From Candidatus Poribacteria bacterium (lineage in GTDB: Bacteria > Poribacteria > WGA-4E > WGA-3G), in NCBI GenBank assembly GCA_022828145.1, contig JAJEJA010000026.1, positions 1-64,000 on the forward strand: a stretch of DNA of 64,000 bases. The letters are read 5' to 3'. Positions 1 to 64,000 of the stretch are shown in pieces (positions within the stretch are counted from its first letter, which is position 1; the number at the start of each line of letters is the position of its first letter). The notes below the pieces were generated by a model that was not told where the DNA came from, did no database searches, and saw nothing but the letters and a program-made list of their open reading frames with translations. The translations under genes and the position numbers were made by a program.

Positions 1-125
1 TAGTCCAGACTAAATATGTAGGTCGCGATTCGGAGATCGCTCCTACCAATAGCCTGTTCTGTAGGAGGGAACTCCGATTCCCGACTATTGATTATACCCA
101 CAAGTTTAGCTTGGACTATCTACTA
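1..125. repeat. Palindromic MITE-like element, family A (copy 1)
   Basis: The left edge reads tagtccagactaaatatgta and the right edge is a degenerate inverted copy (tttagcttggactatctacta). The same edges bound elements at 146-287, 6513-6640 and 28919-29115. The interior differs from the other copies: it carries a gtaggtcg...ctcctacc palindrome instead of the usual gtaggtcggg/cccgacctac arms. The element may extend beyond the window start. No coding potential was seen. Confidence 0.6.
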
Positions 126-145
126 GTGTTCTGTCAACTTCTGCT

Positions 146-287
146 TGAAGGTATAGTTTTCTTCTGTAGGTCGGGTAGAGCGAAGCGAAACCCGACACGT
201 ATTGATTATGTCTATCATGTCGTCATTTAATATTTTATTGGTGCTTCGCTCTACCCGACCTACATATTTAGTCTGGACTATCCACTA
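146..287. repeat. Palindromic MITE-like element, family A (copy 2)
   Basis: It begins tgaaggtatagttttcttct, followed by gtaggtcgggtagagcgaag, and ends with the inverted arm ctacccgacctac and the family edge tttagtctggactatccacta. The first ~35 bases recur at 28919, where they overlap a gene end. With copy 1 it fills nearly all of the 334-base stretch before the first gene; no ORF or promoter was recognised there. Confidence 0.7.
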
Positions 288-334
288 GAGTGTCTGATTG
301 CCGCAAATGGCATAATCGCCATGAGTTCAATTTA

Positions 335-1771
335 TTACATCTCAGCGAGTTTCTTCTGAAGCCATTGCCGCATGGGTGCGTTCCCTGGATCACACACTTC
401 AATGAAATGTCCGGGTAAGGGTTGACCGATCAATGCCTCAACATCCTGTCGCCGTTCTGTTACAACATCTGGGTGTTCGCTTGCGATGTTTTGCTTCTCT
501 TCCGGATCATTCCTAACGTCAAAGAGTTGATCACCCCTCTCGTCTTTGTATCCAACTGAAGTGCAGAAGTTCCAATGGTGATCACGCACACTGACTCGAC
601 CGACTGCATTGCCTGTTGCAAAACTTGCCCACCCATTTATTATTCTTTCTCGGAGGAACGCTTTCTCCTGTGTTACCAATTGCCACATATCCTCGCCATC
701 AGTCCAACTACAAGGAATACCGATTAAGTTGAGAAGTGTAGGCATCAGATCGTGATTTTGCACGAATGCTGAGATATCCTTGTCATGCGGTCCATCTGGG
801 TGACGAATCATTAGGTTCAGCTGCGTATTGAACGGATGCAGTTTGTTTGCCCCTTTTCCAAAACTACCGTGGTCTCTCAGTTGTGTGCCGTGGTCTGACA
901 TGACCAACACTATTGTGTCATCTCGGATGTTTAGCTGCTCGATTTTGTCTAATAGGACACCGACCCATTTATCAACGAATGTGACTTCCCCACAATAAAG
1001 TGCTTCAATCCGGTCGAGTTCTTCTTCAGTAGGTCCACCCCCTTCATTTGCACTTCCACCCATAATAAAGTCTTTACCAGAATAATCTGGCATGTAGATA
1101 TCAGCGTAAGATTTTGGTGGGTCCCACGGTTCATGCGGATCGAAACTATCTATCCATAAGAAAAATGGACCGACAGTATGGTTATCCTGAAGCCAATCTG
1201 TTGCAGCGCGAAACACGCGGGCACAACTATAGTCATCCTCAGTTTGACGGAATCGTTGCGACAACAAATAGTTTACTAAACCGGCATGCCGTTTCCAATT
1301 GATAGGTTCACGGACATGTTTGCGTAGTGTGCCCTCAATCAATCTTGGGTCTCCACTGTGCCAGTTGTCCGATTCTTGTCCACGGATAAAGTCAAAATGT
1401 GCAAACCCACGCGAGAAGTTCATGGTTGGTTTGAACATGTGGTAAGTGTCTGCGATTAACGCTGTGAGGTAACCACGTTCCAACAGCACTTCAGCGATGG
1501 TGTCCTGTTCAGGCGGAATCTTATGCCACCCTGGAGCATGATGCCAATGTCCACGCCGGTCGAAGTTATACCGCCAGGGAAAACTCCGCATCCCTGTAAA
1601 GTTACCTCTGCGAATTTGGAGTGTAGGTTGTCCTTCACCGAAAGCGTTTGTAAATCGCACACTATCCGAGGCAAACGCATCCAAATTCGGGGTTTGAACA
1701 TGGCTAAATTTCTTATCTTCACCAATTATGTCTGCTCGAAAAGTATCTAAACAGATACAAACGATATTCAT
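335..1771 (-). CDS. Sulfatase-family (alkaline phosphatase superfamily) hydrolase with Thr at the formylglycine position
   Basis: The protein has 478 residues, a usual length for a sulfatase. The N-terminus carries the metal-site motif CLDTFRAD (Asp9), and SDHGTQLRDHGSFGKG matches the second metal-binding segment. Classical sulfatases have C/S-x-P-S-R followed about six residues later by T-G. Here the aligned stretch is PTLQIRRGNFTG (residues 49-60), so Thr50 replaces the Cys/Ser that becomes formylglycine, Gln replaces the Pro, and the Arg is kept. The fold assignment is secure. The chemistry is not: a Thr nucleophile is typical of nucleotide pyrophosphatase and phosphodiesterase relatives, so a phosphodiester or phosphonate substrate is possible. 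No signal peptide is visible, so it is probably cytoplasmic. It lies just downstream of pyrF on the same strand. Confidence 0.85.
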   Translation of the reverse strand: MNIVCICLDTFRADIIGEDKKFSHVQTPNLDAFASDSVRFTNAFGEGQPTLQIRRGNFTGMRSFPWRYNFDRRGHWHHAPGWHKIPPEQDTIAEVLLERGYLTALIADTYHMFKPTMNFSRGFAHFDFIRGQESDNWHSGDPRLIEGTLRKHVREPINWKRHAGLVNYLLSQRFRQTEDDYSCARVFRAATDWLQDNHTVGPFFLWIDSFDPHEPWDPPKSYADIYMPDYSGKDFIMGGSANEGGGPTEEELDRIEALYCGEVTFVDKWVGVLLDKIEQLNIRDDTIVLVMSDHGTQLRDHGSFGKGANKLHPFNTQLNLMIRHPDGPHDKDISAFVQNHDLMPTLLNLIGIPCSWTDGEDMWQLVTQEKAFLRERIINGWASFATGNAVGRVSVRDHHWNFCTSVGYKDERGDQLFDVRNDPEEKQNIASEHPDVVTERRQDVEALIGQPLPGHFIEVCDPGNAPMRQWLQKKLAEM

Positions 1772-1774
1772 ATT

Positions 1775-2503
1775 TTACTTTCCTTTCATTTCATTAATGA
1801 TTCTTTCAGCTGCTTCTAATGGGTCATCTGCTTTAATAATGGGTCTTCCAACTACGATGTAATCTGCCCCCATGCTTATTGCTTCGGAAGGTGTAGTGAA
1901 ACGACGTTGATCTCCTACATCCGACCATTTGGGACGGATACCTGGTGTGACAATCAGAAACTTATCTCCGCACGCTTTTCGTATCGGTTCTATCTCCAAA
2001 GGTGATGCGACAACGCCATCTAAACCTGCTTCTTTCGTCTGTTGTGCAAGATAGACGACCTGGTCAGTGATCTTTCGCTCTGAACCGAAGTTAGATTGAA
2101 ACCTCTCCTCATCCATACTGGTCAGAATCGTTACACCAAGAAGTATTGGTGTTTTTTTCTTCGCACTTTTCGCTGCAGTGTTAGCACTTTTTCTGGCTGC
2201 TTGCATCATTTCAATACCCCCGGAAGCGTGCATGTTAATCATGCTTGCTCCGTGTTCTGTCATCGTGCCGACATCGCGAGCGACCGTATTCGGTATATCA
2301 TGGAACTTTAAGTCAAGGAAGCACTGGAACTTTCTTTCATGCATCAATATGAATATTTCTGTACCTAAAGATGCCAGTGCCTGAAATCCGATTTTTACCC
2401 ACGAGACTTTATCCCTAAGATCTTCGGTAATCCAATCAATTTCTCCTCCATCGTCCGTATCCAAGGCAACAATTAATCTGTTTTTCAACTTTTCATGCTC
2501 CAT
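1775..2503 (-). CDS. pyrF: Orotidine 5'-phosphate decarboxylase
   Basis: It decarboxylates OMP to UMP in pyrimidine synthesis. The catalytic stretch DLKFHDIPNT (Asp64, Lys66, Asp69) and the C-terminal phosphate-binding loop GADYIVVGRPI are present. The open frame extends upstream to 2656, but those extra 51 codons run through a palindromic repeat (2543-2696). I therefore place the start at the ATG ending at 2503, giving a 242-residue protein (MEHEKLKNRLIVALD...), the normal family length. No clear Shine-Dalgarno precedes it. An upstream ATG at 2575 sits in the repeat and is less likely. It is transcribed toward the sulfatase-like gene with a 3-base gap, so they are probably cotranscribed. Confidence 0.93.
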   Translation of the reverse strand: MEHEKLKNRLIVALDTDDGGEIDWITEDLRDKVSWVKIGFQALASLGTEIFILMHERKFQCFLDLKFHDIPNTVARDVGTMTEHGASMINMHASGGIEMMQAARKSANTAAKSAKKKTPILLGVTILTSMDEERFQSNFGSERKITDQVVYLAQQTKEAGLDGVVASPLEIEPIRKACGDKFLIVTPGIRPKWSDVGDQRRFTTPSEAISMGADYIVVGRPIIKADDPLEAAERIINEMKGK

Positions 2504-2542
2504 TCGTTTTGGTACTGGTTCATCTAAGCCTCTATTAATTAT

Positions 2543-2696
2543 AACGTGAGTTTGATAATTAAATGCAATATTCATTGTAGGTTGGGTTGAGGCACGAAAC
2601 CCAACATGTATTGCTCTATAATGGGTAAAAATGTTGGGTTTCGTGCCACAACCCAACCTACGTAAGTTATTTGTTCTGATTTATCAAACTCACGTT
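2543..2696. mobile_element. MITE-like element, family B (termini AACGTGAGTTTGATAA)
   Basis: Perfect 16-bp terminal inverted repeats lie at 2543-2558 and 2681-2696. The interior holds a long palindrome whose arms are gtaggttgggttgaggcacg and its complement. The right terminus forms the last nine codons of argH and the left end lies in the pyrF leader. A related element with imperfect termini is at 37330-37471. No transposase is encoded, as expected for a non-autonomous element. Confidence 0.7.
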
Positions 2697-4166
2697 AATT
2701 ATACGTAACGTTTCATTATGTGCGTTGTCAACCTGTGCCTGACAATTATTGATCGTTGTCGCAATTTCATTTATTTGTCTTTCCAAAGTCTCTATCATCC
2801 GATTTACTTCAGCAGGTGATGTACCACCAAGGCTCTTGTTGTTCTGAAGGGCACATCTTGCGTCTAAAATCTGTTGTAATTGCAGAATTGATATGTGAAT
2901 GTCTTTCTGTTTTAAGAGTGTATGCGTTAAATCCCAATCTAAGAATGATTTCCCTTGTTTGATCAATTCACCTACAAGCCAGCCAACGATTTCGTGACTG
3001 TCACGGAAGCTGCGTTGATGTTCTTTCACAAGATAATTCGCCAACTCTGTAGCCGTAGCAAAGTTTGCATCTGTTAATTCTAACATACGTTCTTTATTGA
3101 ATTTTGTAGTGCGTAGCAGTTGGGGTAAAACAGTGAGGCAATCATTTACAATATCAAATGCTTCCCATAGAGGGGGTTTATCTTCCTGAAAATCTCGGTT
3201 ATATCCCAAAGGTAATCCTTTCAGGTTTGTCAACAGATCAAAGAGAGCTCCGTAGACCCGACCTGTCCGTCCTCTTGTAAGTTCAGCAATATCAGCATTC
3301 TTCTTTTGTGGCATAATAGAACTTCCTGAACTGTATGCGTCATCCAATACTGCTATTCCAAATTCATAAGTTGTCCAATATATAATTTCTTCGCTCAATC
3401 GGGAAAGATTTGCCATCAGGAGAGATAATGCAAAAAGCGTTTCAGCGATGAAATCTCGACCGCTAATAACATCAAGGGCATGTTCGTGTGTGCTGTCAAA
3501 ACCGAGTAGTCTCGTAGTAAGGTCTCGGTCAATTGGGAAAGATGTTCCTGCCAGAGCGCACGCACCGAGTGGGTTCATATTCGCAAGGGAATAAGCAGCT
3601 TGTAATCTATTCTGGTCTCTGAGAAACATACTCACATAAGCAGTTGCCCAGAAACCGAGGCTAATCGGTTGAGCATGTTGTGTATGCGTGTATCCAGGCA
3701 TCACAGTATCGGCATGTTCTTTTGCTATGTTTAGGAATGCATCGGATAGCGTTATTATGCCGCGCTGGATATTCCGTATCTCATCTCTGATGTATAAGTG
3801 TGCGTCAACGAGCACCTGATCGTTACGTGATCGGGCAGTATGGAGTTTTCCCCCGAATTCACTTCCGGCATTTTCAATTAGGTATGACTCAACGTTCATG
3901 TGCACATCTTCTTTATTCGGATCAAGTGTGAAGTTACCATTCTGATAATCTTCTTCCACTTTACAAAGCCAGTGTAAGATTACGCGTAAGTCAGTTTTCG
4001 AGATTATCTTTTGCCGTTCAAGCATAATTGCGTGAACTTGGCTGCCCCAGATGTCGTATCCGATGAGTCGAGAGTCAGCATCTATGGAGTGTGTGAAAGC
4101 AATTGTTTCCGTGGACGGATTTGTGCTAAAACGTCCACCCCATAAGTTTTTTTTAAAGATATTCAT
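2667..4166 (-). CDS. argH: Argininosuccinate lyase
   Basis: It cleaves argininosuccinate to arginine and fumarate, the last step of arginine synthesis. The superfamily signature GSSIMPQKKN lies near residue 285. Other recognisable segments are the N-terminal LWGGRFS, MNVESYLIE, and TARSRNDQV with its substrate-binding residues. At 499 residues it is somewhat longer than the usual ~460. Its last nine residues (NVSLINQNK) and stop codon are encoded by the terminal repeat of the element at 2543-2696, so the natural C-terminus was probably altered by that insertion. It lies upstream of pyrF on the same strand. Confidence 0.95.
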   Translation of the reverse strand: MNIFKKNLWGGRFSTNPSTETIAFTHSIDADSRLIGYDIWGSQVHAIMLERQKIISKTDLRVILHWLCKVEEDYQNGNFTLDPNKEDVHMNVESYLIENAGSEFGGKLHTARSRNDQVLVDAHLYIRDEIRNIQRGIITLSDAFLNIAKEHADTVMPGYTHTQHAQPISLGFWATAYVSMFLRDQNRLQAAYSLANMNPLGACALAGTSFPIDRDLTTRLLGFDSTHEHALDVISGRDFIAETLFALSLLMANLSRLSEEIIYWTTYEFGIAVLDDAYSSGSSIMPQKKNADIAELTRGRTGRVYGALFDLLTNLKGLPLGYNRDFQEDKPPLWEAFDIVNDCLTVLPQLLRTTKFNKERMLELTDANFATATELANYLVKEHQRSFRDSHEIVGWLVGELIKQGKSFLDWDLTHTLLKQKDIHISILQLQQILDARCALQNNKSLGGTSPAEVNRMIETLERQINEIATTINNCQAQVDNAHNETLRIINVSLINQNK

Positions 4167-4201
4167 GTTTTAAAGACATTCATTCGTTAGTATACAAGAA
4201 T

Positions 4202-4519
4202 TTATTGCAACCCAAGCCATTTCTTCACACAAATCTCTATTTGTTCTATCTGATCAGAATGAATCCTACCTAACCTACGAATAAAAGCCGAGGATGAAAC
4301 TGCTGTCAATCCTTGAATGTTGAAAGATCCTGTTTTCAATCCATTTACGGATAGGGAAACCATATAATTGGAATTTCTTGTACTTGTTGTATGAGGTACA
4401 ACGGTGTATAATGCGTAATCCTCATCGGTTATGGGTATATTGAGAATTAATACTGGTCTGGTTTTTGCGACAAACCCGAGGTCTACCAGCCAAACTTCTC
4501 CGCGCTTAGGATTTGACAT
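4202..4519 (-). CDS. MazF/PemK-family toxin (probable endoribonuclease)
   Basis: This 105-residue protein has the PemK/MazF layout: an N-terminal RGEVWLVDL strand, the KTRPVLIL segment with the conserved Arg-Pro, and VVPHTTSTRN where the family has its catalytic Thr/Ser. Family members cleave mRNA and are neutralised by a small antitoxin. The upstream gene overlaps its start by 14 bases, the usual antitoxin-toxin coupling. Confidence is high for the fold; activity is inferred. Confidence 0.88.
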   Translation of the reverse strand: MSNPKRGEVWLVDLGFVAKTRPVLILNIPITDEDYALYTVVPHTTSTRNSNYMVSLSVNGLKTGSFNIQGLTAVSSSAFIRRLGRIHSDQIEQIEICVKKWLGLQ

Positions 4520-4730
4520 TATTGTTCAATTCCTCTTCTTCATCAAGAAACCGAAATGCTTCTGCTGAGGCAAGATTCTGGTCTTGGTCTGTCCAGATGC
4601 CATAAACATCATCATATATGATGTTTACATTTCTGTTCCGATACAACACATGAATTGCCTGTTCAATTGACTGTAGTTCCTCGGAACTTAGTCTTGGTAA
4701 AATGGATGTAATCTCTTGAATAGTAGTCAT
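4506..4730 (-). CDS. Putative antitoxin partner of the MazF-type toxin
   Basis: A small protein of about 74 residues (MTTIQEITSIL...) with a helical N-terminal part (LSSEELQSIEQAIHVLYRNR) and an acidic tail (DEEEELNNN). The acidic, probably flexible C-terminus fits an antitoxin that wraps its toxin. The open frame reaches 4826, but a GGAG lies 10 bases before the ATG at 4730 (an in-frame ATG at 4736 is an alternative), and the longer form would overlap the PhyH gene. Its 3' end overlaps the toxin start. I do not recognise the antitoxin family. Confidence 0.7.
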   Translation of the reverse strand: MTTIQEITSILPRLSSEELQSIEQAIHVLYRNRNVNIIYDDVYGIWTDQDQNLASAEAFRFLDEEEELNNNVKS

Positions 4731-4791
4731 TTGCATTACACTCCAGAATTTGTTTTTGTATACCTTGAAACATATTATACACAACAAGACT

Positions 4792-5649
4792 TCAGTTAGC
4801 AACCTGTGGAGGTCGTCGTGGTGCATTTGGCTGTATTATTCTACGTTGATCAGGAGTCAAACTATCTAACAACGCATCTGAATGTGGATAGTCAAAACGT
4901 TCTCTGACATATTTAGGTGAATAACGATATACGATTGACCTGCGATACCCTGAATTTGTACGTTCCGCTGAACCGTGTGTAATCGCATCTGTGAACATAA
5001 CGACATCCCCCGCTTTCAGATGCACCTCTTGTGTTGCGAATGCAGAGCCTGCTGCTTTTCCAGTATACCCGTCGTAGACAATACCCTTACCGTCATGCTT
5101 CAAACGGGGGTGTATCTCGGAGCATTTATGGCTGCCAGGTATTAACACAGGTGCACCATCTCCAGGTCCGATATCGTTCAATGCCATTAAGACGTTGATT
5201 TGACCTACCAGCCATTCTCCTGTGTTGATTTGACGGAACGTTAGATAACTGAGCGGGACATGTCCACCACAGTGGATATGGATGAAGCCACCTGGTCCAC
5301 GGACATTCAAGAAATTCTCGTGAATAGATAATCCGTTAACCTCATGAACATACTTCCGTATCATATTTATCCATGCAGGATGGTCAATCAGTTTGCGAAA
5401 TACGTCTCCCCCTTCAATGATGTTTTGGAAATTAACGCCATTCTCAACATTGTAGGTATGGGTTTCAATATTACCTATCCATCGCGGAATGCGTCCGTTT
5501 TCATCATTAGGTTCCCAAGGTTGTTCCACATATTCCCAATGGTTATCTATCCATTCGTTTAACTTTGCAAGGTCATCTTCAGAGATAGCGTTCTCTAAAA
5601 TCAGATAACCTTGCAAGTCAAACAGATAATCCAGTTGTTCTTGATCCAT
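4792..5649 (-). CDS. Phytanoyl-CoA dioxygenase (PhyH)-family protein with altered iron-ligand motif
   Basis: This 285-residue protein has the PhyH double-stranded beta-helix pattern: an N-terminal helical lead, GDGAPVLIPGSH in the core, a distal His in ITHGSAER (His225) and the 2-oxoglutarate-binding Arg in GYRRSIVYRY. The usual proximal H-x-D iron motif is replaced by a His-rich HIHCGGH at 124-130, which offers no Asp or Glu at the expected position. The family hydroxylates small molecules using Fe(II) and 2-oxoglutarate; H-x-G/A variants are known as halogenases. Substrate unknown. A short gap separates it from ThuA-like 5686-6489 on the same strand, so the two may be cotranscribed. Confidence 0.85.
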   Translation of the reverse strand: MDQEQLDYLFDLQGYLILENAISEDDLAKLNEWIDNHWEYVEQPWEPNDENGRIPRWIGNIETHTYNVENGVNFQNIIEGGDVFRKLIDHPAWINMIRKYVHEVNGLSIHENFLNVRGPGGFIHIHCGGHVPLSYLTFRQINTGEWLVGQINVLMALNDIGPGDGAPVLIPGSHKCSEIHPRLKHDGKGIVYDGYTGKAAGSAFATQEVHLKAGDVVMFTDAITHGSAERTNSGYRRSIVYRYSPKYVRERFDYPHSDALLDSLTPDQRRIIQPNAPRRPPQVAN

Positions 5650-5685
5650 TTTTCCTCCTGAGTTTGACCTTGTTCTGTAATATGT

Positions 5686-6489
5686 TTATAGGTATGAGTT
5701 AAGTTTATCTTCAGTAGGTGTAGGGGTAGATATACCGTCCTCAGGTATTTCAACTTTTGCTGTCCAAGCGATTGCATTCAGTATGAATTTCCTTAGGTTG
5801 TCGTGTCCCCAGTTTTTATGGTAGTGTCCCCCTGTGAATCCGAATCCGCGTCCTCCATCTTCCCGTTCTACACACCACCCCAGGTGTTGTGGTTCACCTT
5901 TAGCAACAGATGCGCGGACATGTGGATTTCCACTGTGAGGTCCGTCAGGTCTTGTGAGTGTAGACTCCGGTGCGATTGCACTCAATACAGGTGTAACGCC
6001 TTGCATATTATCACGAAACCGCATGTGGTAATACCATTCGTCTTCCAGTGCAAATGGTGTTAGACCTTGGGTTGTAGGATGATCTGGGAAATCGGTAAAG
6101 TCAGCAGTCCAATGCGGGTTTACGGATAGATGTGTTTCAAAGTAACCACCGATCCAGTCCAGAAAACTGTCACCTGGTTCACCTTTTGGTACTTCAACTG
6201 CGTAATGCAGCATTGCAATTCCGATACCCTTAGAAGCCAATTGTGAAATCTGGTCAAGGTGCGGGATGCTCGGATGTCCGCCTCCACCGTCTGAGTAGAC
6301 GATAATTGCATCTGTATTATCAAAAGCGGATGGTTCTGAAGGCCATCCTTGATAAACTACTGCTTCCATATTTTCAACTGCATCGTTGAGTTGGTCTGCT
6401 AAAAATGAACACCCAGCTGGATGCTCATGGGATCCGCTCCCATGACTTGCTCTGCCAGCGACAAAGACGATTCGTGTATGTTCTGCCAT
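5686..6489 (-). CDS. ThuA-like domain protein
   Basis: A 267-residue protein of the ThuA (trehalose-utilisation) family, which has a glutamine-amidotransferase-like flavodoxin fold. Visible features are the N-terminal strand RIVFVAGRASHGSGSHEH, the segment AIIVYSDGGGGHP, GIAMLHYAVE at the nucleophile-elbow position without a Cys nucleophile, and a C-terminal GGHYHKNWG cluster. Homologues are often linked to sugar oxidation or wall-glycan turnover, but no reaction is assigned. No signal peptide was seen. A family A element lies immediately upstream (6513-6640), so the promoter would be in or beyond it. Confidence 0.85.
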   Translation of the reverse strand: MAEHTRIVFVAGRASHGSGSHEHPAGCSFLADQLNDAVENMEAVVYQGWPSEPSAFDNTDAIIVYSDGGGGHPSIPHLDQISQLASKGIGIAMLHYAVEVPKGEPGDSFLDWIGGYFETHLSVNPHWTADFTDFPDHPTTQGLTPFALEDEWYYHMRFRDNMQGVTPVLSAIAPESTLTRPDGPHSGNPHVRASVAKGEPQHLGWCVEREDGGRGFGFTGGHYHKNWGHDNLRKFILNAIAWTAKVEIPEDGISTPTPTEDKLNSYL

Positions 6490-6512
6490 ATAATCTCCTT
6501 AAGACTTGACTT

Positions 6513-6640
6513 GTGGACAGTCCAAGTTAAACTTGTAGGTTGGGTTGAGCGAAGCGAAACCCAACATGATAGACACAATCATTACGTGTCGGGTTTCGTT
6601 CCTCAACCCGACCTACATATTTAGTCTGGACTATCCACTA
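6513..6640. repeat. Palindromic MITE-like element, family A (copy 3)
   Basis: Its left edge is tggacagtccaagttaaact and its right edge is tttagtctggactatccacta, an imperfect inverted pair. The internal arms are gtaggttgggttgagcgaag and its diverged complement cgggtttcgttcctcaaccc. It lies 23 bases upstream of the ThuA-like start. From 6641 to 6780 nothing recognisable was seen apart from AT-rich sequence. Confidence 0.75.
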
Positions 6641-6780
6641 GTATGAATTAGTCGTTCTGTTTCTGATGTTGCTATTTTGGATCATATTTACAATTTTACA
6701 TTGATATAGACTTTTTGTCAAACGTTTTGAATTGAATTTTTCCGTTTGACTCCCACCTTAAAACCTGCTAACATACCCTC

Positions 6781-6946
6781 ATGCCACAACTCAACCTAAA
6801 ACCGACTCACAAACCAGTCCGCGACTACTACGCCACGTTTACAACAGTACGAACAGCACAGTGTGACACACGAAGGTGCAGTCAGCGCGCCTTTTGAAAC
6901 GCTTCGATTTTACCAGACGCAACAATATACAGTAGAAAAAATGTAA
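6781..6946 (+). pseudogene. N-terminal remnant of a type ISP-like restriction-modification enzyme
   Basis: An ATG at 6781 starts MPQLNLKPTHKPVRDYYAT, which resembles the conserved N-terminus of large single-chain restriction-helicase-methylase proteins (from memory of the family). A one-base shift near 6838 moves the match to LQQYEQHSVTHEGAVSAPF, the next conserved segment, and then homology is lost. The fragment ends at a stop at 6944-6946. Its partner is the C-terminal remnant at 8700-9097, and the functional methylase and nuclease pair lies between them. A dead gene. Confidence 0.65.
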
Positions 6947-7027
6947 CTATTTTTTATTGATATAGTATAATATGATAATGGATAATTGACTGAAGTCATT
7001 ATCAAAAATGTCAAGTGGAGGTGCCTT

Positions 7028-7945
7028 ATGTCAATACATAACAGCGAAAATAAAAAAACAGATCTTAATAGAGAAAGAAAAGTTAAGAACCGAAAAGAAA
7101 AAGAAGCCGCTCGCGGAAAGCACTATTACGCGAATGCCAACGACTTTAGTAAGAAAAACAATCCGCTACCTGCCGAGTTTACAAATAAGATTATCTGTGG
7201 TGATTCACAGGTCGTCCTCAAGCAGCTACCAGACAATTGTATTGATCTTATTTTTACTTCCCCACCCTACAATTTTGGATTGGATTACGAACAAACCGAA
7301 GATGCCTTTGCATGGGATTCCTATTTCAAGTTATTGTTCAGTATCTTTGACGAATGTATCAGAGTCCTAAAATATGGGGGACGCATAATCGTTAACGTTC
7401 AACCCTTATATTCAGACTACATCCCAACACATCATCTAATTTCACAGTACTTTATGCGTAAAAAACTGATATGGAAAGGTGAAATTTTGTGGGAAAAAAA
7501 TCATTACAATTGTAAATATACTGCTTGGGGAAGTTGGAAAAGCCCGTCAAGTCCCTATTTAAAATATTCATGGGAATATTTGGAAATCTTTTGCAAAGGG
7601 TCTTTGAAAAAATCGGGTGATCCGAAAAATGCAGATATTGACGCTGATTCTTTCAAAAAGTGGGTATATGGAAAATGGACAATAGCACCTGAGCATAAGA
7701 TGAAACATTTTGGACATCCTGCCATGTTCCCTGAGGAATTAGCAGACCGAGTGCTGAAACTATTCAGTTTTAAAGGGGATGTCGTTTTAGATCCTTTTGC
7801 AGGTGTTGGAACAACCTGTCTTTCGGCACTAATGAATCAGCGTCGTTATTTGGGTATAGATATTTCACCAGAATACTGTGAAACTGCAGAAGATAGACTA
7901 CGAATCTTGATTAGCGCACCTACATCTACAGAGTCTTGTTTGTAG
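7028..7945 (+). CDS. DNA methyltransferase (beta class, N4-cytosine or N6-adenine)
   Basis: A 305-residue site-specific DNA methylase. The catalytic motif IV TSPPYNFGLDY precedes motif I (DPFAGVGTTCLSAL, near the C-terminus), the permuted order of the beta class. The SPPY form fits m4C or m6A transfer. I place the start at the ATG at 7028, with GGAG seven bases upstream; the in-frame ATG at 6986 lacks a comparable site. A Lys/Arg-rich N-terminus (residues ~8-35) probably contacts DNA. The nuclease gene begins 13 bases downstream, so the pair is a complete restriction-modification unit. Confidence 0.92.
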   Translation: MSIHNSENKKTDLNRERKVKNRKEKEAARGKHYYANANDFSKKNNPLPAEFTNKIICGDSQVVLKQLPDNCIDLIFTSPPYNFGLDYEQTEDAFAWDSYFKLLFSIFDECIRVLKYGGRIIVNVQPLYSDYIPTHHLISQYFMRKKLIWKGEILWEKNHYNCKYTAWGSWKSPSSPYLKYSWEYLEIFCKGSLKKSGDPKNADIDADSFKKWVYGKWTIAPEHKMKHFGHPAMFPEELADRVLKLFSFKGDVVLDPFAGVGTTCLSALMNQRRYLGIDISPEYCETAEDRLRILISAPTSTESCL

Positions 7946-7958
7946 ATAAAACACCCAG

Positions 7959-8699
7959 ATGAACATCCAAATGAAACTTTTCGAAACAAACGATAATTCA
8001 GAATATGGGTCAGTAGACAATTTAGATTATGAGTCAGTCGTAGATATGTATACAGATAGTATTCATTCAATGTATACGATGACTGCAGGACAAATTCGAG
8101 GCGCAAAAGGTGATCTTGTAGAAAATTTAGTTGATGTTATTGTCAAATTAGCATGGCATGAAATTGGCGGTAAGAAGGACCGGTTAGACATAAAAAAACA
8201 TACAGGAAGAATTTCTATTGATGAAGGCTATGTAGAAACACTAACGCCTAAATATGTTAGAGATCACATTGAACAGAATAAGGGTAAATATATTTATAAA
8301 GTTGAACTTGATAGAGCGGTTGAGATAGACAATAAGATAATTTTAGGTATAGAATGTAAGTCCTATATAGAAAATGCAATGTTCAAAAGAACTTTAAAGG
8401 ATTTTGAATTGATCGTGAAACTGCTTTATCCAGATTTGCTTTTTTGTGTGTTTCAATTTGAAAATAGCCTGGGAGGGGACTACGGAAAAGTAAGTGAACA
8501 AAGACAATTAGGAAGTGAATCAACACATACCTTACTTTCTCACACACCACTGGTAGATTTAGAAATTATTACACTTCTTGATGGTGATAGAAAATCAGAT
8601 AGGCCCATACATAAACGGGAATATTTTAAGGAACTTCCAGTGGAAAATATAGAAATTTGTGTAAATAAATTTAGGAATATACTTAAACCTTTTGTTTAA
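7959..8699 (+). CDS. Probable type II restriction endonuclease (PD-(D/E)XK type)
   Basis: A 246-residue protein directly after the methylase. In the middle, VELDRAVEIDNKIILGIECK contains an acidic residue followed by a hydrophobic strand and E-C-K, consistent with a PD-(D/E)XK nuclease core. GAKGDLVENLVDVIVKLAW near residue 47 resembles the helix preceding the active site in related enzymes. The recognition sequence cannot be predicted. An in-frame ATG five codons in (MKLFET) is an alternative start. The stop codon directly abuts the ISP C-terminal remnant at 8700, which marks the edge of the inserted module. Confidence 0.75.
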   Translation: MNIQMKLFETNDNSEYGSVDNLDYESVVDMYTDSIHSMYTMTAGQIRGAKGDLVENLVDVIVKLAWHEIGGKKDRLDIKKHTGRISIDEGYVETLTPKYVRDHIEQNKGKYIYKVELDRAVEIDNKIILGIECKSYIENAMFKRTLKDFELIVKLLYPDLLFCVFQFENSLGGDYGKVSEQRQLGSESTHTLLSHTPLVDLEIITLLDGDRKSDRPIHKREYFKELPVENIEICVNKFRNILKPFV

Positions 8700-9097
8700 C
8701 TGAAAAAACTATCCTTCTCCTTCTACACATACAACGAAGACGGCACAAACCGTCAAGAGAACATCACCGATTGGGCATTGGCAGAATTCCGATAGATTGG
8801 CGTGTTGAGAAGATGAAATTGTCTAAAGACAAAACGCAGTTGGTCTATAACGATTTTCTCACAATAGACGGTATTCCTGCTGCAGCGTTTGACTATCGGC
8901 TCGGTACGCGTTCCGTGTTAGAATGGATTGTGGATCAGTATCGCATCAAAACGGATAAACGGAGCGGCATTGTGAACGATCCGAATCGGGCAGATCAGCC
9001 TCGGTATATTGTGGAGTTAATTGGACGGGTTATCACCGTCAGTTTGCAGACGGTTGAGATTGTGGATGGTTGTAAAAAACACTGCCCATCTATGTAG
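8700..9097 (+). pseudogene. C-terminal remnant of the type ISP-like restriction enzyme
   Basis: Frame one (8700-8795) reads FYTYNEDGTNRQENITDWAL and then a stop. The frame beginning at about 8790 continues with RVEKMKLSKDKTQLVYNDFL, LGTRSVLEWIVDQYR and IVNDPNRADQPRYIVELIGR, ending near ITVSLQTVEIV. From memory, these are the target-recognition-proximal and C-terminal segments of the same protein family whose N-terminus lies at 6781. The join lacks the segment that normally lies between them and shifts frame, so an internal deletion has occurred. The open frame from 8771 is therefore not an independent gene. Confidence 0.7.
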
Positions 9098-9137
9098 TAA
9101 CTGACCCATAACCCTCTTCCGCGCCCATCTATGCCAA

Positions 9138-9473
9138 CTATGTTAACTGGGGCGCGTAATCCAGATCAGCTATATAATTGGCGCGATTCAGACAAATACT
9201 TTGCTGTAGCAACAATCCACATGCTTTAGGATTGTCCTCTCCATAGGCTTGTGCGGTGAGTCCTGTTGATGCCATTCGAATGAAACCGAAACCCCAATAG
9301 ATAAAACTGAACATAATGCTACCGAGTCCAAGGGCACCAAGATAAAGTTTGTTATCTAAACGTCCCATCAATGCTGTATCCACTGCACCTAAGAGTGGCA
9401 CAGAGAAGTTGCTTATAATGTTGGGGATTGAGAGTCTAAAGATCTGTTTGTTAATACTTTCAGTTTTCAACAT
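9138..9473 (-). pseudogene. Truncated MATE-family efflux transporter (N-terminal fragment)
   Basis: The first ~92 residues read like the start of a MATE (DinF/NorM) antiporter: LSIPNIISNFSVPLLGAVDT, MGRLDNKLYLGALGLGSIMF and STGLTAQAYGEDN. Homology stops at about LLLQQSI (near 9197); 19 unrelated residues follow before the stop. Full-length MATE proteins have about 450 residues and 12 helices; this has about two, so it is not expected to transport. The break lies beside the restriction remnant, suggesting that one rearrangement damaged both. Confidence 0.8.
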
Positions 9474-9723
9474 AGTATCTCCGTTCTGTAACCGATGTTT
9501 TGATGATTCTGTACTGATTTCTTTGCACGCAGCTATATGTTCACATATATTTTACTATAACTGATGAAATAATGAAAAATCAAGCACTGTTGATCTTATG
9601 ACAACTGAATAGACTTCTAGAGAAAGAGTTGCAAAACAGAAATATCAAAGAATTTCATTCATTAAACAACAAAGTAATATCATAATACTGTACGATTCAG
9701 GTTGGCATGCGATTCATTTTCTT

Positions 9724-9752
9724 TTGAAAATTTGCTGTAAATTTGGTATACT
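9724..9752 (+). promoter_or_regulatory. Sigma-70-type promoter for the lpxL-lpt operon
   Basis: TTGAAA at 9724-9729 and TATACT at 9747-9752 are separated by 17 bases. The start codon at 9762 is only nine bases past the -10 box and no Shine-Dalgarno is present, so the transcript is probably leaderless or nearly so. The rest of 9474-9761 is AT-rich with no other feature seen. Confidence 0.65.
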
Positions 9753-9761
9753 ATATTTCTA

Positions 9762-10634
9762 ATGAAAGATTGGTGTTATGGATTTGCCGCCGAACTGATT
9801 GGATTTTGTGTGTCTCTACTACCAAGATCAGCTGCATTGATTTTCGGTGGTTGGTTGGGTGTATTTGTGTATTGGATTGCCAAAGAGCATAGAAACTTGG
9901 CTTGCAAACATATCCATCAGAGTATAGATATTTCAGATGACCATCAGATTAAAGTAATCGCAAAGAGGTGTTTTGAGAATTTAGGTAAAACTGTCGTAGA
10001 ATTTATGCGGTTTCCAAAGTTGAAAGTGGAGAAGATACGAAAATATGTAAAAATTGAAGGTGTTGAGCATGTCGAGAACGCGATAGCACAAGGTAATGGT
10101 GTTATACTGATTACAGGTCATTTCGGTAATTGGGAACTCCTCGCTGCAAGTCTATCCGCACTCGTTGCACCCGTAACACCTATCGTTCGTGAATTGCGTT
10201 CTCGAAGTCTCAATTCGTTGGTTGTCAGATACAGACAACAAGCTGGATACACCACGATTGATAGGGACACTGGTATAAGAGATGCACTACGTTGTCTAAG
10301 ACGGAATGGACTTCTCGGTATCGTTGCAGATGTTGATACAACTGTAAACGGTGTGTTTGTTGACTTTTTTGATCAACCCGCATATACACCGTATAGTCCA
10401 ATTGCTTTTTCATTAAGGACAAGTGCACCAATCATACCAACCTTCATAGTTCGTCAATCTGACAATACACATCTGGTTAAAATTGAAGCACCATTAACAT
10501 TAGAAAAGTGTGATGATAAAGAAGAAGAATTGGTTGTTAACACACAGAAATTTACCAGCATTATTGAAGAATATGTACGCCAGTATCCTGAACAGTGGAT
10601 CTGGATGCACAGACGTTGGAAGACCCAACCTTAG
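9762..10634 (+). CDS. Lipid A biosynthesis acyltransferase (LpxL/HtrB family)
   Basis: A 290-residue inner-membrane acyltransferase that adds a secondary acyl chain to a lipid A precursor. The catalytic H-x4-E motif is HFGNWE (His120, Glu125), and the N-terminal hydrophobic segment (about residues 8-40) anchors the protein. FVDFFDQPAYTPYSPIAF matches the family's substrate-pocket region, and the C-terminus ends in the usual QWIWMHRRW. The start at 9762 gives the normal N-terminus and lies just past a strong promoter. It opens an operon with lptC, lptA and lptB, which indicates an outer membrane with lipopolysaccharide. Confidence 0.92.
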   Translation: MKDWCYGFAAELIGFCVSLLPRSAALIFGGWLGVFVYWIAKEHRNLACKHIHQSIDISDDHQIKVIAKRCFENLGKTVVEFMRFPKLKVEKIRKYVKIEGVEHVENAIAQGNGVILITGHFGNWELLAASLSALVAPVTPIVRELRSRSLNSLVVRYRQQAGYTTIDRDTGIRDALRCLRRNGLLGIVADVDTTVNGVFVDFFDQPAYTPYSPIAFSLRTSAPIIPTFIVRQSDNTHLVKIEAPLTLEKCDDKEEELVVNTQKFTSIIEEYVRQYPEQWIWMHRRWKTQP

Positions 10635-10653
10635 TGTTTTAAACGGACTAATT

Positions 10654-11244
10654 GTGAAGTTGTCAATTCTCAATAGTTTCTATTTTGTATTCTTGTTCTG
10701 TTTCTGTCTATTGTTCCTTATGGCATGTGAACGTGAGGAGAATGTTAGTGAAACGACAGAGCCGTTACCAGTCCAGCAATTGGATTCTTTTAGCACACAG
10801 CATAGAGAAGCTGGTATATTGAAGTGGACGCTTGTTGGCGATGCGTCTAAACTGATCAGCAATAATTCCAGAAATGTTGGTAACGAGATGATAGTGGAAA
10901 ATCCAACAGTTGAAATCTATGAAGAAGGTAAAATCTCATTGAAGATAACAGCAAAAACTGGAAAGTATTATCCGTCAGGTAAGAACAGAAACGACCTGTT
11001 TCTTTATGAAGATGTTGTTGGTATAAATGAGAAAGGTCAATTGTTCACTGAAGAACTTCAGTGGCGGGATAAAGATGGGACCCTTTATTCACCTGTTAAA
11101 GTAAAGATAGTTCGTGGAGATTCTACATGGATTGGTACTGAAATGGTAGCAAATCCTGACCTTGAAACTGTTAAGATGTCAAATAATAGATTCAGACTCT
11201 ACCCTAAAGATGAGGAAATAAATGAAGATAATGAAAATCAATAA
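10654..11244 (+). CDS. lptC: LPS export periplasmic/lipoprotein component LptC
   Basis: About 196 residues from a GTG at 10654. An upstream extension to 10510 overlaps lpxL in another frame and is not credible. The N-terminus is a hydrophobic segment ending in LFLMAC, a lipobox-like site, so it may be a lipoprotein rather than the single-pass form. The body LKWTLVGDASKLI...NPTVEIYEEGK is the start of the LptC beta-jellyroll, and TWIGTEMVANPDLETVKM is its end. It passes lipopolysaccharide from LptB-FG to LptA. The start codon is uncertain because no clear ribosome site is visible. Confidence 0.82.
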   Translation: MKLSILNSFYFVFLFCFCLLFLMACEREENVSETTEPLPVQQLDSFSTQHREAGILKWTLVGDASKLISNNSRNVGNEMIVENPTVEIYEEGKISLKITAKTGKYYPSGKNRNDLFLYEDVVGINEKGQLFTEELQWRDKDGTLYSPVKVKIVRGDSTWIGTEMVANPDLETVKMSNNRFRLYPKDEEINEDNENQ

Positions 11245-12130
11245 GAACACATTCTCTAATCTTTCGCATATTGTAAGAAATAGTTTTGTTTTCGTATGTA
11301 TCCTAATGTGGCTGATTATGTTTCCAGCGATCGCTGATGAGGACACTAACACTGAAAACACAGATGAAACAGCCGTAGAACAGGTAGAAGAAAATACAGT
11401 AGAACCAGATAACAGTGAAGAAGACAAGAATACAGACGAAAAGGAAAAAACGAAGACAGAAAATGAAAATACACCCGCAAATATCAAGAAGGAAGTGATT
11501 ACGGGCACTTCAGATGAAATGGAACGGGATCAGAAAACTGGAACTACGATTCTTCTTGGTAATGCTAAAACGCTGAGACATAACGAAGATGGTAAAGTAA
11601 TTGGATTTCTTAACGCTGACAAAATTACGATTATGACAGATTTGGATACAGGTGAGACCAAAGAAATAATCGCTGTCGGAAATGTTGAGATTCGAGACCA
11701 GGATATATTCGCTACTTGTGACCACGCTGTCATGGATAATCTCACAAACATTATAACACTTAAAGATAATGTTGAAGTACTACAGAATAATGATAGACTT
11801 GAAACAAAACTCTTTACCTTCAATAGAACAACCGGAAGACAAACCGGTGTCGGAGATGTCAAATTCAAAGTAACGATTACGCAGACTGTGCCAGAGGAGG
11901 AGAGTGAAGAGGGAGAAGAAGATAAAGAGGGAACTGATGAGGAAGATAAGGGGAAGGATGCAAGTGAAAAGGATAATGCAGGGAAGGATGCAAGTGTAGA
12001 GGAAGATAAGGAAGGTAGTGACGAGGAAGATAAAGAGCAAGATGAAAACAAAGATGGAAGTGATGAGGAAGATAAAGATGGGAGTGAAGAGGGAAGTGAT
12101 GAAGGAGATGGGAGTGAAGAGGATGAATAG
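11222..12130 (+). CDS. lptA: LptA/OstA-like periplasmic LPS-transport protein with long acidic tail
   Basis: 302 residues: a signal peptide (residues ~18-38, ending FPAIADE), an acidic Glu/Thr/Asn linker (~39-85), an OstA jellyroll (about 88-225, ITGTSDEMERDQKTGTTILL through DVKFKVTI) and an ~80-residue tail that is almost entirely Glu, Asp, Lys, Ser and Gly in EEDK-type repeats. Ordinary LptA has no such tail. The start overlaps lptC by 23 bases; an ATG at 11231 is an alternative. It bridges LPS across the periplasm. The tail is encoded by imperfect repeats at 11886-12127, so its length may vary between strains. Confidence 0.85.
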   Translation: MKIMKINKNTFSNLSHIVRNSFVFVCILMWLIMFPAIADEDTNTENTDETAVEQVEENTVEPDNSEEDKNTDEKEKTKTENENTPANIKKEVITGTSDEMERDQKTGTTILLGNAKTLRHNEDGKVIGFLNADKITIMTDLDTGETKEIIAVGNVEIRDQDIFATCDHAVMDNLTNIITLKDNVEVLQNNDRLETKLFTFNRTTGRQTGVGDVKFKVTITQTVPEEESEEGEEDKEGTDEEDKGKDASEKDNAGKDASVEEDKEGSDEEDKEQDENKDGSDEEDKDGSEEGSDEGDGSEEDE

Positions 12131-12213
12131 GGGCGTTAAGAAGATGTTTTGTACAAGAGAAATTTATCAGTATACGGTTTTTTACGGTAATTGAGGATAT
12201 AGGGTAAATTAAC

Positions 12214-12966
12214 ATGTCAACAGAGTTTCAAGCACATAACCTTGTCAAAAGATATACTCGGCGGGGTCCAATCGTTGTTAATGAGGTCAGTGTGTCTGTG
12301 GAACAAGGTGAAATAGTGGGTTTGTTAGGTCCCAACGGTGCAGGGAAATCAACGACATTCTACATAATGGTCGGCCTAATTCGTCCAAATTCGGGTCGAA
12401 TTACTTATGGAGATAGTGATATAACTTTTCTGCCGATGTATAAACGCGCCAGACTCGGTATCGGTTATCTGTCACAGGAAACTTCAATTTTTCGTAAGTT
12501 AACTGTGAAGCAGAACATCGAAGCAATTCTGGAGGCGAGAGGCATGCCGAAGAATGAACGAGAGGCGCGGATAGAAGAATTTACAGATGAACTCGGTATT
12601 TCTAACCTGTTACATCGTAAGGCGTATACCCTTTCGGGGGGTGAATGTCGGCGCGCAGAAATTGCACGGGCATTGGCCGCACAACCGGAATTTATACTTT
12701 TAGATGAACCCCTGTCGGGTATTGATCCAATCGCTGTCGCAGACATAAAACAACTGATACTTCACTTGCGGAACAGAAATCTGGGTATTCTGATTACTGA
12801 TCATAATGCAGTAGAAACCCTTAATATTGTTAATAGAGCTTATCTTATTGCCGATGGAAAGATTACGCTATCAGGCACACCTGAGGAACTCTTAGAAAGT
12901 GAAGTGGCAAGAGAACTCTATTTTGGACATAATTTCCAGTATTCCAAACAGGATTTTGCCTCGTAA
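12214..12966 (+). CDS. lptB: LPS export ABC transporter ATP-binding protein
   Basis: A 250-residue ATPase that powers LPS extraction with LptF and LptG, which are not in this window. The Walker A motif GPNGAGKSTTF, the signature LSGGECRRAE, the Walker B FILLDEPLSGID and the switch His in LITDHNAVETL are all intact. The spacing after lptA (83 bases) and the gene order lptC-lptA-lptB-rpoN-hpf match the arrangement well known in proteobacteria. Confidence 0.96.
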   Translation: MSTEFQAHNLVKRYTRRGPIVVNEVSVSVEQGEIVGLLGPNGAGKSTTFYIMVGLIRPNSGRITYGDSDITFLPMYKRARLGIGYLSQETSIFRKLTVKQNIEAILEARGMPKNEREARIEEFTDELGISNLLHRKAYTLSGGECRRAEIARALAAQPEFILLDEPLSGIDPIAVADIKQLILHLRNRNLGILITDHNAVETLNIVNRAYLIADGKITLSGTPEELLESEVARELYFGHNFQYSKQDFAS

Positions 12967-12977
12967 TTCGGTATTAA

Positions 12978-13004
12978 GTAGGGCGGTTAGGAAACCGCAC
13001 CTAC
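12978..13004. repeat. Short hairpin repeat, family C (GTAGG..GCGGTT-AGGA-AACCGC..CCTAC)
   Basis: The stem GCGGTT/AACCGC closes a four-base AGGA loop and is flanked by gtagg and cctac. Similar sequences occur at 33903-33926 and, as a larger pair, at 50470-50586. It lies between lptB and rpoN and could attenuate read-through, but no T-tract follows it. Confidence 0.6.
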
Positions 13005-13070
13005 CGGACTTCGGAAGCTAATATTAACCGTTTAATAACTTAATCTTCATAAAGGATTTTCTGAGATGAT

Positions 13071-14885
13071 ATGGAGTATTCCGCAATGAAAATGACGCCG
13101 AAACTTACTCAGCATCAGACTCAGCAACAGAGAATTGTCATGACTCCTAAGTTGCAGCAAGCAATAAAGGTGTTGATGTTACCCCAATATGAACTGTCTC
13201 AATTTGTTGAGCAAGAGATGCAGCAGAATCCATTTTTGGAAATTGAGGAAGAACATGAAACTGCTTTGAGTAAAGAAGATTACGACCCATCCCCACAATT
13301 GAATACGCCTGAAATTAATATAGATAAAAGGGATACAGAAGTTGATATTGATTGGCATTCGGTGTTTGATGACCTACGAACACCAGTTGTAACCGCTAAT
13401 AATGCAAATGATCCAGATGCACCTGAACCTGATGTTGCCGAAGCAATTTCACTACAAGAATTTCTTTATCAGCAACTTCAGTACTCACCTTTCACCGATA
13501 GACAACGCGAAATAGGAGAATTGATTATTGGAAATTTAAATGATGACGGTCAGCTTGTCATGAAAATGTTTTCATTGCCAAGTGATTTCTGTCAGGATTT
13601 TGAGAAGGGTGTTGTATCCACAGAATTAGAAATACTGCTGGTTAAGAAATTGCAATATAGTAATGATAACGCCAAACAATCGAAAAAAGAAAAGGATGAT
13701 GAACAGAGATTTAAAATTATGAATAGGGATGTATCATCGTCAGGTGTAGACAATAATAATAATAATCCAGATAGTTGGATACTAAATGATACTGAGGAAC
13801 TGAAAACCTATACAGTTGTAAAGGAAGACGATGAACTTACAGTGTATGAACTGACTTTAGAAGACATAGCTTGGGAAGTAGGTTGTTCGGTGTCTGAGGT
13901 AGAGGATGTACTTCAGACGATCCAAAATACATTTGAACCCGTTGGAGTTGCTTATCGTGATATCAAAGAAACGTTATGTCTTCAGATAGACCATCATCGC
14001 TTACACCCCATTAATTCTAATGGTCAGCGTAAGAGGCGTAGCGAGGAACCTTTAGATTTAGCAAAATGCATTGTGGAAGAACATTTGGACGATCTGTTGA
14101 ATAATAAAATTACAAACATATCGCGATCACTTGATGTAGAAAAAAGCAAGATACAGGAGGCATCCCGATGGATCAGTACATTATCACCGTATCCAGGAAG
14201 ATATTTCACCGACCCTGCTGTCAAAGATTTAGCGAAACATCATGGCTCAGTGCAAGGGATAATCCCAGATGTGCAGATCAAAGAAATAGATGGTGAGTAT
14301 CGTGTATTTCCTTTGGATGACTATGTGCCACGTTTGCGAATCAATCCGTACTATGTTAATCTGATGCGAAACGATAACCAGACTTTAGAACCGGAAACAA
14401 AAAAATGGATTGAACAGAAATATAGTGATGCTGCTGATCTTCTAAGCAGTATTATACAACGAGGACGCACGATTGAACGGGTTACAGAGGCGATATTTGA
14501 GATTCAGTCTGACTTCTTGACAGATGGTGCCAATGCAATTAAACCCTTAACGTTGAAGACAGTGGCAGATATGGCAGGTGTTCATGAATCAACGGTGAGC
14601 CGCGTCACAAGTAGCAAATATGTAGAGACCCCCCAAGGCACCTATCCTTTGAAGTTCTTTTTTAGCAATCAATTGGCTACAACGCACGGCGAATCTGTGT
14701 CAGCAAAACAGGTAAAAGCAATTATACAAGAGTTGATTAGTAAAGAAGATGCAGCCAAACCGCTAAGCGATCAAGCGATAAGTAATTCACTAAAGGATCA
14801 GGGAATAAAGGTAGCACGTCGAACAGTACAAAAATATCGTGAAGAACTTGGTATCCTTGCTTCCCGGCAAAGAAAAAATGTATAG
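13071..14885 (+). CDS. rpoN: RNA polymerase sigma-54 factor
   Basis: 604 residues, longer than the usual 400-500. Region I is the Gln/Leu-rich TQHQTQQQRIVMTPKLQQAI...QNPFLE. The core-binding part is interrupted by a Lys/Asp/Asn-rich insertion (about residues 195-260, including a run of Asn). The DNA-binding HTH is TLKTVADMAGVHESTVSRVT and the RpoN box is ARRTVQKYREELGI near the C-terminus. Sigma-54 needs AAA+ activators, none of which is in this window. An ATG at 13086 with GGAG nine bases upstream may be the true start instead of 13071. Confidence 0.95.
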   Translation: MEYSAMKMTPKLTQHQTQQQRIVMTPKLQQAIKVLMLPQYELSQFVEQEMQQNPFLEIEEEHETALSKEDYDPSPQLNTPEINIDKRDTEVDIDWHSVFDDLRTPVVTANNANDPDAPEPDVAEAISLQEFLYQQLQYSPFTDRQREIGELIIGNLNDDGQLVMKMFSLPSDFCQDFEKGVVSTELEILLVKKLQYSNDNAKQSKKEKDDEQRFKIMNRDVSSSGVDNNNNNPDSWILNDTEELKTYTVVKEDDELTVYELTLEDIAWEVGCSVSEVEDVLQTIQNTFEPVGVAYRDIKETLCLQIDHHRLHPINSNGQRKRRSEEPLDLAKCIVEEHLDDLLNNKITNISRSLDVEKSKIQEASRWISTLSPYPGRYFTDPAVKDLAKHHGSVQGIIPDVQIKEIDGEYRVFPLDDYVPRLRINPYYVNLMRNDNQTLEPETKKWIEQKYSDAADLLSSIIQRGRTIERVTEAIFEIQSDFLTDGANAIKPLTLKTVADMAGVHESTVSRVTSSKYVETPQGTYPLKFFFSNQLATTHGESVSAKQVKAIIQELISKEDAAKPLSDQAISNSLKDQGIKVARRTVQKYREELGILASRQRKNV

Positions 14886-14942
14886 CGTTAATGTGGAATT
14901 ATAATTTTTTATTATTATATTTAATATGCGGAGGGAGACATT

Positions 14943-15500
14943 ATGAATATAACCTACTCAGGGCATAACGTAAAAATAACTGAGGATATCCATAATTATA
15001 TGTTGAAACGAGCACAGAAAATTGAACCGCGTTTTGGTGAAATGCAAGAGTTTAATGTTATCCTTAGGTCAGAGAAAAATCGTTTTGAAGCAGAGGTGAA
15101 AGTATTAGCACCCCGTGTGTCGTTCTATGCCAAACATAAAACACACGAGATCATATCTGCCTTAGATGGTGCTTTTGATAAAGTAATAAGTCAGATCCGC
15201 AAACACAAAGAGAAAGTCAAAGATTGGCGACATAATGTCCCGCATCGTGAGGTAGTGGAAAAACTAAATCCCGAGACATCCGAAACGGCTTTAGATGTTG
15301 ACATCGCTGATCCGCCCGAGATAGTACCTGCATCTGAAAAGTTCGCTGCGAAACCACTTACGGTGAATGAAGCTCTTGCAGAACTACATTCCTCTGGCGA
15401 AACATTATTGATGTTCTTGAATTCAGATACGCGTCAGGTTAATTTACTCTATCAATCCGATGATGGGACGTATGGCTGGGTAGAACCATCTTTTACATAA
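14943..15500 (+). CDS. hpf: Ribosome hibernation-promoting factor, long form
   Basis: 185 residues. The N-terminal RaiA/HPF domain (about 1-100: MNITYSGHNVKITEDIHNYM, ALDGAFDKVISQIRKHKEK) binds the 30S decoding region. The C-terminal ~55 residues (LTVNEALAELHSSGETLLMF) are the dimerisation module of the long form, which alone can pair ribosomes into 100S particles. A strong Shine-Dalgarno (GGAGGG) precedes the start. The linker between the domains is acidic. Position after rpoN is conserved across many bacteria. Confidence 0.95.
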   Translation: MNITYSGHNVKITEDIHNYMLKRAQKIEPRFGEMQEFNVILRSEKNRFEAEVKVLAPRVSFYAKHKTHEIISALDGAFDKVISQIRKHKEKVKDWRHNVPHREVVEKLNPETSETALDVDIADPPEIVPASEKFAAKPLTVNEALAELHSSGETLLMFLNSDTRQVNLLYQSDDGTYGWVEPSFT

Positions 15501-15549
15501 CTGATCCGGTTAGGTTAGTTTGAACAATTGATTTCATTTAGGTAATTAT

Positions 15550-18210
15550 ATGGCAAATCTTCCAAAGGTTTATGAACCTCGGTCTATTGAGGATAAATGG
15601 TATAAATTCTGGCAGAACCACGGTTTTTTTCATGCTGAAGCCACTTCCGAAAAACCACCTTATGCAATAGTTATTCCCCCGCCAAACATCACAGGTAGTC
15701 TACATGCTGGTCATGCGCTTGATAACACGCTTCAAGATTGTCTGGTCAGATGGAGACGCATGGAGGGTTATAACGTCCTCTGGATGCCGGGTACTGATCA
15801 TGCAGGTATTGTTACTGAACTGATAATGGAACAGAAACTCGCAGATGAAGGTACAAACCGCAACGAACTAGGACGAGAGAAATTCATTGAACGCATGTGG
15901 GAATGGAAAAATGAGTCTGCTGATTATATCGTTTCACAACTTCAGCAACTCGGATGTTCTTGCGATTGGGAACGGGAACGTTTTACACTTGACGAGGGTT
16001 TATCAGAAGCAGTCCGTACAGCGTTCGTTAAACTCTTTGACCAAGAATTGATTTATCAAGATACGTATATGGTTAATTGGTGTCCTCAGTGTAATACTGC
16101 GGTTAGTAATCTTGAAGTAGAACAGATTGAAATTGATGGCAACTTCTACCATATCCATTATCCAGTTGTTGACAGCGATATAGTACTGGAGATTGCCACC
16201 ACTCGTCCAGAAACGATGCTGGGTGATACAGCAGTCGCTGTTCATCCGGACGACGAACGGTACAAACACCTGATTGGTGAGCAGGTGCTGCTTCCCCTTG
16301 CAGATAGAGAGATTCCAATTATTGCAGACTCTTATGTCGACACAGAATTTGGAACGGGGGCATTAAAAGTGACACCAGCACACGATCCAAATGACTATGA
16401 AATCGGTTTGCGACATGACCTTAAGCAGCTAACTATCTTCACATCTGATGGTTACATGAACGATGATGCTGGGGAGGATTATGTTGGTTTATCTCGTTGG
16501 GAGTGTCGCGATACGGTGGTAGAGGATTTGGAAAAGACAGGCAGGCTGGTAAAAATAGTTCCACATCGACATGCAGTTGGACATCATGATAGATGTGATA
16601 CAGTCGTTGAACCATCTGTTTCTTTACAATGGTTTATGAATGTACGTCCGCTTGCGGACCTCGCCATTGAGGCGACAAAAAAGGGTGAAGTCCAATTCAT
16701 ACCGGAACGAGAAACGGCACGGTTTCTACATTGGATGGAGAACATTGAACCCTGGCCACTCTCACGGCAGAGATGGTGGGGACACCAACTCCCTATATAT
16801 TACTGTGATAATTGTGGGAAAGTGATCGCTGCGATGAAGATGCCTGAAGAGTGTGAATGCGGCGGAACATCTTTTCGTCAGGAGGAGGATGTATTAGACA
16901 CTTGGTTCAGTTCTGGTCTGTGGCCCTTCTCAACATTGGGATGGCCCAAAGAAACCGATGAGTTGAAAACCTTCTATCCTACGTCTGTTCTGGTTACAGG
17001 ATGGGATATTCTGTTTTTCTGGGTAGCCAGAATGATTATGTTGGGGTTAGGTTGTATGGATAAAGTGCCATTCCGTAAAGTCTTCTTACACGGTCTTGTT
17101 GCAGATGAGAAGGGACAAAAAATGAGTAAGTCGAAAGGGAATATTATTGATCCTTTGGATACAATCGCCAACTACGGTACAGACGCTTTCCGTTTCGCGC
17201 TTGCAAACATTAGTACGCCGATTCCTTATGTGCCATTACCAGAATCTCACATTGAGTCTGGTAGAAGATTTGCTAACAAGGTGTGGAATGCTGCTCGTTT
17301 TATTCTCATGAATTTAGAGAAATTCCCTGTTCCAGATGAGAGTGAGATGTCCGATACCGGAAAAGAATTATTAGAGGTGCAGTGGATACAGAGTCGCCTG
17401 AGTCATACAATTCAAACAGTAACGGAGGCTTTTGAGAGTTTTCGTTTCTATGAGGCAGCGCAGACGATATATGCTTTTCTCTGGCATGAATTCTGTGATT
17501 GGTACGTAGAATTAGCGAAACAACGTCTTACCAAAGATGAACCTGAAGCTTTATGGGTTGCAGCAGAAGTTTTGGAGCAGATGATGAGACTTCTACATCC
17601 TATTATGCCATTCATTACTGAAGAGATATGGCAACAACTGCCACGCAATCGTACTGATACAGATTTAACCGAGGCTGTATCTGTTACCGTTGCACCATTT
17701 CCTAAACCGAAAGAAAAGAATTCAACTGCAGAAGAGACTATGTCAGTTCTGATGGATGTAATTGATAACATTAGAAGCATCCGCGGTGAGTTGAATGTAC
17801 CAATTGGAGCTGCTATAGATGTCATCATTCAGGCACCTGATAGAGAAATTAGGAGTCAACTTGAAACTTATCTTGGTCATTTTTTACCTGCTTTTACACG
17901 CGTTGAAAAGATGGAAATTGGTGAAACGATGGATAAACCTGCATCATCTGCAGAGGCAGTCATTGGAAATCTGGTAATTTATATCCCGTTGGCAGGTGTG
18001 ATTGATTTTGATGCTGAAAAAGCGCGTCTTACAAAGAGACATGAACAGATTGTAAAAGATATCGCTGCTGCAAAGAAAACTTTAGCCAATCCCAACTTTA
18101 AAGAACGGGCACCTGAAGAAGTTGTCGCACAAAAACAGGATCTTCTCAAGCGTTTAAATGCTGAAGAGGATAAACTATCGCGTAGTTTAACAATGCTTTC
18201 CTCATCATAA
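15550..18210 (+). CDS. valS: Valyl-tRNA synthetase
   Basis: An 886-residue class I synthetase. The HIGH-type motif is PPNITGSLHAGHAL near residue 45 and the KMSKS loop is GQKMSKSKGN near residue 524. The editing domain lies between (TTRPETMLGDTAVAVHPDD), the CP-core contains WWGHQLPIYYC and a Cys-rich zinc-like segment (CDNCGKV...CECGG), and the C-terminus (RLTKRHEQIVKDIAAAKK) is the coiled coil that grips tRNA. Length and layout are normal, with no sign of disruption. Confidence 0.97.
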   Translation: MANLPKVYEPRSIEDKWYKFWQNHGFFHAEATSEKPPYAIVIPPPNITGSLHAGHALDNTLQDCLVRWRRMEGYNVLWMPGTDHAGIVTELIMEQKLADEGTNRNELGREKFIERMWEWKNESADYIVSQLQQLGCSCDWERERFTLDEGLSEAVRTAFVKLFDQELIYQDTYMVNWCPQCNTAVSNLEVEQIEIDGNFYHIHYPVVDSDIVLEIATTRPETMLGDTAVAVHPDDERYKHLIGEQVLLPLADREIPIIADSYVDTEFGTGALKVTPAHDPNDYEIGLRHDLKQLTIFTSDGYMNDDAGEDYVGLSRWECRDTVVEDLEKTGRLVKIVPHRHAVGHHDRCDTVVEPSVSLQWFMNVRPLADLAIEATKKGEVQFIPERETARFLHWMENIEPWPLSRQRWWGHQLPIYYCDNCGKVIAAMKMPEECECGGTSFRQEEDVLDTWFSSGLWPFSTLGWPKETDELKTFYPTSVLVTGWDILFFWVARMIMLGLGCMDKVPFRKVFLHGLVADEKGQKMSKSKGNIIDPLDTIANYGTDAFRFALANISTPIPYVPLPESHIESGRRFANKVWNAARFILMNLEKFPVPDESEMSDTGKELLEVQWIQSRLSHTIQTVTEAFESFRFYEAAQTIYAFLWHEFCDWYVELAKQRLTKDEPEALWVAAEVLEQMMRLLHPIMPFITEEIWQQLPRNRTDTDLTEAVSVTVAPFPKPKEKNSTAEETMSVLMDVIDNIRSIRGELNVPIGAAIDVIIQAPDREIRSQLETYLGHFLPAFTRVEKMEIGETMDKPASSAEAVIGNLVIYIPLAGVIDFDAEKARLTKRHEQIVKDIAAAKKTLANPNFKERAPEEVVAQKQDLLKRLNAEEDKLSRSLTMLSSS

Positions 18211-18246
18211 ATGTAGGAAACTAATGAGATTTACAGTGGGACAAGT

Positions 18247-18678
18247 ATGGGAATAGAAAATAACAATCAATGCTTTGTTTGTGGTAAGCAGAATCCTTAC
18301 GGCTTGCAAGTTAATCCAGAAGTAAAACGTGCAGGGGCAGAAGTTCACATTCAATGCACACCACCCAAACACATGCAAGGGTGGAAAAACATACTTCACG
18401 GAGGGATTATCAGTACGCTATTGGATGAAGCAATAACGCATATAGGTATTGGAACTTATGATGGCCCTGCGGTTACAGCTCAACTTGAAGTGCGTTTCCG
18501 AAATCCCGCACCGACCGGTGTGAAACTATATGTGTCAGCTGAACGGATAAAAACTTCACGACGATTGATAGAGGCAAAGGCTACAGTAAGACTTAGTGAC
18601 AATACGATTATCGCAACTGCTACTGGAAAGGTGATGCCAGTAGACGAGAGTTTTGCGCCTACGTCTTCACAGGAATGA
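18247..18678 (+). CDS. Hotdog-fold thioesterase (PaaI/4HBT family)
   Basis: 143 residues. The hotdog signature is LHGGIISTLLDEA, where the His-Gly-Gly and the acidic residue five positions after the Ser-Thr act in acyl-thioester hydrolysis. An N-terminal CFVCGKQNPYGLQV pair of cysteines is typical of one PaaI subgroup. It probably hydrolyses an acyl-CoA of unknown chain. It overlaps nadB by four bases (ATGA), so the two are translationally coupled. Confidence 0.88.
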   Translation: MGIENNNQCFVCGKQNPYGLQVNPEVKRAGAEVHIQCTPPKHMQGWKNILHGGIISTLLDEAITHIGIGTYDGPAVTAQLEVRFRNPAPTGVKLYVSAERIKTSRRLIEAKATVRLSDNTIIATATGKVMPVDESFAPTSSQE

Positions 18679-20399
18679 ACCCCTATGTAGAAAGGCATGC
18701 CCGTATTTCTATGAATACAGAATCACATTTTACCGCGCTTGAATCTGAAGCGCACCCTCGTTGGGACACAGATGTTCTCATAATTGGAAGCGGAGCCGCT
18801 GGACTGCGTGCCGCACTCGCAGCAAGTGAAAATGCTGATGTCACGCTAATTACAAAAACAACCCTCAAAGAAAGCAACACGCTTTACGCACAAGGCGGTA
18901 TTGCCGTGGCAATGAATATTGACGACACCGTTGAACTTCATGTTAACGACACATGCAGTGCAGGTTGCGGGTTGTGCGATATTGAGGCAGTCAAAACAAT
19001 GGTCGCAGAAGGTATCCCGCGGGTAACTGAATTGCTAAATTGGGGGGCAGATTTTGATTGGGAAGGAACGTTACCACGTTTTACACAAGAGGCAGCACAC
19101 AGTCGCCGCAGAATTGTCCATAAGGGGGATGCTACCGGACGCGAAACTACGGATGTCCTCATACAACGTGTCCTAAATACTGAACGGATACGCACCATAT
19201 CTAATGCCTTTGCAGTAGATATGCTGACAGACTCTACGAGCCAATCAGGTAATAACAGTATCACGTGTTACGGTATTAACGCTATCGTAGAAAACCAACT
19301 GGTAAATATCTATGCCAAGGCTACAATACTGGCAACTGGAGGACTCGGACAATTATATCCGTGTACTTCAAATCCTGAAGTAGCAACAGGTGACGGTTTC
19401 GCTGCTGCATGGCGGGCAGGCTGTGAGATGATTGACATGGAATTTGTGCAGTTTCATCCGACCACGTTATACCTGGATGGTGCCCCAAGTTTTCTTATTT
19501 CTGAAGCTGTGCGCGGTGAAGGAGGACGACTGATAAATATTCGCGGTGAACGATTCATGGATAAATACCACGAGAAAGGGGAACTGGCACCGCGAGATGT
19601 TGTCAGCAGAGCTATTCAAAACGAAATGATACTTACAGATTTCCCATGTGTATACCTTGATATAACACATAAATCTGCTGAATTTATTCAAGAACGTTTC
19701 CCGACAATTTCTAACACAACTACACATTACGGTTTAGACATTAGTATCGATTTAATTCCTGTCAGACCAGGGGCTCATTTTATGATGGGAGGAGTTCGGA
19801 CGAATACCGAAACAGAGACGAATCTTAGTGGACTGTTTGCATGTGGTGAAGTTGCTTGTACAGGTGTTCACGGCGCGAACCGTTTGGCAAGCAATTCGCT
19901 TTTGGAATGTCTCGTGTTCGGTGTACGTGCTGGCGAAAATGCCGCAAAATATGCAAATTCACTCTCAAATACGTTACCACCCAAAAACCAGCTTACCCGT
20001 TTAAATGATGTCAATTCAGATATATTTAAGAATACAGTGTTAGCTGCTAAGGAGGCAATTCGCGATACGTTGTGGGAAAACGTAGGAATTGAACGAGATG
20101 AAGAAGGCTTGGAATTTGCATTGGCTGATTTAACGGAAATCGAAACAGAGATTGGACTCAATCCATCAACTTCTATCCCAACAACTTCTATGAATGGACA
20201 ACCTACTGATATCCACTTAAACGAAATGCTCAATATGCTGAATGTTGCCTGGATGATTACGCACGCATCCCTTATTCGCACAGAAAGCCGAGGAGGACAC
20301 TATCGCGCTGATTTTCCTGAGCAGGACAATGTTAATTGGAAACGGCGTGTCATAATGAAGATAGGTAATAAACCCGAATTTGTGGAACTGAATCAATAG
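18675..20399 (+). CDS. nadB: L-aspartate oxidase
   Basis: A 574-residue FAD enzyme that oxidises aspartate to iminoaspartate at the start of NAD synthesis. FAD is bound by DVLIIGSGAAGLRAAL, with the active-site stretch AHSRRRIVHKGDATGRETT and the succinate-dehydrogenase-like HPTTLYLDGAPSFLISEAV. HGANRLASNSLLECLVFG is the C-terminal FAD contact. The first ~30 residues before WDTDVLII are longer than usual; an in-frame ATG at 18711 would shorten them. It overlaps the thioesterase by four bases. No nadA or nadC is in the window. Confidence 0.95.
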   Translation: MNPYVERHARISMNTESHFTALESEAHPRWDTDVLIIGSGAAGLRAALAASENADVTLITKTTLKESNTLYAQGGIAVAMNIDDTVELHVNDTCSAGCGLCDIEAVKTMVAEGIPRVTELLNWGADFDWEGTLPRFTQEAAHSRRRIVHKGDATGRETTDVLIQRVLNTERIRTISNAFAVDMLTDSTSQSGNNSITCYGINAIVENQLVNIYAKATILATGGLGQLYPCTSNPEVATGDGFAAAWRAGCEMIDMEFVQFHPTTLYLDGAPSFLISEAVRGEGGRLINIRGERFMDKYHEKGELAPRDVVSRAIQNEMILTDFPCVYLDITHKSAEFIQERFPTISNTTTHYGLDISIDLIPVRPGAHFMMGGVRTNTETETNLSGLFACGEVACTGVHGANRLASNSLLECLVFGVRAGENAAKYANSLSNTLPPKNQLTRLNDVNSDIFKNTVLAAKEAIRDTLWENVGIERDEEGLEFALADLTEIETEIGLNPSTSIPTTSMNGQPTDIHLNEMLNMLNVAWMITHASLIRTESRGGHYRADFPEQDNVNWKRRVIMKIGNKPEFVELNQ

Positions 20400-20473
20400 T
20401 CCTTTAGACATATCGTCTCTAATTTCCCCAGGCCAATGCAATTAAGAAATCACACCTACCGACCCTCCACAGA

Positions 20474-22729
20474 CTATTCACTCAATCGGCCAAATATAGG
20501 ATTCTTCTGTTGCTCGGTTGGAACATTCAAAGCGGATTTCACTGCGGGCACTTCGGGTTGACCATATATCTCAACGTAATTGTCGTAACTGTTTATGACC
20601 TTTTTGATGTGCAAACGCGTTTCTCGAATCGTAATTTTCTCAACAAATTCATCAATGTCTTTGATGTTTTTGGATTCTAACCAGCGTCTCATGCGGCCTG
20701 GACCCCCATTGTATGCCCCAGAAACGAGCATTGCGTTATCGTCAAAAATTGAATTTAGATAACCGATGTATTTTGTTCCCATGCGTATATTCACATCGGG
20801 ATCCTTTAGCATTGAGGTGCGGAAACGACGTATATTGAGTTGACGCGCAAGCTCTCTACCCGTAGAAGGCATAATTTGCATTAGACCGATTGCCCCTGCC
20901 CAACTGATTGCGTCTGTACGGTACCTACTCTCTTCTAATATCATCGCGTATATAAGAGCTGCATTGACATCGTACTTTTCAGAATATTTTTCCACCAGAT
21001 GTTGGTAGTGCAGAGGATATAGGAACTTTCTCAGTTTAGCAAGATCACCGCTTGCTTGGTTCTGGAATGCAGGACTCATCAAAGCACTATCAGCGACCTC
21101 CCTCGCTTTGTCATACTTTTCCATGGCTTCATAGCATTTCACCAAAGCAAAGTAGCACTCTTTTGCAGCTTGTCTGTCTTGTTCAATGTAACGGGTTAAT
21201 TGATAAACTGCGTCTTTATACAATCTTAGTTTCATCAATATCGGCAGGTTTTCAGGACATGCTGTCTTTTCAGGTAGGTTTGCATCCTGAATAGCTTTCG
21301 GTTCTAATTCAGAAGTTTTGATATTTAGGATTTCTTTTGCTCTTGCGCTATAATACCAGTAGCGCGCCTTCGCGACTTCTTGATATATCTCTTTGGCAAG
21401 TTCAGGTTTATTCTGTCGTTCGCGTATTTTTGCCATCCAGAAGTGTGCTCCCATGGCATATCGGTTTCCGGGGAAGTTTTCTTTTAGCCCCTCAAATGCC
21501 TTGTAGCTTTCTTCATACTGTTTTCTATCAAACCGTTGCCATCCAATACGCCAGGCTGCCCAATCCGCAAAATCACTACCGGGCGCTACATCAATCAGCC
21601 GAGAATATGCTTTTAATGCTAATTCCGGTTTTTCTCGTCTTTCATGGATTTGTGCAATATCGTATAAGGCATTATCAACAAGTTCACTCCAGGAATATGT
21701 TTTAACAAAACTCTCAAGTCGGTTAACAGCAGTTGTGAGACTGCCTTTCAGTCTATAACATTGTGCAATTTGATAATGTGCGCGGGTCAGATATTCAGTT
21801 TTGTTGCCAAGAGCAATTATATAGTTGTAGTTTTTTGTAGCGGTATTATACCACTTGCGTGCTTTATAACTTTGTGCAATATAGTAGAGGGCCCTTCCTT
21901 TCATCTTTACATCAGAACTCTTGGAAAGAACTGTCAATTCATTTATTGCAGATTTCCAATTGTTTTGGTAATACTGTACCAATCCACAATTTAACCTATC
22001 TTGTGTTGTCAGTTTCAGGCTGGTGTGGTCAGAGGCAAGCATTTTCAACTTACGGACTGCTTTTTCAGCAACCCTATCTGATTGTTGTTCGGCAATAAGT
22101 TTCTGATGCATTTGGAAGGCTTCGTTATACCTTTCTAAACCCTCCTCACATCGTGCTAATGCGTATTTCACTTCTCGCTGATTTTGGGTTGTATCTACAA
22201 TGTTAGTAAGGAGTACTTTTGTTTTCTCGTACTGACTCTGTTCCAAGTGAAGTTGGGCAAGGTTCCAAATCGCCTCATTGAGGTAAGGATTTTGGGGGTA
22301 ATCGTTAATAAGTCGTGTGTACCATTTAATCGCTTTCGTCTCGTTTTTCATGCCTTCATATAGCTTAGCGAGTCGGTAGGTAGCACTATCTGCAAGTGGG
22401 TAATTGTTTGTAATAACTCTCACATAGTTTCCTACAGCTTTGGGACGATTTCCCAGTTTCTCATAGTTATAGGCGAGTGTGTGATGTATCTCAAGTTTTT
22501 CAGAGGCAGTAAAATCATATTTCAGTAACATCTCTAATTTTGTAACTGCCAGTCTGTGGTCCTTCCTATCAACTGCCTTAAATGCCTCTTTCCATGCAAA
22601 GTCTCTCGCTGTGTCTGCATATATCTCAGTAGTAGACATAGAAAAAGTGCAACAAATTATGAAGAGACCGAATAGGATCAAACATTTACTGAATGTTCTG
22701 GTTTTGACAGGATTCTGAGTAGTTTGCAT
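20474..22729 (-). CDS. Periplasmic soluble lytic murein transglycosylase with TPR-type repeats
   Basis: 751 residues: an N-terminal signal peptide (hydrophobic from ~14 to 32, ending near ADTARD), a long array of TPR-like helical repeats (about 45-560, with W/Y-x-x-A-x-x pattern units such as NNWKSAINELTVL) and a C-terminal SLT domain. The catalytic Glu lies in LEESRYR near residue 598, followed by AIGLMQIMPSTGRELARQL and GAYNGGPGRMRRWL. It cleaves peptidoglycan to anhydromuropeptides. The gene is convergent with nadB, with a 74-base gap in which no clear terminator was found. Confidence 0.93.
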   Translation of the reverse strand: MQTTQNPVKTRTFSKCLILFGLFIICCTFSMSTTEIYADTARDFAWKEAFKAVDRKDHRLAVTKLEMLLKYDFTASEKLEIHHTLAYNYEKLGNRPKAVGNYVRVITNNYPLADSATYRLAKLYEGMKNETKAIKWYTRLINDYPQNPYLNEAIWNLAQLHLEQSQYEKTKVLLTNIVDTTQNQREVKYALARCEEGLERYNEAFQMHQKLIAEQQSDRVAEKAVRKLKMLASDHTSLKLTTQDRLNCGLVQYYQNNWKSAINELTVLSKSSDVKMKGRALYYIAQSYKARKWYNTATKNYNYIIALGNKTEYLTRAHYQIAQCYRLKGSLTTAVNRLESFVKTYSWSELVDNALYDIAQIHERREKPELALKAYSRLIDVAPGSDFADWAAWRIGWQRFDRKQYEESYKAFEGLKENFPGNRYAMGAHFWMAKIRERQNKPELAKEIYQEVAKARYWYYSARAKEILNIKTSELEPKAIQDANLPEKTACPENLPILMKLRLYKDAVYQLTRYIEQDRQAAKECYFALVKCYEAMEKYDKAREVADSALMSPAFQNQASGDLAKLRKFLYPLHYQHLVEKYSEKYDVNAALIYAMILEESRYRTDAISWAGAIGLMQIMPSTGRELARQLNIRRFRTSMLKDPDVNIRMGTKYIGYLNSIFDDNAMLVSGAYNGGPGRMRRWLESKNIKDIDEFVEKITIRETRLHIKKVINSYDNYVEIYGQPEVPAVKSALNVPTEQQKNPIFGRLSE

Positions 22730-22963
22730 AGATAACTCAACAAGCGTACTTAACGCTATTTCCTCCTAATGTGATTATCTCAGTAGTATTGTTCTTGTGT
22801 TTTTTGATTAAATCTAAGATTGTTTTTATATTTTATATCTAAACAGTATATTATAACGTAATTAATGTGCTAAAGGCAACAAAATTTGGTTTTTCAGTAT
22901 TATGGATGGTCTTTTCCGTTCACATGAAACCGGTAAAGAGGTGGCAGTGAGAGTTCCAGAATT

Positions 22964-24019
22964 CTAAAGATGGTAAATTACAAAAATTCTGCCTCGCTTG
23001 CCACTGACATCTACATTGACTTTTTGCCTAACTCGCAGATCGTTGTGTCGTCTGATACATTTATCTAATTGGAGAGGATCCAAAGTCAGTAAGACCATTC
23101 TACCTCTCGGTTTTAGGACGTTTTCAAACTGATGTAGCGCGTTACCAAAAAAATTAGAAATTTCAGAAACTGCTTCTCTCGTTCCTGTGTTAATTGTCAT
23201 ATTGCAGACGATTTTGTCTACAGAGTTCGGCTGAATTGGCAGTTTGTGTGCTTCCCATTGAAAAAACTGACGCGGTTGGTGCTGACGACCAAAGTTTGTT
23301 TTTGTGGCGGCCAGAGATTCTGTTGAAATGTCACCACCGATAAGATAACGATATCTGCCTGAATACGCGCGTTCTAAGAGGATAGTTCCAGCACCACACA
23401 TGGGATCTAAAAAAATATCATTGGGATGCGGCTGCGATAGTAAGACCATACCGTAAGCAATAGTGGACTTAATGGAATGAGCAACAGGGGCCTGTTTTTT
23501 TGAACGTTCTCCCCAATTCTGCTTTGAAATTCTGATGCTAATATACGCATCTCCGCCATGCAGCTCAGCCAATATATCCAGGTCTGAACCGGATCTGTTC
23601 AGTTGCCATCCACGATTGATGAACACTTTCTCAACAACATGCTGCAGATCCCGTTTCTGAAAATTGCGTTGACCAGACATCCGACAAATAACACGAAAAG
23701 GTATTCTCTTACGCAAACGCATCCCTGTCTGACGACACCTGTTTACTATATCCTGCAGATTCAGCCGAGAAATCGCGTTACGTATCGCTGTCAAGGACTG
23801 ACGAGATCGTGTCATGCCAGTAATATGTTTAACGATGATGTGCAAATGTTCTGCTGTGCGGAGTTCTAACAGATCTTTTGGACTTCCGTTAAATTGAAAA
23901 ACTATTTTCTGTGGTTCGCGTTTCAGAATTTTGAGATTGGCACTATCACCATAGCGGGCAAGTATCTCTTTTCGTGCTAAACTCTCTAAACCAGATGAAA
24001 CGGAGATTGAATAGATCAT
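22964..24019 (-). CDS. THUMP-domain class I methyltransferase (tRNA/rRNA guanine-N2 type)
   Basis: About 351 residues. The start is the ATG at 24019, preceded by AGAGG; the longer frame to 24052 lacks a site. The N-terminal half is THUMP-like (MIYSISVSSGLESLARKEIL, basic RRIPFRVICRMSG-like segment), and the C-terminal half is a Rossmann methylase with motif I LDPMCGAGTILLERA. Motif IV, normally N-P-P-F/Y or D-L-P-F, reads CNMTINTGTR, so the base-flipping Pro/aromatic residues are missing. Relatives such as Trm14 and TrmN modify tRNA G6; the RNA target here is uncertain. Confidence 0.8.
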   Translation of the reverse strand: MIYSISVSSGLESLARKEILARYGDSANLKILKREPQKIVFQFNGSPKDLLELRTAEHLHIIVKHITGMTRSRQSLTAIRNAISRLNLQDIVNRCRQTGMRLRKRIPFRVICRMSGQRNFQKRDLQHVVEKVFINRGWQLNRSGSDLDILAELHGGDAYISIRISKQNWGERSKKQAPVAHSIKSTIAYGMVLLSQPHPNDIFLDPMCGAGTILLERAYSGRYRYLIGGDISTESLAATKTNFGRQHQPRQFFQWEAHKLPIQPNSVDKIVCNMTINTGTREAVSEISNFFGNALHQFENVLKPRGRMVLLTLDPLQLDKCIRRHNDLRVRQKVNVDVSGKRGRIFVIYHL

Positions 24020-24152
24020 ATTGCCTCTTTTGTATGCGTAATTGATTAACAAAGTTTTGTTTTCGGAGATTGCAACATAAGATAGTACATCATTCTCATC
24101 TTCATGTCAAACAATTGTAACAGATTTTACCTACTAAATCGGAACATTTTGC

Positions 24153-24182
24153 TTGACATCCATGATGAAATTACCTTAAAAT
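24153..24182 (+). promoter_or_regulatory. Sigma-70-type promoter for tyrA-cmk
   Basis: A consensus TTGACA at 24153-24158 and TAAAAT at 24177-24182 are separated by 18 bases. The tyrA start codon follows 30 bases later, with a modest GGAAT ribosome site at about -13. Confidence 0.6.
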
Positions 24183-24212
24183 GAATCAATGCTTCAATAG
24201 GAATTCTACCGA

Positions 24213-25145
24213 ATGTTTACGTATCAAAAATCGAATCTCACATCACTACAGGTAAAGGATATTGCAAGAATTACAATATGGGGAGTGGGATTAATTGGAG
24301 GTTCGCTCGGTTTAGCATTAAAGAAAAACGGTTTTGAGGGGGAACGGGTCGGTTTAGGTAGGAATATCGATAGATTAAAGATTGCTCAAGAACTTGATGC
24401 AGTTGACACTATTACTATTCAGGTGACAGAAGGGATCCAGAACAGCGATCTGATTGTGCTATGTCCACCTGTAGATTATGTTTCACTGTTTGTCAGAGAG
24501 GTATTAGAATTTGTTAAATCAGATGATAAGCATACTGTATTGACAGATGTTGGCAGCACTAAGGCTATGACCGTCACGGCTGTTGATAGGATGTTAAACG
24601 AGACATGTTCACGAAATGTTTCTTTTGTCGGCGGACATCCCATGGCAGGTTCGCACGAAACTGGCGTAGGGGCTGCTCAGTCAGACCTATTCGTCAATTC
24701 AAAGTGCCTTCTAACACCAACCGAATACACAGATGAGCAGGCATTGGAATTGGTAAAAGATATGTGGCATTTTGTCGGGGCAGAAACGGTTATGTTATCA
24801 CCTGAGTCACATGATCAACTTATAGGAGCAGCGAGTCACCTGCCGCACCTCATCGCAAGCATACTTGCAAACAGTGTTGCAAATTCTGGGACAGATGAAG
24901 GGAATGCCTTGGACTTCACAGCAACCGGTTTTCGAGATACAACCCGGATTGCTGCTGGGACACCAGAATTATGGACAGGTATCTTTTCCCAGAATTCGGA
25001 AGTTGTTTTACAGCTAATAGATGATTTTGTTGACAACATAAACGAATTCAGAACTTTGTTAAAAACCGAGAATCATTCAGAAATTGAAAAGATTCTTACT
25101 GAAGCACAAGAAATAGTAATAAAACAGAGAAATCTAAGAAAATAG
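24213..25145 (+). CDS. tyrA: Prephenate dehydrogenase
   Basis: 310 residues. The NAD-binding motif WGVGLIGGSLGLAL occupies residues ~24-37. GGHPMAGSHETG contains the conserved His and substrate-binding residues, and SHLPHLIASILANSV is the dimer-domain helix. It converts prephenate to 4-hydroxyphenylpyruvate for tyrosine. No chorismate-mutase or ACT domain is present. The stop codon is followed directly by the cmk ATG, so the two are cotranscribed. In many genomes aroA sits between them; it is absent here. Confidence 0.94.
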   Translation: MFTYQKSNLTSLQVKDIARITIWGVGLIGGSLGLALKKNGFEGERVGLGRNIDRLKIAQELDAVDTITIQVTEGIQNSDLIVLCPPVDYVSLFVREVLEFVKSDDKHTVLTDVGSTKAMTVTAVDRMLNETCSRNVSFVGGHPMAGSHETGVGAAQSDLFVNSKCLLTPTEYTDEQALELVKDMWHFVGAETVMLSPESHDQLIGAASHLPHLIASILANSVANSGTDEGNALDFTATGFRDTTRIAAGTPELWTGIFSQNSEVVLQLIDDFVDNINEFRTLLKTENHSEIEKILTEAQEIVIKQRNLRK

Positions 25146-25811
25146 ATGGTTAAGTTAGGAGAACGCGTGACAATTGCTATGGATGGACCAGCAGGTTCTG
25201 GGAAAAGTACTGTTGCCCGAAAGGTTGCAGAAAAACTCGGGTTGCTCTACCTTGATTCAGGGGCAATGTATAGAGCAGTAACAGTGCTGGCAATCCAACA
25301 TAAGACGCAGACGAACATGGTCAAACTCATTGAACTTGTCAAGGCATGTGAAATTACATTTGATGATAATGGGAAGAAAATTTTCCTCAATTCCGCTGAT
25401 GTTTCTGATCAAATACGCACTCCTGAAGTAAATCGGTTAGTTGCGGATATTGCAAAAGTTCCTGAAATACGGACAGAGATTGTCAGACATCAACAAAAAA
25501 TTGGAGCAGATGGAGGTATAATTGCTGAAGGCAGAGACTTAACGACAGTTGTGTTTCCGCATGCTGATTTTAAAATCTACCTTGATGCTTCTATGCAAGA
25601 AAGAGCTAAACGCAGATTCGCTGAACTACAATCTCAGAATGTTGACACCACTTTGGAAACCGTTGAAAATGAAATTAAAACGCGTGATGAAAAGGATACA
25701 TCGCGTGAACATAGTCCGCTTCGTCCTGCCGAAGATGCAACACGGGTTGATACGACAGGAAAAACAATTGATGAAGTCGTTGACTTCATTGTTAAAATAG
25801 TTGGAAAATAG
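25146..25811 (+). CDS. cmk: Cytidylate kinase
   Basis: 221 residues. The P-loop is MDGPAGSGKSTVARKVA, GLLYLDSGAMYRAVT follows it, IIAEGRDLTTVVFPHAD is the CMP-binding segment, and the lid contains RDEKDTSREHSPLRPAEDA. It phosphorylates CMP and dCMP. It abuts tyrA with no gap, with a weak ribosome site inside the tyrA end, and plsC follows 63 bases later. Confidence 0.96.
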   Translation: MVKLGERVTIAMDGPAGSGKSTVARKVAEKLGLLYLDSGAMYRAVTVLAIQHKTQTNMVKLIELVKACEITFDDNGKKIFLNSADVSDQIRTPEVNRLVADIAKVPEIRTEIVRHQQKIGADGGIIAEGRDLTTVVFPHADFKIYLDASMQERAKRRFAELQSQNVDTTLETVENEIKTRDEKDTSREHSPLRPAEDATRVDTTGKTIDEVVDFIVKIVGK

Positions 25812-25874
25812 ATTATTGATTCATTTGCTAGTCTGAAGAAAGGTTTGAAGTTCATACGTTAGAACAGAAGCTAC

Positions 25875-26534
25875 ATGTGGTATACAAACAATCAATTCTG
25901 GTCACCCCGCCGAATATATCGGTGGGCACATAGATTAACATATCTTTTCTGTAAGGTCATGGGACATATTGAGACACACGGTGTTGAAAACATACCTCGT
26001 GAAGGAGGCGTATTGTTAGTCTCTAACCATATAAGTCTATTGGATCCTGTGATAGTAGGTTCTGCTGCCAATCGTGAGATTCATTTTATGGCGCGAAGCA
26101 ACGTATTCAATGTTCCACTATTAGGACCGCTTATATCAGTTTTTAACGCATATCCTGTTAACCGAGGCAGACCAGATTTAGGTGCATTACGTAGAACGAT
26201 TACGTTGTTGAAGAGAGGTAATGCTGTGCTAATATTCCCTGAGGGTACGCGTAGTTTTGATGGTAAGTTAGGAAAAGCACACGACGGTGCCTGCTTTATA
26301 GCACACCGGGCGAATGTTCCGACAATCCCAGTATATCAAAAAGGTGCAGAAAAGATGATGCCGCGCGGTAGTAAACGGATTCGCAGAGCGAAACTCTCAG
26401 TTACGTTCGGAAAACCGATCGATTTCTCACATATCGTTGAGTCTGAAATTAAACGCGAGATGTATCAGGAAATGGGTGTGCAGATGATGGGAGCAATATC
26501 AAACTTGGAGAATCATACGTTACATAGAAGGTAG
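25875..26534 (+). CDS. plsC: 1-acyl-sn-glycerol-3-phosphate acyltransferase (PlsC family)
   Basis: 219 residues. The H-x4-D motif is NHISLLD (His52, Asp57), and FPEGTRSFDGKLG (about 118-130) is the glycerol-phosphate site. VPTIPVYQKGAEKMMPRG is the third conserved block. It makes phosphatidic acid at the inner membrane. The tyrA-cmk-plsC order is a common bacterial arrangement; rpsA, which often follows, is absent. It is convergent with the ychF-like gene, 13 bases away. Confidence 0.92.
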   Translation: MWYTNNQFWSPRRIYRWAHRLTYLFCKVMGHIETHGVENIPREGGVLLVSNHISLLDPVIVGSAANREIHFMARSNVFNVPLLGPLISVFNAYPVNRGRPDLGALRRTITLLKRGNAVLIFPEGTRSFDGKLGKAHDGACFIAHRANVPTIPVYQKGAEKMMPRGSKRIRRAKLSVTFGKPIDFSHIVESEIKREMYQEMGVQMMGAISNLENHTLHRR

Positions 26535-26547
26535 TTCTTAGGAGAAA

Positions 26548-27660
26548 TCAGGTCGGATTTGCCAAAATATTCAATACATCCCCTTCCTGAACTGCATAAG
26601 ATTTACCTTCAACTCTCAACACCCCTCTGTTTCGTGCTTCTGAATAGCTGCCGCATGTTACTAATTCCTGCCAATTTATACATTCAGATCTGACAAACCC
26701 ACGTTCGAAGTCTGTATGGATTTCACCTGCAGCTTCAACTGCAGTCTGACCATCACGTAACGTTCTGGCTCTTACCTCTTTTGGACCACCTGTGAAAAAG
26801 GTTATCAACCCCATCAATCTATACGATATTTGTATGAACCTTTCCAAAGCGGATTCCTTCAATCCCATCTCAACCATAAAGACTTCCGCATCCTCTTGGT
26901 CGAGTTGTGCAATTTCCATTTCTAATTGTGCAGCAAGGACGATAATGGCAGTCTTTGGATATTTTTCAAATTCTTTAAACCGATTCCGTGTTTCATCAAC
27001 CTTAGGCAACTGAGTCTCACTAATATTAAGAACTATTAGGATAGGCTTTAATGTTAAGAAACCGTATCCGCGAATTAGCATTTCATCCTGATCAGATATG
27101 GTTAATGTGCGCAAGGGTTTACCATTCTTCAAAGCTGTTTGAAACTGTTCTAATACACGAAATTCGTTTATGTGTTCAGGTGTTTTCTCATTCTTCAGTA
27201 ATTTCTCAAGTCTATTGAGTCGTCCTTCTATGATCTGTAGATCAGCGAAGATGAACTCTAAATCTACAGTCTCAATATCTCGGTTTCCGTCTACGTTTCC
27301 ATCGACGTGAGGTACAGTGTGATCTTCAAACAGCCTAACAACATGCGCGAGTGCGTCAACCGTTCGAAGTTCTCCTAATACTTCAGCATCTAAAGAAGTG
27401 TGTTGAGAGTTCTCCAGGTTTGGATTTATGGCATGATGAGAAGTTGCACCTCTATCAACATAATCAATTGTAGCTGGAATGGTTTCTTTGGCACCAAAGA
27501 CATCCTGCAATGGTTTCAACCTATCGTCTGGCACACTAACAGTGCTAAGGTTAACTTGGTTTTTGTTAGTATAGTTGCCAACTTCTGCGTTGGAATGTGC
27601 GATGGCGTTGAAGACTGTTGTTTTTCCGACATGAGGCCTACCGACGATACCTATTTTCAT
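26548..27660 (-). CDS. ychF: YchF/OLA1-type P-loop ATPase, divergent
   Basis: 370 residues, the usual YchF length. G1 is GRPHVGKTTVFNAIAH. The G4 position is LNISE, the N-x-x-E form that gives the family its ATP preference. The C-terminal TGS domain is clear (GEIHTDFERGFVRSE and VRVEGKSYAVQEGDVLNI-like end). The G3 region, usually D-I-A-G-L-v-x-G-A, reads YVDRGATSHHAI, so the phosphate-sensing loop is altered and the Gly-rich stretch after it is lost. The family associates with ribosomes and stress responses. It may be a paralogue rather than the main YchF. Confidence 0.85.
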   Translation of the reverse strand: MKIGIVGRPHVGKTTVFNAIAHSNAEVGNYTNKNQVNLSTVSVPDDRLKPLQDVFGAKETIPATIDYVDRGATSHHAINPNLENSQHTSLDAEVLGELRTVDALAHVVRLFEDHTVPHVDGNVDGNRDIETVDLEFIFADLQIIEGRLNRLEKLLKNEKTPEHINEFRVLEQFQTALKNGKPLRTLTISDQDEMLIRGYGFLTLKPILIVLNISETQLPKVDETRNRFKEFEKYPKTAIIVLAAQLEMEIAQLDQEDAEVFMVEMGLKESALERFIQISYRLMGLITFFTGGPKEVRARTLRDGQTAVEAAGEIHTDFERGFVRSECINWQELVTCGSYSEARNRGVLRVEGKSYAVQEGDVLNILANPT

Positions 27661-27777
27661 AATCTTGCTGCTTATTGTGTTTTAGTTTGACAATATTGAT
27701 ATAAAATGCTACTATATTTTATCATATTTCATGAAGTTATCACATAGAATCTCATATAATCTACAAGGACAGAAGCG

Positions 27778-28167
27778 ATGAGTACCGATGCTCCAAAATG
27801 GAAACGACATCTGACAAAGGCACTGATAGTTGTCTTAGTAATCATGGTGTGCATCTCAATATTACAGTGGTTTGTTATTATTGCACTATTTGGATTTGGA
27901 ACAGAAATGTTGAAGGATGCAATGGTGAGACAGGCTCCAGAAGGTGTAGATCGCCAGTATATTGTGAATACCCTTGATCGTGTTAAGAACAGAGCACAAC
28001 AGTTACCATTTAGTTTTATTGCGGGTAAAATCAATCTAAGCAAGCTCAAATCTGCCGGTGAATATGCTATTGAAGCAAATGACGATGAGGTTTGGAGTGC
28101 TGAAGAGATCACTACACTTCTGATATTTCTAAACGCTTCTGTTGGTTACAAACGAGAAACCGAGTAA
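27778..28167 (+). CDS. Small single-pass membrane protein of unknown function
   Basis: 129 residues. One strong hydrophobic helix (about 14-40, ALIVVLVIMVCISILQWFVI) follows a basic N-terminus, and the rest is soluble and mildly charged. I do not recognise the family. A TATAAT at 27755-27760 suggests its own promoter, and AAGGAC lies before the start. The downstream methyltransferase begins nine bases after its stop, so the two are probably cotranscribed. The upstream gene is divergent. Confidence 0.65.
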   Translation: MSTDAPKWKRHLTKALIVVLVIMVCISILQWFVIIALFGFGTEMLKDAMVRQAPEGVDRQYIVNTLDRVKNRAQQLPFSFIAGKINLSKLKSAGEYAIEANDDEVWSAEEITTLLIFLNASVGYKRETE

Positions 28168-28176
28168 TAGATATCT

Positions 28177-28929
28177 ATGCATTTAACGCCACCCTACGAA
28201 CAATTCTCTTATGCTTATGACCGCATGATGAAAAATGTGAATTACATAAGGTGGTGTGATTATATTGAATCGCTATTCAATATGTATCGGTGCAGTCCGC
28301 GCACTATACTTGATTTGGGGTGCGGGACAGGTTCCCTGACAATACTGTTAGCGTCAAAAGGATACAAGGTTACCGGCTTAGATAGAGCAGAAGGCATGTT
28401 AAATGTTGCTCGTGAGAAAGTTGAAAATGAGGACCTGAAGATAACACTCCAACAAGGAGACATGATCGATTTTCAACTTTCTGAGAAGTTTGATGCAATC
28501 CTCTGCACCTACGATAGCATCAATTACGCAATCAACGAAAATGAACTTCGCACGATGTTTGAAACTGTAGCGAAACATCTCTCAACAGACGGTCTCTTTA
28601 TCTTTGATGTTACAACAGAGCGGAATATCGTTGAACACTTCCACAACAAGACATTTTCAGAGAATCATCAAGATTATTCATACATCTGGAAAAACACCTA
28701 TCTATACAATACCAAAATGTGCCGTACTTTCCTTACCTTCTTCATACGGGACGGAGAACATTTTAGACGATACGAAGAAGTACATCAACAGCGAATCTAT
28801 GAAGTTTCTACAGTAAACAGTTTGCTGAAAACTACAGGTTTTAAGTTGCTCAGTGCTTATGATATGTATACTTTCAACAAATGGAATCGCTCTTCAGATA
28901 GGATTAACTTTACGGTAATGAAGGTATAG
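28177..28929 (+). CDS. SAM-dependent methyltransferase (class I)
   Basis: 250 residues. Motif I is LDLGCGTGSLTILLASKGY, followed by VTGLDRAEGMLNVAREKV and the post-motif Asp in LQQGDMIDF. FDAILCTYDSINYAIN is motif IV. The substrate is unknown; the pattern is that of small-molecule methylases with a C-terminal beta-rich region. The last two codons and stop (AAG GTA TAG) lie inside the repeat at 28919-29115, so the C-terminus may have been altered by that element. Confidence 0.88.
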   Translation: MHLTPPYEQFSYAYDRMMKNVNYIRWCDYIESLFNMYRCSPRTILDLGCGTGSLTILLASKGYKVTGLDRAEGMLNVAREKVENEDLKITLQQGDMIDFQLSEKFDAILCTYDSINYAINENELRTMFETVAKHLSTDGLFIFDVTTERNIVEHFHNKTFSENHQDYSYIWKNTYLYNTKMCRTFLTFFIRDGEHFRRYEEVHQQRIYEVSTVNSLLKTTGFKLLSAYDMYTFNKWNRSSDRINFTVMKV

Positions 28930-29115
28930 TTTTCTTCTGTAGGTCGGGTAGAGGAACGAAACCCGACACGTGATGATTATATCTATCATGTCGCCAGTTA
29001 AACTTGTAGGTTGGGTAGAGGCACGAAACCCAACATCTTGACCCCATTATAGACCAATACGTGTCGGGTTTCGTTCCTCTACCCGACCTACTTATTTAGT
29101 CTGGACTATCCACTA
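28919..29115. repeat. Composite palindromic element, family A (copy 4), filling the gap between convergent genes
   Basis: The left end (tgaaggtatagttttcttct) matches the left end of copy 2 at 146, and the right end tttagtctggactatccacta is the family edge. Inside are nested arms gtaggtcgggtagagg, agttaaacttgtaggttggg and the complement ctctacccgacctac. It supplies the TAG of the methyltransferase at its left edge and the TAG of leuB at its right edge, so the whole intergenic space is one element. Confidence 0.75.
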
Positions 29116-30165
29116 CAGGCCCTCTGCGATAAGGTCGCCAACTTCTTCAGTTGTGTATCCCATTCTGCCTGCGCCGAGGTCTTTTATCTTTCCACTTGCC
29201 AATAGATCAGAGATTGATTTTTCTACATTTGCTGCAGCGTCAGTATATCCGAGGTGGTCCAGCATCATCCCCGCTGCGCCGATAGCCGCAATCGGATTGA
29301 TCTCGTTCTTTCCAGTATAACGTGGTGCTGATCCGTGAATCGGTTCAAACATTGCGACACTTTCAGGATTTAGGTTGCCTGATGCGGCGACCCCCATGCC
29401 ACCCTGTATCATCGCACCGAGGTCCGTAATGATGTCTCCGAACATATTACACGTTACAATCACATCAAACCATTCAGGATTTTTTACCATCCACATAGTA
29501 GTAGCATCAACAAAAGCGTATTCTTTCTTTATATCGGTGTATTCTTCACCGACTTCATCAAAAACGCGTCGCCACAGGTCGTGTGCATAAGTCAGGACGT
29601 TAGCTTTATCACAGAGGGTTAGGGTATTCTCTTTGTTGCGTTTCTGTGTGAGTTCATAAGCATAACGGACACAACGTTCTACACCCTTGTAGGTATTTAT
29701 CATCTCCTGAATTACGACCTCATCGCGTGTACCCCGCTTTAAGTGTCCACCTATACCGGAATATAATCCTTCCGTATTCTCTCGGACAATGATGAAATCT
29801 ATGTCTTCAGGACCTTTGTCTTTTAGCGGTGTAGGCACACCGGGATAGAGTTTTACAGGACGTAGATTGATATAGAGATCAAGTTCAAAGCGGACTTTTA
29901 GTAAGATCCCCTGCTCTAATATACCTGGTTTGACATCTGGGTGCCCGATTGCTCCGAGATAGATAGCGTCAAGTCCACGTAGTTCCTCAAGTATTGAATC
30001 TGGTAAGACTTCACCAGTTGCAAGATATCTGTCTCCGCCGATATCGTATTCAACGGTGTCATATTTGATGCCATTCTGTTCCGCTGCTGCCCCGAAGACT
30101 TTCATCGCTTCTTCCGTCACTTCGGGGCCTATTCCATCACCAGGGATGAGACCAATTTTATACAT
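29113..30165 (-). CDS. leuB: 3-isopropylmalate dehydrogenase
   Basis: 350 residues of the isocitrate/isopropylmalate dehydrogenase family. [12 protein letters not shown] is the N-terminus, [20 protein letters not shown] the substrate-binding arm with the LeuB-type hydrophobic residues, and [20 protein letters not shown] the metal-binding signature. [19 protein letters not shown] binds NAD. It makes the leucine precursor 2-ketoisocaproate. A tartrate-dehydrogenase role is possible for this subgroup but less likely. The stop codon is the terminal TAG of the repeat at 28919-29115. Other leu genes are not in the window. Confidence 0.88.
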
Positions 30166-30249
30166 AGATTTACTCCAAATGTTTTCTGATAGGGTTTATT
30201 TCTTTCTATATTTTAACATACTTGGGTTGATAATGCAAATTTGTGTAAT

Positions 30250-30324
30250 GGAAGGATGGAAGATTGGAAGATTGGAAGATTGGAAGGATGGAAGGATGGA
30301 AGATTGGAAGAGGGATGGAAGGAT
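30250..30324. repeat. 8-bp minisatellite (GGAAGGAT/GGAAGATT)
   Basis: About nine tandem units of eight bases, alternating GGAAGGAT and GGAAGATT, with one unit extended to GGAAGAGGGAT. It lies about 85 bases upstream of the leuB start, where slipped-strand changes in copy number could alter promoter spacing. Confidence 0.9.
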
Positions 30325-30334
30325 GATGGGGTAT

Positions 30335-30423
30335 GTAGCACAATCAAGAATGAATGTTGCTCAAAGAGGCACAATCTAACAGAATGTGCTACAAAGAACC
30401 ACAAACAAGGATGAATGTGCTAC
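30335..30423. repeat. Dispersed repeat, family D (gtagcacaatc...gaatgtgctac)
   Basis: An 89-base unit starting gtagcacaatcaagaatgaa and ending aaggatgaatgtgctac. A second copy is at 59640-59737 and part of it occurs in reverse orientation inside the element at 56655-56799. The gtagcac/gtgctac ends are inverted. Confidence 0.8.
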
Positions 30424-30455
30424 AGCCATAATCAATATCAATTGCAATCCATTAA

Positions 30456-30734
30456 TTATTCAGTGGAATCGGAGGTTTCGTGTATCCGCCAGGTGCTACC
30501 TGGACCTTTTGACAGAATTTCAGCAAGTCCTTCTTCTTGTAGGTACCTGAGTGCTGTTCTGATAGGACTGGTTTTTGCTGTAGATGGGAAACCGCCGCGC
30601 GATTCATGAAAACTATTGACAGTTGTGTCAATGTCACGTCTTCTGATCGTTTTCCCTGATAGTAGATCTAAAATCAGCCTTCTGGCGATTTTAGGTGTGA
30701 GGTGTACGCCTTCGTATCTATAGTTCTTACGCAT
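30456..30734 (-). CDS. Small winged-helix-like protein, function unknown
   Basis: A basic 92-residue protein (MRKNYRYEGVHLTPKIARRL...). Residues ~55-90 (SPIRTALRYLQEEGLAEILS followed by a short basic strand pair) look like a winged-helix recognition helix plus wing, so it may bind DNA. I cannot name a family. It is read in the same direction as the sigma fusion at 30878, which lies upstream with a 143-base gap in which nothing was recognised. Confidence 0.6.
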   Translation of the reverse strand: MRKNYRYEGVHLTPKIARRLILDLLSGKTIRRRDIDTTVNSFHESRGGFPSTAKTSPIRTALRYLQEEGLAEILSKGPGSTWRIHETSDSTE

Positions 30735-30877
30735 GTCTTATTCCTTTCTTGTCTTTTGACAAATACAATGCATTTAATAATACAGTGCCTTTATAATTAA
30801 AGACACAGTTTATTATTGAATTAGGTGCATTATTTGGAAAAAAATATGACGTTTGTCTGATAGAAGGCGTACATATC

Positions 30878-33790
30878 TTATCTGATAGTTCGTAACGTTG
30901 TTGTTATGGTTTCATCTGAGGAGTCGTCCTTTAGTAATACGTGAAATATACCACGTTTTTCTGTTCCAATGTAAAGTTTATCTGTGTTAGCAGAAAGAGA
31001 AACAACTTTATCTGGGATGTTGTGTATAATCTGTTTCCACCTACCGGAAGGCTCTAAGCGATAAGCACCCATATTACCTGCACCAAAAAGATTGGATCCG
31101 TCAGTTGTGAGCATCTCTACGATGATCTGTTTTCCGATACTATCCGATAACATAAGCCAATGTTCTCCGGTGTGTGAAGCCAAAACACCCATATCCGTAG
31201 CAATATAAACCGTAGCATCTACAAAGAGTATATCCTTTATATTCGTAAACCTATATGGAATATTCAGCGTAATATCTTGCCAACTGTTGCCACTATCAGT
31301 TGATTCGAACAACTTACCATCTCGCTTACCCATGTAGACTGTTGTTGCTGAAGCTGCTAATTTTGTACCTCTGTCATACAAATTATCAGTTTTTATATTC
31401 AGATCTGTTAATCCAGTGTCTACTGTATCAATACTACCGAGAGTCCATTTTAGGAGTTTACGTCTATATTCTGCATAAAAGGTATTGCCGCTTACAGCGA
31501 AGCTGCTAACCATCGGTTGTCGATCAATAACTAATAGGTCTTTATGATCTAAATCTGCAGCATTTACCCACAGTTCAGAAGAGGGTATCCTGTGAATCAG
31601 AGAAAGGACTCTATCGTCCCGTAAACGAAAAATGCACAATTCATCCTGTTGCGGTATTATGGCATACAAAGTGTTGTTAGTGCATATCAGTTTTGAATTA
31701 GTAAAATAGTTTGCGTTTTGTGGGTTTTTCTCAATGGTCTTTGGGATGAACCCGCAGTAATCAATCTGAATGTTTTCCCATGAGTTCCCATTGTTATCTG
31801 ATTTAAAAAATCCATTGCCAGTATACACATAGAAGCTATTGTTGAAGGCAACCATGTCTAACACCTTAGATTTTACCATGCCATCCGTGAATGGATGCCA
31901 GGTTTCACCCCCATCGATTGTACGTAGCATTCCTGTTGTTCCGACTTTGTAGAAAGTATATGCATTTGTTGCTAAGATAGAAGAGTATTTTGATGGAAAT
32001 AGGTTGTCGTCCATTCCAAGGTTTGTCCATGTTTCTCCGCCATCTTCTGATTGGAATGCAGGCATGCCTAATACAAAAAGTGTCTTATCTGCAGCGGATA
32101 TTTCTGTAGGTCCTGTGTATAAGGGTCTCTTGACAAATGTCTCATCTTCAGGTGTTATTTCTATCCAGGAGGAACCTGAATCGGCTGAGTGAAAAACTTT
32201 ACGGGACATTTCGTCAGGTGAACCTGCTTTGATATATTCTACACTAAGAAAATCCGGTCCCGTCACAACATAGAGGTTATTTTCAGATACAGCCATAGAA
32301 TGAACAGTTTTTGACGGATCAAGTGGTATCTCCTTCCATAGACCCGATTTTAGACGGTGTAGATTTCGGTCTGTTCCAATAAACAGCGTGTTTCCAACCG
32401 AAGCAACTGCCGTAATTGTTTCCCCAGCCAATCCAGTGTTTAACGCAACCCACTCTTTACCAGCATCATCGGATCTAAATAATCCCTCATCTTTCAGTGC
32501 AAGAAACATACTAAGGTTCTCTGGTGTATCACCATTAATAATTAACCCAACGGCATCTCCTTCGGGCCGTGAACAGAAACTGTGCCATGTCTCACCCTCA
32601 TCTTTTGAAGCGAATATCTCATCTGTAGAGACTAAAAAAATTATGTCACGATATTCGGTTATGGGGGAGCGATACATGTTAATGGGAACACTTGCGTTAA
32701 TATTCATCCATGATGTCCCATCTTCAGTTAGTTTATAGATACTTGTTCTTGATACAGTGTAGATATTGTCTGAAGCTTTGAAGATTCTGGCTTGGGGAGA
32801 TGTTTGTGGTCCGTTTACAGGAGTCCACGGTGCAACTAAGGCATTAAAAGCGTTATCTTGAAGATTTGATGCTAAATCCTCATTTGAAATTGTTGTTCCA
32901 AATCCTTGATTTTGACTATCCATATCTCCATTTCCAATTCTTCTTTGTAAAGTCGGTATGGAAACAGTATCAATGTGTATAGGCGATTCAACGATGTCAA
33001 TAGTTGGTTTAGAGAGTGCTTCAAAACTGTATGGCTTCTGAAAATGCGTGAAATATTGATTCATTGACCCCAGTAGTAGAAGAATGACTAACGTAGCAGT
33101 GCCGAAAGCTGCCCAGGGTAATATAGGCTTTGCGGTTGGCGGAGTGGGATCTATATCAGCAATTTGCTTCATAATAGAATCAGTGAGATCCGTAGACAAC
33201 TGAATGCTGTTAATAAATTCGGAATCTAAAAGGTCCTCTCGTGATTTTAGTCGCGTTCGTGCTCGGCGGAGCCTGCTCTTAACTGTGTTCTCTGATACAC
33301 CTAAGAATTTGCCTATCTCTTTATAAGTCATTTCAGAGATGTAGTAGAGCGATAGCACTGTACGTTCACTCTCTGGTAACTTTGCCAGCAGATTTTTTAC
33401 AATTTTACGTCTATTCGCGTTAGATTTCCTTTCACTTTGTTCCGTTTCATATAGTCTATAATATGCCTCTTCAATCTCTTCCATTGACATATCGTCCATG
33501 GATTGAATGGTTTGAAATTGGGTTTTGTTCTTCTTAATCCAATTCAGACAAAGCCTATTCGCGATAACATATAACCAACCCTCAACGTTTTTAGGGTTTT
33601 TTAGTGAATGTAGATTATCATACGCCTTTAAAAAGGTATCTTGTGTTATTTCTTCAGCTATGTGATAGTCACCAATCTTTCCCCAAGCGATTGCCTGCAC
33701 TTGCTTTTGATACTTTTTTACAAAGAAAGCGAAAGCGGCTTCATCACCATCTAAGATCTTCTGAATCACTTTTACAATATCTTCTTTCAT
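30878..33790 (-). CDS. ECF sigma factor fused to a transmembrane helix and an Asp-box beta-propeller
   Basis: 970 residues from the ATG at 33790, with GGAG 11 bases upstream; the frame to 33901 is longer but lacks a site and is not sigma-like. Sigma region 2 spans about 20-86 (HIAEEITQDTFLKAYDNLHS, GWLYVIANRLCLNWIKK) and region 4 about 131-182 (KLPESERTVLSLYYISEMTY, VSENTVKSRLRRARTRLK). A hydrophobic helix at ~223-243 follows. Beyond it, seven Asp-box units (SKDEGETW, SDDAGKEW, SADSGSSW, SEDGGETW, TIDGGETW, SDNNGNSW, STDSGNSW) indicate a YCF48/BNR-like propeller. If the helix spans the membrane, the sigma domains are cytoplasmic and the propeller external. No separate anti-sigma factor is seen. 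Confidence 0.9.
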   Translation of the reverse strand: MKEDIVKVIQKILDGDEAAFAFFVKKYQKQVQAIAWGKIGDYHIAEEITQDTFLKAYDNLHSLKNPKNVEGWLYVIANRLCLNWIKKNKTQFQTIQSMDDMSMEEIEEAYYRLYETEQSERKSNANRRKIVKNLLAKLPESERTVLSLYYISEMTYKEIGKFLGVSENTVKSRLRRARTRLKSREDLLDSEFINSIQLSTDLTDSIMKQIADIDPTPPTAKPILPWAAFGTATLVILLLLGSMNQYFTHFQKPYSFEALSKPTIDIVESPIHIDTVSIPTLQRRIGNGDMDSQNQGFGTTISNEDLASNLQDNAFNALVAPWTPVNGPQTSPQARIFKASDNIYTVSRTSIYKLTEDGTSWMNINASVPINMYRSPITEYRDIIFLVSTDEIFASKDEGETWHSFCSRPEGDAVGLIINGDTPENLSMFLALKDEGLFRSDDAGKEWVALNTGLAGETITAVASVGNTLFIGTDRNLHRLKSGLWKEIPLDPSKTVHSMAVSENNLYVVTGPDFLSVEYIKAGSPDEMSRKVFHSADSGSSWIEITPEDETFVKRPLYTGPTEISAADKTLFVLGMPAFQSEDGGETWTNLGMDDNLFPSKYSSILATNAYTFYKVGTTGMLRTIDGGETWHPFTDGMVKSKVLDMVAFNNSFYVYTGNGFFKSDNNGNSWENIQIDYCGFIPKTIEKNPQNANYFTNSKLICTNNTLYAIIPQQDELCIFRLRDDRVLSLIHRIPSSELWVNAADLDHKDLLVIDRQPMVSSFAVSGNTFYAEYRRKLLKWTLGSIDTVDTGLTDLNIKTDNLYDRGTKLAASATTVYMGKRDGKLFESTDSGNSWQDITLNIPYRFTNIKDILFVDATVYIATDMGVLASHTGEHWLMLSDSIGKQIIVEMLTTDGSNLFGAGNMGAYRLEPSGRWKQIIHNIPDKVVSLSANTDKLYIGTEKRGIFHVLLKDDSSDETITTTLRTIR

Positions 33791-33902
33791 TCTAATAACA
33801 ACTCCAAGGTTAATCTGATTTTTTGGTAAAACCAGAAGCATTAAATTCCATGTGCAAACGTTATGGTGAAGTTTGAAAATAATTACACACTTTCGGACCA
33901 CG

Positions 33903-33926
33903 GTAGGTGCGGTTTCCCAACCGCAC
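33903..33926. repeat. Short hairpin repeat, family C (second copy)
   Basis: The stem TGCGGTT/AACCGCA has a TCCC loop, preceded by gtagg. It lies upstream of the sigma-fusion start. The remainder of 33791-34191 is AT-rich, with no gene seen. Confidence 0.6.
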
Positions 33927-34191
33927 TGGTACAGACTGTATAATTAATTCAAAAATTTACTATAACCAATTTTCAATTTGAATTAGCGATATAATACACT
34001 ATTTGTTCTTTTTGGGCAAGTTTTAATTAGATTGTAAGTCAGAATTGTTCAATTATTATACCTGTGAATCTTTGCTCACATTAACGCATATACAGCACAA
34101 ATTCATTTTTTTTCACAATTTATGTCACTTTTTGCACCTTTTCCACTAATTTTTTGTGTCATGTATTATACAAGGTTATTTAACTTTTTGG

Positions 34192-34203
34192 CAGAACGTT
34201 CTG
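34192..34203. promoter_or_regulatory. Perfect palindrome CAGAACGTTCTG, possible operator
   Basis: A 12-base perfect palindrome about 90 bases upstream of the small secreted Cys protein. It could be a repressor site; it does not clearly match a known LexA or other box, so the assignment is tentative. Confidence 0.35.
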
Positions 34204-34254
34204 TTCAGTCAAATTTTATGAGATGCTCTCATGTTAAGTTGCTAACTCACTAAG

Positions 34255-34273
34255 TCCGGTTCCGATAACCGGA
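34255..34273 (+). promoter_or_regulatory. Leader hairpin upstream of an exceptionally strong ribosome site
   Basis: TCCGGTT and AACCGGA form a perfect seven-base stem with a CCGAT loop. Eight bases later AAAGGAGGTGA (34278-34288) matches nearly the whole anti-Shine-Dalgarno, and ATG follows at 34295. The stem may stabilise the message or expose the ribosome site. Confidence 0.5.
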
Positions 34274-34294
34274 TAGGAAAGGAGGTGAACCCTA

Positions 34295-34540
34295 ATGTTC
34301 AACCAACTACGCGATAGAATTATAGAATTCATCAACTCCGAAGAAGGTAAAGTAGGAGTCAAAACATCGCTATCACTCGGTCTGGTAGGCGGAGGTTTGC
34401 TGTTAATGCAAACAATGTTTCCTTCTGCTGCTAAAGCTGGCTATGAGTGTTATAACGACGCTGATTGTGACGACGACGAAATATGTCATTTTTGGCAAGA
34501 TGAGTATGATGATTGGCACTCTGAATGTAAGACCACTTAG
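34295..34540 (+). CDS. Small secreted four-cysteine protein
   Basis: 81 residues. An amphipathic, charged N-region (1-21, RDRIIEFINSEEGKVG) precedes a hydrophobic segment (about 23-42, with GLVGGGLLL) and a likely signal-peptidase site after AAKA (residue 48). The mature part would be about 33 residues, strongly acidic (DADCDDDE) with Cys at 52, 58, 64 and 78, enough for two disulfides. I do not recognise the family. The ribosome site is close to ideal, so high expression is likely. A strong hairpin at 34561-34586 follows, so it is probably monocistronic. Toxin, RiPP-like peptide or metal binder are all possible. Confidence 0.7.
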   Translation: MFNQLRDRIIEFINSEEGKVGVKTSLSLGLVGGGLLLMQTMFPSAAKAGYECYNDADCDDDEICHFWQDEYDDWHSECKTT

Positions 34541-34560
34541 GTAATTAATTCATTACCATT

Positions 34561-34586
34561 GGTTCCGCTGTTCCCGCAGCGGAACC
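34561..34586 (+). terminator. Strong hairpin after the small Cys-rich gene
   Basis: GGTTCCGCTG and CAGCGGAACC form a perfect 10-base stem around a TTCCCG loop, starting 20 bases after the stop codon. No long T-run follows, so termination or 3'-end protection are both possible. Confidence 0.65.
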
Positions 34587-34734
34587 AATTCTACATCAAA
34601 ATAAGAATTATTCATTATTTTCATATTATCAACGTTATTAACAATAACAACGAGGAACTCATTTGCATGCTTTTATACGTCAGAACTTACGCATTTCCCC
34701 TTGAAAGGGGTTTAGGAGATTAAATGGTACGATG

Positions 34735-35020
34735 TTTCTATACACCTTTCGTCCCTCTGGGACTGTTGCATTGATATCGTTTCTATTTTCGATGAGTTTC
34801 TAAACCATGTATAACTTCACTAATAGAACAGAGCAGCCCCAGCGGGGCGACAGGTGTATAGAAATGCAAATATACTAATAATCTTTAGCCCCAGCGGGGC
34901 GACAGGTGTATAGAAATGCGAATATACAATAATCTTTAGCCCCAGCGGGGCGACAGGTGTATAAAAATGCGAATATACAATAATCTTTAGCCCCAGCGGG
35001 GCGACAGGTGTATAAAAATG
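34735..35020. repeat. Tandem 51-52-bp repeats with one inverted outlier, family E
   Basis: Four direct copies begin at 34835, 34887, 34938 and 34989, each with agccccagcggggcgacagg followed by tgtata and an AT-rich linker. An inverted, diverged copy is at 34735-34763. The core contains the palindrome CCCCAGCGGGG. Related single cores with CTCCAGCGGAG occur at 50403-50460. This array explains most of the 625-base stretch 34541-35165; the remainder shows nothing else. Confidence 0.85.
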
Positions 35021-35165
35021 CTGCCAGTTATTGTAGTCTTATGTTAGGTCATTATAGAAACTGTCCAAACTATAGTATATATAAAAGGGCAGTTTTATAA
35101 ATGCGGATCCTCAATAAGACCGAAGTATAGGTTCATGTTTAAATTAAAAGGAGAAACACATTAAA

Positions 35166-36191
35166 ATGAAGAGAGTTTTTGTTTATCTTATGTTAATAAC
35201 CCTGTTATTCAGTTATAGTTGTCTATTGGTTAGTTTGGTTGGGAGTGTGCAAGCAGCAGAAAATTCCGTTATCTCATTTCTTTCTAACGAGAATGGAAAT
35301 TACGATATATTTCTTATTGATACGGATGGAAACGTTCTACAACGTTATCCCACAGATTCGATGAGAAAGAGTAATCTCACATGTTATCCAAACGGTTACC
35401 TTTTCGCATATTCATCTAATGAACACGGTGATCCTGATATATATAAGATGGATATTAGGAACAATAAACCTATCCAGTTGACACATCATCCTGATAGAGA
35501 TTTATGGCCTTCTTGGTCGCCTAATGGAGAGTGGATTGCTTTTGTGTCTGACCGAGAAGGAACACTAAATATATATAGAATGGACGTGAACGGCTCCAAC
35601 ATAATCAGATTAACTCACCAAGGCATTAACGGAAGACCCGCATGGTCTCCAGATAGTCAGTTGATCGCTTTTGATTCTCAAAGAGAAGGACATCACGCTA
35701 TCTATATCATGAACGCTAATGGCGGACAGTTAAAACAGTTGACAGAAGATTTGCCACTGTGGCCAGGTTGTTCGTGGTCGCCAGATGGTACACAGATTGC
35801 TTATGCTGCAGGGAGATTTGATGAAGAAGGTGCAGATATTTTTACTATGGACGTTGATGGGAACAATATGAAAAAACTTACAAGCTTGGGAAGTGGCTTC
35901 CGTTCTGCTAACGCTGCGTGGTCCCCTGATGGGAAGTGGATCGCTTTTTCAGTTGTAAACGTAGCTGAGTGGCCAAATCCCGCAAACGGTTTTAGACTTA
36001 TTTTCAGCGATAGCACCATATACCTCGTAGATAACAGCGGTAACGGTGACGCTTTACCTCTTGAAAAGACAACGGGACTTTCAAGTAATCATGCACCTGT
36101 TTGGACATCACAAAGTTTTTTTGCAGTAACGCCTGATGAAAGTAAACAGATAATCACATGGGGTAAACTTAGAACATTGGGTTCTGAATAG
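35166..36191 (+). CDS. Secreted TolB-like (PD40) beta-propeller with C-terminal W-G tail
   Basis: 341 residues. A signal peptide (about 1-31, ending VQAAEN) precedes six or so PD40/WD40-like blades with the W-S-P-[DN]-G/S pattern: PSWSPNGEWIAFVSDREG, PAWSPDSQLIAFDSQREG, CSWSPDGTQIAYAAG and AAWSPDGKWIAFS. It is probably periplasmic or surface-exposed and binds other proteins or glycans. The last 12 residues (ITWGKLRTLGSE) follow the tail pattern shared with the proteins at 50816-56628. A good ribosome site (AAGGAG) is present. The next gene starts seven bases downstream. Confidence 0.88.
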   Translation: MKRVFVYLMLITLLFSYSCLLVSLVGSVQAAENSVISFLSNENGNYDIFLIDTDGNVLQRYPTDSMRKSNLTCYPNGYLFAYSSNEHGDPDIYKMDIRNNKPIQLTHHPDRDLWPSWSPNGEWIAFVSDREGTLNIYRMDVNGSNIIRLTHQGINGRPAWSPDSQLIAFDSQREGHHAIYIMNANGGQLKQLTEDLPLWPGCSWSPDGTQIAYAAGRFDEEGADIFTMDVDGNNMKKLTSLGSGFRSANAAWSPDGKWIAFSVVNVAEWPNPANGFRLIFSDSTIYLVDNSGNGDALPLEKTTGLSSNHAPVWTSQSFFAVTPDESKQIITWGKLRTLGSE

Positions 36192-36197
36192 GTTTTC

Positions 36198-37331
36198 ATG
36201 ACTTACTACGAATACTACATCATTTTTTTAGCACTTATCTTCTGTGGATACGCATGTTACACAGATATAAAAACACAGAAGATCCGAAATATATGTTCCT
36301 TCGGACTCCTTTACGCTGGGGTACTGAGCCAATTTATGGCGTGGTTTCTTGGGACAACGACACCACTTTACATCACCGGACTGTTTCTCGGTAGTGGGAT
36401 CGTAGCATTTGCTTTATATTGGTTTGGTATTTTTTCGCCGGGTGATTCCAAGCTCTTCTGGGGACTCTGTTTGATTCTGCCGCCGCCACTATTCAGACTC
36501 TTGAGTGGTTTTATCAGTTTTCCACCGTTGATTCTTACACTTAATATCGTTATCCCTTACACAATAGGGATAGTCGTTTTTCTACTTTTTAAGTTCGTCT
36601 TTATAGGTCATAACCTGCGAATTATCAGTAGCAGTATTATACCGAACCTTAAAAAAGAGATCCTATTAATGCAAATCTTCAACTTATTGCTCTTAGTAGG
36701 TATAGGGTCAACCATTAGCTACCTTGCGGGATTCTTGGCATGGGAAATCAATAGACCTTTACAGATAGGTCTTGTCTTGACAACATTTACATTAGTCCGA
36801 ACATTACTATCCAATATACCTAAAAATACGACATACTATGCAGTCATTGGATTTGCTTGTATCTGGATTTCATTGAAAGTCAGTGCATCAATATCGGGAT
36901 TTATTTACAGTTTTGCTATCTTCTTAGGAATATATTTTTTCATTTTCATCATTGCCAAACAATTAGTTCTTGGATTGGCAATGCTGCTGGTTAAGGATAT
37001 TGATATTGCCAATCTTCAGATCGGTATGATTCCTGCAGAACAGATTGTTCAGACTAAGGATCAGGATGGCAGAATCAGTTATGAAAAGCGACAAGCTACA
37101 TTTTCAAGTGGTATAACAGATAACCTTATTATTACACCGAGTGCAACGGGTCTTAGTAAGGAAACAATAACAGAATTGAAAAAACTGGCGGATCAAGGTG
37201 CATTTACAAAATATGGAAATCAGATTAAGATCCAACCCGATATCTGCTTTGCACCAGTTATCACTGTAGGTGTACTTCTGACTATTCTTTGCCAAGGTCC
37301 GTTTTATTTGCAATTCATTCAACTATTTTAA
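36198..37331 (+). CDS. A24-family prepilin peptidase, stand-alone
   Basis: 377 residues and about nine membrane helices. The two catalytic aspartates are recognisable: Asp23 in YTDIKTQKIRN and Asp83 in SPGDSKLFWG (the G-D motif). The N-terminal Cys-rich methylase half found in PilD is missing, as in TadV/CpaA-type enzymes. It would cleave a type III signal of a pilin or other substrate, but no pilin is visible nearby. It lies seven bases after the propeller gene and ends at the edge of the family B element at 37330. The C-terminal third (after ~260) is unlike other A24 proteins I know. Confidence 0.85.
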   Translation: MTYYEYYIIFLALIFCGYACYTDIKTQKIRNICSFGLLYAGVLSQFMAWFLGTTTPLYITGLFLGSGIVAFALYWFGIFSPGDSKLFWGLCLILPPPLFRLLSGFISFPPLILTLNIVIPYTIGIVVFLLFKFVFIGHNLRIISSSIIPNLKKEILLMQIFNLLLLVGIGSTISYLAGFLAWEINRPLQIGLVLTTFTLVRTLLSNIPKNTTYYAVIGFACIWISLKVSASISGFIYSFAIFLGIYFFIFIIAKQLVLGLAMLLVKDIDIANLQIGMIPAEQIVQTKDQDGRISYEKRQATFSSGITDNLIITPSATGLSKETITELKKLADQGAFTKYGNQIKIQPDICFAPVITVGVLLTILCQGPFYLQFIQLF

Positions 37332-37471
37332 CATCAGTTTGATTAATCATTTCGGTTGCGTTCACTCACACCATTTCGTATCCGAGAGGCGTGAATTGTA
37401 GCACAAACTTTCAGTTTGTGGCACATCTTCGCAAACTGGAAAGTTTGCGCTACATTTATCAAACTCAAGTT
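37330..37471. mobile_element. MITE-like element, family B (second copy)
   Basis: The left terminus AACATCAGTTTGATTA at 37330 and the right terminus TTATCAAACTCAAGTT at 37456-37471 are imperfect inverted repeats matching the element at 2543-2696. The interior holds a gtagcacaaactttcagttt / gcaaactggaaagtttgcgc palindrome. The left end overlaps the last two bases of the peptidase stop codon. Confidence 0.6.
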
Positions 37472-37524
37472 ATTCTAATTTTATTTATAAAAGGAGAGAT
37501 CAATAATTTGATTTTATGTAACTT

Positions 37525-39384
37525 ATGAAACGAACGATATTTATCATGGTCATTTTAACATTTCTTGTTACTTCCCCACCTTTATTCCTGGAATGGTTAG
37601 ACTTTCGAAGGAAGAATCAGATACAGGAAATCAAGCAACAAGCGAGACCAATTTTCGGTGAACCTTATGAAAAGGTGCTTTCCGAACTTAAAGGCAATAA
37701 CCCCCCTTCAGCCATTATCCTATACACAGGTAACACGAAAAGCCATCTTGAACCGTGCGGATGTTACCAAGAACAATCTGGAGGTCTATCAAGACGCGCT
37801 TACGTTATAGAACGAATCCGAGAGTGTGGATATCCTACACTCGTTGTTGATGCAGGGAACATTTTTGATGGGAAAGAAGAAATAGATGCAGAACGATGCA
37901 GAACCAATATTAAAGCATTGGCTGAAATGGATTATTCAGCAATCGCACTGAGTGAAAACGATCTTACATATCATGACACCTATCTTAGGCAACAAAAAGG
38001 GGTTGCAACCTTTCCGTTCTTATCACCTGGTGAAGCACAGAAGGATTTCACGCAGCAGTATGTCACGCAGAAAGCGGGTCAATATACCATCGCCTTTGTT
38101 GTAAGGGAAGCACCTCAACAAGCAGTATCAGAAGCAGATATCATTGTGGCTTTAGGTCATCTTAAAGAACCTGAACATATTGACGTTGTGATTCTACCAG
38201 AAGAAGTCGAAGCAGTGAAATCTGATACGAAAACGGTGTATGTAGGTTCAAAATCAGAAGGTAAAACTTTAGGTGTATTGGCATTTTGGTTGGATGAAAA
38301 TGGAGAGATCGCAAATCATTACACAACACATATTGCGTTGACCGGTGAAGTCGGAGAATCGGAATCAATTCGCCACATGTTGACTGACTTTTACAGAAGC
38401 ATTGCTAATAAACACAACACTTCTGATACTCGGCTTTTTGTTGAACAGATGTTAGAAAAACAGAATAGTGGATATATATCAGCAGAAACTTGTAAGTCGT
38501 GTCACGAACAGGAATATCTTCAATGGTCCGGAACGCGCCATGCTTTTGCTTATCAGACACTTATAAAAAAGGAGCGATACTTTGATCCAAACTGTGTCGT
38601 TTGCCATACCACAGGGTTTGGGTATGAGACTGGGTTCCAGATAGGTGATCAAGACTCAACGCTCAAAGGTGTGCAATGTGAAACATGCCACGGTCCAGGT
38701 AAACAGCACGCAGGCAATCCAAAGAAAAGCAATATCCGTAGTGGTAAAGATACATCACTCTGTTTAGAATGTCATGATCCAAAACATTCGCCAGGTTTTG
38801 CAGAAGTTGTAACATTGCATACAAAGGATGTCAACCACAGTCAAAAACCGATGAACTTAGAAGAACTGTTAGCATCACGAATAGAACGTGTGGGAAGACC
38901 GACGCTGGAGCTGTTTGTCATGAGTTATTGTCCTTTTGCTATCCAAGCAGAAAAGCAGATCATCCCGATTGTCAAGAAGTTCGGTGACAAAATAGACTTC
39001 AAACTTCGGTTTATCGCAGAAGAAAAAGATGAGATATCCTCACACGACATAACCCCCTTTGCCAGTCTACACGGTTACCCAGAAATAGCAGAAAACATCC
39101 GGCAACTGTTAATTGCGCGGGAATATCCAGAACAATCCTTGGATTATCTCTTGTGTCGTGGCAAAAAATTGAATAAGAGCTGGGAAGATTGTGCCAAGAA
39201 ATTCGGTATTGATGTCCATAAAATTCAACGATTGTTTGATACACCTGAAACAGAACAGGCTTTCAGAGAAAACATCAAACGATCAGCAGAATTAGGAATT
39301 AAGGCTTCTCCAACAATCTTAATAGATAACCATCAATTCCCAACGAATCAACTGCTACGTGCCAGTGGAACTCCTTGTGAGTGA
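37525..39384 (+). CDS. Membrane-anchored fusion: phosphoesterase-like, tetraheme cytochrome and thioredoxin-like domains
   Basis: 619 residues. An N-terminal helix (about 4-24) anchors or exports it. Residues ~62-300 resemble the 5'-nucleotidase/SoxB-type metallophosphoesterase start (YTGNTKSHLEPCGCYQEQSG, GGLSRRAYVIERIRE, VVDAGNIF), with a Cys-Gly-Cys at 78-80. Four C-x-x-C-H heme sites follow (CKSCH 323, CVVCH 357, CETCH 385, CLECH 413), like the cytochrome c554 group. The C-terminal part (about 460-619) is thioredoxin/DsbA-like, with MSYCPFAIQAEK (a single Cys where C-x-x-C is usual) and KASPTILIDNHQF (the cis-Pro loop). It suggests electron transfer to a periplasmic thiol or phosphoester substrate. 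Confidence 0.85.
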   Translation: MKRTIFIMVILTFLVTSPPLFLEWLDFRRKNQIQEIKQQARPIFGEPYEKVLSELKGNNPPSAIILYTGNTKSHLEPCGCYQEQSGGLSRRAYVIERIRECGYPTLVVDAGNIFDGKEEIDAERCRTNIKALAEMDYSAIALSENDLTYHDTYLRQQKGVATFPFLSPGEAQKDFTQQYVTQKAGQYTIAFVVREAPQQAVSEADIIVALGHLKEPEHIDVVILPEEVEAVKSDTKTVYVGSKSEGKTLGVLAFWLDENGEIANHYTTHIALTGEVGESESIRHMLTDFYRSIANKHNTSDTRLFVEQMLEKQNSGYISAETCKSCHEQEYLQWSGTRHAFAYQTLIKKERYFDPNCVVCHTTGFGYETGFQIGDQDSTLKGVQCETCHGPGKQHAGNPKKSNIRSGKDTSLCLECHDPKHSPGFAEVVTLHTKDVNHSQKPMNLEELLASRIERVGRPTLELFVMSYCPFAIQAEKQIIPIVKKFGDKIDFKLRFIAEEKDEISSHDITPFASLHGYPEIAENIRQLLIAREYPEQSLDYLLCRGKKLNKSWEDCAKKFGIDVHKIQRLFDTPETEQAFRENIKRSAELGIKASPTILIDNHQFPTNQLLRASGTPCE

Positions 39385-39883
39385 TTTTCACAGAAATATT
39401 TTTCATTTTATGCACCTATTTGGGTAAAAAATATTGTCTTAAGTTATGAAGGGAAAATGTGATCGCATTCCATACTTTTTGGAAATCTAATTGATGATTT
39501 ATTAGAGGAGTTCAATTTGCGTATTTTTCCCGGAATCTATCGTTTTTTGCCCGTTTTGATTGAAATTTTAGTAAGAAGTTCATTTTTCTTTCATTTTATG
39601 TGCCTATCGGGGTATAAAATTGTGTCTTTAAGTATGAAAACAATTTTATGCAGCAATTTGGAAAAATCCGTTTGCCGCATTTTACGTAAGTCCGGTATGT
39701 TATAATTGTTACAAATAAGTGGATGCAGCGAGATTCAGAGGGTATTTTGCTAATTCTTGCATCATTATTTGGTTAACACCCTCTAAATTAATACGCTTTC
39801 ACGCTTCAAGGTGTCTGTGTGGATGGAAAATTCCAAATTACACTTAGCCAGGATGTGAGAAGGTTGACATAGGAGAGAATACA
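39385..39883. other. Non-coding stretch with an imperfect internal duplication
   Basis: About 500 AT-rich bases. Two segments resemble each other: ttttatgcacctatttgggt near 39406 and ttttatgtgcctatcggggt near 39593, each followed by a similar gtctt-aagt-atgaa run. A 62-codon TTG frame here (39517-39705) looks spurious. No hairpin or promoter consensus was identified with confidence. Confidence 0.4.
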
Positions 39884-40246
39884 ATGCAACGAAATGTAGT
39901 TTTTACAAGTCTTTGTGCAATCTTTTTTGTTTGTGCATTGGCAATTCTGTTTTTGATAAAACAAGTGGAAGCACACCCGAATCTTTGGCATATAACGGAG
40001 GTCACTGAAAATTGCTACTTGTTGGGTTATCCCTCCAGAACTTACTGCAGTACTAGGACATATTACGAGACAGATGTAGAATTCTCACTTGATGATCATA
40101 TATTGATTATTGTGCATGGGAGACACTTTTATTTTCACTACCCCGGGCATCAAAATCATGATACAGACTGGATTCTCGATCCACCTCTTCGTAAATTACG
40201 AGTAAAAACTGTTCTTAATAGTTGTAGTGAATGTAGTACGTTTTAA
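39884..40246 (+). CDS. Second small secreted four-cysteine, His-rich protein
   Basis: 120 residues. A signal peptide (hydrophobic 8-25) probably ends after QVEA (residue 30). The mature ~90 residues contain Cys at 44, 55, 114 and 117 and a His-rich stretch HGRHFYFHYPGHQNHDTDW at 78-96 that could bind metal. The family is unknown. The start has an AGGAGAG site ten bases upstream. It is followed by a strong hairpin (40275-40314). Like the protein at 34295, it is a small, exported, disulfide-capable product in the same stretch, but the two show no sequence similarity. Confidence 0.65.
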   Translation: MQRNVVFTSLCAIFFVCALAILFLIKQVEAHPNLWHITEVTENCYLLGYPSRTYCSTRTYYETDVEFSLDDHILIIVHGRHFYFHYPGHQNHDTDWILDPPLRKLRVKTVLNSCSECSTF

Positions 40247-40274
40247 TGGCTTGCTCTCTCAAAACAGAAAAGGA

Positions 40275-40314
40275 CAACACCTGTTTGGCACTTGCTTCTG
40301 TCGGACAGGTGTTG
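40275..40314 (+). terminator. Hairpin after the His-rich secreted protein
   Basis: CAACACCTGT and ACAGGTGTTG form a perfect 10-base stem with a 20-base loop. There is no T-tract, so it is a probable but not textbook terminator. Confidence 0.6.
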
Positions 40315-40344
40315 CTTAACTTGTAATCTAAAGGAGAACTAAAA

Positions 40345-41082
40345 ATGAAAAAACTAATTTTCTTTACTCTCATTATTGTAGTTCTGGGAGCTTTTTACCT
40401 ATACACAGAGATTTACACCCGCGGCATAGTTAATGATCCTATACAGCCGAAAGACTCTATAGAAAAAGTGGAACCTAACACTGTGTCAACAGATCAAGAA
40501 GGACGAGATGTGTTAAAAAAACGAACTTCAACAGAAGCGACAAACACATCAGACTTGCCAGGACAAGAAGTAGCAGACATTGTGGAAAAAGATGATACTG
40601 TTACAGATAATTATGATTGGCTAAATGATGAGAATCCAGGTAAACTTCCACCACAAAAGGACCCGTTCGGAGATCTCATAGCTGAGCAACAAGCGAAAGA
40701 TCGCGGTACGTGGATAGGCGATCCAGAAACGATGGATCCAGATGAACTTCATAGTGCGGAATATAACCAACTCCTTGAAAGGTTTGGGGATATTCCACAG
40801 GTTCATACCTTTATGGAGTATAGTCGAAAGAATACGGGTAATACTCCAATGACATTAGATGAGAGAATTGCTGGATTGGAAGCAATGAATCACTTGTTTC
40901 CATCCGGATCAACCCGCCGCACACTTTTGTATTTTCAGTGGATAAAAACAAAAGGCGGTAGATATGAGGCTATAAATCAAATTCTAACACCCACTGATTT
41001 AAAATATCTTAGAGATTCAGGTATCAAGGTTGATGTAAGCGAGAAAAATAGAAAGGTACGAATTCGTATCTCAACGAGATAG
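40345..41082 (+). CDS. Membrane-anchored or exported protein of unknown function
   Basis: 245 residues. An N-terminal hydrophobic helix (about 3-22, IFFTLIIVVLGAFYLYTEIY) acts as anchor or signal, then a long acidic, probably disordered linker (about 30-130, rich in Asp, Glu, Thr), then a more folded C-terminal part (about 135-245, ELHSAEYNQLLERFGDIPQV, DERIAGLEAMNHLFPSG). No family recognised. AAAGGAGA lies upstream as a good ribosome site. Confidence 0.7.
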   Translation: MKKLIFFTLIIVVLGAFYLYTEIYTRGIVNDPIQPKDSIEKVEPNTVSTDQEGRDVLKKRTSTEATNTSDLPGQEVADIVEKDDTVTDNYDWLNDENPGKLPPQKDPFGDLIAEQQAKDRGTWIGDPETMDPDELHSAEYNQLLERFGDIPQVHTFMEYSRKNTGNTPMTLDERIAGLEAMNHLFPSGSTRRTLLYFQWIKTKGGRYEAINQILTPTDLKYLRDSGIKVDVSEKNRKVRIRISTR

Positions 41083-41150
41083 TTTTATAGAGGATAGATT
41101 TCCCCATAAGAAGTATGAACATGTAAGAGTATGTTGTTTCCTGTAGAAGC

Positions 41151-42908
41151 GTGACTCGTGCAGTTCAATTTAATATGCATCAGTTTCAACAGATTGCAAA
41201 ACGTCATGCTCGTAAAGTCACAAGGTTTTTCTTTGTCTTATGCTTTTTTAGTATTTTATGCGTGCCGCGTCTGCTCTCTTTAGACACACACTGGTCTAGC
41301 GATGAAGCACGATGGCTCCGTCGAAGTGCTAATTTCATGTCTGCTGTTAGTCAAGGTCGGTTTTCAGAAACCCTCATCGCTTACCATCCGGGCGTGATGA
41401 CGAAGTGGATTGCAGGGGTTCGTGTCTTTTTTACCGAGCCGGATGTGAATATCATAAATCTTGTCCAGGCGCGATGGTTAATTGGAATCGTTGTCTGGAT
41501 AGGTATCGGTATTGCATGTCTTTTAGTCTATCGACTTTTCGGGCGTTGGGTGGCTTTTACCAGTTTCGCATGCCTTGCTTACTCACCGCTTTTTTTGGCA
41601 CAGACACGTCGCGTCCACACGGATGCTTTGGCAACTGTTTTTATTTTGCTTGCAGTGTTGCTGTTTCTCAGTTATTGTCAGCAACGTCAGCGTCAAAGTC
41701 TGCTTGTATTTTCAGGAATCGCTTTCGGGTTGGCAGTACTTTCCAAAAGTTACGCTCTGATTCTATTGCTGTGGGTGCCACTCTGTCTCTTTTTGTTTTG
41801 GAATCGCGAGAAACGTACTGGGCAGTTTCTAAAAAATATCGCAGAGGTGCTCTGTTTCTTGAGCTGTACCGTCCTAACGAATGTTGTTTTATGGCCCATT
41901 TTCTGGACACCTCTCATGGTACTGATGGCGTTGTGTCTTTTAGGACTGACTATTACATTGTTAAGAGGGACTTTCAATGAGCGTCCTCCTATTGTGATTA
42001 TAATAGCAGCAAGCATTGGCCTGGGATTACTCTGTTTCAGTATGACACAAATCGTGTGGCGAGTCTTTGAAAGAGTCAATTGGGCAGTCACAACGCCGCA
42101 TGAAGTTGAACACTTCTTTTTAGGTAAAATCGTCAATGATCCTGGTTGGCTTTTTTACTTGTTCGCGTTTACTATCAACAGCACACCATTAATGTTCCCC
42201 TTAACGCTTGTCGGAGTCAGCCAACTTTGGAAAAAGCGGAAACATTCGGAGAGTGATACCCATCGTTTACTGATGGTACTTGCATTTTTTGCTGTTGTCG
42301 TTCTTTTTACAGTGTGTCTCTCTATTACGAGCAAAAAATTCAGTCGTTATTTGCTACCCATTTTTCCTATATTTGAGATACTGTCATCTATCGGTTTTGT
42401 TGAGGGGCTAAAATGGATTTTTACAGCACTGCGTTCACGTTTTGGAACAGCTGAAACCGAGAGATATAAAGTGACACTTACAGGCATCGTATGCATTGGT
42501 TTTTTTCTTATTCAAATTATGCCTGTTTTAACACTTCATCCTTATTATGGCACCTATTATAACCTCTGCTGGCGGGTGACAGACATCACAAAGATTATTA
42601 CTGTAGGTGATGCATCAGGATTAGATATCGCCGCAAAATATCTTAATGACAAATCGGATGCTGAGAAGTTGGTAGTCCAAGTTTCACCGCTTGCCACCGA
42701 AATTGTGCGGAGGTATTTTCGAGGTCATGTATTCAGAGCGAATAGAGAAGTGGAGATGATCCCAGATTACGAGATTGTTTATATCCGAGATTCACAGGTG
42801 GAGAGAGTGCCGCAGACAGGCACATTCAACGGCAAACTTGAACACGTAATTACTCTCAACGGCATTGACTATGTCTGGATTTATAGGGTGAAGCCTAAGG
42901 AGAATTAG
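41151..42908 (+). CDS. GT39-type membrane glycosyltransferase (ArnT/PMT-like), copy 1
   Basis: 585 residues from a GTG start (an ATG at 41175 is an alternative). About 11 membrane helices. The first periplasmic loop LDTHWSSDEARWLRRSA carries the Asp-Glu pair typical of GT39 enzymes that use polyprenyl-phosphate sugars, and YHPGVMTKWIAG follows. QTRRVHTDALAT is the next conserved loop. It would transfer a sugar on the periplasmic face. A paralogue is at 45171. Its stop codon directly precedes the GT4 pseudogene ATG. Confidence 0.85.
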   Translation: MTRAVQFNMHQFQQIAKRHARKVTRFFFVLCFFSILCVPRLLSLDTHWSSDEARWLRRSANFMSAVSQGRFSETLIAYHPGVMTKWIAGVRVFFTEPDVNIINLVQARWLIGIVVWIGIGIACLLVYRLFGRWVAFTSFACLAYSPLFLAQTRRVHTDALATVFILLAVLLFLSYCQQRQRQSLLVFSGIAFGLAVLSKSYALILLLWVPLCLFLFWNREKRTGQFLKNIAEVLCFLSCTVLTNVVLWPIFWTPLMVLMALCLLGLTITLLRGTFNERPPIVIIIAASIGLGLLCFSMTQIVWRVFERVNWAVTTPHEVEHFFLGKIVNDPGWLFYLFAFTINSTPLMFPLTLVGVSQLWKKRKHSESDTHRLLMVLAFFAVVVLFTVCLSITSKKFSRYLLPIFPIFEILSSIGFVEGLKWIFTALRSRFGTAETERYKVTLTGIVCIGFFLIQIMPVLTLHPYYGTYYNLCWRVTDITKIITVGDASGLDIAAKYLNDKSDAEKLVVQVSPLATEIVRRYFRGHVFRANREVEMIPDYEIVYIRDSQVERVPQTGTFNGKLEHVITLNGIDYVWIYRVKPKEN

Positions 42909-43240
42909 ATGAAAGTTTGTATATTGACACACGGGTATCCGCGTTTTCCTGATGACACAACGGCACCATTTATTGAATCCATTGCTGAGACACTGCAGTA
43001 ACATGAGGATGTTGATGTTACGGTACTAACACCTGATACTCCACATTTTGCACGTTCCGAAACAAATAGCACAGTGAGAACACGTTGACGTTTTAGCGAA
43101 TGTAATTATCTTGCTATTAGAAAATCCAGCGAAACGAGAACAGTTCGGTAGAGCAGGGCGGCTGCGTATCCAGCAACAATTTGACTTGGACAAAAACCAT
43201 AGAACAATTTATCAATATCTATCAGCAAAATGTCAACTGA
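42909..43240 (+). pseudogene. Decayed GT4 glycosyltransferase (remnant of the gene type at 48478)
   Basis: The start MKVCILTHGYPRFPDDTTAP matches the intact gene at 48478 closely, but codon 31 is TAA (42999-43001), where the intact copy has Glu. After about 60 codons the middle ~300 residues are missing. The end resumes with DVLANVIILLLENPAKREQF and GRAGRLRIQQQFDLD, then one frameshift to KTIEQFINIYQQNVN and a stop at 43238-43240, inside the next gene start. A dead copy with an internal deletion. Confidence 0.88.
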
Positions 43241-44216
43241 AATACATAACACTCCCGATTTATCAATAGTCATTCCAGCGTATAATGAGGAAGAATCGCT
43301 TCCTGCTTTAGTGGAGCAAATTGAACTCACACTGAAAACCCATTCCTACAATGCCGAGGTTATATTTATCAACGATGGCAGTACCGATAAAACTATGGAT
43401 GTGTTAGATACACTCGCTGCATCAGAACAATTGTTTCCAATTAATGTTATCCATTTCAAACGAAATCAGGGAAAAGCCGAAGCACTCACTGCTGGATTCG
43501 CTGCAGCGGCCGGCAACATTGTTATAACCATGGATGCTGATCTACAAGATGACCCAGAAGAAATTCCTAAGTTGTTAGAAGCACTTCACAGCAGTAATTA
43601 CGATGTCATTTCTGGTTGGAAATATCCCCGTAAAGATCCATTTGAAAAGCGTGCTTTTTCTTTCATTTTCAACAACGTTACTGCTTGGATCACCGGTGTG
43701 AAACTTCACGACATGAATTGCGGATTTAAGGCATATCGGAAAGAAGTTGCAAAAGAACTTCACCTTTACGGAGACCTGCATCGGTATATCCCTATATTGG
43801 CACATCAAGCAGGCTATCGGATTGGTGAAGTCAAAGTGAAACATCATCCCCGCCGGTTTGGTGTTTCTAAGTATGGGTTGAAACGGATACCAAAAGGCTT
43901 CTTTGATCTGCTGACGGTGTTGTTTATAACGAAATACCTGAAACGTCCATTACATGTTTTCGGCGTGATTGGTGCAACAGTCACTTCTATCGGTATGCTA
44001 ATCGGAATCTACCTTGCTTTTGTGTGGTTTATAAAAGGTGGTGTAGGTTTTCGTCCCTTGCTAATGCTTTCTCTTTTGATGATAATCCTGGGGGCACAGT
44101 TTTTCTCTATCGGTTTACTGGGGGAATTGATAATTAGCTGTATGTCGCGTTTAGAACGCAATGTGAGAATAGATAAAAAGGATTCAAGCACTCATCATAA
44201 TGAAGAAAAAGATTAA
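43230..44216 (+). CDS. GT2 polyprenyl-phosphate sugar transferase (DPM1/GtrB-like)
   Basis: 328 residues. The GT-A domain begins DLSIVIPAYNEEESLPALV, with IFINDGSTDKT and the metal motif MDADLQDDPEEIP (near residue 107). GGAT-type ends are replaced by two C-terminal membrane helices (about 235-310). It probably charges undecaprenyl phosphate with a sugar that the neighbouring GT39 enzymes then use. Its start overlaps the end of the GT4 pseudogene by 11 bases, and its 3' end overlaps the next gene by 17 bases. Confidence 0.9.
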   Translation: MSTEIHNTPDLSIVIPAYNEEESLPALVEQIELTLKTHSYNAEVIFINDGSTDKTMDVLDTLAASEQLFPINVIHFKRNQGKAEALTAGFAAAAGNIVITMDADLQDDPEEIPKLLEALHSSNYDVISGWKYPRKDPFEKRAFSFIFNNVTAWITGVKLHDMNCGFKAYRKEVAKELHLYGDLHRYIPILAHQAGYRIGEVKVKHHPRRFGVSKYGLKRIPKGFFDLLTVLFITKYLKRPLHVFGVIGATVTSIGMLIGIYLAFVWFIKGGVGFRPLLMLSLLMIILGAQFFSIGLLGELIISCMSRLERNVRIDKKDSSTHHNEEKD

Positions 44217-45174
44217 GTCTCCATCAAACGAGTTTAAAAAGGTGCTCAGGTATGGAAGGTATCTGCTTGCATTTGCAATTCTGTTTTTTCTCTGCAAGCA
44301 TCTCTTTGAACTCCTTCAAGAGATAGAAGTAGAATCTATATCATTCAATCCTTTATGGCTGCTAACATCTTATGCGATTCTGATTGCGCATCGGGTAGTA
44401 CGTACTTTTCCGTGGTTAACAATATATCGTAATACTACTTCAGATCCCATTTCCTTTTTATCAAGTTGGACTCTTTTCCATTTATCTGAACCCGGTAAAT
44501 ATTTACCCGGTAAAGTTGGACAATTTGTTGGCATGGCTGCTTTGTGTCGTTCATTAAAAATATCAAGGGATGAGGCTATTGCCAGCACACTACTTCACCT
44601 TGCATTCAAATGCTTACTTGGATGCTTCATAGGAGTACCATTCATATTTTATCCTGGGTCACGTGAATCTTTGCTGAACATGCTGACTATTTTTGGAAAC
44701 AACTCCTCTCGTCTTTCCGCAATTATCTTAGTAACTATTAGTCTCGGTGCTATATTTCTCATTTTATTCAAAAATAAGTTATCATCCAAAATCCCATATT
44801 TTCAAAAAGTCATACCATCGATCTTTTCTTTTAAAAGGTTGTTTCAACTCATAGTGATTCATTTTTTGCTTTGCGGATGTATAGGTGTAAGTTTTTTTTT
44901 ATTTATAAAGAGTATTTATCCAATTCGAATAGTTCATCTACCTATAATTTCGAGTCTTTATCCTTTCGCATGGAGTATTAGCTTCATGAGTCCAATTACG
45001 CCAAACGGGTTAGGTGTGCGTGAAGGTATTTTAAGTATGTTTTTAACGACGTGTTTACCGCCTGTGCATGCAACCCTTGTGGCATTACTCTCAAGGTTAT
45101 GGTTAATAGCTTTAGAAGTTATCTTAGCGGGTATTGCATGGGGATGCTACCGTAAACGGAGTGGAAAAAATTGA
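44200..45174 (+). CDS. UPF0104/LPG-synthase-TM-type membrane protein
   Basis: 324 residues and about eight membrane helices. GKYLPGKVGQFVGMAALCR is the family's conserved loop and ITPNGLGVREGILSMFL the second. Homologues are proposed lipid or polyprenol-phosphate flippases or lysyl-phosphatidylglycerol transporters. In this cluster a role in moving a lipid-linked sugar is the simplest guess. It overlaps GT2 by 17 bases and GT39 copy 2 by 4. A C-terminal remnant of a paralogue lies at 48093-48306. Confidence 0.82.
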   Translation: MKKKIKSPSNEFKKVLRYGRYLLAFAILFFLCKHLFELLQEIEVESISFNPLWLLTSYAILIAHRVVRTFPWLTIYRNTTSDPISFLSSWTLFHLSEPGKYLPGKVGQFVGMAALCRSLKISRDEAIASTLLHLAFKCLLGCFIGVPFIFYPGSRESLLNMLTIFGNNSSRLSAIILVTISLGAIFLILFKNKLSSKIPYFQKVIPSIFSFKRLFQLIVIHFLLCGCIGVSFFLFIKSIYPIRIVHLPIISSLYPFAWSISFMSPITPNGLGVREGILSMFLTTCLPPVHATLVALLSRLWLIALEVILAGIAWGCYRKRSGKN

Positions 45175-46952
45175 CAAAGAGACATATTTACATAAGTGCT
45201 TTTCTTGTTTTTATTGTGTTACTTACATTTTTGCCGCGTATGCTATCGCTTAATTTGCATTGGTCAAGTGATGAGAGTCGATGGATGGCACGTTCTTGTA
45301 GATTTATTATAGCATTGGAACAAGGTAAATTTGAGAACACGTTCACCGCCCACCATCCTGGCGTGACAACAACGTGGTTGGGAGGAGGTGCAATTTGGAG
45401 TGTTTCAGGAAAACGGTCTGTCTCGGAATGGGTAAGGTCAATTGACTTTTTCTCAACTGAAATGCTTGCAATTATGAGAATACCGATAACCTTCTTGGCA
45501 GGAGTCCTTATTTTGTTGATAGGAGGATTATTGTATCGTTTATTCGGTGCCTCCATTGCAGCTGTTGGTACAGTGTTTTTAGCGATTGAACCGTTTTTGC
45601 TTGCTCAAACCAGACGCATTCACACGGATGTACTAACATCAGAATTTTTATTTTTGACGTTACTGTTGTGGTTCTGCTATCTGGAAGATGTAACGCAAAA
45701 GCGTCGTGATCTGGTTTTTTCAGGAGCCTGTTTTGGGTTAGCGTGTTTAACTAAGAGTCATGCTGGTGTTTTCTTGTTATTCCTTCCATTTCTATTGCTT
45801 TGGTATGTTAAACAACGAGGGTTCTCAAGTGCAAAGATGCTAATGAGTGGATTGTTATTCTGTTCAACCGCACTGCTCACAGTGCTTTGCGTCTGGCCAT
45901 ATCTTTGGACAAACAAGTTAGGAAGTATATCAACATTTCCATTTCTGTTTTGTGGATGTTCGTGTTTGCTTATATGGAGTTTTCGAAAACTCTCTAAGCC
46001 TGTCTCATTCTCTCGATTAGAGATTTTTATTCTCGGAATCGGATTGTTTCTGAGTGTTGGGCTTGCATATTATGCGGCTCCTTATACTTTAGAACGTCTG
46101 TATGACGCACTTCTGAATGCACATGAATTGCCAAAGCTGTTCTTGGGCAAAATCCGCTATAATACAGGCCCCTTGTATTACCCTATAATGGCATTAGTTT
46201 GGAGCGCACCTCTAACAATACCTCTCACTATTTTCTCTTTATATGGTGCGTGGAGGCAGCGATATCAAAACGAAAAAGTTTACCGGTTAACAATAGTGCT
46301 GATTGTCTTTAGTCTGTTTTATTTAATAGGATTGAGTTTTGTCGCCAAGAAAATTGCCCGTTACATCATAATATACCTTCCGGCAATGAGTCTATTGTCT
46401 GCCATAGGAACTATTTACATTGCACAGCATTTTTCAAAAAACCGTTTTCGCTATCTGTTTCTCATTGCTATTATTTTTTTACAAGCAATACCAGTGTTGC
46501 GACTACATCCCTATTATATTACATACCATTTTCCACTCCTATCTGGAAAATGGACTTCAGAAAATGCTCCTAACAGCGGTGGCGTGGGATTGGATGTTGC
46601 TGGAGATTATCTCAACTCCAAGCCTAATGCAGAGAATCTAAATGTCCGTGTCAGTCGGTTTAGTGAAGGCTTGAGGAATTATTTTATCGGAAAGACGTGG
46701 AAACGCACTCGGAAAACACAGTGGAGAAACATTGATTTAGATTATGATGTTGAGTACTCCCGAATTCGTCAGATTCAAGGAGAACCTATTGATTCACATC
46801 CAAAACACGGAACTCCAGCAGCAAAATTACAACTACAAAATACGCTTCCACGGGAACTAGAGCACGTGGTAAAGTTAAATGGAGTAGATTATGTCTGGAT
46901 TTATCGTGTTATTAAGATAAATGAATCAAAAACAAATAATCAGATGAAATAA
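45171..46952 (+). CDS. GT39-type membrane glycosyltransferase, copy 2
   Basis: 593 residues from a TTG that overlaps the previous stop (TTGA). It is clearly paralogous to 41151-42908: LNLHWSSDESRWMARS, HHPGVTTTWLGGG and QTRRIHTDVLTSE align with the first copy, and both end with ...LNGVDYVWIYRV. About 11 helices. Presumably it uses a polyprenyl-phosphate donor on the periplasmic side. No disruption was seen. Confidence 0.85.
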   Translation: MTKRHIYISAFLVFIVLLTFLPRMLSLNLHWSSDESRWMARSCRFIIALEQGKFENTFTAHHPGVTTTWLGGGAIWSVSGKRSVSEWVRSIDFFSTEMLAIMRIPITFLAGVLILLIGGLLYRLFGASIAAVGTVFLAIEPFLLAQTRRIHTDVLTSEFLFLTLLLWFCYLEDVTQKRRDLVFSGACFGLACLTKSHAGVFLLFLPFLLLWYVKQRGFSSAKMLMSGLLFCSTALLTVLCVWPYLWTNKLGSISTFPFLFCGCSCLLIWSFRKLSKPVSFSRLEIFILGIGLFLSVGLAYYAAPYTLERLYDALLNAHELPKLFLGKIRYNTGPLYYPIMALVWSAPLTIPLTIFSLYGAWRQRYQNEKVYRLTIVLIVFSLFYLIGLSFVAKKIARYIIIYLPAMSLLSAIGTIYIAQHFSKNRFRYLFLIAIIFLQAIPVLRLHPYYITYHFPLLSGKWTSENAPNSGGVGLDVAGDYLNSKPNAENLNVRVSRFSEGLRNYFIGKTWKRTRKTQWRNIDLDYDVEYSRIRQIQGEPIDSHPKHGTPAAKLQLQNTLPRELEHVVKLNGVDYVWIYRVIKINESKTNNQMK

Positions 46953-47092
46953 TCTAAACTTCTGTTAGCCTTATAGATTAGGTTGAACGCCTAAGGACTT
47001 TGCAATCATGTTGTTGATGACATCTAAAATTGATAGTTATGCATTCGGATTACGCTTAGCCCAATCTACGATATAAACTCATCACCTATCAA

Positions 47093-47926
47093 CTATTTCC
47101 AACAGTCTAAATTAGTATCCAAGAGTGATTCAAGTTCCTTGATTTCCGGCTTATAGAGTTCCTTAAGATATTGCCGTGTTTCCTCCTTCATTTTAGGTGG
47201 GAGGGGTTTCTTACCGAACAGTCTCTTAATCCCAAGTTTTATTGACCAACTGACTATGCAATCTAAACGCATATCCTTAAGCTTCCAAGCGATTCTGTCA
47301 AAAAAGAGATACGCTGCGTGTGCTTTAGGAATACGACTTACTGCAACTTTATCGGTGCCGGCTGTTGGTGGAAAACCTTCAACATCAATGTCAAGGAAAT
47401 TTGCCACTATCTCTTTTGTCTTTGAAATAGATGATGCAATAGTTTTTTCATAAATAAGGACCAGAATCTGCTCCCTTCCAAAATGATGGAAATATTTCTT
47501 TAATTGCTTACTGTAATAACTTTGCTGAAGAATGACTGGATATTTAGACATACATTCCTCAAATGACCCAACACATTTACCATTTTGTATCATAACCACA
47601 TAAAATGAATATGCCCTATCTACTGGATTGCGTAAGTTGACAATCAATTTTGTGATGGATGGCATTTTGAGAATGCGTTCAATGCATTCATCATTAAACA
47701 AGTAGAAAGGTGTAATTTCCCCTATAGCGCGGTATTTACCGGCGCGGATATCAGATGGGAAATACTTCTCATACCAATCAATTCCTCGCTCGTAGTTTTT
47801 ATTGAAAAAGTTGATTTCTTTCCGATATTTAGGAACGTATACTTGTGGGTGTGTCTTGAACAATTCGTGGATCCAGGTCGTTCCAGACCTCGGCACACCA
47901 ATACCTAAAAATGTAGGTAACGTCAT
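47093..47926 (-). CDS. PAPS-dependent sulfotransferase
   Basis: 277 residues of the Sulfotransfer family. The 5'-phosphosulfate loop is GVPRSGTTWIHELF (residues ~9-22). The 3'-phosphate-binding part is LRNPVDRAYSFYVVMIQ, with the usual Arg and Ser. It would sulfate a carbohydrate, fitting the surrounding glycan genes. It is the only gene of this cluster on the minus strand. A plus-strand remnant of a paralogue is at 49788-50063. Confidence 0.9.
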   Translation of the reverse strand: MTLPTFLGIGVPRSGTTWIHELFKTHPQVYVPKYRKEINFFNKNYERGIDWYEKYFPSDIRAGKYRAIGEITPFYLFNDECIERILKMPSITKLIVNLRNPVDRAYSFYVVMIQNGKCVGSFEECMSKYPVILQQSYYSKQLKKYFHHFGREQILVLIYEKTIASSISKTKEIVANFLDIDVEGFPPTAGTDKVAVSRIPKAHAAYLFFDRIAWKLKDMRLDCIVSWSIKLGIKRLFGKKPLPPKMKEETRQYLKELYKPEIKELESLLDTNLDCWK

Positions 47927-48092
47927 AAATTACTCTCTTCGGCCAGTGCCAGTTTTCTTTCCTTGTTGATAAGAGGGTTTTCGGTAAAAAATGAGACAGA
48001 AGTCCCTCATACCGCTCTTGTTTCATTGCCTATTCAATATTTTTAAGTAGTATAACAACATTCTAAAAAGTGTCAAGCAAATTACAATATTC

Positions 48093-48306
48093 TTCTTTCG
48101 CATGGAGTATTGGCTTCATGAGTCTAATTACGCCAAGGAGGTTAGGTGTGCGGGAAGGTGTTTTGAGTGTGTTTTTAACCACGTGTTTACCGCCTGTGAC
48201 TGTTACTCTTGTGGCATTACTCTCACGGTTATGGGTAATAAGTGTTGATATTTTGTTAGCTGGAGTGGCATGGGGATGCTACCTGCAACGGAGAAGAAAG
48301 TCTTGA
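48093..48306 (+). pseudogene. C-terminal remnant of a UPF0104-type protein
   Basis: About 70 codons (FAWSIGFMSLITPRRLGVRE...VALLSRLWVISVDILLAGVA) are closely similar to the last 70 residues of the gene at 44200-45174. Nothing resembling its first 250 residues is present upstream, so it is a fragment left by duplication and deletion. The first codons of the open frame from 48070 are unrelated. Confidence 0.85.
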
Positions 48307-48477
48307 TGAAGAAACATTGTACTGCCATCCCCGTTGCCAATCGGATCAAAAATAACGGGAAGAACAAACAGATCGCAAAAGAATCTTGACTTTTCAGTTT
48401 TAGTGTGGGACGATATATGTATCATCTAATCTATTATGTCAAAAGAGATTTAGATTTTTTCTAATAAGGTAATATAT

Positions 48478-49716
48478 ATGAAAGTTTGTATTCTTACACA
48501 CGGTTATCCCTTATTTCCAACTGATACTACTGCACCATTTATGGAATCAATTGCTGAGACACTTCAGGAACATAATGTAGACGTTACTGTTTTTATGCCA
48601 GACACACCCCAGCTTGCTCGTAACCCAGGGGACCACAGTGTAAACCTCCAGACGTACCGTTACTTTTTCCCACGGCGTTTGCAGCAATTGGGATACGCAA
48701 ACACACTCGTAAACGATTGCAAGATGAAAAAATATGTGTATCTTCTTGCACCTTTCATGTTCTTATTCGGTATTGTCCATCTTATTCGGTTACACCGCAA
48801 GCACAACTTTGATGTAATTCATGCCCACTGGCTTTTACCTAACGGTTTCATCGGAGCAATCGTCTCCAAATGGTACCAGGTACCTCTGGTACTCACAGTA
48901 CACGGTTCTGACCTTTTTGTCGCAAAACTAAATCCATTTTTCAAATGGATGTCAAAGTGGACACTCAAACAAACAGTGAAGGTGACTAGTTCAAGTCCCA
49001 CATTCTTACAGATGGTTGAAGCGTTGGGAGCATCTGAAGAGAAACAGTGTCTGGTAAACCATGGCACAACACCAGCAGAGTTCTCCCCAGCAAGCTCACA
49101 ACAACTAATAGACCTCAGACAGTCACTTTCAATTCCAGAAGACCATCTCATTGTATTCTCCTTAGGGAGAATTGTTTTGAAGAAGGGTTTTGAATATCTA
49201 ATCAAGGCAATCCCTCAGATACAGGATAAGGTGTCAAATGTCACCGTCATCATTGGTGGTGATGGGAGTGATTTGCCACGGCTTAAATTGCTCGCAGAAG
49301 AACAAGGGATTTCAGATAATATCCGGTTCCCTGGAACTATCAGTCGGGCGGACGTGTCCGTCTATTTCCATCTGTGCGATATCTTTACTCTTCCCGCTGT
49401 TTTTGACCCTAAAGGCAATGTGGATGGATGTCCTATCGTCATTATGGAGGCTATGGCTTGTGGAAAACCTGTCGTTGTCACAAATATCTCAGGTATTCCA
49501 CAAGCCGTGTTGCACGGCAAAACAGGTTATTTAGTTGGAGAAAAGGACTCTGACGCACTCGTGACAGCACTTGTATCACTCTTAACAGACCCGGAAAAAC
49601 GAAACAGATTTGGCAGCGCGGGACGGCAAAGACTCTTACACGAATTAACGTGGGAAAAAACGATTGAACAATTTATTAGTCTTTATCCACAAGGGAATGA
49701 GGAAAGTTCCAAATAA
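48478..49716 (+). CDS. GT4-family glycosyltransferase
   Basis: 412 residues with the GT-B layout. The N-domain begins MKVCILTHGYPLFPTDTTAP and includes DVIHAHWLLPNGFIGAI. The C-domain has SLGRIVLKKGFEYLIKAI and the sugar-nucleotide site FDPKGNVDGCPIVIMEAMAC followed by GKPVVVTNISGIPQAV (the E-x7-E type pattern). It acts on the cytoplasmic side. A dead relative is at 42909. It follows the UPF0104 remnant, suggesting that this is the surviving member of a second copy of the cluster. Confidence 0.92.
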   Translation: MKVCILTHGYPLFPTDTTAPFMESIAETLQEHNVDVTVFMPDTPQLARNPGDHSVNLQTYRYFFPRRLQQLGYANTLVNDCKMKKYVYLLAPFMFLFGIVHLIRLHRKHNFDVIHAHWLLPNGFIGAIVSKWYQVPLVLTVHGSDLFVAKLNPFFKWMSKWTLKQTVKVTSSSPTFLQMVEALGASEEKQCLVNHGTTPAEFSPASSQQLIDLRQSLSIPEDHLIVFSLGRIVLKKGFEYLIKAIPQIQDKVSNVTVIIGGDGSDLPRLKLLAEEQGISDNIRFPGTISRADVSVYFHLCDIFTLPAVFDPKGNVDGCPIVIMEAMACGKPVVVTNISGIPQAVLHGKTGYLVGEKDSDALVTALVSLLTDPEKRNRFGSAGRQRLLHELTWEKTIEQFISLYPQGNEESSK

Positions 49717-49787
49717 TGTATAATGTTAAATCAAGAGTCATATTTCCTCGTTTTTCTATAGCTTCTACATACAGTAAGGAGTAATGT

Positions 49788-50063
49788 ATGGCATTACCTA
49801 CATTTTTAGGCATAGGTATCCCAACGTCTGGAACGACGTGGCTCCATGAAATACTCCAGTCTCACCTAGAAGTTTATGTGCCGAAGTATTGTAAAGAGAT
49901 CCGTTTTTTCGATGAAAATTATGACAGGGGTGTTGATTGGTACAAGAAATTCTTCCCATCTGATATGCATGCAAATAAATACCGTGCAATCGGAGAAATA
50001 TCACCATTCTACTTGTATTATGATAATTCTAAGAGACATAAAGGCGAAAAAGACAATAAATGA
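49788..50063 (+). pseudogene. N-terminal remnant of a sulfotransferase
   Basis: About 82 codons (LPTFLGIGIPTSGTTWLHEI ... KYRAIGEISPFYL) match the beginning of the intact sulfotransferase at 47093-47926, then diverge to a stop. The PAPS loop is kept but its conserved Arg is Thr here, and the rest of the enzyme is missing. A decayed duplicate on the opposite strand. From 50064 to 50283 nothing was recognised. Confidence 0.85.
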
Positions 50064-50342
50064 ACTATCAGCAGGCACTTTAGGTCGCCCTGGATCTTTA
50101 GTTTGATTGGTGTTGATAGACTCTTAAAAATCTTTGTAACGTTTAAAGAAAAATGTGATATAATACTTTGCATCAGGATAACACATGGTTAATACTCCCT
50201 TTATTTCCAATTATAGAAAGAGTATAACCTATATCCTGACTAAATTCAATTATGCACACCCCTCACCTAATAAGAGTATCAAAATGAAAAGAGTGTTTCG
50301 TATCACGATTATTCTGATTCCCGTTGCTGTACTTCTTACTGG

Positions 50343-50700
50343 GGGTGTGTAAAGTTTTTGTCCCAAAAGTTTGTCACTATAGAAAAAGGATCGTTGACCC
50401 TTGCTCCAGCGGAGCAATGTGTCTATAGAAAAAGGATTGCCAACGGGTAGCACTCCAGCGGAGTGCTATGTAGGTTCGGTTTCCTAACCAATGCAGGATA
50501 CCAAACGTGTATTCTGCCGGATCTTCGCGAAGATTTTTATGAACGCAATTGGTACAATCCCGGTTCGGTTAGGAAACCGAACCTACCGGACTTTCACAAT
50601 ATGGGTTGATTTTAGCCAGACGCCTCTTATTCCGTGTCCTCCGTGTCCTCCGCGTAATCCGCGATTCTGACAAATAGAGTGACAAAAACTTTACACACCC
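50343..50700. mobile_element. Inverted-repeat element (MITE) with 20-bp perfect termini
   Basis: The termini are GGGTGTGTAAAGTTTTTGTC (50343-50362) and its exact complement (50681-50700). The 358-base element encodes no transposase. It carries family E cores (CTCCAGCGGAG, near 50403 and 50450) and a nested family C pair (50470-50586). No target-site duplication is obvious in the flanks. The termini resemble those of some IS families, but I cannot assign one. Confidence 0.8.
50470..50586. repeat. Nested inverted-repeat pair, family C
   Basis: gtaggttcggtttcctaacc at 50470-50489 is matched by its inverted copy ending at 50586. The ~70-base interior is unique. It lies wholly inside the 358-base element. 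Confidence 0.75.
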
Positions 50701-50815
50701 AATTAGAAGAGGCTTCTGAAAAATTAGAAGAACTTTCAGATGAACTACCTAAGTCAAATGAATAACGCAATGCACTGCCAATATCATATACATATAACAA
50801 AAAAGGAGAAGGACC

Positions 50816-51853
50816 TTGACACATTTTATTAGACACTATAGGAGTTTATTAATTTTATGTCTGTCTTTTGTATATAGTGTTTTCATAGTAAATACTGTCC
50901 CTGCAGAAGAAATAATATATCAACCAAATCAATGGTTACAAGATGGAATATGGATCAGTGATATCAATGGCAGTAAGGAACGCAGACTCTATAATCCACC
51001 ACTTCTCATCAAAGAGCTGTCAATACAAAAAGGTGATCGCTACCTACTTGGTGTTGGTAATGGCACAGATCCAGAAGTCGGTTCTGATGTATATCTTTTT
51101 GACACTAATAATTTGGGAAAAGGTCGAAAAAACTTAACTTATGGAAGATATGGTTTTGTTTTAGATGCAGCTATTTCACGGAACGGCGATGTCGTGTTTT
51201 CAAACTCAATTCTTAATCAACACCCAGATGGTATTTATCTTATTCAACAATACGAGGTACAGGAACCTATACCAAATGCAGAGAAACTTTATAGTGGTCC
51301 CGCGGATAATGTAGATTGGGCTCCTAATGGGAAGGAAGTTGTTTTTTCAAATAGCAACGGGATCTTTCTCCTGGATACAATAACAAGAGAGGTGACTCAA
51401 ATTCTTGATTACGGAACACGACCCGTATTTTCACCTGATGGGAATAGGTTAGCCTTCATTGTTATTACAGATATAAACAATAAAAGGTTAGGTAAAATCG
51501 GTATAATTTCCCTTAATCACCCGCAAGAAGTGTTAATACTTGACAGAGACACGAAGAAAACAAATGCTCTTCCACATTATCTGACATGGATGCCAGATGG
51601 AGATACGATCACTTATGGGTTATGTGAAGTTGTACCCTTTGCACCCGGGGATACGAGGAAAAGATGTGAATACTTAAACTTTGCAGTGTCAGTTTCAGAT
51701 GGTAGCAATCGACCGATTTTTACGAATTTCAAAGGGGGACTCCGCACATGGGAATGGACACGAAAATCGTTTCCAGTTGAACCCATCGCAAAACTTACCA
51801 CGAAATGGAGTCAATTAAAACTAAAAACACAGAACGGAGGTACAAATGAATAG
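50816..51853 (+). CDS. Secreted TolB-like propeller with C-terminal W-tail
   Basis: 345 residues from a TTG with AAGGAGAAGG just upstream. The signal peptide (about 8-28) ends near TVPAEE. PD40-like blades are present but weak (VDWAPNGKEVVFSNSNG, PVFSPDGNRLAFIV, LTWMPDGDTITYG). The tail is LTTKWSQLKLKTQ near the end, with ten further residues after it that overlap the next gene by eight bases. The neighbour at 51846 is a paralogue, and both resemble the propeller at 35166. Confidence 0.8.
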   Translation: MTHFIRHYRSLLILCLSFVYSVFIVNTVPAEEIIYQPNQWLQDGIWISDINGSKERRLYNPPLLIKELSIQKGDRYLLGVGNGTDPEVGSDVYLFDTNNLGKGRKNLTYGRYGFVLDAAISRNGDVVFSNSILNQHPDGIYLIQQYEVQEPIPNAEKLYSGPADNVDWAPNGKEVVFSNSNGIFLLDTITREVTQILDYGTRPVFSPDGNRLAFIVITDINNKRLGKIGIISLNHPQEVLILDRDTKKTNALPHYLTWMPDGDTITYGLCEVVPFAPGDTRKRCEYLNFAVSVSDGSNRPIFTNFKGGLRTWEWTRKSFPVEPIAKLTTKWSQLKLKTQNGGTNE

Positions 51854-52904
51854 CAAATATCCAGCCTACACTTGGTTATGTTTCTTATTGATGAGTCTAT
51901 TTCTTGTATTAACGCCGCTATGTGCTGCCCTAACGGGTGAGATTATATTTGTACACCCAATATCCACAAAGGAAATATGGATCTCCAACGTGGAAGGCAC
52001 TAACGCTCAAAAACTATTTCAAAAAACTCTTACTGATATTCGTCGTATTCAAGATAAATTATCAGTACAAGAAAAAGGAGATTATGTTCTCTTAATAGGA
52101 CCTGGCATAGATGAACACAAAGTGATTCAAAACAATGACATAGTTTTTAGGGGAAATTCAATAGATCTTCATCTGTTCAACAGGAAACATAAATTTAGAA
52201 ATCCAAAAAACTTAACCCTTGGCGCGTTCAAGATGATATTAGATGCTGACATTTCCCAAAATGGAGATGTTGTTTTCTTAGCAAACAAGGAAATATATCA
52301 TATACCACAGGCACAACTTACCAAGGCATCCCCAGAAAGAGTACTTCTTTTCACCTTAGATGACACAACGAGGTATATAGGATATGTAGAATGGTCTCCT
52401 AATGGAAGACACATTGCTTTTTCTTCATCAGGTGGGTTGTTCATATTGGATGTCGCGACACATAATACTTTTCGCATAACGGAACAAGAAGCGTACAACC
52501 CAATGTTCTCACCTAATGGGAAAAAAATTGCATTTAGCACTTATGTAAAAAAGCCTGATGCAGGTGCGTTAGCTACCAAAGCAATTGCAGTTGTCCCAGT
52601 GCAACCTGATGCAAACATTGAAATTGTACATATACAAGAAAACTATAGTTTTGATGTAGATTTTTGGTCTCCTGATGGAAAATATATCGGTTTCTCTTCT
52701 CAACCCAACGTAGAAATCAACAACATTGAAATATTCCAATCGCGCGGCAATTTCATTATTCCAGCAACCGGCGGTGTGCCCGAACCCATTTTGCTATCAA
52801 TGAATAACATCGTACATTCTCTTGATTTTGTCACAGACAGTGCCTATGCTATTGATCCTGAGGATTCTCTGGTAACGACTTGGGGGCAATTGAAGAAGAA
52901 ATAA
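51846..52904 (+). CDS. Secreted TolB-like propeller with C-terminal W-G tail
   Basis: 352 residues. The signal peptide (about 8-30) ends near LCAALTGE. It is similar to 50816-51853 in order: EIWISNVEGTNAQKLFQKT, VEWSPNGRHIAFSSSGG and NPMFSPNGKKIAFST are blade-like. It ends SLVTTWGQLKKK. It overlaps the previous gene by eight bases and is followed by a strong terminator-like hairpin, so the two probably form one transcript. Confidence 0.82.
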   Translation: MNSKYPAYTWLCFLLMSLFLVLTPLCAALTGEIIFVHPISTKEIWISNVEGTNAQKLFQKTLTDIRRIQDKLSVQEKGDYVLLIGPGIDEHKVIQNNDIVFRGNSIDLHLFNRKHKFRNPKNLTLGAFKMILDADISQNGDVVFLANKEIYHIPQAQLTKASPERVLLFTLDDTTRYIGYVEWSPNGRHIAFSSSGGLFILDVATHNTFRITEQEAYNPMFSPNGKKIAFSTYVKKPDAGALATKAIAVVPVQPDANIEIVHIQENYSFDVDFWSPDGKYIGFSSQPNVEINNIEIFQSRGNFIIPATGGVPEPILLSMNNIVHSLDFVTDSAYAIDPEDSLVTTWGQLKKK

Positions 52905-53015
52905 TTGAACTGACATTTAAATTTCATGGAATTTGTCGTTTTTCTGTTTGTTTTGACTAAACTTTTAGAAAAAATTCATTTCATGTAGAAATGAAGTATA
53001 GCAGTTCCTGATAGG

Positions 53016-53055
53016 CAATGGGAAAAGATGTCTATTCTTTTCCCATTGTTTCTTA
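53016..53055 (+). terminator. Intrinsic-terminator-like hairpin after the propeller pair
   Basis: CAATGGGAAAAGA (53016-53028) and TCTTTTCCCATTG (53036-53048) form a perfect 13-base stem with a seven-base loop, followed by TTTCTTAT. The rest of 52905-53194 is AT-rich with no gene seen. Confidence 0.75.
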
Positions 53056-53194
53056 TCTCAAATCTAAACGATTATTGATTTATCCACTTTCAAATGCTAA
53101 TAATCTACTATATAATTTAATAATTAGTCTTTTCTATTCTTATGCGATATTTTGTTGATTTTCATAATATGTCTTAAAAATCAAAGATATTTCA

Positions 53195-54034
53195 ATGACA
53201 GAGGTAATATTAATGAAAGTTAGAACAGAATTTGTTCCCTCTTGGGTGCTGTGTATTTTCAATTTTGCTCTGCACATAAGAAAGTATTTCATAAAAATAG
53301 CAATTTGTGCAGTGTTTTTAAGTGCTTTGACAATCGGACATGGTTATGCCGGAGTTTGGAAAGATTTGTTTGATGAACCAGAACTGATTGGCTGGGAACG
53401 AATTGTTGAAGATAATCCGTGGTTTGCATCTTGGGAATTTGACGGGCTTGTCCCTGGAATCCTTATTGGGACTATTGAAGAAGCGAAACAGGAACAGGTG
53501 ACAGCAGCTGATTTTCTACACTGGAATGCACATCAATTTCAGCTTGCCAAAGTAGCAGTTGTAGGTGAGGAAATACGTTACCTACGTGGCAACAGGAATG
53601 TTTCGGGTGAACTCTGCTTATTCCTTGGTAAGCGGCAACCTGAACCTGAATTCGCAGCAGGTTATATTTTCAGTCCTGAAAAGACAACTAAAATGCAGTT
53701 TACCGCAAATGGTGTTTACAAAATTGGTGAAGTGAAAGTAAATTATGATGACAGGTTCCGCTTGACATCAGGTCATTTAAAAGTTGTTTTTGATGCTGGG
53801 AAGTTTCAACTATACACACAAAAACTTCTAATTACAGAATTCTTTGACTCTGATATCCCTATGATAGATGTTGCCGGTTTGATGGTAGTCCATAAACCTC
53901 CTGGAAGTTGGTTTGATGCAACTATATCAACCTTTTCTATTTCAGGTAATGGTATTCCTAATCACAATTTTCTTGATGTGCAGATGCATGAAACACAGTT
54001 GACTACAACTTGGGGAGCATTGAAACGTTTCTGA
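53195..54034 (+). CDS. Secreted paralogue 1 of the WxDxFDE family, with C-terminal W-G tail
   Basis: 279 residues. A signal peptide (about 28-50, ending HGYAGVW) follows a 25-residue N-region, longer than in paralogue 2. The body shares KDLFDEPELIGWERIVEDNP, SGELCLFLGKRQPEPEFAAG, GYIFSPEKTTKMQF and HLKVVFDAGKFQLYTQ with 54182 and 54987. The pattern (beta-rich, opening with W-E) recalls LamG/concanavalin-A-like folds, but that is inference. It ends QLTTTWGALKRF. A later in-frame ATG at 53213 (MKVRTE) is possible. Confidence 0.78.
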   Translation: MTEVILMKVRTEFVPSWVLCIFNFALHIRKYFIKIAICAVFLSALTIGHGYAGVWKDLFDEPELIGWERIVEDNPWFASWEFDGLVPGILIGTIEEAKQEQVTAADFLHWNAHQFQLAKVAVVGEEIRYLRGNRNVSGELCLFLGKRQPEPEFAAGYIFSPEKTTKMQFTANGVYKIGEVKVNYDDRFRLTSGHLKVVFDAGKFQLYTQKLLITEFFDSDIPMIDVAGLMVVHKPPGSWFDATISTFSISGNGIPNHNFLDVQMHETQLTTTWGALKRF

Positions 54035-54181
54035 ATAAACTTAGCATCTTAGTACTATTCACCGACACAACAAACAGTGTTTCAGGATGGCGTATTGTTC
54101 TTATAATTGCCAGGATTTCATCACGTCAAATAGTCGACAAGACATTAATAATTCACATGACAGCATGGAGATGAATGGGAC

Positions 54182-54922
54182 ATGAGAAAATACATTACAA
54201 TTACGTTGTTTTTAAGTTTAATCTTGTGTGGACTTAGTCACGCCGGAACTTGGAGAGATGAGTTTGAAGAAGCAAAACTCTTTGATTGGGAACGCATTTT
54301 AGAAGATAACCCATGGTCCGCTACATGGGAAACTGAAGCAGGTCTTCTTGTTTCCAGTATTATGAAGCCGAATCATATTCTGGTCAATGCATCTGATTTG
54401 TTACGCTGGAAAGCACGGCAATTTCAACTCCCGAGATTAACAGTGGTGAGTAAGGGAATACAATACGGACGGTTCCAACACAATGTTAGAAGTGAGCTTT
54501 CTTTATTCCTTGGAAAACACAAACCCGCACCTAACTTTATAGAAGGTTATGTTTTCAGTCCAGAAGACACAGAAAAATTGACAATAACAGAGAAAGGTGT
54601 TTACAAAATTGGTAAAGTGAAAGCACAATATCATGATAGGTTTCATGTAACCACAAACCATTTAAAAGTGGTCTTTGATACTGGAAAGTTCAGACTCTTT
54701 ACGCAAGACATTCTATTGACTGAATTCATTGACGATGAAATCGTGTTAATCGATGTTGTCGGATTGATAATCTCTTATAGACCCTCTGGAGATCATTCTA
54801 TGGCATCCATCAATGCTTTTTCTATTTCTGGACACGATATTCCTAACCACAATTCTCTTGATGTACATTTACGAGAGACACATCTTACATCTACTTGGGG
54901 ATCATTAAAAAGTTCTGAGTAA
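54182..54922 (+). CDS. Secreted paralogue 2 of the WxDxFDE family, with C-terminal W-G tail
   Basis: 246 residues. A short signal peptide (residues ~4-21, ending LSHAGTW) begins it. It aligns throughout with 53195-54034: RDEFEEAKLFDWERILEDNP, SELSLFLGKHKPAPNFIEGY, HLKVVFDTGKFRLFTQDILL and GHDIPNHNSLDVHLRETHL. It ends LTSTWGSLKSSE. No catalytic motif is evident, so binding of a surface glycan is more likely than catalysis. A 147-base gap separates it from paralogue 1. Confidence 0.8.
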   Translation: MRKYITITLFLSLILCGLSHAGTWRDEFEEAKLFDWERILEDNPWSATWETEAGLLVSSIMKPNHILVNASDLLRWKARQFQLPRLTVVSKGIQYGRFQHNVRSELSLFLGKHKPAPNFIEGYVFSPEDTEKLTITEKGVYKIGKVKAQYHDRFHVTTNHLKVVFDTGKFRLFTQDILLTEFIDDEIVLIDVVGLIISYRPSGDHSMASINAFSISGHDIPNHNSLDVHLRETHLTSTWGSLKSSE

Positions 54923-54986
54923 TCTTAAAATACGCTGGTTAGAACTATACGCCTTTGATTAATACTACAGGAGGTAAATTAAATTT

Positions 54987-55823
54987 ATGACAAATGAAAC
55001 AATAAAAGACAGACTCCGAATTCAAAAGTTTCTGGATTTTGTTAATTTAAATTCAGAATGTATTAAGGGCATCACTAAATACATGTTCTGTTTATCGCTA
55101 CTGAATATGTATCTCTGTGGATATAGTTTCGCAGGAGTTTGGCAAGATACTTTTGATGATGCAGAACTCAAAGGGTGGGAAAGAATTGCTGAGGGTGATC
55201 CTTGGAACGCCAAATGGGAAGTTGTAGATGGTATCCTATTCTCAGAAATTAAAAAACCTCCTACCAGTCCAAGATGTGAGAAAACCGCAGCGGATTTTCT
55301 GCACTGGAACAAACACCAATTTAAGCTTGACCGATTGGCGGTGACAGGTTCAAGAATTAATTATCCACAAGAAGGACCACATGGTATGGGGGAGCTCTGC
55401 TTATTCATGGGGAAAATGCTCAATATCAATGACTTTGCGGTTGAAGGATACATTTTCAGTCCAGAAGAGACAAGTAAAGTAACGTTTTCGAAAAAGGATG
55501 ATTATAGTAGAGGTAATACAGAAGAATGGTATGGAGATAAATTTCCATTCACTACACGTCACCTAAAAGTTGTTTTTGATTCAGGGCAGTTCCAACTGTT
55601 TACAGACAGAGTTTTGCTAACCGAATTCGTTGACAAACGCTTCACACAGATTGATGTTGTAGGTTTACTCATTACATGCCATTTCGGTAGTGAAACAAGG
55701 TTTGGGGCAAACATCTCAAGTTTTTCGGTTGCTGGAAGTGGTATTCCTAACCACAGTCTTGCTGTTCAGATGCAAAAAACGAAACTTACAGCAATTTGGG
55801 GACAATTGAAAGGTTTTGAGTAA
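54987..55823 (+). CDS. Secreted paralogue 3 of the WxDxFDE family, with C-terminal W-G tail
   Basis: 278 residues. The N-region is long (about 30 residues) before a hydrophobic core YMFCLSLLNMYLCGYSFAG. The body matches paralogues 1 and 2: QDTFDDAELKGWERIAEGDP, GELCLFMGKMLNINDFAVEG, HLKVVFDSGQFQLFTDRVLL. It ends KLTAIWGQLKGFE. GGAGG precedes the start by about ten bases. Confidence 0.8.
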   Translation: MTNETIKDRLRIQKFLDFVNLNSECIKGITKYMFCLSLLNMYLCGYSFAGVWQDTFDDAELKGWERIAEGDPWNAKWEVVDGILFSEIKKPPTSPRCEKTAADFLHWNKHQFKLDRLAVTGSRINYPQEGPHGMGELCLFMGKMLNINDFAVEGYIFSPEETSKVTFSKKDDYSRGNTEEWYGDKFPFTTRHLKVVFDSGQFQLFTDRVLLTEFVDKRFTQIDVVGLLITCHFGSETRFGANISSFSVAGSGIPNHSLAVQMQKTKLTAIWGQLKGFE

Positions 55824-55857
55824 AGTTCTAAAACAACTTGATTGATAATGGTGATAT

Positions 55858-56628
55858 ATGAAGCTGTATCTAAAACTCTTAGTATGGATTACCATATTTT
55901 CTGCCCCTTCAATTTTTTCCTTATCCAGTTTTGGACAGAGTTTTCAGACAGACTTTGATGTCTGGGAAGAAGATAACTGGGAACTATGGGGAGAACATTC
56001 TCTATGGAATGTCGAAAGAGGCAATCTACGGGGAAGGATTCACGTGCCACGCATCACAACTGAATTGTTCCAATTTAAAGGTCTCCCTGGAACATACAAA
56101 AATTATGATATTTCTGTCCACGGGAACATAATTCAGAGACAGGTAAAAAAACCAGGTTCTGGAAACTTCACAATTACCTTAAGAAATCTCGGATCAAAGC
56201 ATTCAAGTATTGGTGTCGCTTTAGGAAAGTTATTTGATTATCCACCTGAAGAACAACCTTTTTTCTATCTATTTTTTACAAATGGAATACGGGCAGAAAG
56301 TATCAACGGCTGGGGCGATTCAGATCCTTTTCCAAAGTGGCATGTGCCCCGGCATCCAGGCACTCTTTGGGAAACACAGGAGTTATCATCCATGGAGCTT
56401 CGTTTTAATCGAGGGCATTTTCAGTGGTTCGCAGATGGTGAAAAACGCGCTGATTTTAAAGATACCGAATTTTCATCAATAGAGATTATCGGATTTGTTT
56501 TGGAAGGAAGTGAACTACATATTGGAAGTGCGTGGGTAGATTATTTTGAGATTTCAGGGTTAGGCCTTGCTGTTTTACCACAATCAAAGTTAGCGACTAT
56601 ATGGGCTCAACTCAGAAAGAGAAAATAG
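55858..56628 (+). CDS. Secreted, diverged fourth member with C-terminal W-A tail
   Basis: 256 residues. The signal peptide (about 4-24) ends near LSSFGQS. The body is distant from paralogues 1-3 but keeps the plan: DFDVWEEDNWELWGEHSLWN, then a strand-rich region ending FEISGLGLAVLPQSKLA. The tail reads TIWAQLRKRK, with Ala at the Gly position. It may be a separate ConA-like family that shares only the tail. It starts 34 bases after paralogue 3. Confidence 0.75.
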   Translation: MKLYLKLLVWITIFSAPSIFSLSSFGQSFQTDFDVWEEDNWELWGEHSLWNVERGNLRGRIHVPRITTELFQFKGLPGTYKNYDISVHGNIIQRQVKKPGSGNFTITLRNLGSKHSSIGVALGKLFDYPPEEQPFFYLFFTNGIRAESINGWGDSDPFPKWHVPRHPGTLWETQELSSMELRFNRGHFQWFADGEKRADFKDTEFSSIEIIGFVLEGSELHIGSAWVDYFEISGLGLAVLPQSKLATIWAQLRKRK

Positions 56629-56654
56629 CCGTGTTAAATATCCAGTATTTCACT

Positions 56655-56799
56655 AACTTAACCCAAGTTGCCACCTAATGTAGCACATTCTGTTAGATTG
56701 TGCATAAGAGGGTATAAACTGGATGCGGACGCTACAATATTGCCCAAAAGAGGATGTTTCCAGCCCTAAATCTTGATAGGTAGCAACTTGGGTTAACTT
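56655..56799. mobile_element. MITE-like element with ~22-bp inverted termini
   Basis: aacttaacccaagttgccacct (56655-56676) pairs with aggtagcaacttgggttaactt (56778-56799), two mismatches. The interior includes gtagcacattctgttagatt, which is the reverse complement of part of family D. It occupies nearly all of the gap before the next gene. Confidence 0.75.
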
Positions 56800-56816
56800 A
56801 GGAGAACGTAAATCTT

Positions 56817-58572
56817 ATGTATAACACTATGCTGAATTGTATTTTCCTGCAATTGTTATGTTTCGGTCTTTTTGTCGGAATCTGTCAATCCCAAGAGTTG
56901 TCCGATATGCAGTTAGGGATAATTCAGGGACAAGTGACTGATGAAGACAATAACCCTCTCTCTGGTTACACTGTTTCAGTAGTCTCACAAACAGATAGCA
57001 TAACTTACGCAACTAAAACCAATTCTGGCGGGGAGTTTACGCTTACAAACCTACCTGCTGGAGATTGGAAGGTGAAGTTGCGATACTACAGCACAGTAAT
57101 TGCAGAACGCGACGTTACAACTGCTGGAGAAGCGGGTGTTAAAACCGATTTTATTGTTGCCGGCACAGGTGTTATTTTCGGTTTCCTACTTGATTCAATA
57201 AACAAATCCCCTTTGCCGATAACGGGTGAAATCCAAGTTGGACTTCTTGAGCATGAAAGAGAACGGATTGCCAGTGTTTACCGTGGCGAGGTATTTGATG
57301 GATATTTTGAAGTTAAAGGTCTACTTCCGGGACGCTACCGTCTTATTGATGCTTTTGACAGTTATGTTTTTTCTCTCACTGATTCAACTTCGTTCATAGT
57401 TATCCGGAAAGTCATGTCTCTGGAATAGAGATATATTTGAAACCAGGAGCATCTATGTTCGGACGTTTCGTTGACGCTGAAAATCAACAGCCTATCACCG
57501 GAGTTTCCATCAGGATAGCATCGGAAAAAAGTGATAGTCTTTATCGTGATGGTGATTTCGCACATGAAACGAAGACAGACACAAAAGGTGAATTCCGCAT
57601 AACAACCCCAAATGATTCCGGTATATACTATGCCTTCACACTGATTGCATCACACCCGCAATACCAAACACATCATTGGAAATTGGATATGTCACCTGAA
57701 AAGAACGTATATGATTTAGGGGAACTTTCACTGAAACCTTTCCTCTCTCTACAAGGTAAAGTTTCTGTTTCAAACCCACATCATACAGTCAACGGACTCA
57801 AGGTTAAGTTAAAGATGCACAACAAATTCACTGATTTCTTTCGCGCTGCTGCACAACTTGAACACACTGTGAAGACTGATTCAGAAGGTAATTTTCTGTT
57901 CTCTGAACTTCATCCGATTGAATACACGTTGACAATCTCCAGAAATAATGTTCTGATCGCTTTTTTAGATTCTGTCAACCCCCTAAATAAGCAACAAATT
58001 AAAATCCACGTACCAAAACTGAAGACATTACAGGGAAGGGTAGTTAGTTTTCGAGAACGTCCTATTCCAGATGTGCAGCTTTACGCAGCGCATCGCAGTG
58101 AAATTAGAAATGGACACGGTGCCCCTATTTCTATGACTAAAACGGATGCAAATGGAACTTTCAAATGCCGCTGTTAGAGACGAAACCACATCTGCTGTCG
58201 GTAGAAGTGTCAAAAAAAGGCTACCTTTCAAAAGTATACCGAAACGTAAAAATCGGAAAAGACCCACTAATTGTTTCACTTGAAAAAGGGTATGATATTA
58301 AGGGACAAGTTATATTACCGGAAAATATTCAGTCAGATGGATATTATGAAGTGAAAGTATTTCCTGAAAATACTCCCATGAAACCAACATTGAATCCTTT
58401 CGGGTTGATTAGACCGATCGTGTCAAGACATTTTCCCCTAACCCAGCCAACTTTCTTGTTAGAGGGTCTCTTAGAAGAAGAGTATATGCTCTATATCGTT
58501 GGAGATGGAATCGCTGCAACCAAAATGAATGTGAAATCTGCAGAAAACAGCAAAAAGGTGTTGAAGAGATAG
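56817..58572 (+). pseudogene. Secreted carboxypeptidase-regulatory-domain protein broken by two frameshifts
   Basis: Three successive open frames (56817-57428, 57437-58177, 58165-58572) read as one protein of about 580 residues. The first has a signal peptide and a CarboxypepD_reg unit (IIQGQVTDEDNNPLSGYTVS). The second continues with KPGASMFGRFVDAENQQPIT and SLQGKVSVSNPH, the third with SVEVSKKGYLSKVYRNVKIG and GYDIKGQVILPENIQ. The first join (near 57418) needs one frame change. The second (near 58160) is explained by loss of one A in ttcaaatgccg. Genuine decay, sequencing error in homopolymers and recoding are all possible. No W-G tail is present. Confidence 0.75.
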
Positions 58573-58629
58573 AAAATAGAGTTCTAAACAATTTTAATGT
58601 GAGATAACTATATTATGTGAGGCAAAAAG

Positions 58630-59076
58630 TTGAAACAAGTTATCAAGGACTCGTTAATTGTTTGTATTTGGATCGGAATTGGAACCCTCACGCTTTGGGG
58701 AATGGATTGGTTCGGACTTATAGCTTCGACCTCAAATGTCTCCAATAATTCCTCTTTGCAAGTTGATTTTCCAGCAGTTTACAAAATCTGGAAAAGCGGA
58801 GACGCAATATTTGTGGACACGCGCTCCGCTTCAAACTTCCGAAAAGGGCATATTCCTGGTGCCGTCAATATCCCTCTTAATCGCGTGAAACATCAATTGA
58901 AGGTTCTTCCAACAAACAAAGAAACGCTTTTGATTACCTACTGTGGAAACATTGAATGTCCAAATGCCCATCAGTTGATGAATGTGTTATTGGGTTATGG
59001 TTACCAAAACGTAAAGTTTTTTCCACGTGGGGTGAGAGGGTGGCAAGCATTAGGACACGCATTAGAAACAAAATGA
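58630..59076 (+). CDS. Membrane-anchored rhodanese-like protein
   Basis: 148 residues from a TTG. One N-terminal helix (about 8-28) precedes a rhodanese domain: VDTRSASNFRKGHIPGAVNI, then the active-site loop YCGNIECPNAHQL with a Cys at the persulfide position. The domain faces the periplasm if the helix is a signal anchor. It overlaps the MauE-like gene by four bases (ATGA), so the pair is coupled; a shared role in periplasmic thiol or sulfur redox is inferred. Confidence 0.85.
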   Translation: MKQVIKDSLIVCIWIGIGTLTLWGMDWFGLIASTSNVSNNSSLQVDFPAVYKIWKSGDAIFVDTRSASNFRKGHIPGAVNIPLNRVKHQLKVLPTNKETLLITYCGNIECPNAHQLMNVLLGYGYQNVKFFPRGVRGWQALGHALETK

Positions 59077-59579
59077 CTATTAAATCACTTCTGCTAACTG
59101 TTTTAAGAATAACTATCGGGATGATTTTTCTCTTTTCTGGAATAGCTAAACTGACAAGTCTAACAGCTTTTATATCCAACGTTGCCGCTTATGAAATTTT
59201 GCCGACTTTATTGATAAAACCAATAAGTTATCTATTAGTTTCTGCTGAAATAACCTTGGGAATCGCCTTATGCATTGGCTATTTTTCAAGAGGATCAGGT
59301 TTACTGGCATCAATCCTATTCATGACATTTACGATTGTCCTAATAATAGTTTTGTTGCAGAAATTGTCTGTTACGAACTGTGGTTGTGAAAATATTCTTT
59401 TTAGTTTTTTAGATACCATAGGAGTTTCGGTTTCAACAACCCCAAATTGGAAAATAGTTCTCATAGATGTTGCATTGGCAGCAACTTGTTTTTGGATAGC
59501 CTGTTCACCGCAGCGGGGATATGGAATAGAATCGCTAATTTCACAAATCGCACACAATCCCACCAAGACTATACGTTAA
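59073..59579 (+). CDS. MauE/DoxX-like membrane protein
   Basis: About 168 residues from the ATG at 59073. The longer frame from 58956 lies inside the rhodanese gene and is rejected. Four membrane helices are visible, with RITIGMIFLFSGIAKLTSLT in the first and the cysteine motif NCGCENILF between the third and fourth. MauE-type proteins help form disulfides in exported enzymes, and DoxX-like ones handle thiosulfate. Both fit a rhodanese partner. Confidence 0.8.
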   Translation: MTIKSLLLTVLRITIGMIFLFSGIAKLTSLTAFISNVAAYEILPTLLIKPISYLLVSAEITLGIALCIGYFSRGSGLLASILFMTFTIVLIIVLLQKLSVTNCGCENILFSFLDTIGVSVSTTPNWKIVLIDVALAATCFWIACSPQRGYGIESLISQIAHNPTKTIR

Positions 59580-59639
59580 CATCTAAACTTGTCTTAACTG
59601 TACGAAATTATGATCTGAAAGCTGATGACACTTCAGTTT

Positions 59640-59737
59640 GTAGAAAGAAGCACAATCAAGAATGAATGTTGTTCAAAGAGACACAATCTAACAGAATGTG
59701 CTACAAAAAAACACACAAGCAAGGATGAATGTGCTAC
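59640..59737. repeat. Dispersed repeat, family D (second copy)
   Basis: It aligns with 30335-30423 over its whole length (agcacaatcaagaatgaatg, gacacaatctaacagaatgt, aaggatgaatgtgctac). It lies in the 351-base gap before purL. The rest of that gap is AT-rich, with only a weak promoter-like TTACGA/TATAAA pair near 59890-59920. Confidence 0.8.
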
Positions 59738-59930
59738 AACCAATCTGAATTAGTGTTAAATTTTTGTGAAGGTATTGTGATGCAGGACTAAAGTGAGGCA
59801 AACTTGTGTTTTAGCACCATAAATTCTGTTGTTCGTAAGATCAATCCTATGATACACTATATTAACAACACATGCAACAGAATAATCTGTTACGATTCTG
59901 AACAGAAAATTTGCTATAAACGGAGAAGTA

Positions 59931-62327
59931 ATGTCCAGCAATGTTAACGAGTGCCAAATTCTAAATGCAGATGATGACGAGTTGATGCGGATTAGTCGTG
60001 AAGGAACACTGTCACTCAATTTAGATGAGATGCACGCCATTCAGGCACACTTTGCAAAACTGCAACGCAACCCAACCGATGTTGAACTCGAAACCATCGC
60101 ACAAACATGGTCAGAACACTGTGTTCACAAAACCTTTAAAAGTCTTATTCTCTATACTGAAGATGGTAAGGATACAGAGAAGATTGACGGTCTCTTTCCG
60201 ACCTATATCCAGCGCGCAACTGAGGAGATTAACAAACCCTGGTGCGTCTCTGTGTTCGTTGATAATGCTGGCATCATAGAATTTGATGACACATACAATC
60301 TTGTTTTCAAGGTAGAAACTCACAATCACCCATCCGCAATAGAACCTTACGGAGGCGCAGGAACAGGGATCGGTGGTGTCATTCGGGATTCCCTCGGAAC
60401 AGGTCTCGGTGCTAAACCGATACTAAACACAGATGTGTTCTGTTTCGGATTGCCGGATACGCCATATCAAGAGTTGCCAAAAGGTACACTCCATCCAAAA
60501 CGCGTCTTCAAAGGTGTTGTAGCAGGTGTACGAGACTACGGTAACAGAATGGGAATTCCGACAGCAAACGGCGCTATCCTATTCGATACTCGCTATACTG
60601 CTAACCCGCTTGTATTCTGTGGTAACGTAGGTCTGATACCGATAGATCGATGTGACAAATCTGTTGAACCGGGCGATTTAGTCGTTGCTGTCGGTGGACG
60701 CACCGGACGCGATGGTATTCACGGTGCTACTTTCTCCTCAGCAGAACTGGATGATACATCTGAAAACCTCGGCAGTGTTGTCCAAATAGGCAATCCGATT
60801 ATGGAGAAGAAGATCGTTGATGCACTCCTACAAGCCCGCGACCTAAACTTATACCGTTCCATCACAGATTGCGGTGCTGGCGGTTTCTCATCTGCTGTCG
60901 GTGAAATGGGAGAAGATACGGGGGCAGAAGTACACCTGGAAAACGTCCCACTCAAATATGAAGGTTTAGCACCATGGGAAATCTGGCTATCAGAAGCACA
61001 AGAACGCATGGTCATCGCTGTTCCACCAGAAAACATTGAGAAACTCATGCAGATATGTGAAGCCGAGATGGTAGAAGCAACGGTACTCGGCAATTTCACT
61101 AATTCCCAACGGTTGCAGGTCTTCTATGAAGGAGAGATCGTTGCGGATTTAGATATGCAGTTCCTCCACAAAGGATTACCGCAACATGTTAAAAAGGCAA
61201 CTTGGTCTATACCGCAACACCCAGAAATGTCCTCACGAGATGAACAGACAGAGGATTACACTGAAGACCTATTGCGCCTGCTTGCGTGTCCAAATATAGC
61301 CAGCAAAGAACATGTTATCCGTCAATATGACCACGAAGTACAAGGTGGCATTGTCGTGAAACCGCTTGTAGGTATTGAGAATGATGGACCGAGCGATGCA
61401 TGTGTCCTAACGCCAATCATTGGTAATCAGGATGCGGTGATCGTATCAAATGGCATCAACCCTAAATACAGTGATGTTGACCCATACATCAGTGCAGCAT
61501 CCGCAATTGATGAAGCACTTCGAAACATTGTTGCAGTCGGTGGATCTATTGAAAAAACCGCCCTATTAGACAATTTCTGTTGGGGTAACCCTGATAAACC
61601 TGATAGACTCGGTGCGTTAGTGCGGGCTGCAAAAGCATGTTATGATATTGCGACTGCTTATGGTACTCCCTTCATCTCTGGTAAAGACAGCCTATATAAC
61701 GAATATCGTGATACGACAACAGGTGAACAACGTGCTATTCCATCAACGTTGTTAATTTCTGCAATCAGTGTCCTGTCTGATGTTGGCAAGGTGGTTACAA
61801 TGGATGTCAAAAAGCCGGGTAATTTGATCTATGCTGTAGGCAACACCTTCGCTGAATTGGGGGGTTCACACTACTTCAGCATACACGGGTATATCGGCAA
61901 CAACGCACCTATTGTTCGCACCGAAGAGGGTAGGTTAACGATGCAAAGACTCAGTTCTGCTATTGACAAAGGTCTTGTTCGATCTTGTCATGACTGTTCA
62001 GAGGGAGGTATCGGTGTTGCAGCAGCAGAAATGGCATTTGCGGGGGGTTACGGACTCTCTCTAAATCTCAACACTATACCTACAGGTGAGAAAATTATAT
62101 ACAATGACTTCCTACTGTTTTCTGAGTCAAATAGTCGTTTTCTCGTTGAAGTTGAACCACAGAAACAGAGCGACTTTGAAGATCACATGGCTGAAGTACC
62201 CATCGGCTGTCTTGGCAGTGTAACAGATAATCCCACATTTACTGTCATTGGTATAGATGGGGAACAGGTCATTAATACGTCAATTGGCATTCTGAAATCG
62301 TCGTGGCAGACTCCATTACATACGTAA
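59931..62327 (+). CDS. purL: Phosphoribosylformylglycinamidine synthase subunit PurL
   Basis: 798 residues, slightly above the usual ~740 for the small PurL type. TWSEHCVHKTFKS is the N-terminal catalytic region with the conserved His. ETHNHPSAIEPYGGAGTGIG binds substrate and metal, and GAGGFSSAVGEMGEDTGAEV and SGKDSLYNEYRD are the AIRS-type ATP-binding and C-terminal blocks. It performs step four of purine synthesis with PurQ and PurS; PurS is not in the window. GGAG precedes the ATG by eight bases. purQ follows 18 bases later. Confidence 0.95.
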   Translation: MSSNVNECQILNADDDELMRISREGTLSLNLDEMHAIQAHFAKLQRNPTDVELETIAQTWSEHCVHKTFKSLILYTEDGKDTEKIDGLFPTYIQRATEEINKPWCVSVFVDNAGIIEFDDTYNLVFKVETHNHPSAIEPYGGAGTGIGGVIRDSLGTGLGAKPILNTDVFCFGLPDTPYQELPKGTLHPKRVFKGVVAGVRDYGNRMGIPTANGAILFDTRYTANPLVFCGNVGLIPIDRCDKSVEPGDLVVAVGGRTGRDGIHGATFSSAELDDTSENLGSVVQIGNPIMEKKIVDALLQARDLNLYRSITDCGAGGFSSAVGEMGEDTGAEVHLENVPLKYEGLAPWEIWLSEAQERMVIAVPPENIEKLMQICEAEMVEATVLGNFTNSQRLQVFYEGEIVADLDMQFLHKGLPQHVKKATWSIPQHPEMSSRDEQTEDYTEDLLRLLACPNIASKEHVIRQYDHEVQGGIVVKPLVGIENDGPSDACVLTPIIGNQDAVIVSNGINPKYSDVDPYISAASAIDEALRNIVAVGGSIEKTALLDNFCWGNPDKPDRLGALVRAAKACYDIATAYGTPFISGKDSLYNEYRDTTTGEQRAIPSTLLISAISVLSDVGKVVTMDVKKPGNLIYAVGNTFAELGGSHYFSIHGYIGNNAPIVRTEEGRLTMQRLSSAIDKGLVRSCHDCSEGGIGVAAAEMAFAGGYGLSLNLNTIPTGEKIIYNDFLLFSESNSRFLVEVEPQKQSDFEDHMAEVPIGCLGSVTDNPTFTVIGIDGEQVINTSIGILKSSWQTPLHT

Positions 62328-62345
62328 TCATTTTTGGAGGATAAT

Positions 62346-63164
62346 ATGAAACCCAACGTTCTTGTGCTTCGGACAGCGGGAACGAACTGTGATGCAGAAA
62401 CTGATGTTGCATTTCAACTTGCTGGTGCGAATACAGCATTAGTGCATATTCAGAATCTTATTTCAAGTAAGGTCGATCTTTCCACATTTCATATACTCGC
62501 TATCCCAGGCGGTTTCTCCTACGGTGATGATATTGCAGCCGGGATACTACTTGCCGTTGAGATGAAACACAAACTCAGATCCGCTTTAGAGAAGTTTGTT
62601 GCTGATGGTAAACTCATCATTGGAATATGCAACGGGTTTCAAGTGCTGGTACGGACAGGTTTGCTGCCTGGTGTAGAGATTAGCGACAACGGTAATGCTG
62701 ACATCACACAACGTTCTACTCTGGCAATGAATACATCAGCAAAATTTGAATGTCGTTGGGTCGAGTTAGAAACACAACAGAGCCCGTGTGTATTTACAGA
62801 AGGTATCAAGTCGCAGCTATATCTCCCAGTAGCACATGCTGAAGGTAGATTTACTGCACCGCCAGATATATTAGCGGAATTAGAATCGCACAAACAGATT
62901 GTCTTCAGATATGATAGGTCTTCTAAGATCTCCTCCGGCAACAGTAATTATCCGAATAATCCAAACGGTTCTGATGCTGATATTGCTGGTATTTGTGATA
63001 GGACAGGTAGGATATTCGGCTTAATGCCACACCCTGAAAGATTTCTGACAAAGTGGAATCACCCACGTTGGACTCGAGAAGACTTACCGGATGAGGGGGA
63101 TGGATTAGCTATTTTCAGAAACGCTGTTGACTATGCTGATTCATTGCTTTGCCCTGTTTCATAA
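62346..63164 (+). CDS. purQ: Phosphoribosylformylglycinamidine synthase subunit PurQ
   Basis: 272 residues from the ATG at 62346, with GGAGG eight bases upstream; the TTG frame from 62334 lies over that site. The class I glutaminase nucleophile is Cys95 in GICNGFQVL, with PHPERF carrying the His-Glu pair near the C-terminus. PGGFSYGDDIAAGI forms the oxyanion region. It supplies ammonia to PurL. Its 3' end overlaps the convergent membrane-protein gene by 34 bases. Confidence 0.95.
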   Translation: MKPNVLVLRTAGTNCDAETDVAFQLAGANTALVHIQNLISSKVDLSTFHILAIPGGFSYGDDIAAGILLAVEMKHKLRSALEKFVADGKLIIGICNGFQVLVRTGLLPGVEISDNGNADITQRSTLAMNTSAKFECRWVELETQQSPCVFTEGIKSQLYLPVAHAEGRFTAPPDILAELESHKQIVFRYDRSSKISSGNSNYPNNPNGSDADIAGICDRTGRIFGLMPHPERFLTKWNHPRWTREDLPDEGDGLAIFRNAVDYADSLLCPVS

Positions 63165-63943
63165 CTGCAAAATACACCAACCATAGACAGTATATATCCG
63201 ACTGCGCTTAGAAACGCACCATATTGTGGGTTATCAAGATAGTCACCATCAATTTTCCAATTCAAACCTGCTCCAAGAAACAGGATTAGAAAACAGAGTA
63301 GTCCAACACTGCAACTAAAAAGCACAAAAAATGTAGACCAAGATTTCCATCCTGATGTGTGAACAAGTCTATATATGCTGACAGTGATAGTTGTTATTGC
63401 AGCAATAAATGCAATGATAATGAAATTAATTCCAATCCAATGGGGATCACTACCTATCATTTCAATTACTAAGAAAAACCCTAATACAAGACTAACACTA
63501 CCCAAGAATAAGCCTACAACATATCGCCAATATCTTTGAAATAAGGATTGGTCCCTCATGTAAACACTAACGCCTACTATACCTAACAGAAGAATATAAA
63601 TGAGTAGCATCACAAAGAATGCACCTAAAGTAGAAAAGCGAACAATATCAAATATCCCAACAAGAATGATTCCAAATAAAAACGAAGTAATCATAAAATA
63701 TATTATACTACTCACAATTAATATAATTATTATTAAAAAGTAGTTTTTGTTACTATTCCGTTTCAATATATAAATACTACTAATTAAAAGCACGAATATA
63801 GCAATGAATACAATTGTTATGTGAGCGTCCCCACCACTGTTTGCAATGTCAGCCCCAGTCTCATCTGAATTCCATGGAAACCCAAACCCGAAAAATGCTA
63901 TTATTCCGCCGATCAGAACCAAGGCATGGGAATACTTATTCAT
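63131..63943 (-). CDS. Polytopic membrane protein, unknown
   Basis: 270 residues and seven or eight hydrophobic helices (for example IGGIIAFFGFGFPWN, TIVFIAIFVLLISSIYIL, FLIIIILIVSSIIYFMI). Short loops, few charged residues. I do not recognise a family. It is convergent with purQ with overlapping ends. Nothing is seen in 63944-64000. Confidence 0.75.
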   Translation of the reverse strand: MNKYSHALVLIGGIIAFFGFGFPWNSDETGADIANSGGDAHITIVFIAIFVLLISSIYILKRNSNKNYFLIIIILIVSSIIYFMITSFLFGIILVGIFDIVRFSTLGAFFVMLLIYILLLGIVGVSVYMRDQSLFQRYWRYVVGLFLGSVSLVLGFFLVIEMIGSDPHWIGINFIIIAFIAAITTITVSIYRLVHTSGWKSWSTFFVLFSCSVGLLCFLILFLGAGLNWKIDGDYLDNPQYGAFLSAVGYILSMVGVFCSYETGQSNESA

Positions 63944-64000
63944 TTCAATTCACCGACTAATTTTGAAAGTTCATTCTCTCGTGGAATAAACATCGCACCG

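Follow-up and report, generated by a model that had tools for sequence, protein, structure and literature searches.

A short C-terminal tail on exported proteins of Poribacteria: a candidate sorting or anchoring signal

Why do secreted proteins with dissimilar bodies, encoded in one stretch of DNA, end in much the same way? The question is raised by a window of 64,000 nucleotides (contig JAJEJA010000026.1 of a Candidatus Poribacteria bacterium), in which the initial annotation had described seven signal-peptide proteins sharing a short W-G tail and proposed a new sorting or anchoring signal. That proposal is supported by the analysis below. We consider it probable (roughly 0.72) that the tail is a C-terminal envelope sorting or anchoring tag of the phylum Poribacteria.

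Seven proteins of the window

All seven open reading frames exist, on the + strand, with the ends that had been quoted, and the division into three propellers and four paralogues holds: PD40/TolB models match the former, and the latter form one paralogous family, with no Pfam match above cut-off. The propellers, each with a signal peptide, are of TolB/PD40 type at 35166..36191 (tail 36117-36179, AVTPDESKQIITWGKLR) and of PD40 type at 50816..51853 (tail 51767-51829, PVEPIAKLTTKWSQLK, the matched stretch stopping 7 residues short of the end) and 51846..52904 (tail 52842-52901, AIDPEDSLVTTWGQLK). The paralogues belong to a jelly-roll family and lie at 53195..54034 (paralogue 1, tail 53969-54031, DVQMHETQLTTTWGALK), 54182..54922 (paralogue 2, tail 54854-54919), 54987..55823 (paralogue 3, tail 55755-55820, AVQMQKTKLTAIWGQLK) and 55858..56628 (the diverged paralogue 4, tail 56563-56625, AVLPQSKLATIWAQLR). 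The AlphaFold2 model of one window paralogue resembles concanavalin-like structures; in the model of paralogue 2, strands are predicted over residues 22-217, followed by a low-confidence linker and a predicted helix at 230-244.

The A24 peptidase at 36198, previously regarded as a mere neighbour, gains no support as a partner: it adjoins one of more than 100 tail genes and matches the archaeal A24 C-terminal domain. An Rfam scan of the window gave no matches. Among viral contigs scanned with a window paralogue, seven stretches fit the pattern and none encodes a relative, and a plasmid tblastn search with one window paralogue returned none.

Conservation and distribution of the tail

Searched against the bacterium's own genome, a profile made from the seven window tails recovers those seven and 94 further places, 101 together (E≤10), and a refined profile finds at least 122, a lower bound with 150 of 178 candidates scored. 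The refined profile (A5) was built from 94 of 102 sampled tails, omitting four window tails and one other of differing spacing as well as three near-duplicates. At E≤1 it fails to recover 3 of the 7 window tails. Chance similarity is excluded as the source of the tails, since the refined profile has no match at E≤0.01 in 1,595 reversed proteins and none in 1,595 shuffled proteins, and 20 column-shuffled profiles have none each. Against PDB sequences the tail profile returns seven rows, the best with an E of 0.0012 over 8 profile positions, which we do not take as meaningful. Among the Pfam and NCBIfam matches listed (top 25 families each), no curated family spans the tail in most carriers; the most frequent models there are LamG_3 (52/102) and TafC (39/102), and the TafC match stops before the tail in three carriers inspected individually.

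The consensus first given, K-L-T-T-x-W-[GSA]-x-L-[KR], describes a real motif, but the true consensus is longer and starts at [AP]-V-[ED]-[PA]. It reads [AP]-V-[ED]-[PA]-x-[GD]-K-L-[TAS]-T-T-W-[GA]-x-[LI]-K, or in short about VEP-x-x-KLTTTWGxLK, and is some 20 residues long, with 4 to 21 residues downstream of the tryptophan in all carriers. The motif, whose alignment requires the tryptophan as anchor, holds 40.4 bits over 21 positions with body clusters equally weighted, 5.7 of them contributed by W, which is present in 102/102 tails by construction. Upstream of it, K at -5 (97/102), P or A at -8 (93/102) and V at -10 (91/102) are more constant than L at -4 (79/102) and T at -2 (78/102); downstream, G, A or S at +1 and K or R at +4 occur in 102/102 tails each and L or I at +3 in 96/102.

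Because this conservation is sequence-specific, it suggests a protein reader and not lipid alone. The tail might otherwise act as a peripheral membrane anchor: an amphipathic helix, its tryptophan at the interface and lysines on its flanks, would bind lipid and need no dedicated reader. In two families the models do predict that the protein ends in a short helix joined by a flexible linker, and L at -4, W at 0 and L/I at +3 fall at i, i+4 and i+7 with basic residues at both ends; yet the residues at +1, -2, -10 and -8 are under tighter constraint than binding to lipid would call for. The hydrophobic moment lies clearly above that of shuffled tails at 160 and 120 degrees, and at the helical 100 degrees the excess is slight (0.309 vs 0.285). 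The helix prediction itself is of low confidence, with block means of 54-69 that drop below 50 in places, so that support for a helix is mixed. We consider a lipid anchor unlikely.

The tail lies within 15 residues of the end in 100 of 102 sampled own-genome proteins, a set picked for having a profile match, a location close to the C-terminus and the tryptophan, and in all 163 proteins from 114 loci that were fetched by a position-blind DNA pattern. Internal tails accordingly number 2/102 and 0/163, far from the equal frequency that would have spoken against a terminal signal, and both of the internal ones directly precede a type IX secretion system (T9SS)-type C-terminal domain.

The pattern seen in seven window proteins is real, but the motif belongs to the phylum and not to the window alone: tails occur in 84/84 Poribacteria genomes and 21/21 genera, with 27 to at least 108 matches per genome (lower bounds, at most 108 candidates being scored in each). 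In a control phylum, tails occur in 2/199 genomes. Three genomes titled Pseudomonadota, Planctomycetota and Deltaproteobacteria hold 5, 2 and 1 matches respectively, which are likely due to mis-binning.

Carrier bodies, export and known sorting signals

The tail had been said to be common to at least two folds. It does cross unrelated bodies, and of many more kinds: the 102 sampled carriers fall into 21 sequence clusters, the largest with 51 members and seven with a single one, and their Pfam matches include LamG, PD40, WD40, F5/8, CBM9, LTD and NPCBM. The size of the largest cluster and the 52 LamG_3 matches might suggest that the tail simply terminates a single homologous domain; alternatively, it could be a DNA repeat element. 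We regard this reading as very improbable. The remaining carriers form 20 further clusters that include propellers, which rules out one continuous domain. A DNA repeat is ruled out by free synonymous variation in the tail codons; the downstream DNA is also hardly conserved (at most 0.31 bits per position), so selection acts on the peptide. The column-shuffled controls without matches also stand against either form of this reading.

Some carriers are encoded in tandem paralogue clusters (53195-56628 in the window; loci L048, L053 and L072), which makes a shared interaction motif conceivable. The tail would then serve assembly or quality control and not localisation, with carriers co-assembling or a periplasmic chaperone or protease reading it. 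This is improbable in our view, given that the tail is also found on proteins of unrelated clusters, single-member ones making up 7 of the 21, and that some homologues have known localisation signals in its place.

Carriers look exported rather than cytoplasmic. Scored by a simple hydrophobicity window instead of a trained predictor, a strongly hydrophobic N-terminus is found in 96/102 carriers vs 235/552 other proteins, and in 153/163 carriers vs 203/460 others at the pattern-fetched loci. Among the 102, six carriers lack one: five of these look interrupted or cut by the sampled stretch, and the sixth is an unexplained exception. Counting somewhat against the sorting reading, a hydrophobic stretch lies inside three tail proteins. 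The tail is present on 91 of 230 secreted-like proteins in the sampled stretches, a share inflated by their choice around matches; hand arithmetic puts it genome-wide at very roughly one in seven. The carriers are not lipoproteins, as lipobox-like matches occur in 2/91 secreted-like carriers, both doubtful on inspection, vs 22/127 other secreted-like proteins (Fisher P 3e-4). This difference favours a tail that alternates with other sorting signals, as does the fact that some tail-less homologues bear a lipobox or a T9SS domain instead; that many have no match to tail, T9SS domain or lipobox counts against it. The 34 homologue rows include three with weak tails not picked up by the first profile, two upstream halves of TGA-split genes, one probable frameshift, one protein with both tail and T9SS domain and two odd-looking rows tied to locus L091.

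Several known signals resemble the tail in part. PEP-CTERM consists of a motif, a transmembrane helix and a basic cluster, with an exosortase in every carrier genome. Like the tail, it is a lineage-specific C-terminal suffix on many unrelated signal-peptide proteins; unlike PEP-CTERM, and as the initial annotation had observed, the tail has no hydrophobic span in 101/102 cases (a 15-residue mean hydropathy of at least 1.6 within the last 30 residues is reached in 1/102 carriers). Exosortase (PF09721) matches 3/84 Poribacteria genomes. LPXTG is likewise a C-terminal motif on exported proteins, but it is found in the last 25 residues of 0/102 carriers, and sortase (PF04203) matches 0/84 Poribacteria genomes while 3/14 control genomes match. 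A tripartite sortase or exosortase signal is ruled out by these results. GlyGly-CTERM comprises a Gly-rich motif, a transmembrane helix and rhombosortase; the tail has neither span nor Gly-rich motif and thus differs from its tripartite order of motif, span and basic residues. What the two have in common is the way of recognition and the existence of families with alternative sorting signals: the relevant part of the GlyGly-CTERM source describes a C-terminal region common to otherwise unrelated proteins, some families of which have members with other sorting signals instead (PMC3237569).

The type IX secretion system and a candidate reader

A parallel present in the same genome is the T9SS type A domain (TIGR04183, Por_Secre_tail), which is also C-terminal and also borne by exported proteins of unrelated folds, some homologues having one or the other. 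It extends over about 85-90 residues from NYPNPFNP to the end and is found mostly on large proteins, whereas the tail has about 20 and is found mostly on small ones. The median open frame is 274 aa for tail carriers (113 of 122 rows, omitting six short frames and three fused with a T9SS domain) vs 842 aa for T9SS-domain carriers (63 of 70 rows, omitting six short frames and one duplicate). The tail carriers have the export-type N-terminus but do not qualify as type A sorting-domain proteins, TIGR04183 being absent among the 25 of 29 families listed for the 102.

T9SS machinery nevertheless appears to be present, as judged from homologues of SprA, PorU and the PorV/PorQ family. A SprA homologue is found in 83/84 Poribacteria genomes (E≤0.001), though above the 200-bit cut-off in 1/84; that of the own genome scores 148.3 bits, below this cut-off but over five stretches. 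C25 peptidases occur in 83/84 genomes, and the own genome has a PorU of 423.8 bits (NF033707 cut-off 420) and three PorV/PorQ-family proteins above cut-offs. Such relatives matter because the 2014 single-cell genome study reported T9SS sorting domains in Poribacteria without, in the portion of its text drawn on here, structural genes (PMC3909097).

The tail could thus be a minimal T9SS cargo signal, a special case of our preferred reading in which a PorV-family shuttle would recognise it, SprA would export the protein and a PorU-like sortase might trim or attach it, the Ig-like domain serving big cargo and the tail small. The SprA and C25 counts, the PorU and PorV/PorQ-family proteins and the difference in size all fit. 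Moreover, the own genome has 70 rows of T9SS C-terminal domains (69 distinct frames), and a tail stands immediately before the domain in 3/69, two of the three scoring weakly (20.1 and 17.5 bits), as if relaxed; a fourth, decayed tail with its W replaced was seen among 34 T9SS domains read upstream. The argument from decay is thin because some terminal tails score equally low, down to 14.8 bits, and co-occurrence is uninformative because tail and T9SS are both nearly universal in the phylum. Proteins with both tail and domain would carry redundant signals, and the tail lacks any Ig-like domain, whereas known short T9SS domains retain motifs B, D and E according to section 3.5 of the source (PMC11969387). 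On balance this special case is possible but doubtful.

Our best reading remains that of a new, non-tripartite C-terminal sorting or anchoring signal; the tail looks like an undescribed address label. A carrier would first be exported by Sec; its tail, a short peptide on a tether that has no membrane span and may form a helix, would then be bound by a putative dedicated reader, itself a protein of the periplasm or outer membrane. That reader would bring the carriers, most of them small lectin-like or propeller proteins, to the outer membrane or cell surface or keep them there. The tail would play the part that falls to a lipobox or a T9SS C-terminal domain in some homologues. A candidate for the reader is a PorV-family shuttle of the same genome's T9SS. 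A cognate enzyme or receptor was not found, and with tails in all 84 genomes a comparison of presence and absence offers no contrast for finding one.

More tentatively, and at somewhat less than even odds, Poribacteria may possess a separate sorting route in which a non-membrane C-terminal peptide of about 20 residues is the only address, read by a dedicated putative reader, and dozens to more than 100 small lectin-like and propeller proteins coat the outer membrane or cell surface, possibly in coupling with a divergent T9SS that has several PorV-like shuttles.

Poribacteria are best known from marine sponges. They belong to the dominant microbes of sponge communities (PMC3909097), and which proteins reach their surface bears on host contact. 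If the separate route just described exists, its signal would be characteristic of an entire phylum while having neither the tripartite build nor an Ig-like domain of other C-terminal sorting signals. The tail itself makes dozens to more than 100 such proteins in each genome searchable, and it offers a concrete lead in the hunt for a new sorting machine.

Tail-bearing proteins in the window and the genome

All seven ORFs that the initial annotation listed as sharing a C-terminal tail (about 20 residues, approximately VEP-x-x-KLTTTWGxLK) lie at the coordinates it gave and have the endings it quoted. Those called TolB-like (35166..36191, 50816..51853 and 51846..52904) indeed match PD40/TolB-type propeller models, and those called paralogues (53195..54034, 54182..54922, 54987..55823 and 55858..56628) are related to each other; none of these four has a Pfam match above cut-off. 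The AlphaFold2 prediction for the 54182 protein (mean pLDDT 83.9) is similar to PDB entries with concanavalin-like structures, lectins and glucanases (Foldseek; TM about 0.5, E down to 9e-7). Beside one tail gene, 36198-37331 encodes a membrane protein with a Peptidase_A24 match below cut-off and an archaeal A24 C-terminal domain match above it; it shows no sign of a link to the tail, in keeping with its earlier description as a mere neighbour. No description of the tail was found among the listed open-licence PubMed Central articles on Poribacteria sorting or secretion or on SprA beyond Bacteroidetes. A comparative-genomics study of sponge symbionts (PMC8546597) contains none of six related terms, and PMC7440613 names Poribacteria solely in its reference list.

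In the organism's own genome (5.06 Mb, 123 contigs, the window being contig C118), a profile built from the seven window tails matches 101 places (E≤10), and a refined profile 122 (E≤1). Sixty stretches around places found by the first profile, together with the window, provided 801 called ORFs, 102 of which carry the tail near their end. Numbering from W as 0, K occupies -5 in 97 of these 102 carriers and V occupies -10 in 91, while all 102 have G, A or S at +1 and K or R at +4 (97 K, 5 R). The expected position near the C-terminus was borne out, the refined-profile match lying at most 15 residues from the end in 100 of 102 matching proteins. A degenerate DNA motif pattern, blind to position within the protein, was run over genome contigs and found at least 114 stretches; at the 114 loci fetched with it, the tail lies within the same distance in 163/163 proteins. 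Seventeen further own-genome stretches yielded 17 tail proteins, with the tail at most 7 residues from the end in 15 (one of which already belonged to the first sample), at 20 in one, and before a type IX C-terminal sorting domain (T9SS domain, TIGR04183) in another.

L074 3088-3831, a relative of neighbouring tail proteins, stops just short of a tail encoded in its own 22-aa frame (G000:C91:3028-3081), the loss probably being due to a recent frameshift or an assembly error. At L052, about 7415-8563, a frame that by eye is transposase-like directly precedes a remnant of 82 aa that still bears the tail and groups with the propeller cluster, an apparent disruption by insertion.

The association with signal peptides was also upheld: a hydrophobic N-terminal stretch is found in 96/102 carriers versus 235/552 of the remaining ORFs (150 aa or longer), and at the pattern-fetched loci in 153/163 carriers versus 203/460 others. 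When the six own-genome exceptions were read upstream, two proved to have a signal-peptide-like start ahead of a single in-frame TGA, a third appears frameshifted, a fourth lies behind a transposase-like frame, a fifth is without explanation, and the last was cut by the fetched stretch (full frame 1,070 aa). Lipobox-like matches occur in 2/91 secreted-like carriers versus 22/127 other secreted-like proteins. In the F5/8-type cluster, the tail proteins L034 8489-9199 (-) and L082 7778-8563 (+) are each interrupted by one in-frame TGA in an identical position (AKWC-TGA-G). Their relatives L054 and L193 have Cys there, which makes this a candidate selenocysteine site.

Nature of the tail

Chance similarity was rejected: across 1,595 proteins, neither reversing nor shuffling the sequences gave a match at E≤0.01, nor did any of 20 column-shuffled profiles. 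A DNA element was likewise rejected, synonymous codons being free at conserved positions and the 36 bases 3' of the stop holding at most 0.31 bits per position. All 102 tail strings are distinct, and the motif, weighted by body cluster, holds 40.4 bits of information, of which 5.7 come from W, the residue by which the tail set is anchored. The possibility that propellers and paralogues share one continuous domain including the tail did not hold: once the tail is removed, the bodies fall into 21 clusters of up to 51 members, some of them fused under single linkage by two proteins that combine propeller-like and jelly-roll-family parts. Among the 25 of 69 Pfam families shown, the carriers' matches include LamG_3 (52), PD40 (7), WD40 (3), the lamin tail domain (3), CBM9 (3), F5/8 type C (3) and NPCBM (2). 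No Pfam or NCBIfam model among the families shown spans the tail in most carriers, and the commonest NCBIfam model stops ahead of it in 3/3 carriers inspected.

AlphaFold2 models from two alignments of different carrier families place a flexible linker and then a helix over the motif (residues 230-244 and 256-269), at low confidence in that part (block means 54 to 69). At 160 degrees the hydrophobic moment of the tail core greatly exceeds that of shuffled sequences (0.467 vs 0.288); it is also higher at 120 degrees (0.384 vs 0.289), and slightly so at 100 degrees (0.309 vs 0.285). Because the model confidence is low and the 100-degree moment barely exceeds shuffled, the helix is given as a prediction.

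Relation to known sorting signals

Thirty-four rows of carrier-body relatives fall outside the carrier set of the own-genome sample; they take in three with weak tails missed by the first profile, two upstream halves of TGA-interrupted genes, one probable frameshift and one with both tail and T9SS domain. Some end in a T9SS domain (for example L063 2348, related to carrier L056 10338, and L037 2480, related to carrier L067 9506), others match a lipobox (L068 6997 and L050 9765 among them), and many have neither. This resembles the way in which PEP-CTERM and GlyGly-CTERM are described as behaving as suffixes (PMC3237569).

The own genome has 70 T9SS-domain rows, equal to 69 distinct frames, and the tail directly precedes the domain in three (31.6, 20.1 and 17.5 bits; some genuinely C-terminal tails score equally low). 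The sequence upstream of 34 such domains has the tail in the same three, and at L233 inspection by eye shows one more, a decayed copy from which W is missing. These four cases fit a tail that is superfluous once the domain follows, so that both signals may do related work; they also fit the alternative that PorU removes the domain and the tail becomes the new C-terminus. Known short T9SS domains retain their motifs (PMC11969387).

Distribution and candidate machinery

The tail is found in 84/84 Poribacteria genomes and 21/21 genera, own genome included, with 27 to at least 108 matches per genome (E≤0.01). Among the 80 stretches listed for the degenerate DNA pattern, 77 are titled Poribacteria and the rest Pseudomonadota, Planctomycetota and Deltaproteobacteria; the genomes of these three loci have 5, 2 and 1 matches. 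In a control phylum, that of the L140 genome (titled Planctomycetota), 2/199 genomes have the tail, L140's among them, with 2 matches each. That matches outside Poribacteria are so few suggests mis-binned Poribacteria DNA.

Sortase was found in 0/84 Poribacteria genomes and exosortase in 3/84, the own genome not among them; the exosortase-like genes of G003, G015 and G017 (E down to 1.8e-66) are possibly a horizontal gain or contamination. SprA (TIGR04189) is matched in 83/84 genomes at E≤0.001, one passing the curated cut-off; the own-genome relative has 2,181 aa and 148.3 bits over five stretches (cut-off 200). An SprA match on G006:C30 that is far stronger than in the other Poribacteria genomes (508 bits joined) is perhaps of different origin or contamination. 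C25 peptidases occur in 83/84 genomes. In the own genome, one of 2,175 aa clears the PorU cut-off of 420 with 423.8 bits, and a second scores 350.5 bits. Three proteins exceed the cut-off of the PorV/PorQ family model, and a fourth, adjoining PorU, falls just short of it (88.4 bits, cut-off 90). These SprA, PorU and PorV/PorQ profile matches lie on contigs C39, C21 and C38 (loci L208, L255 and L243) and at L039, L070 and L076.

Judging from its N-terminus, a carrier would be exported by Sec; its C-terminal peptide, hanging free from a short linker, would then be bound by a protein, as strict residue conservation and the lack of a span suggest, and the carrier would thereby be brought to, or kept at, the outer membrane or surface. 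We infer this placement because the tail alternates with lipobox and T9SS domains and the bodies are lectin-like. PorV-family shuttles, SprA or PorU may participate. T9SS sorting domains had been seen in Poribacteria in a 2014 study which reported no structural genes (PMC3909097), although relatives of SprA, PorU and PorV/PorQ are now found in a Poribacteria genome.
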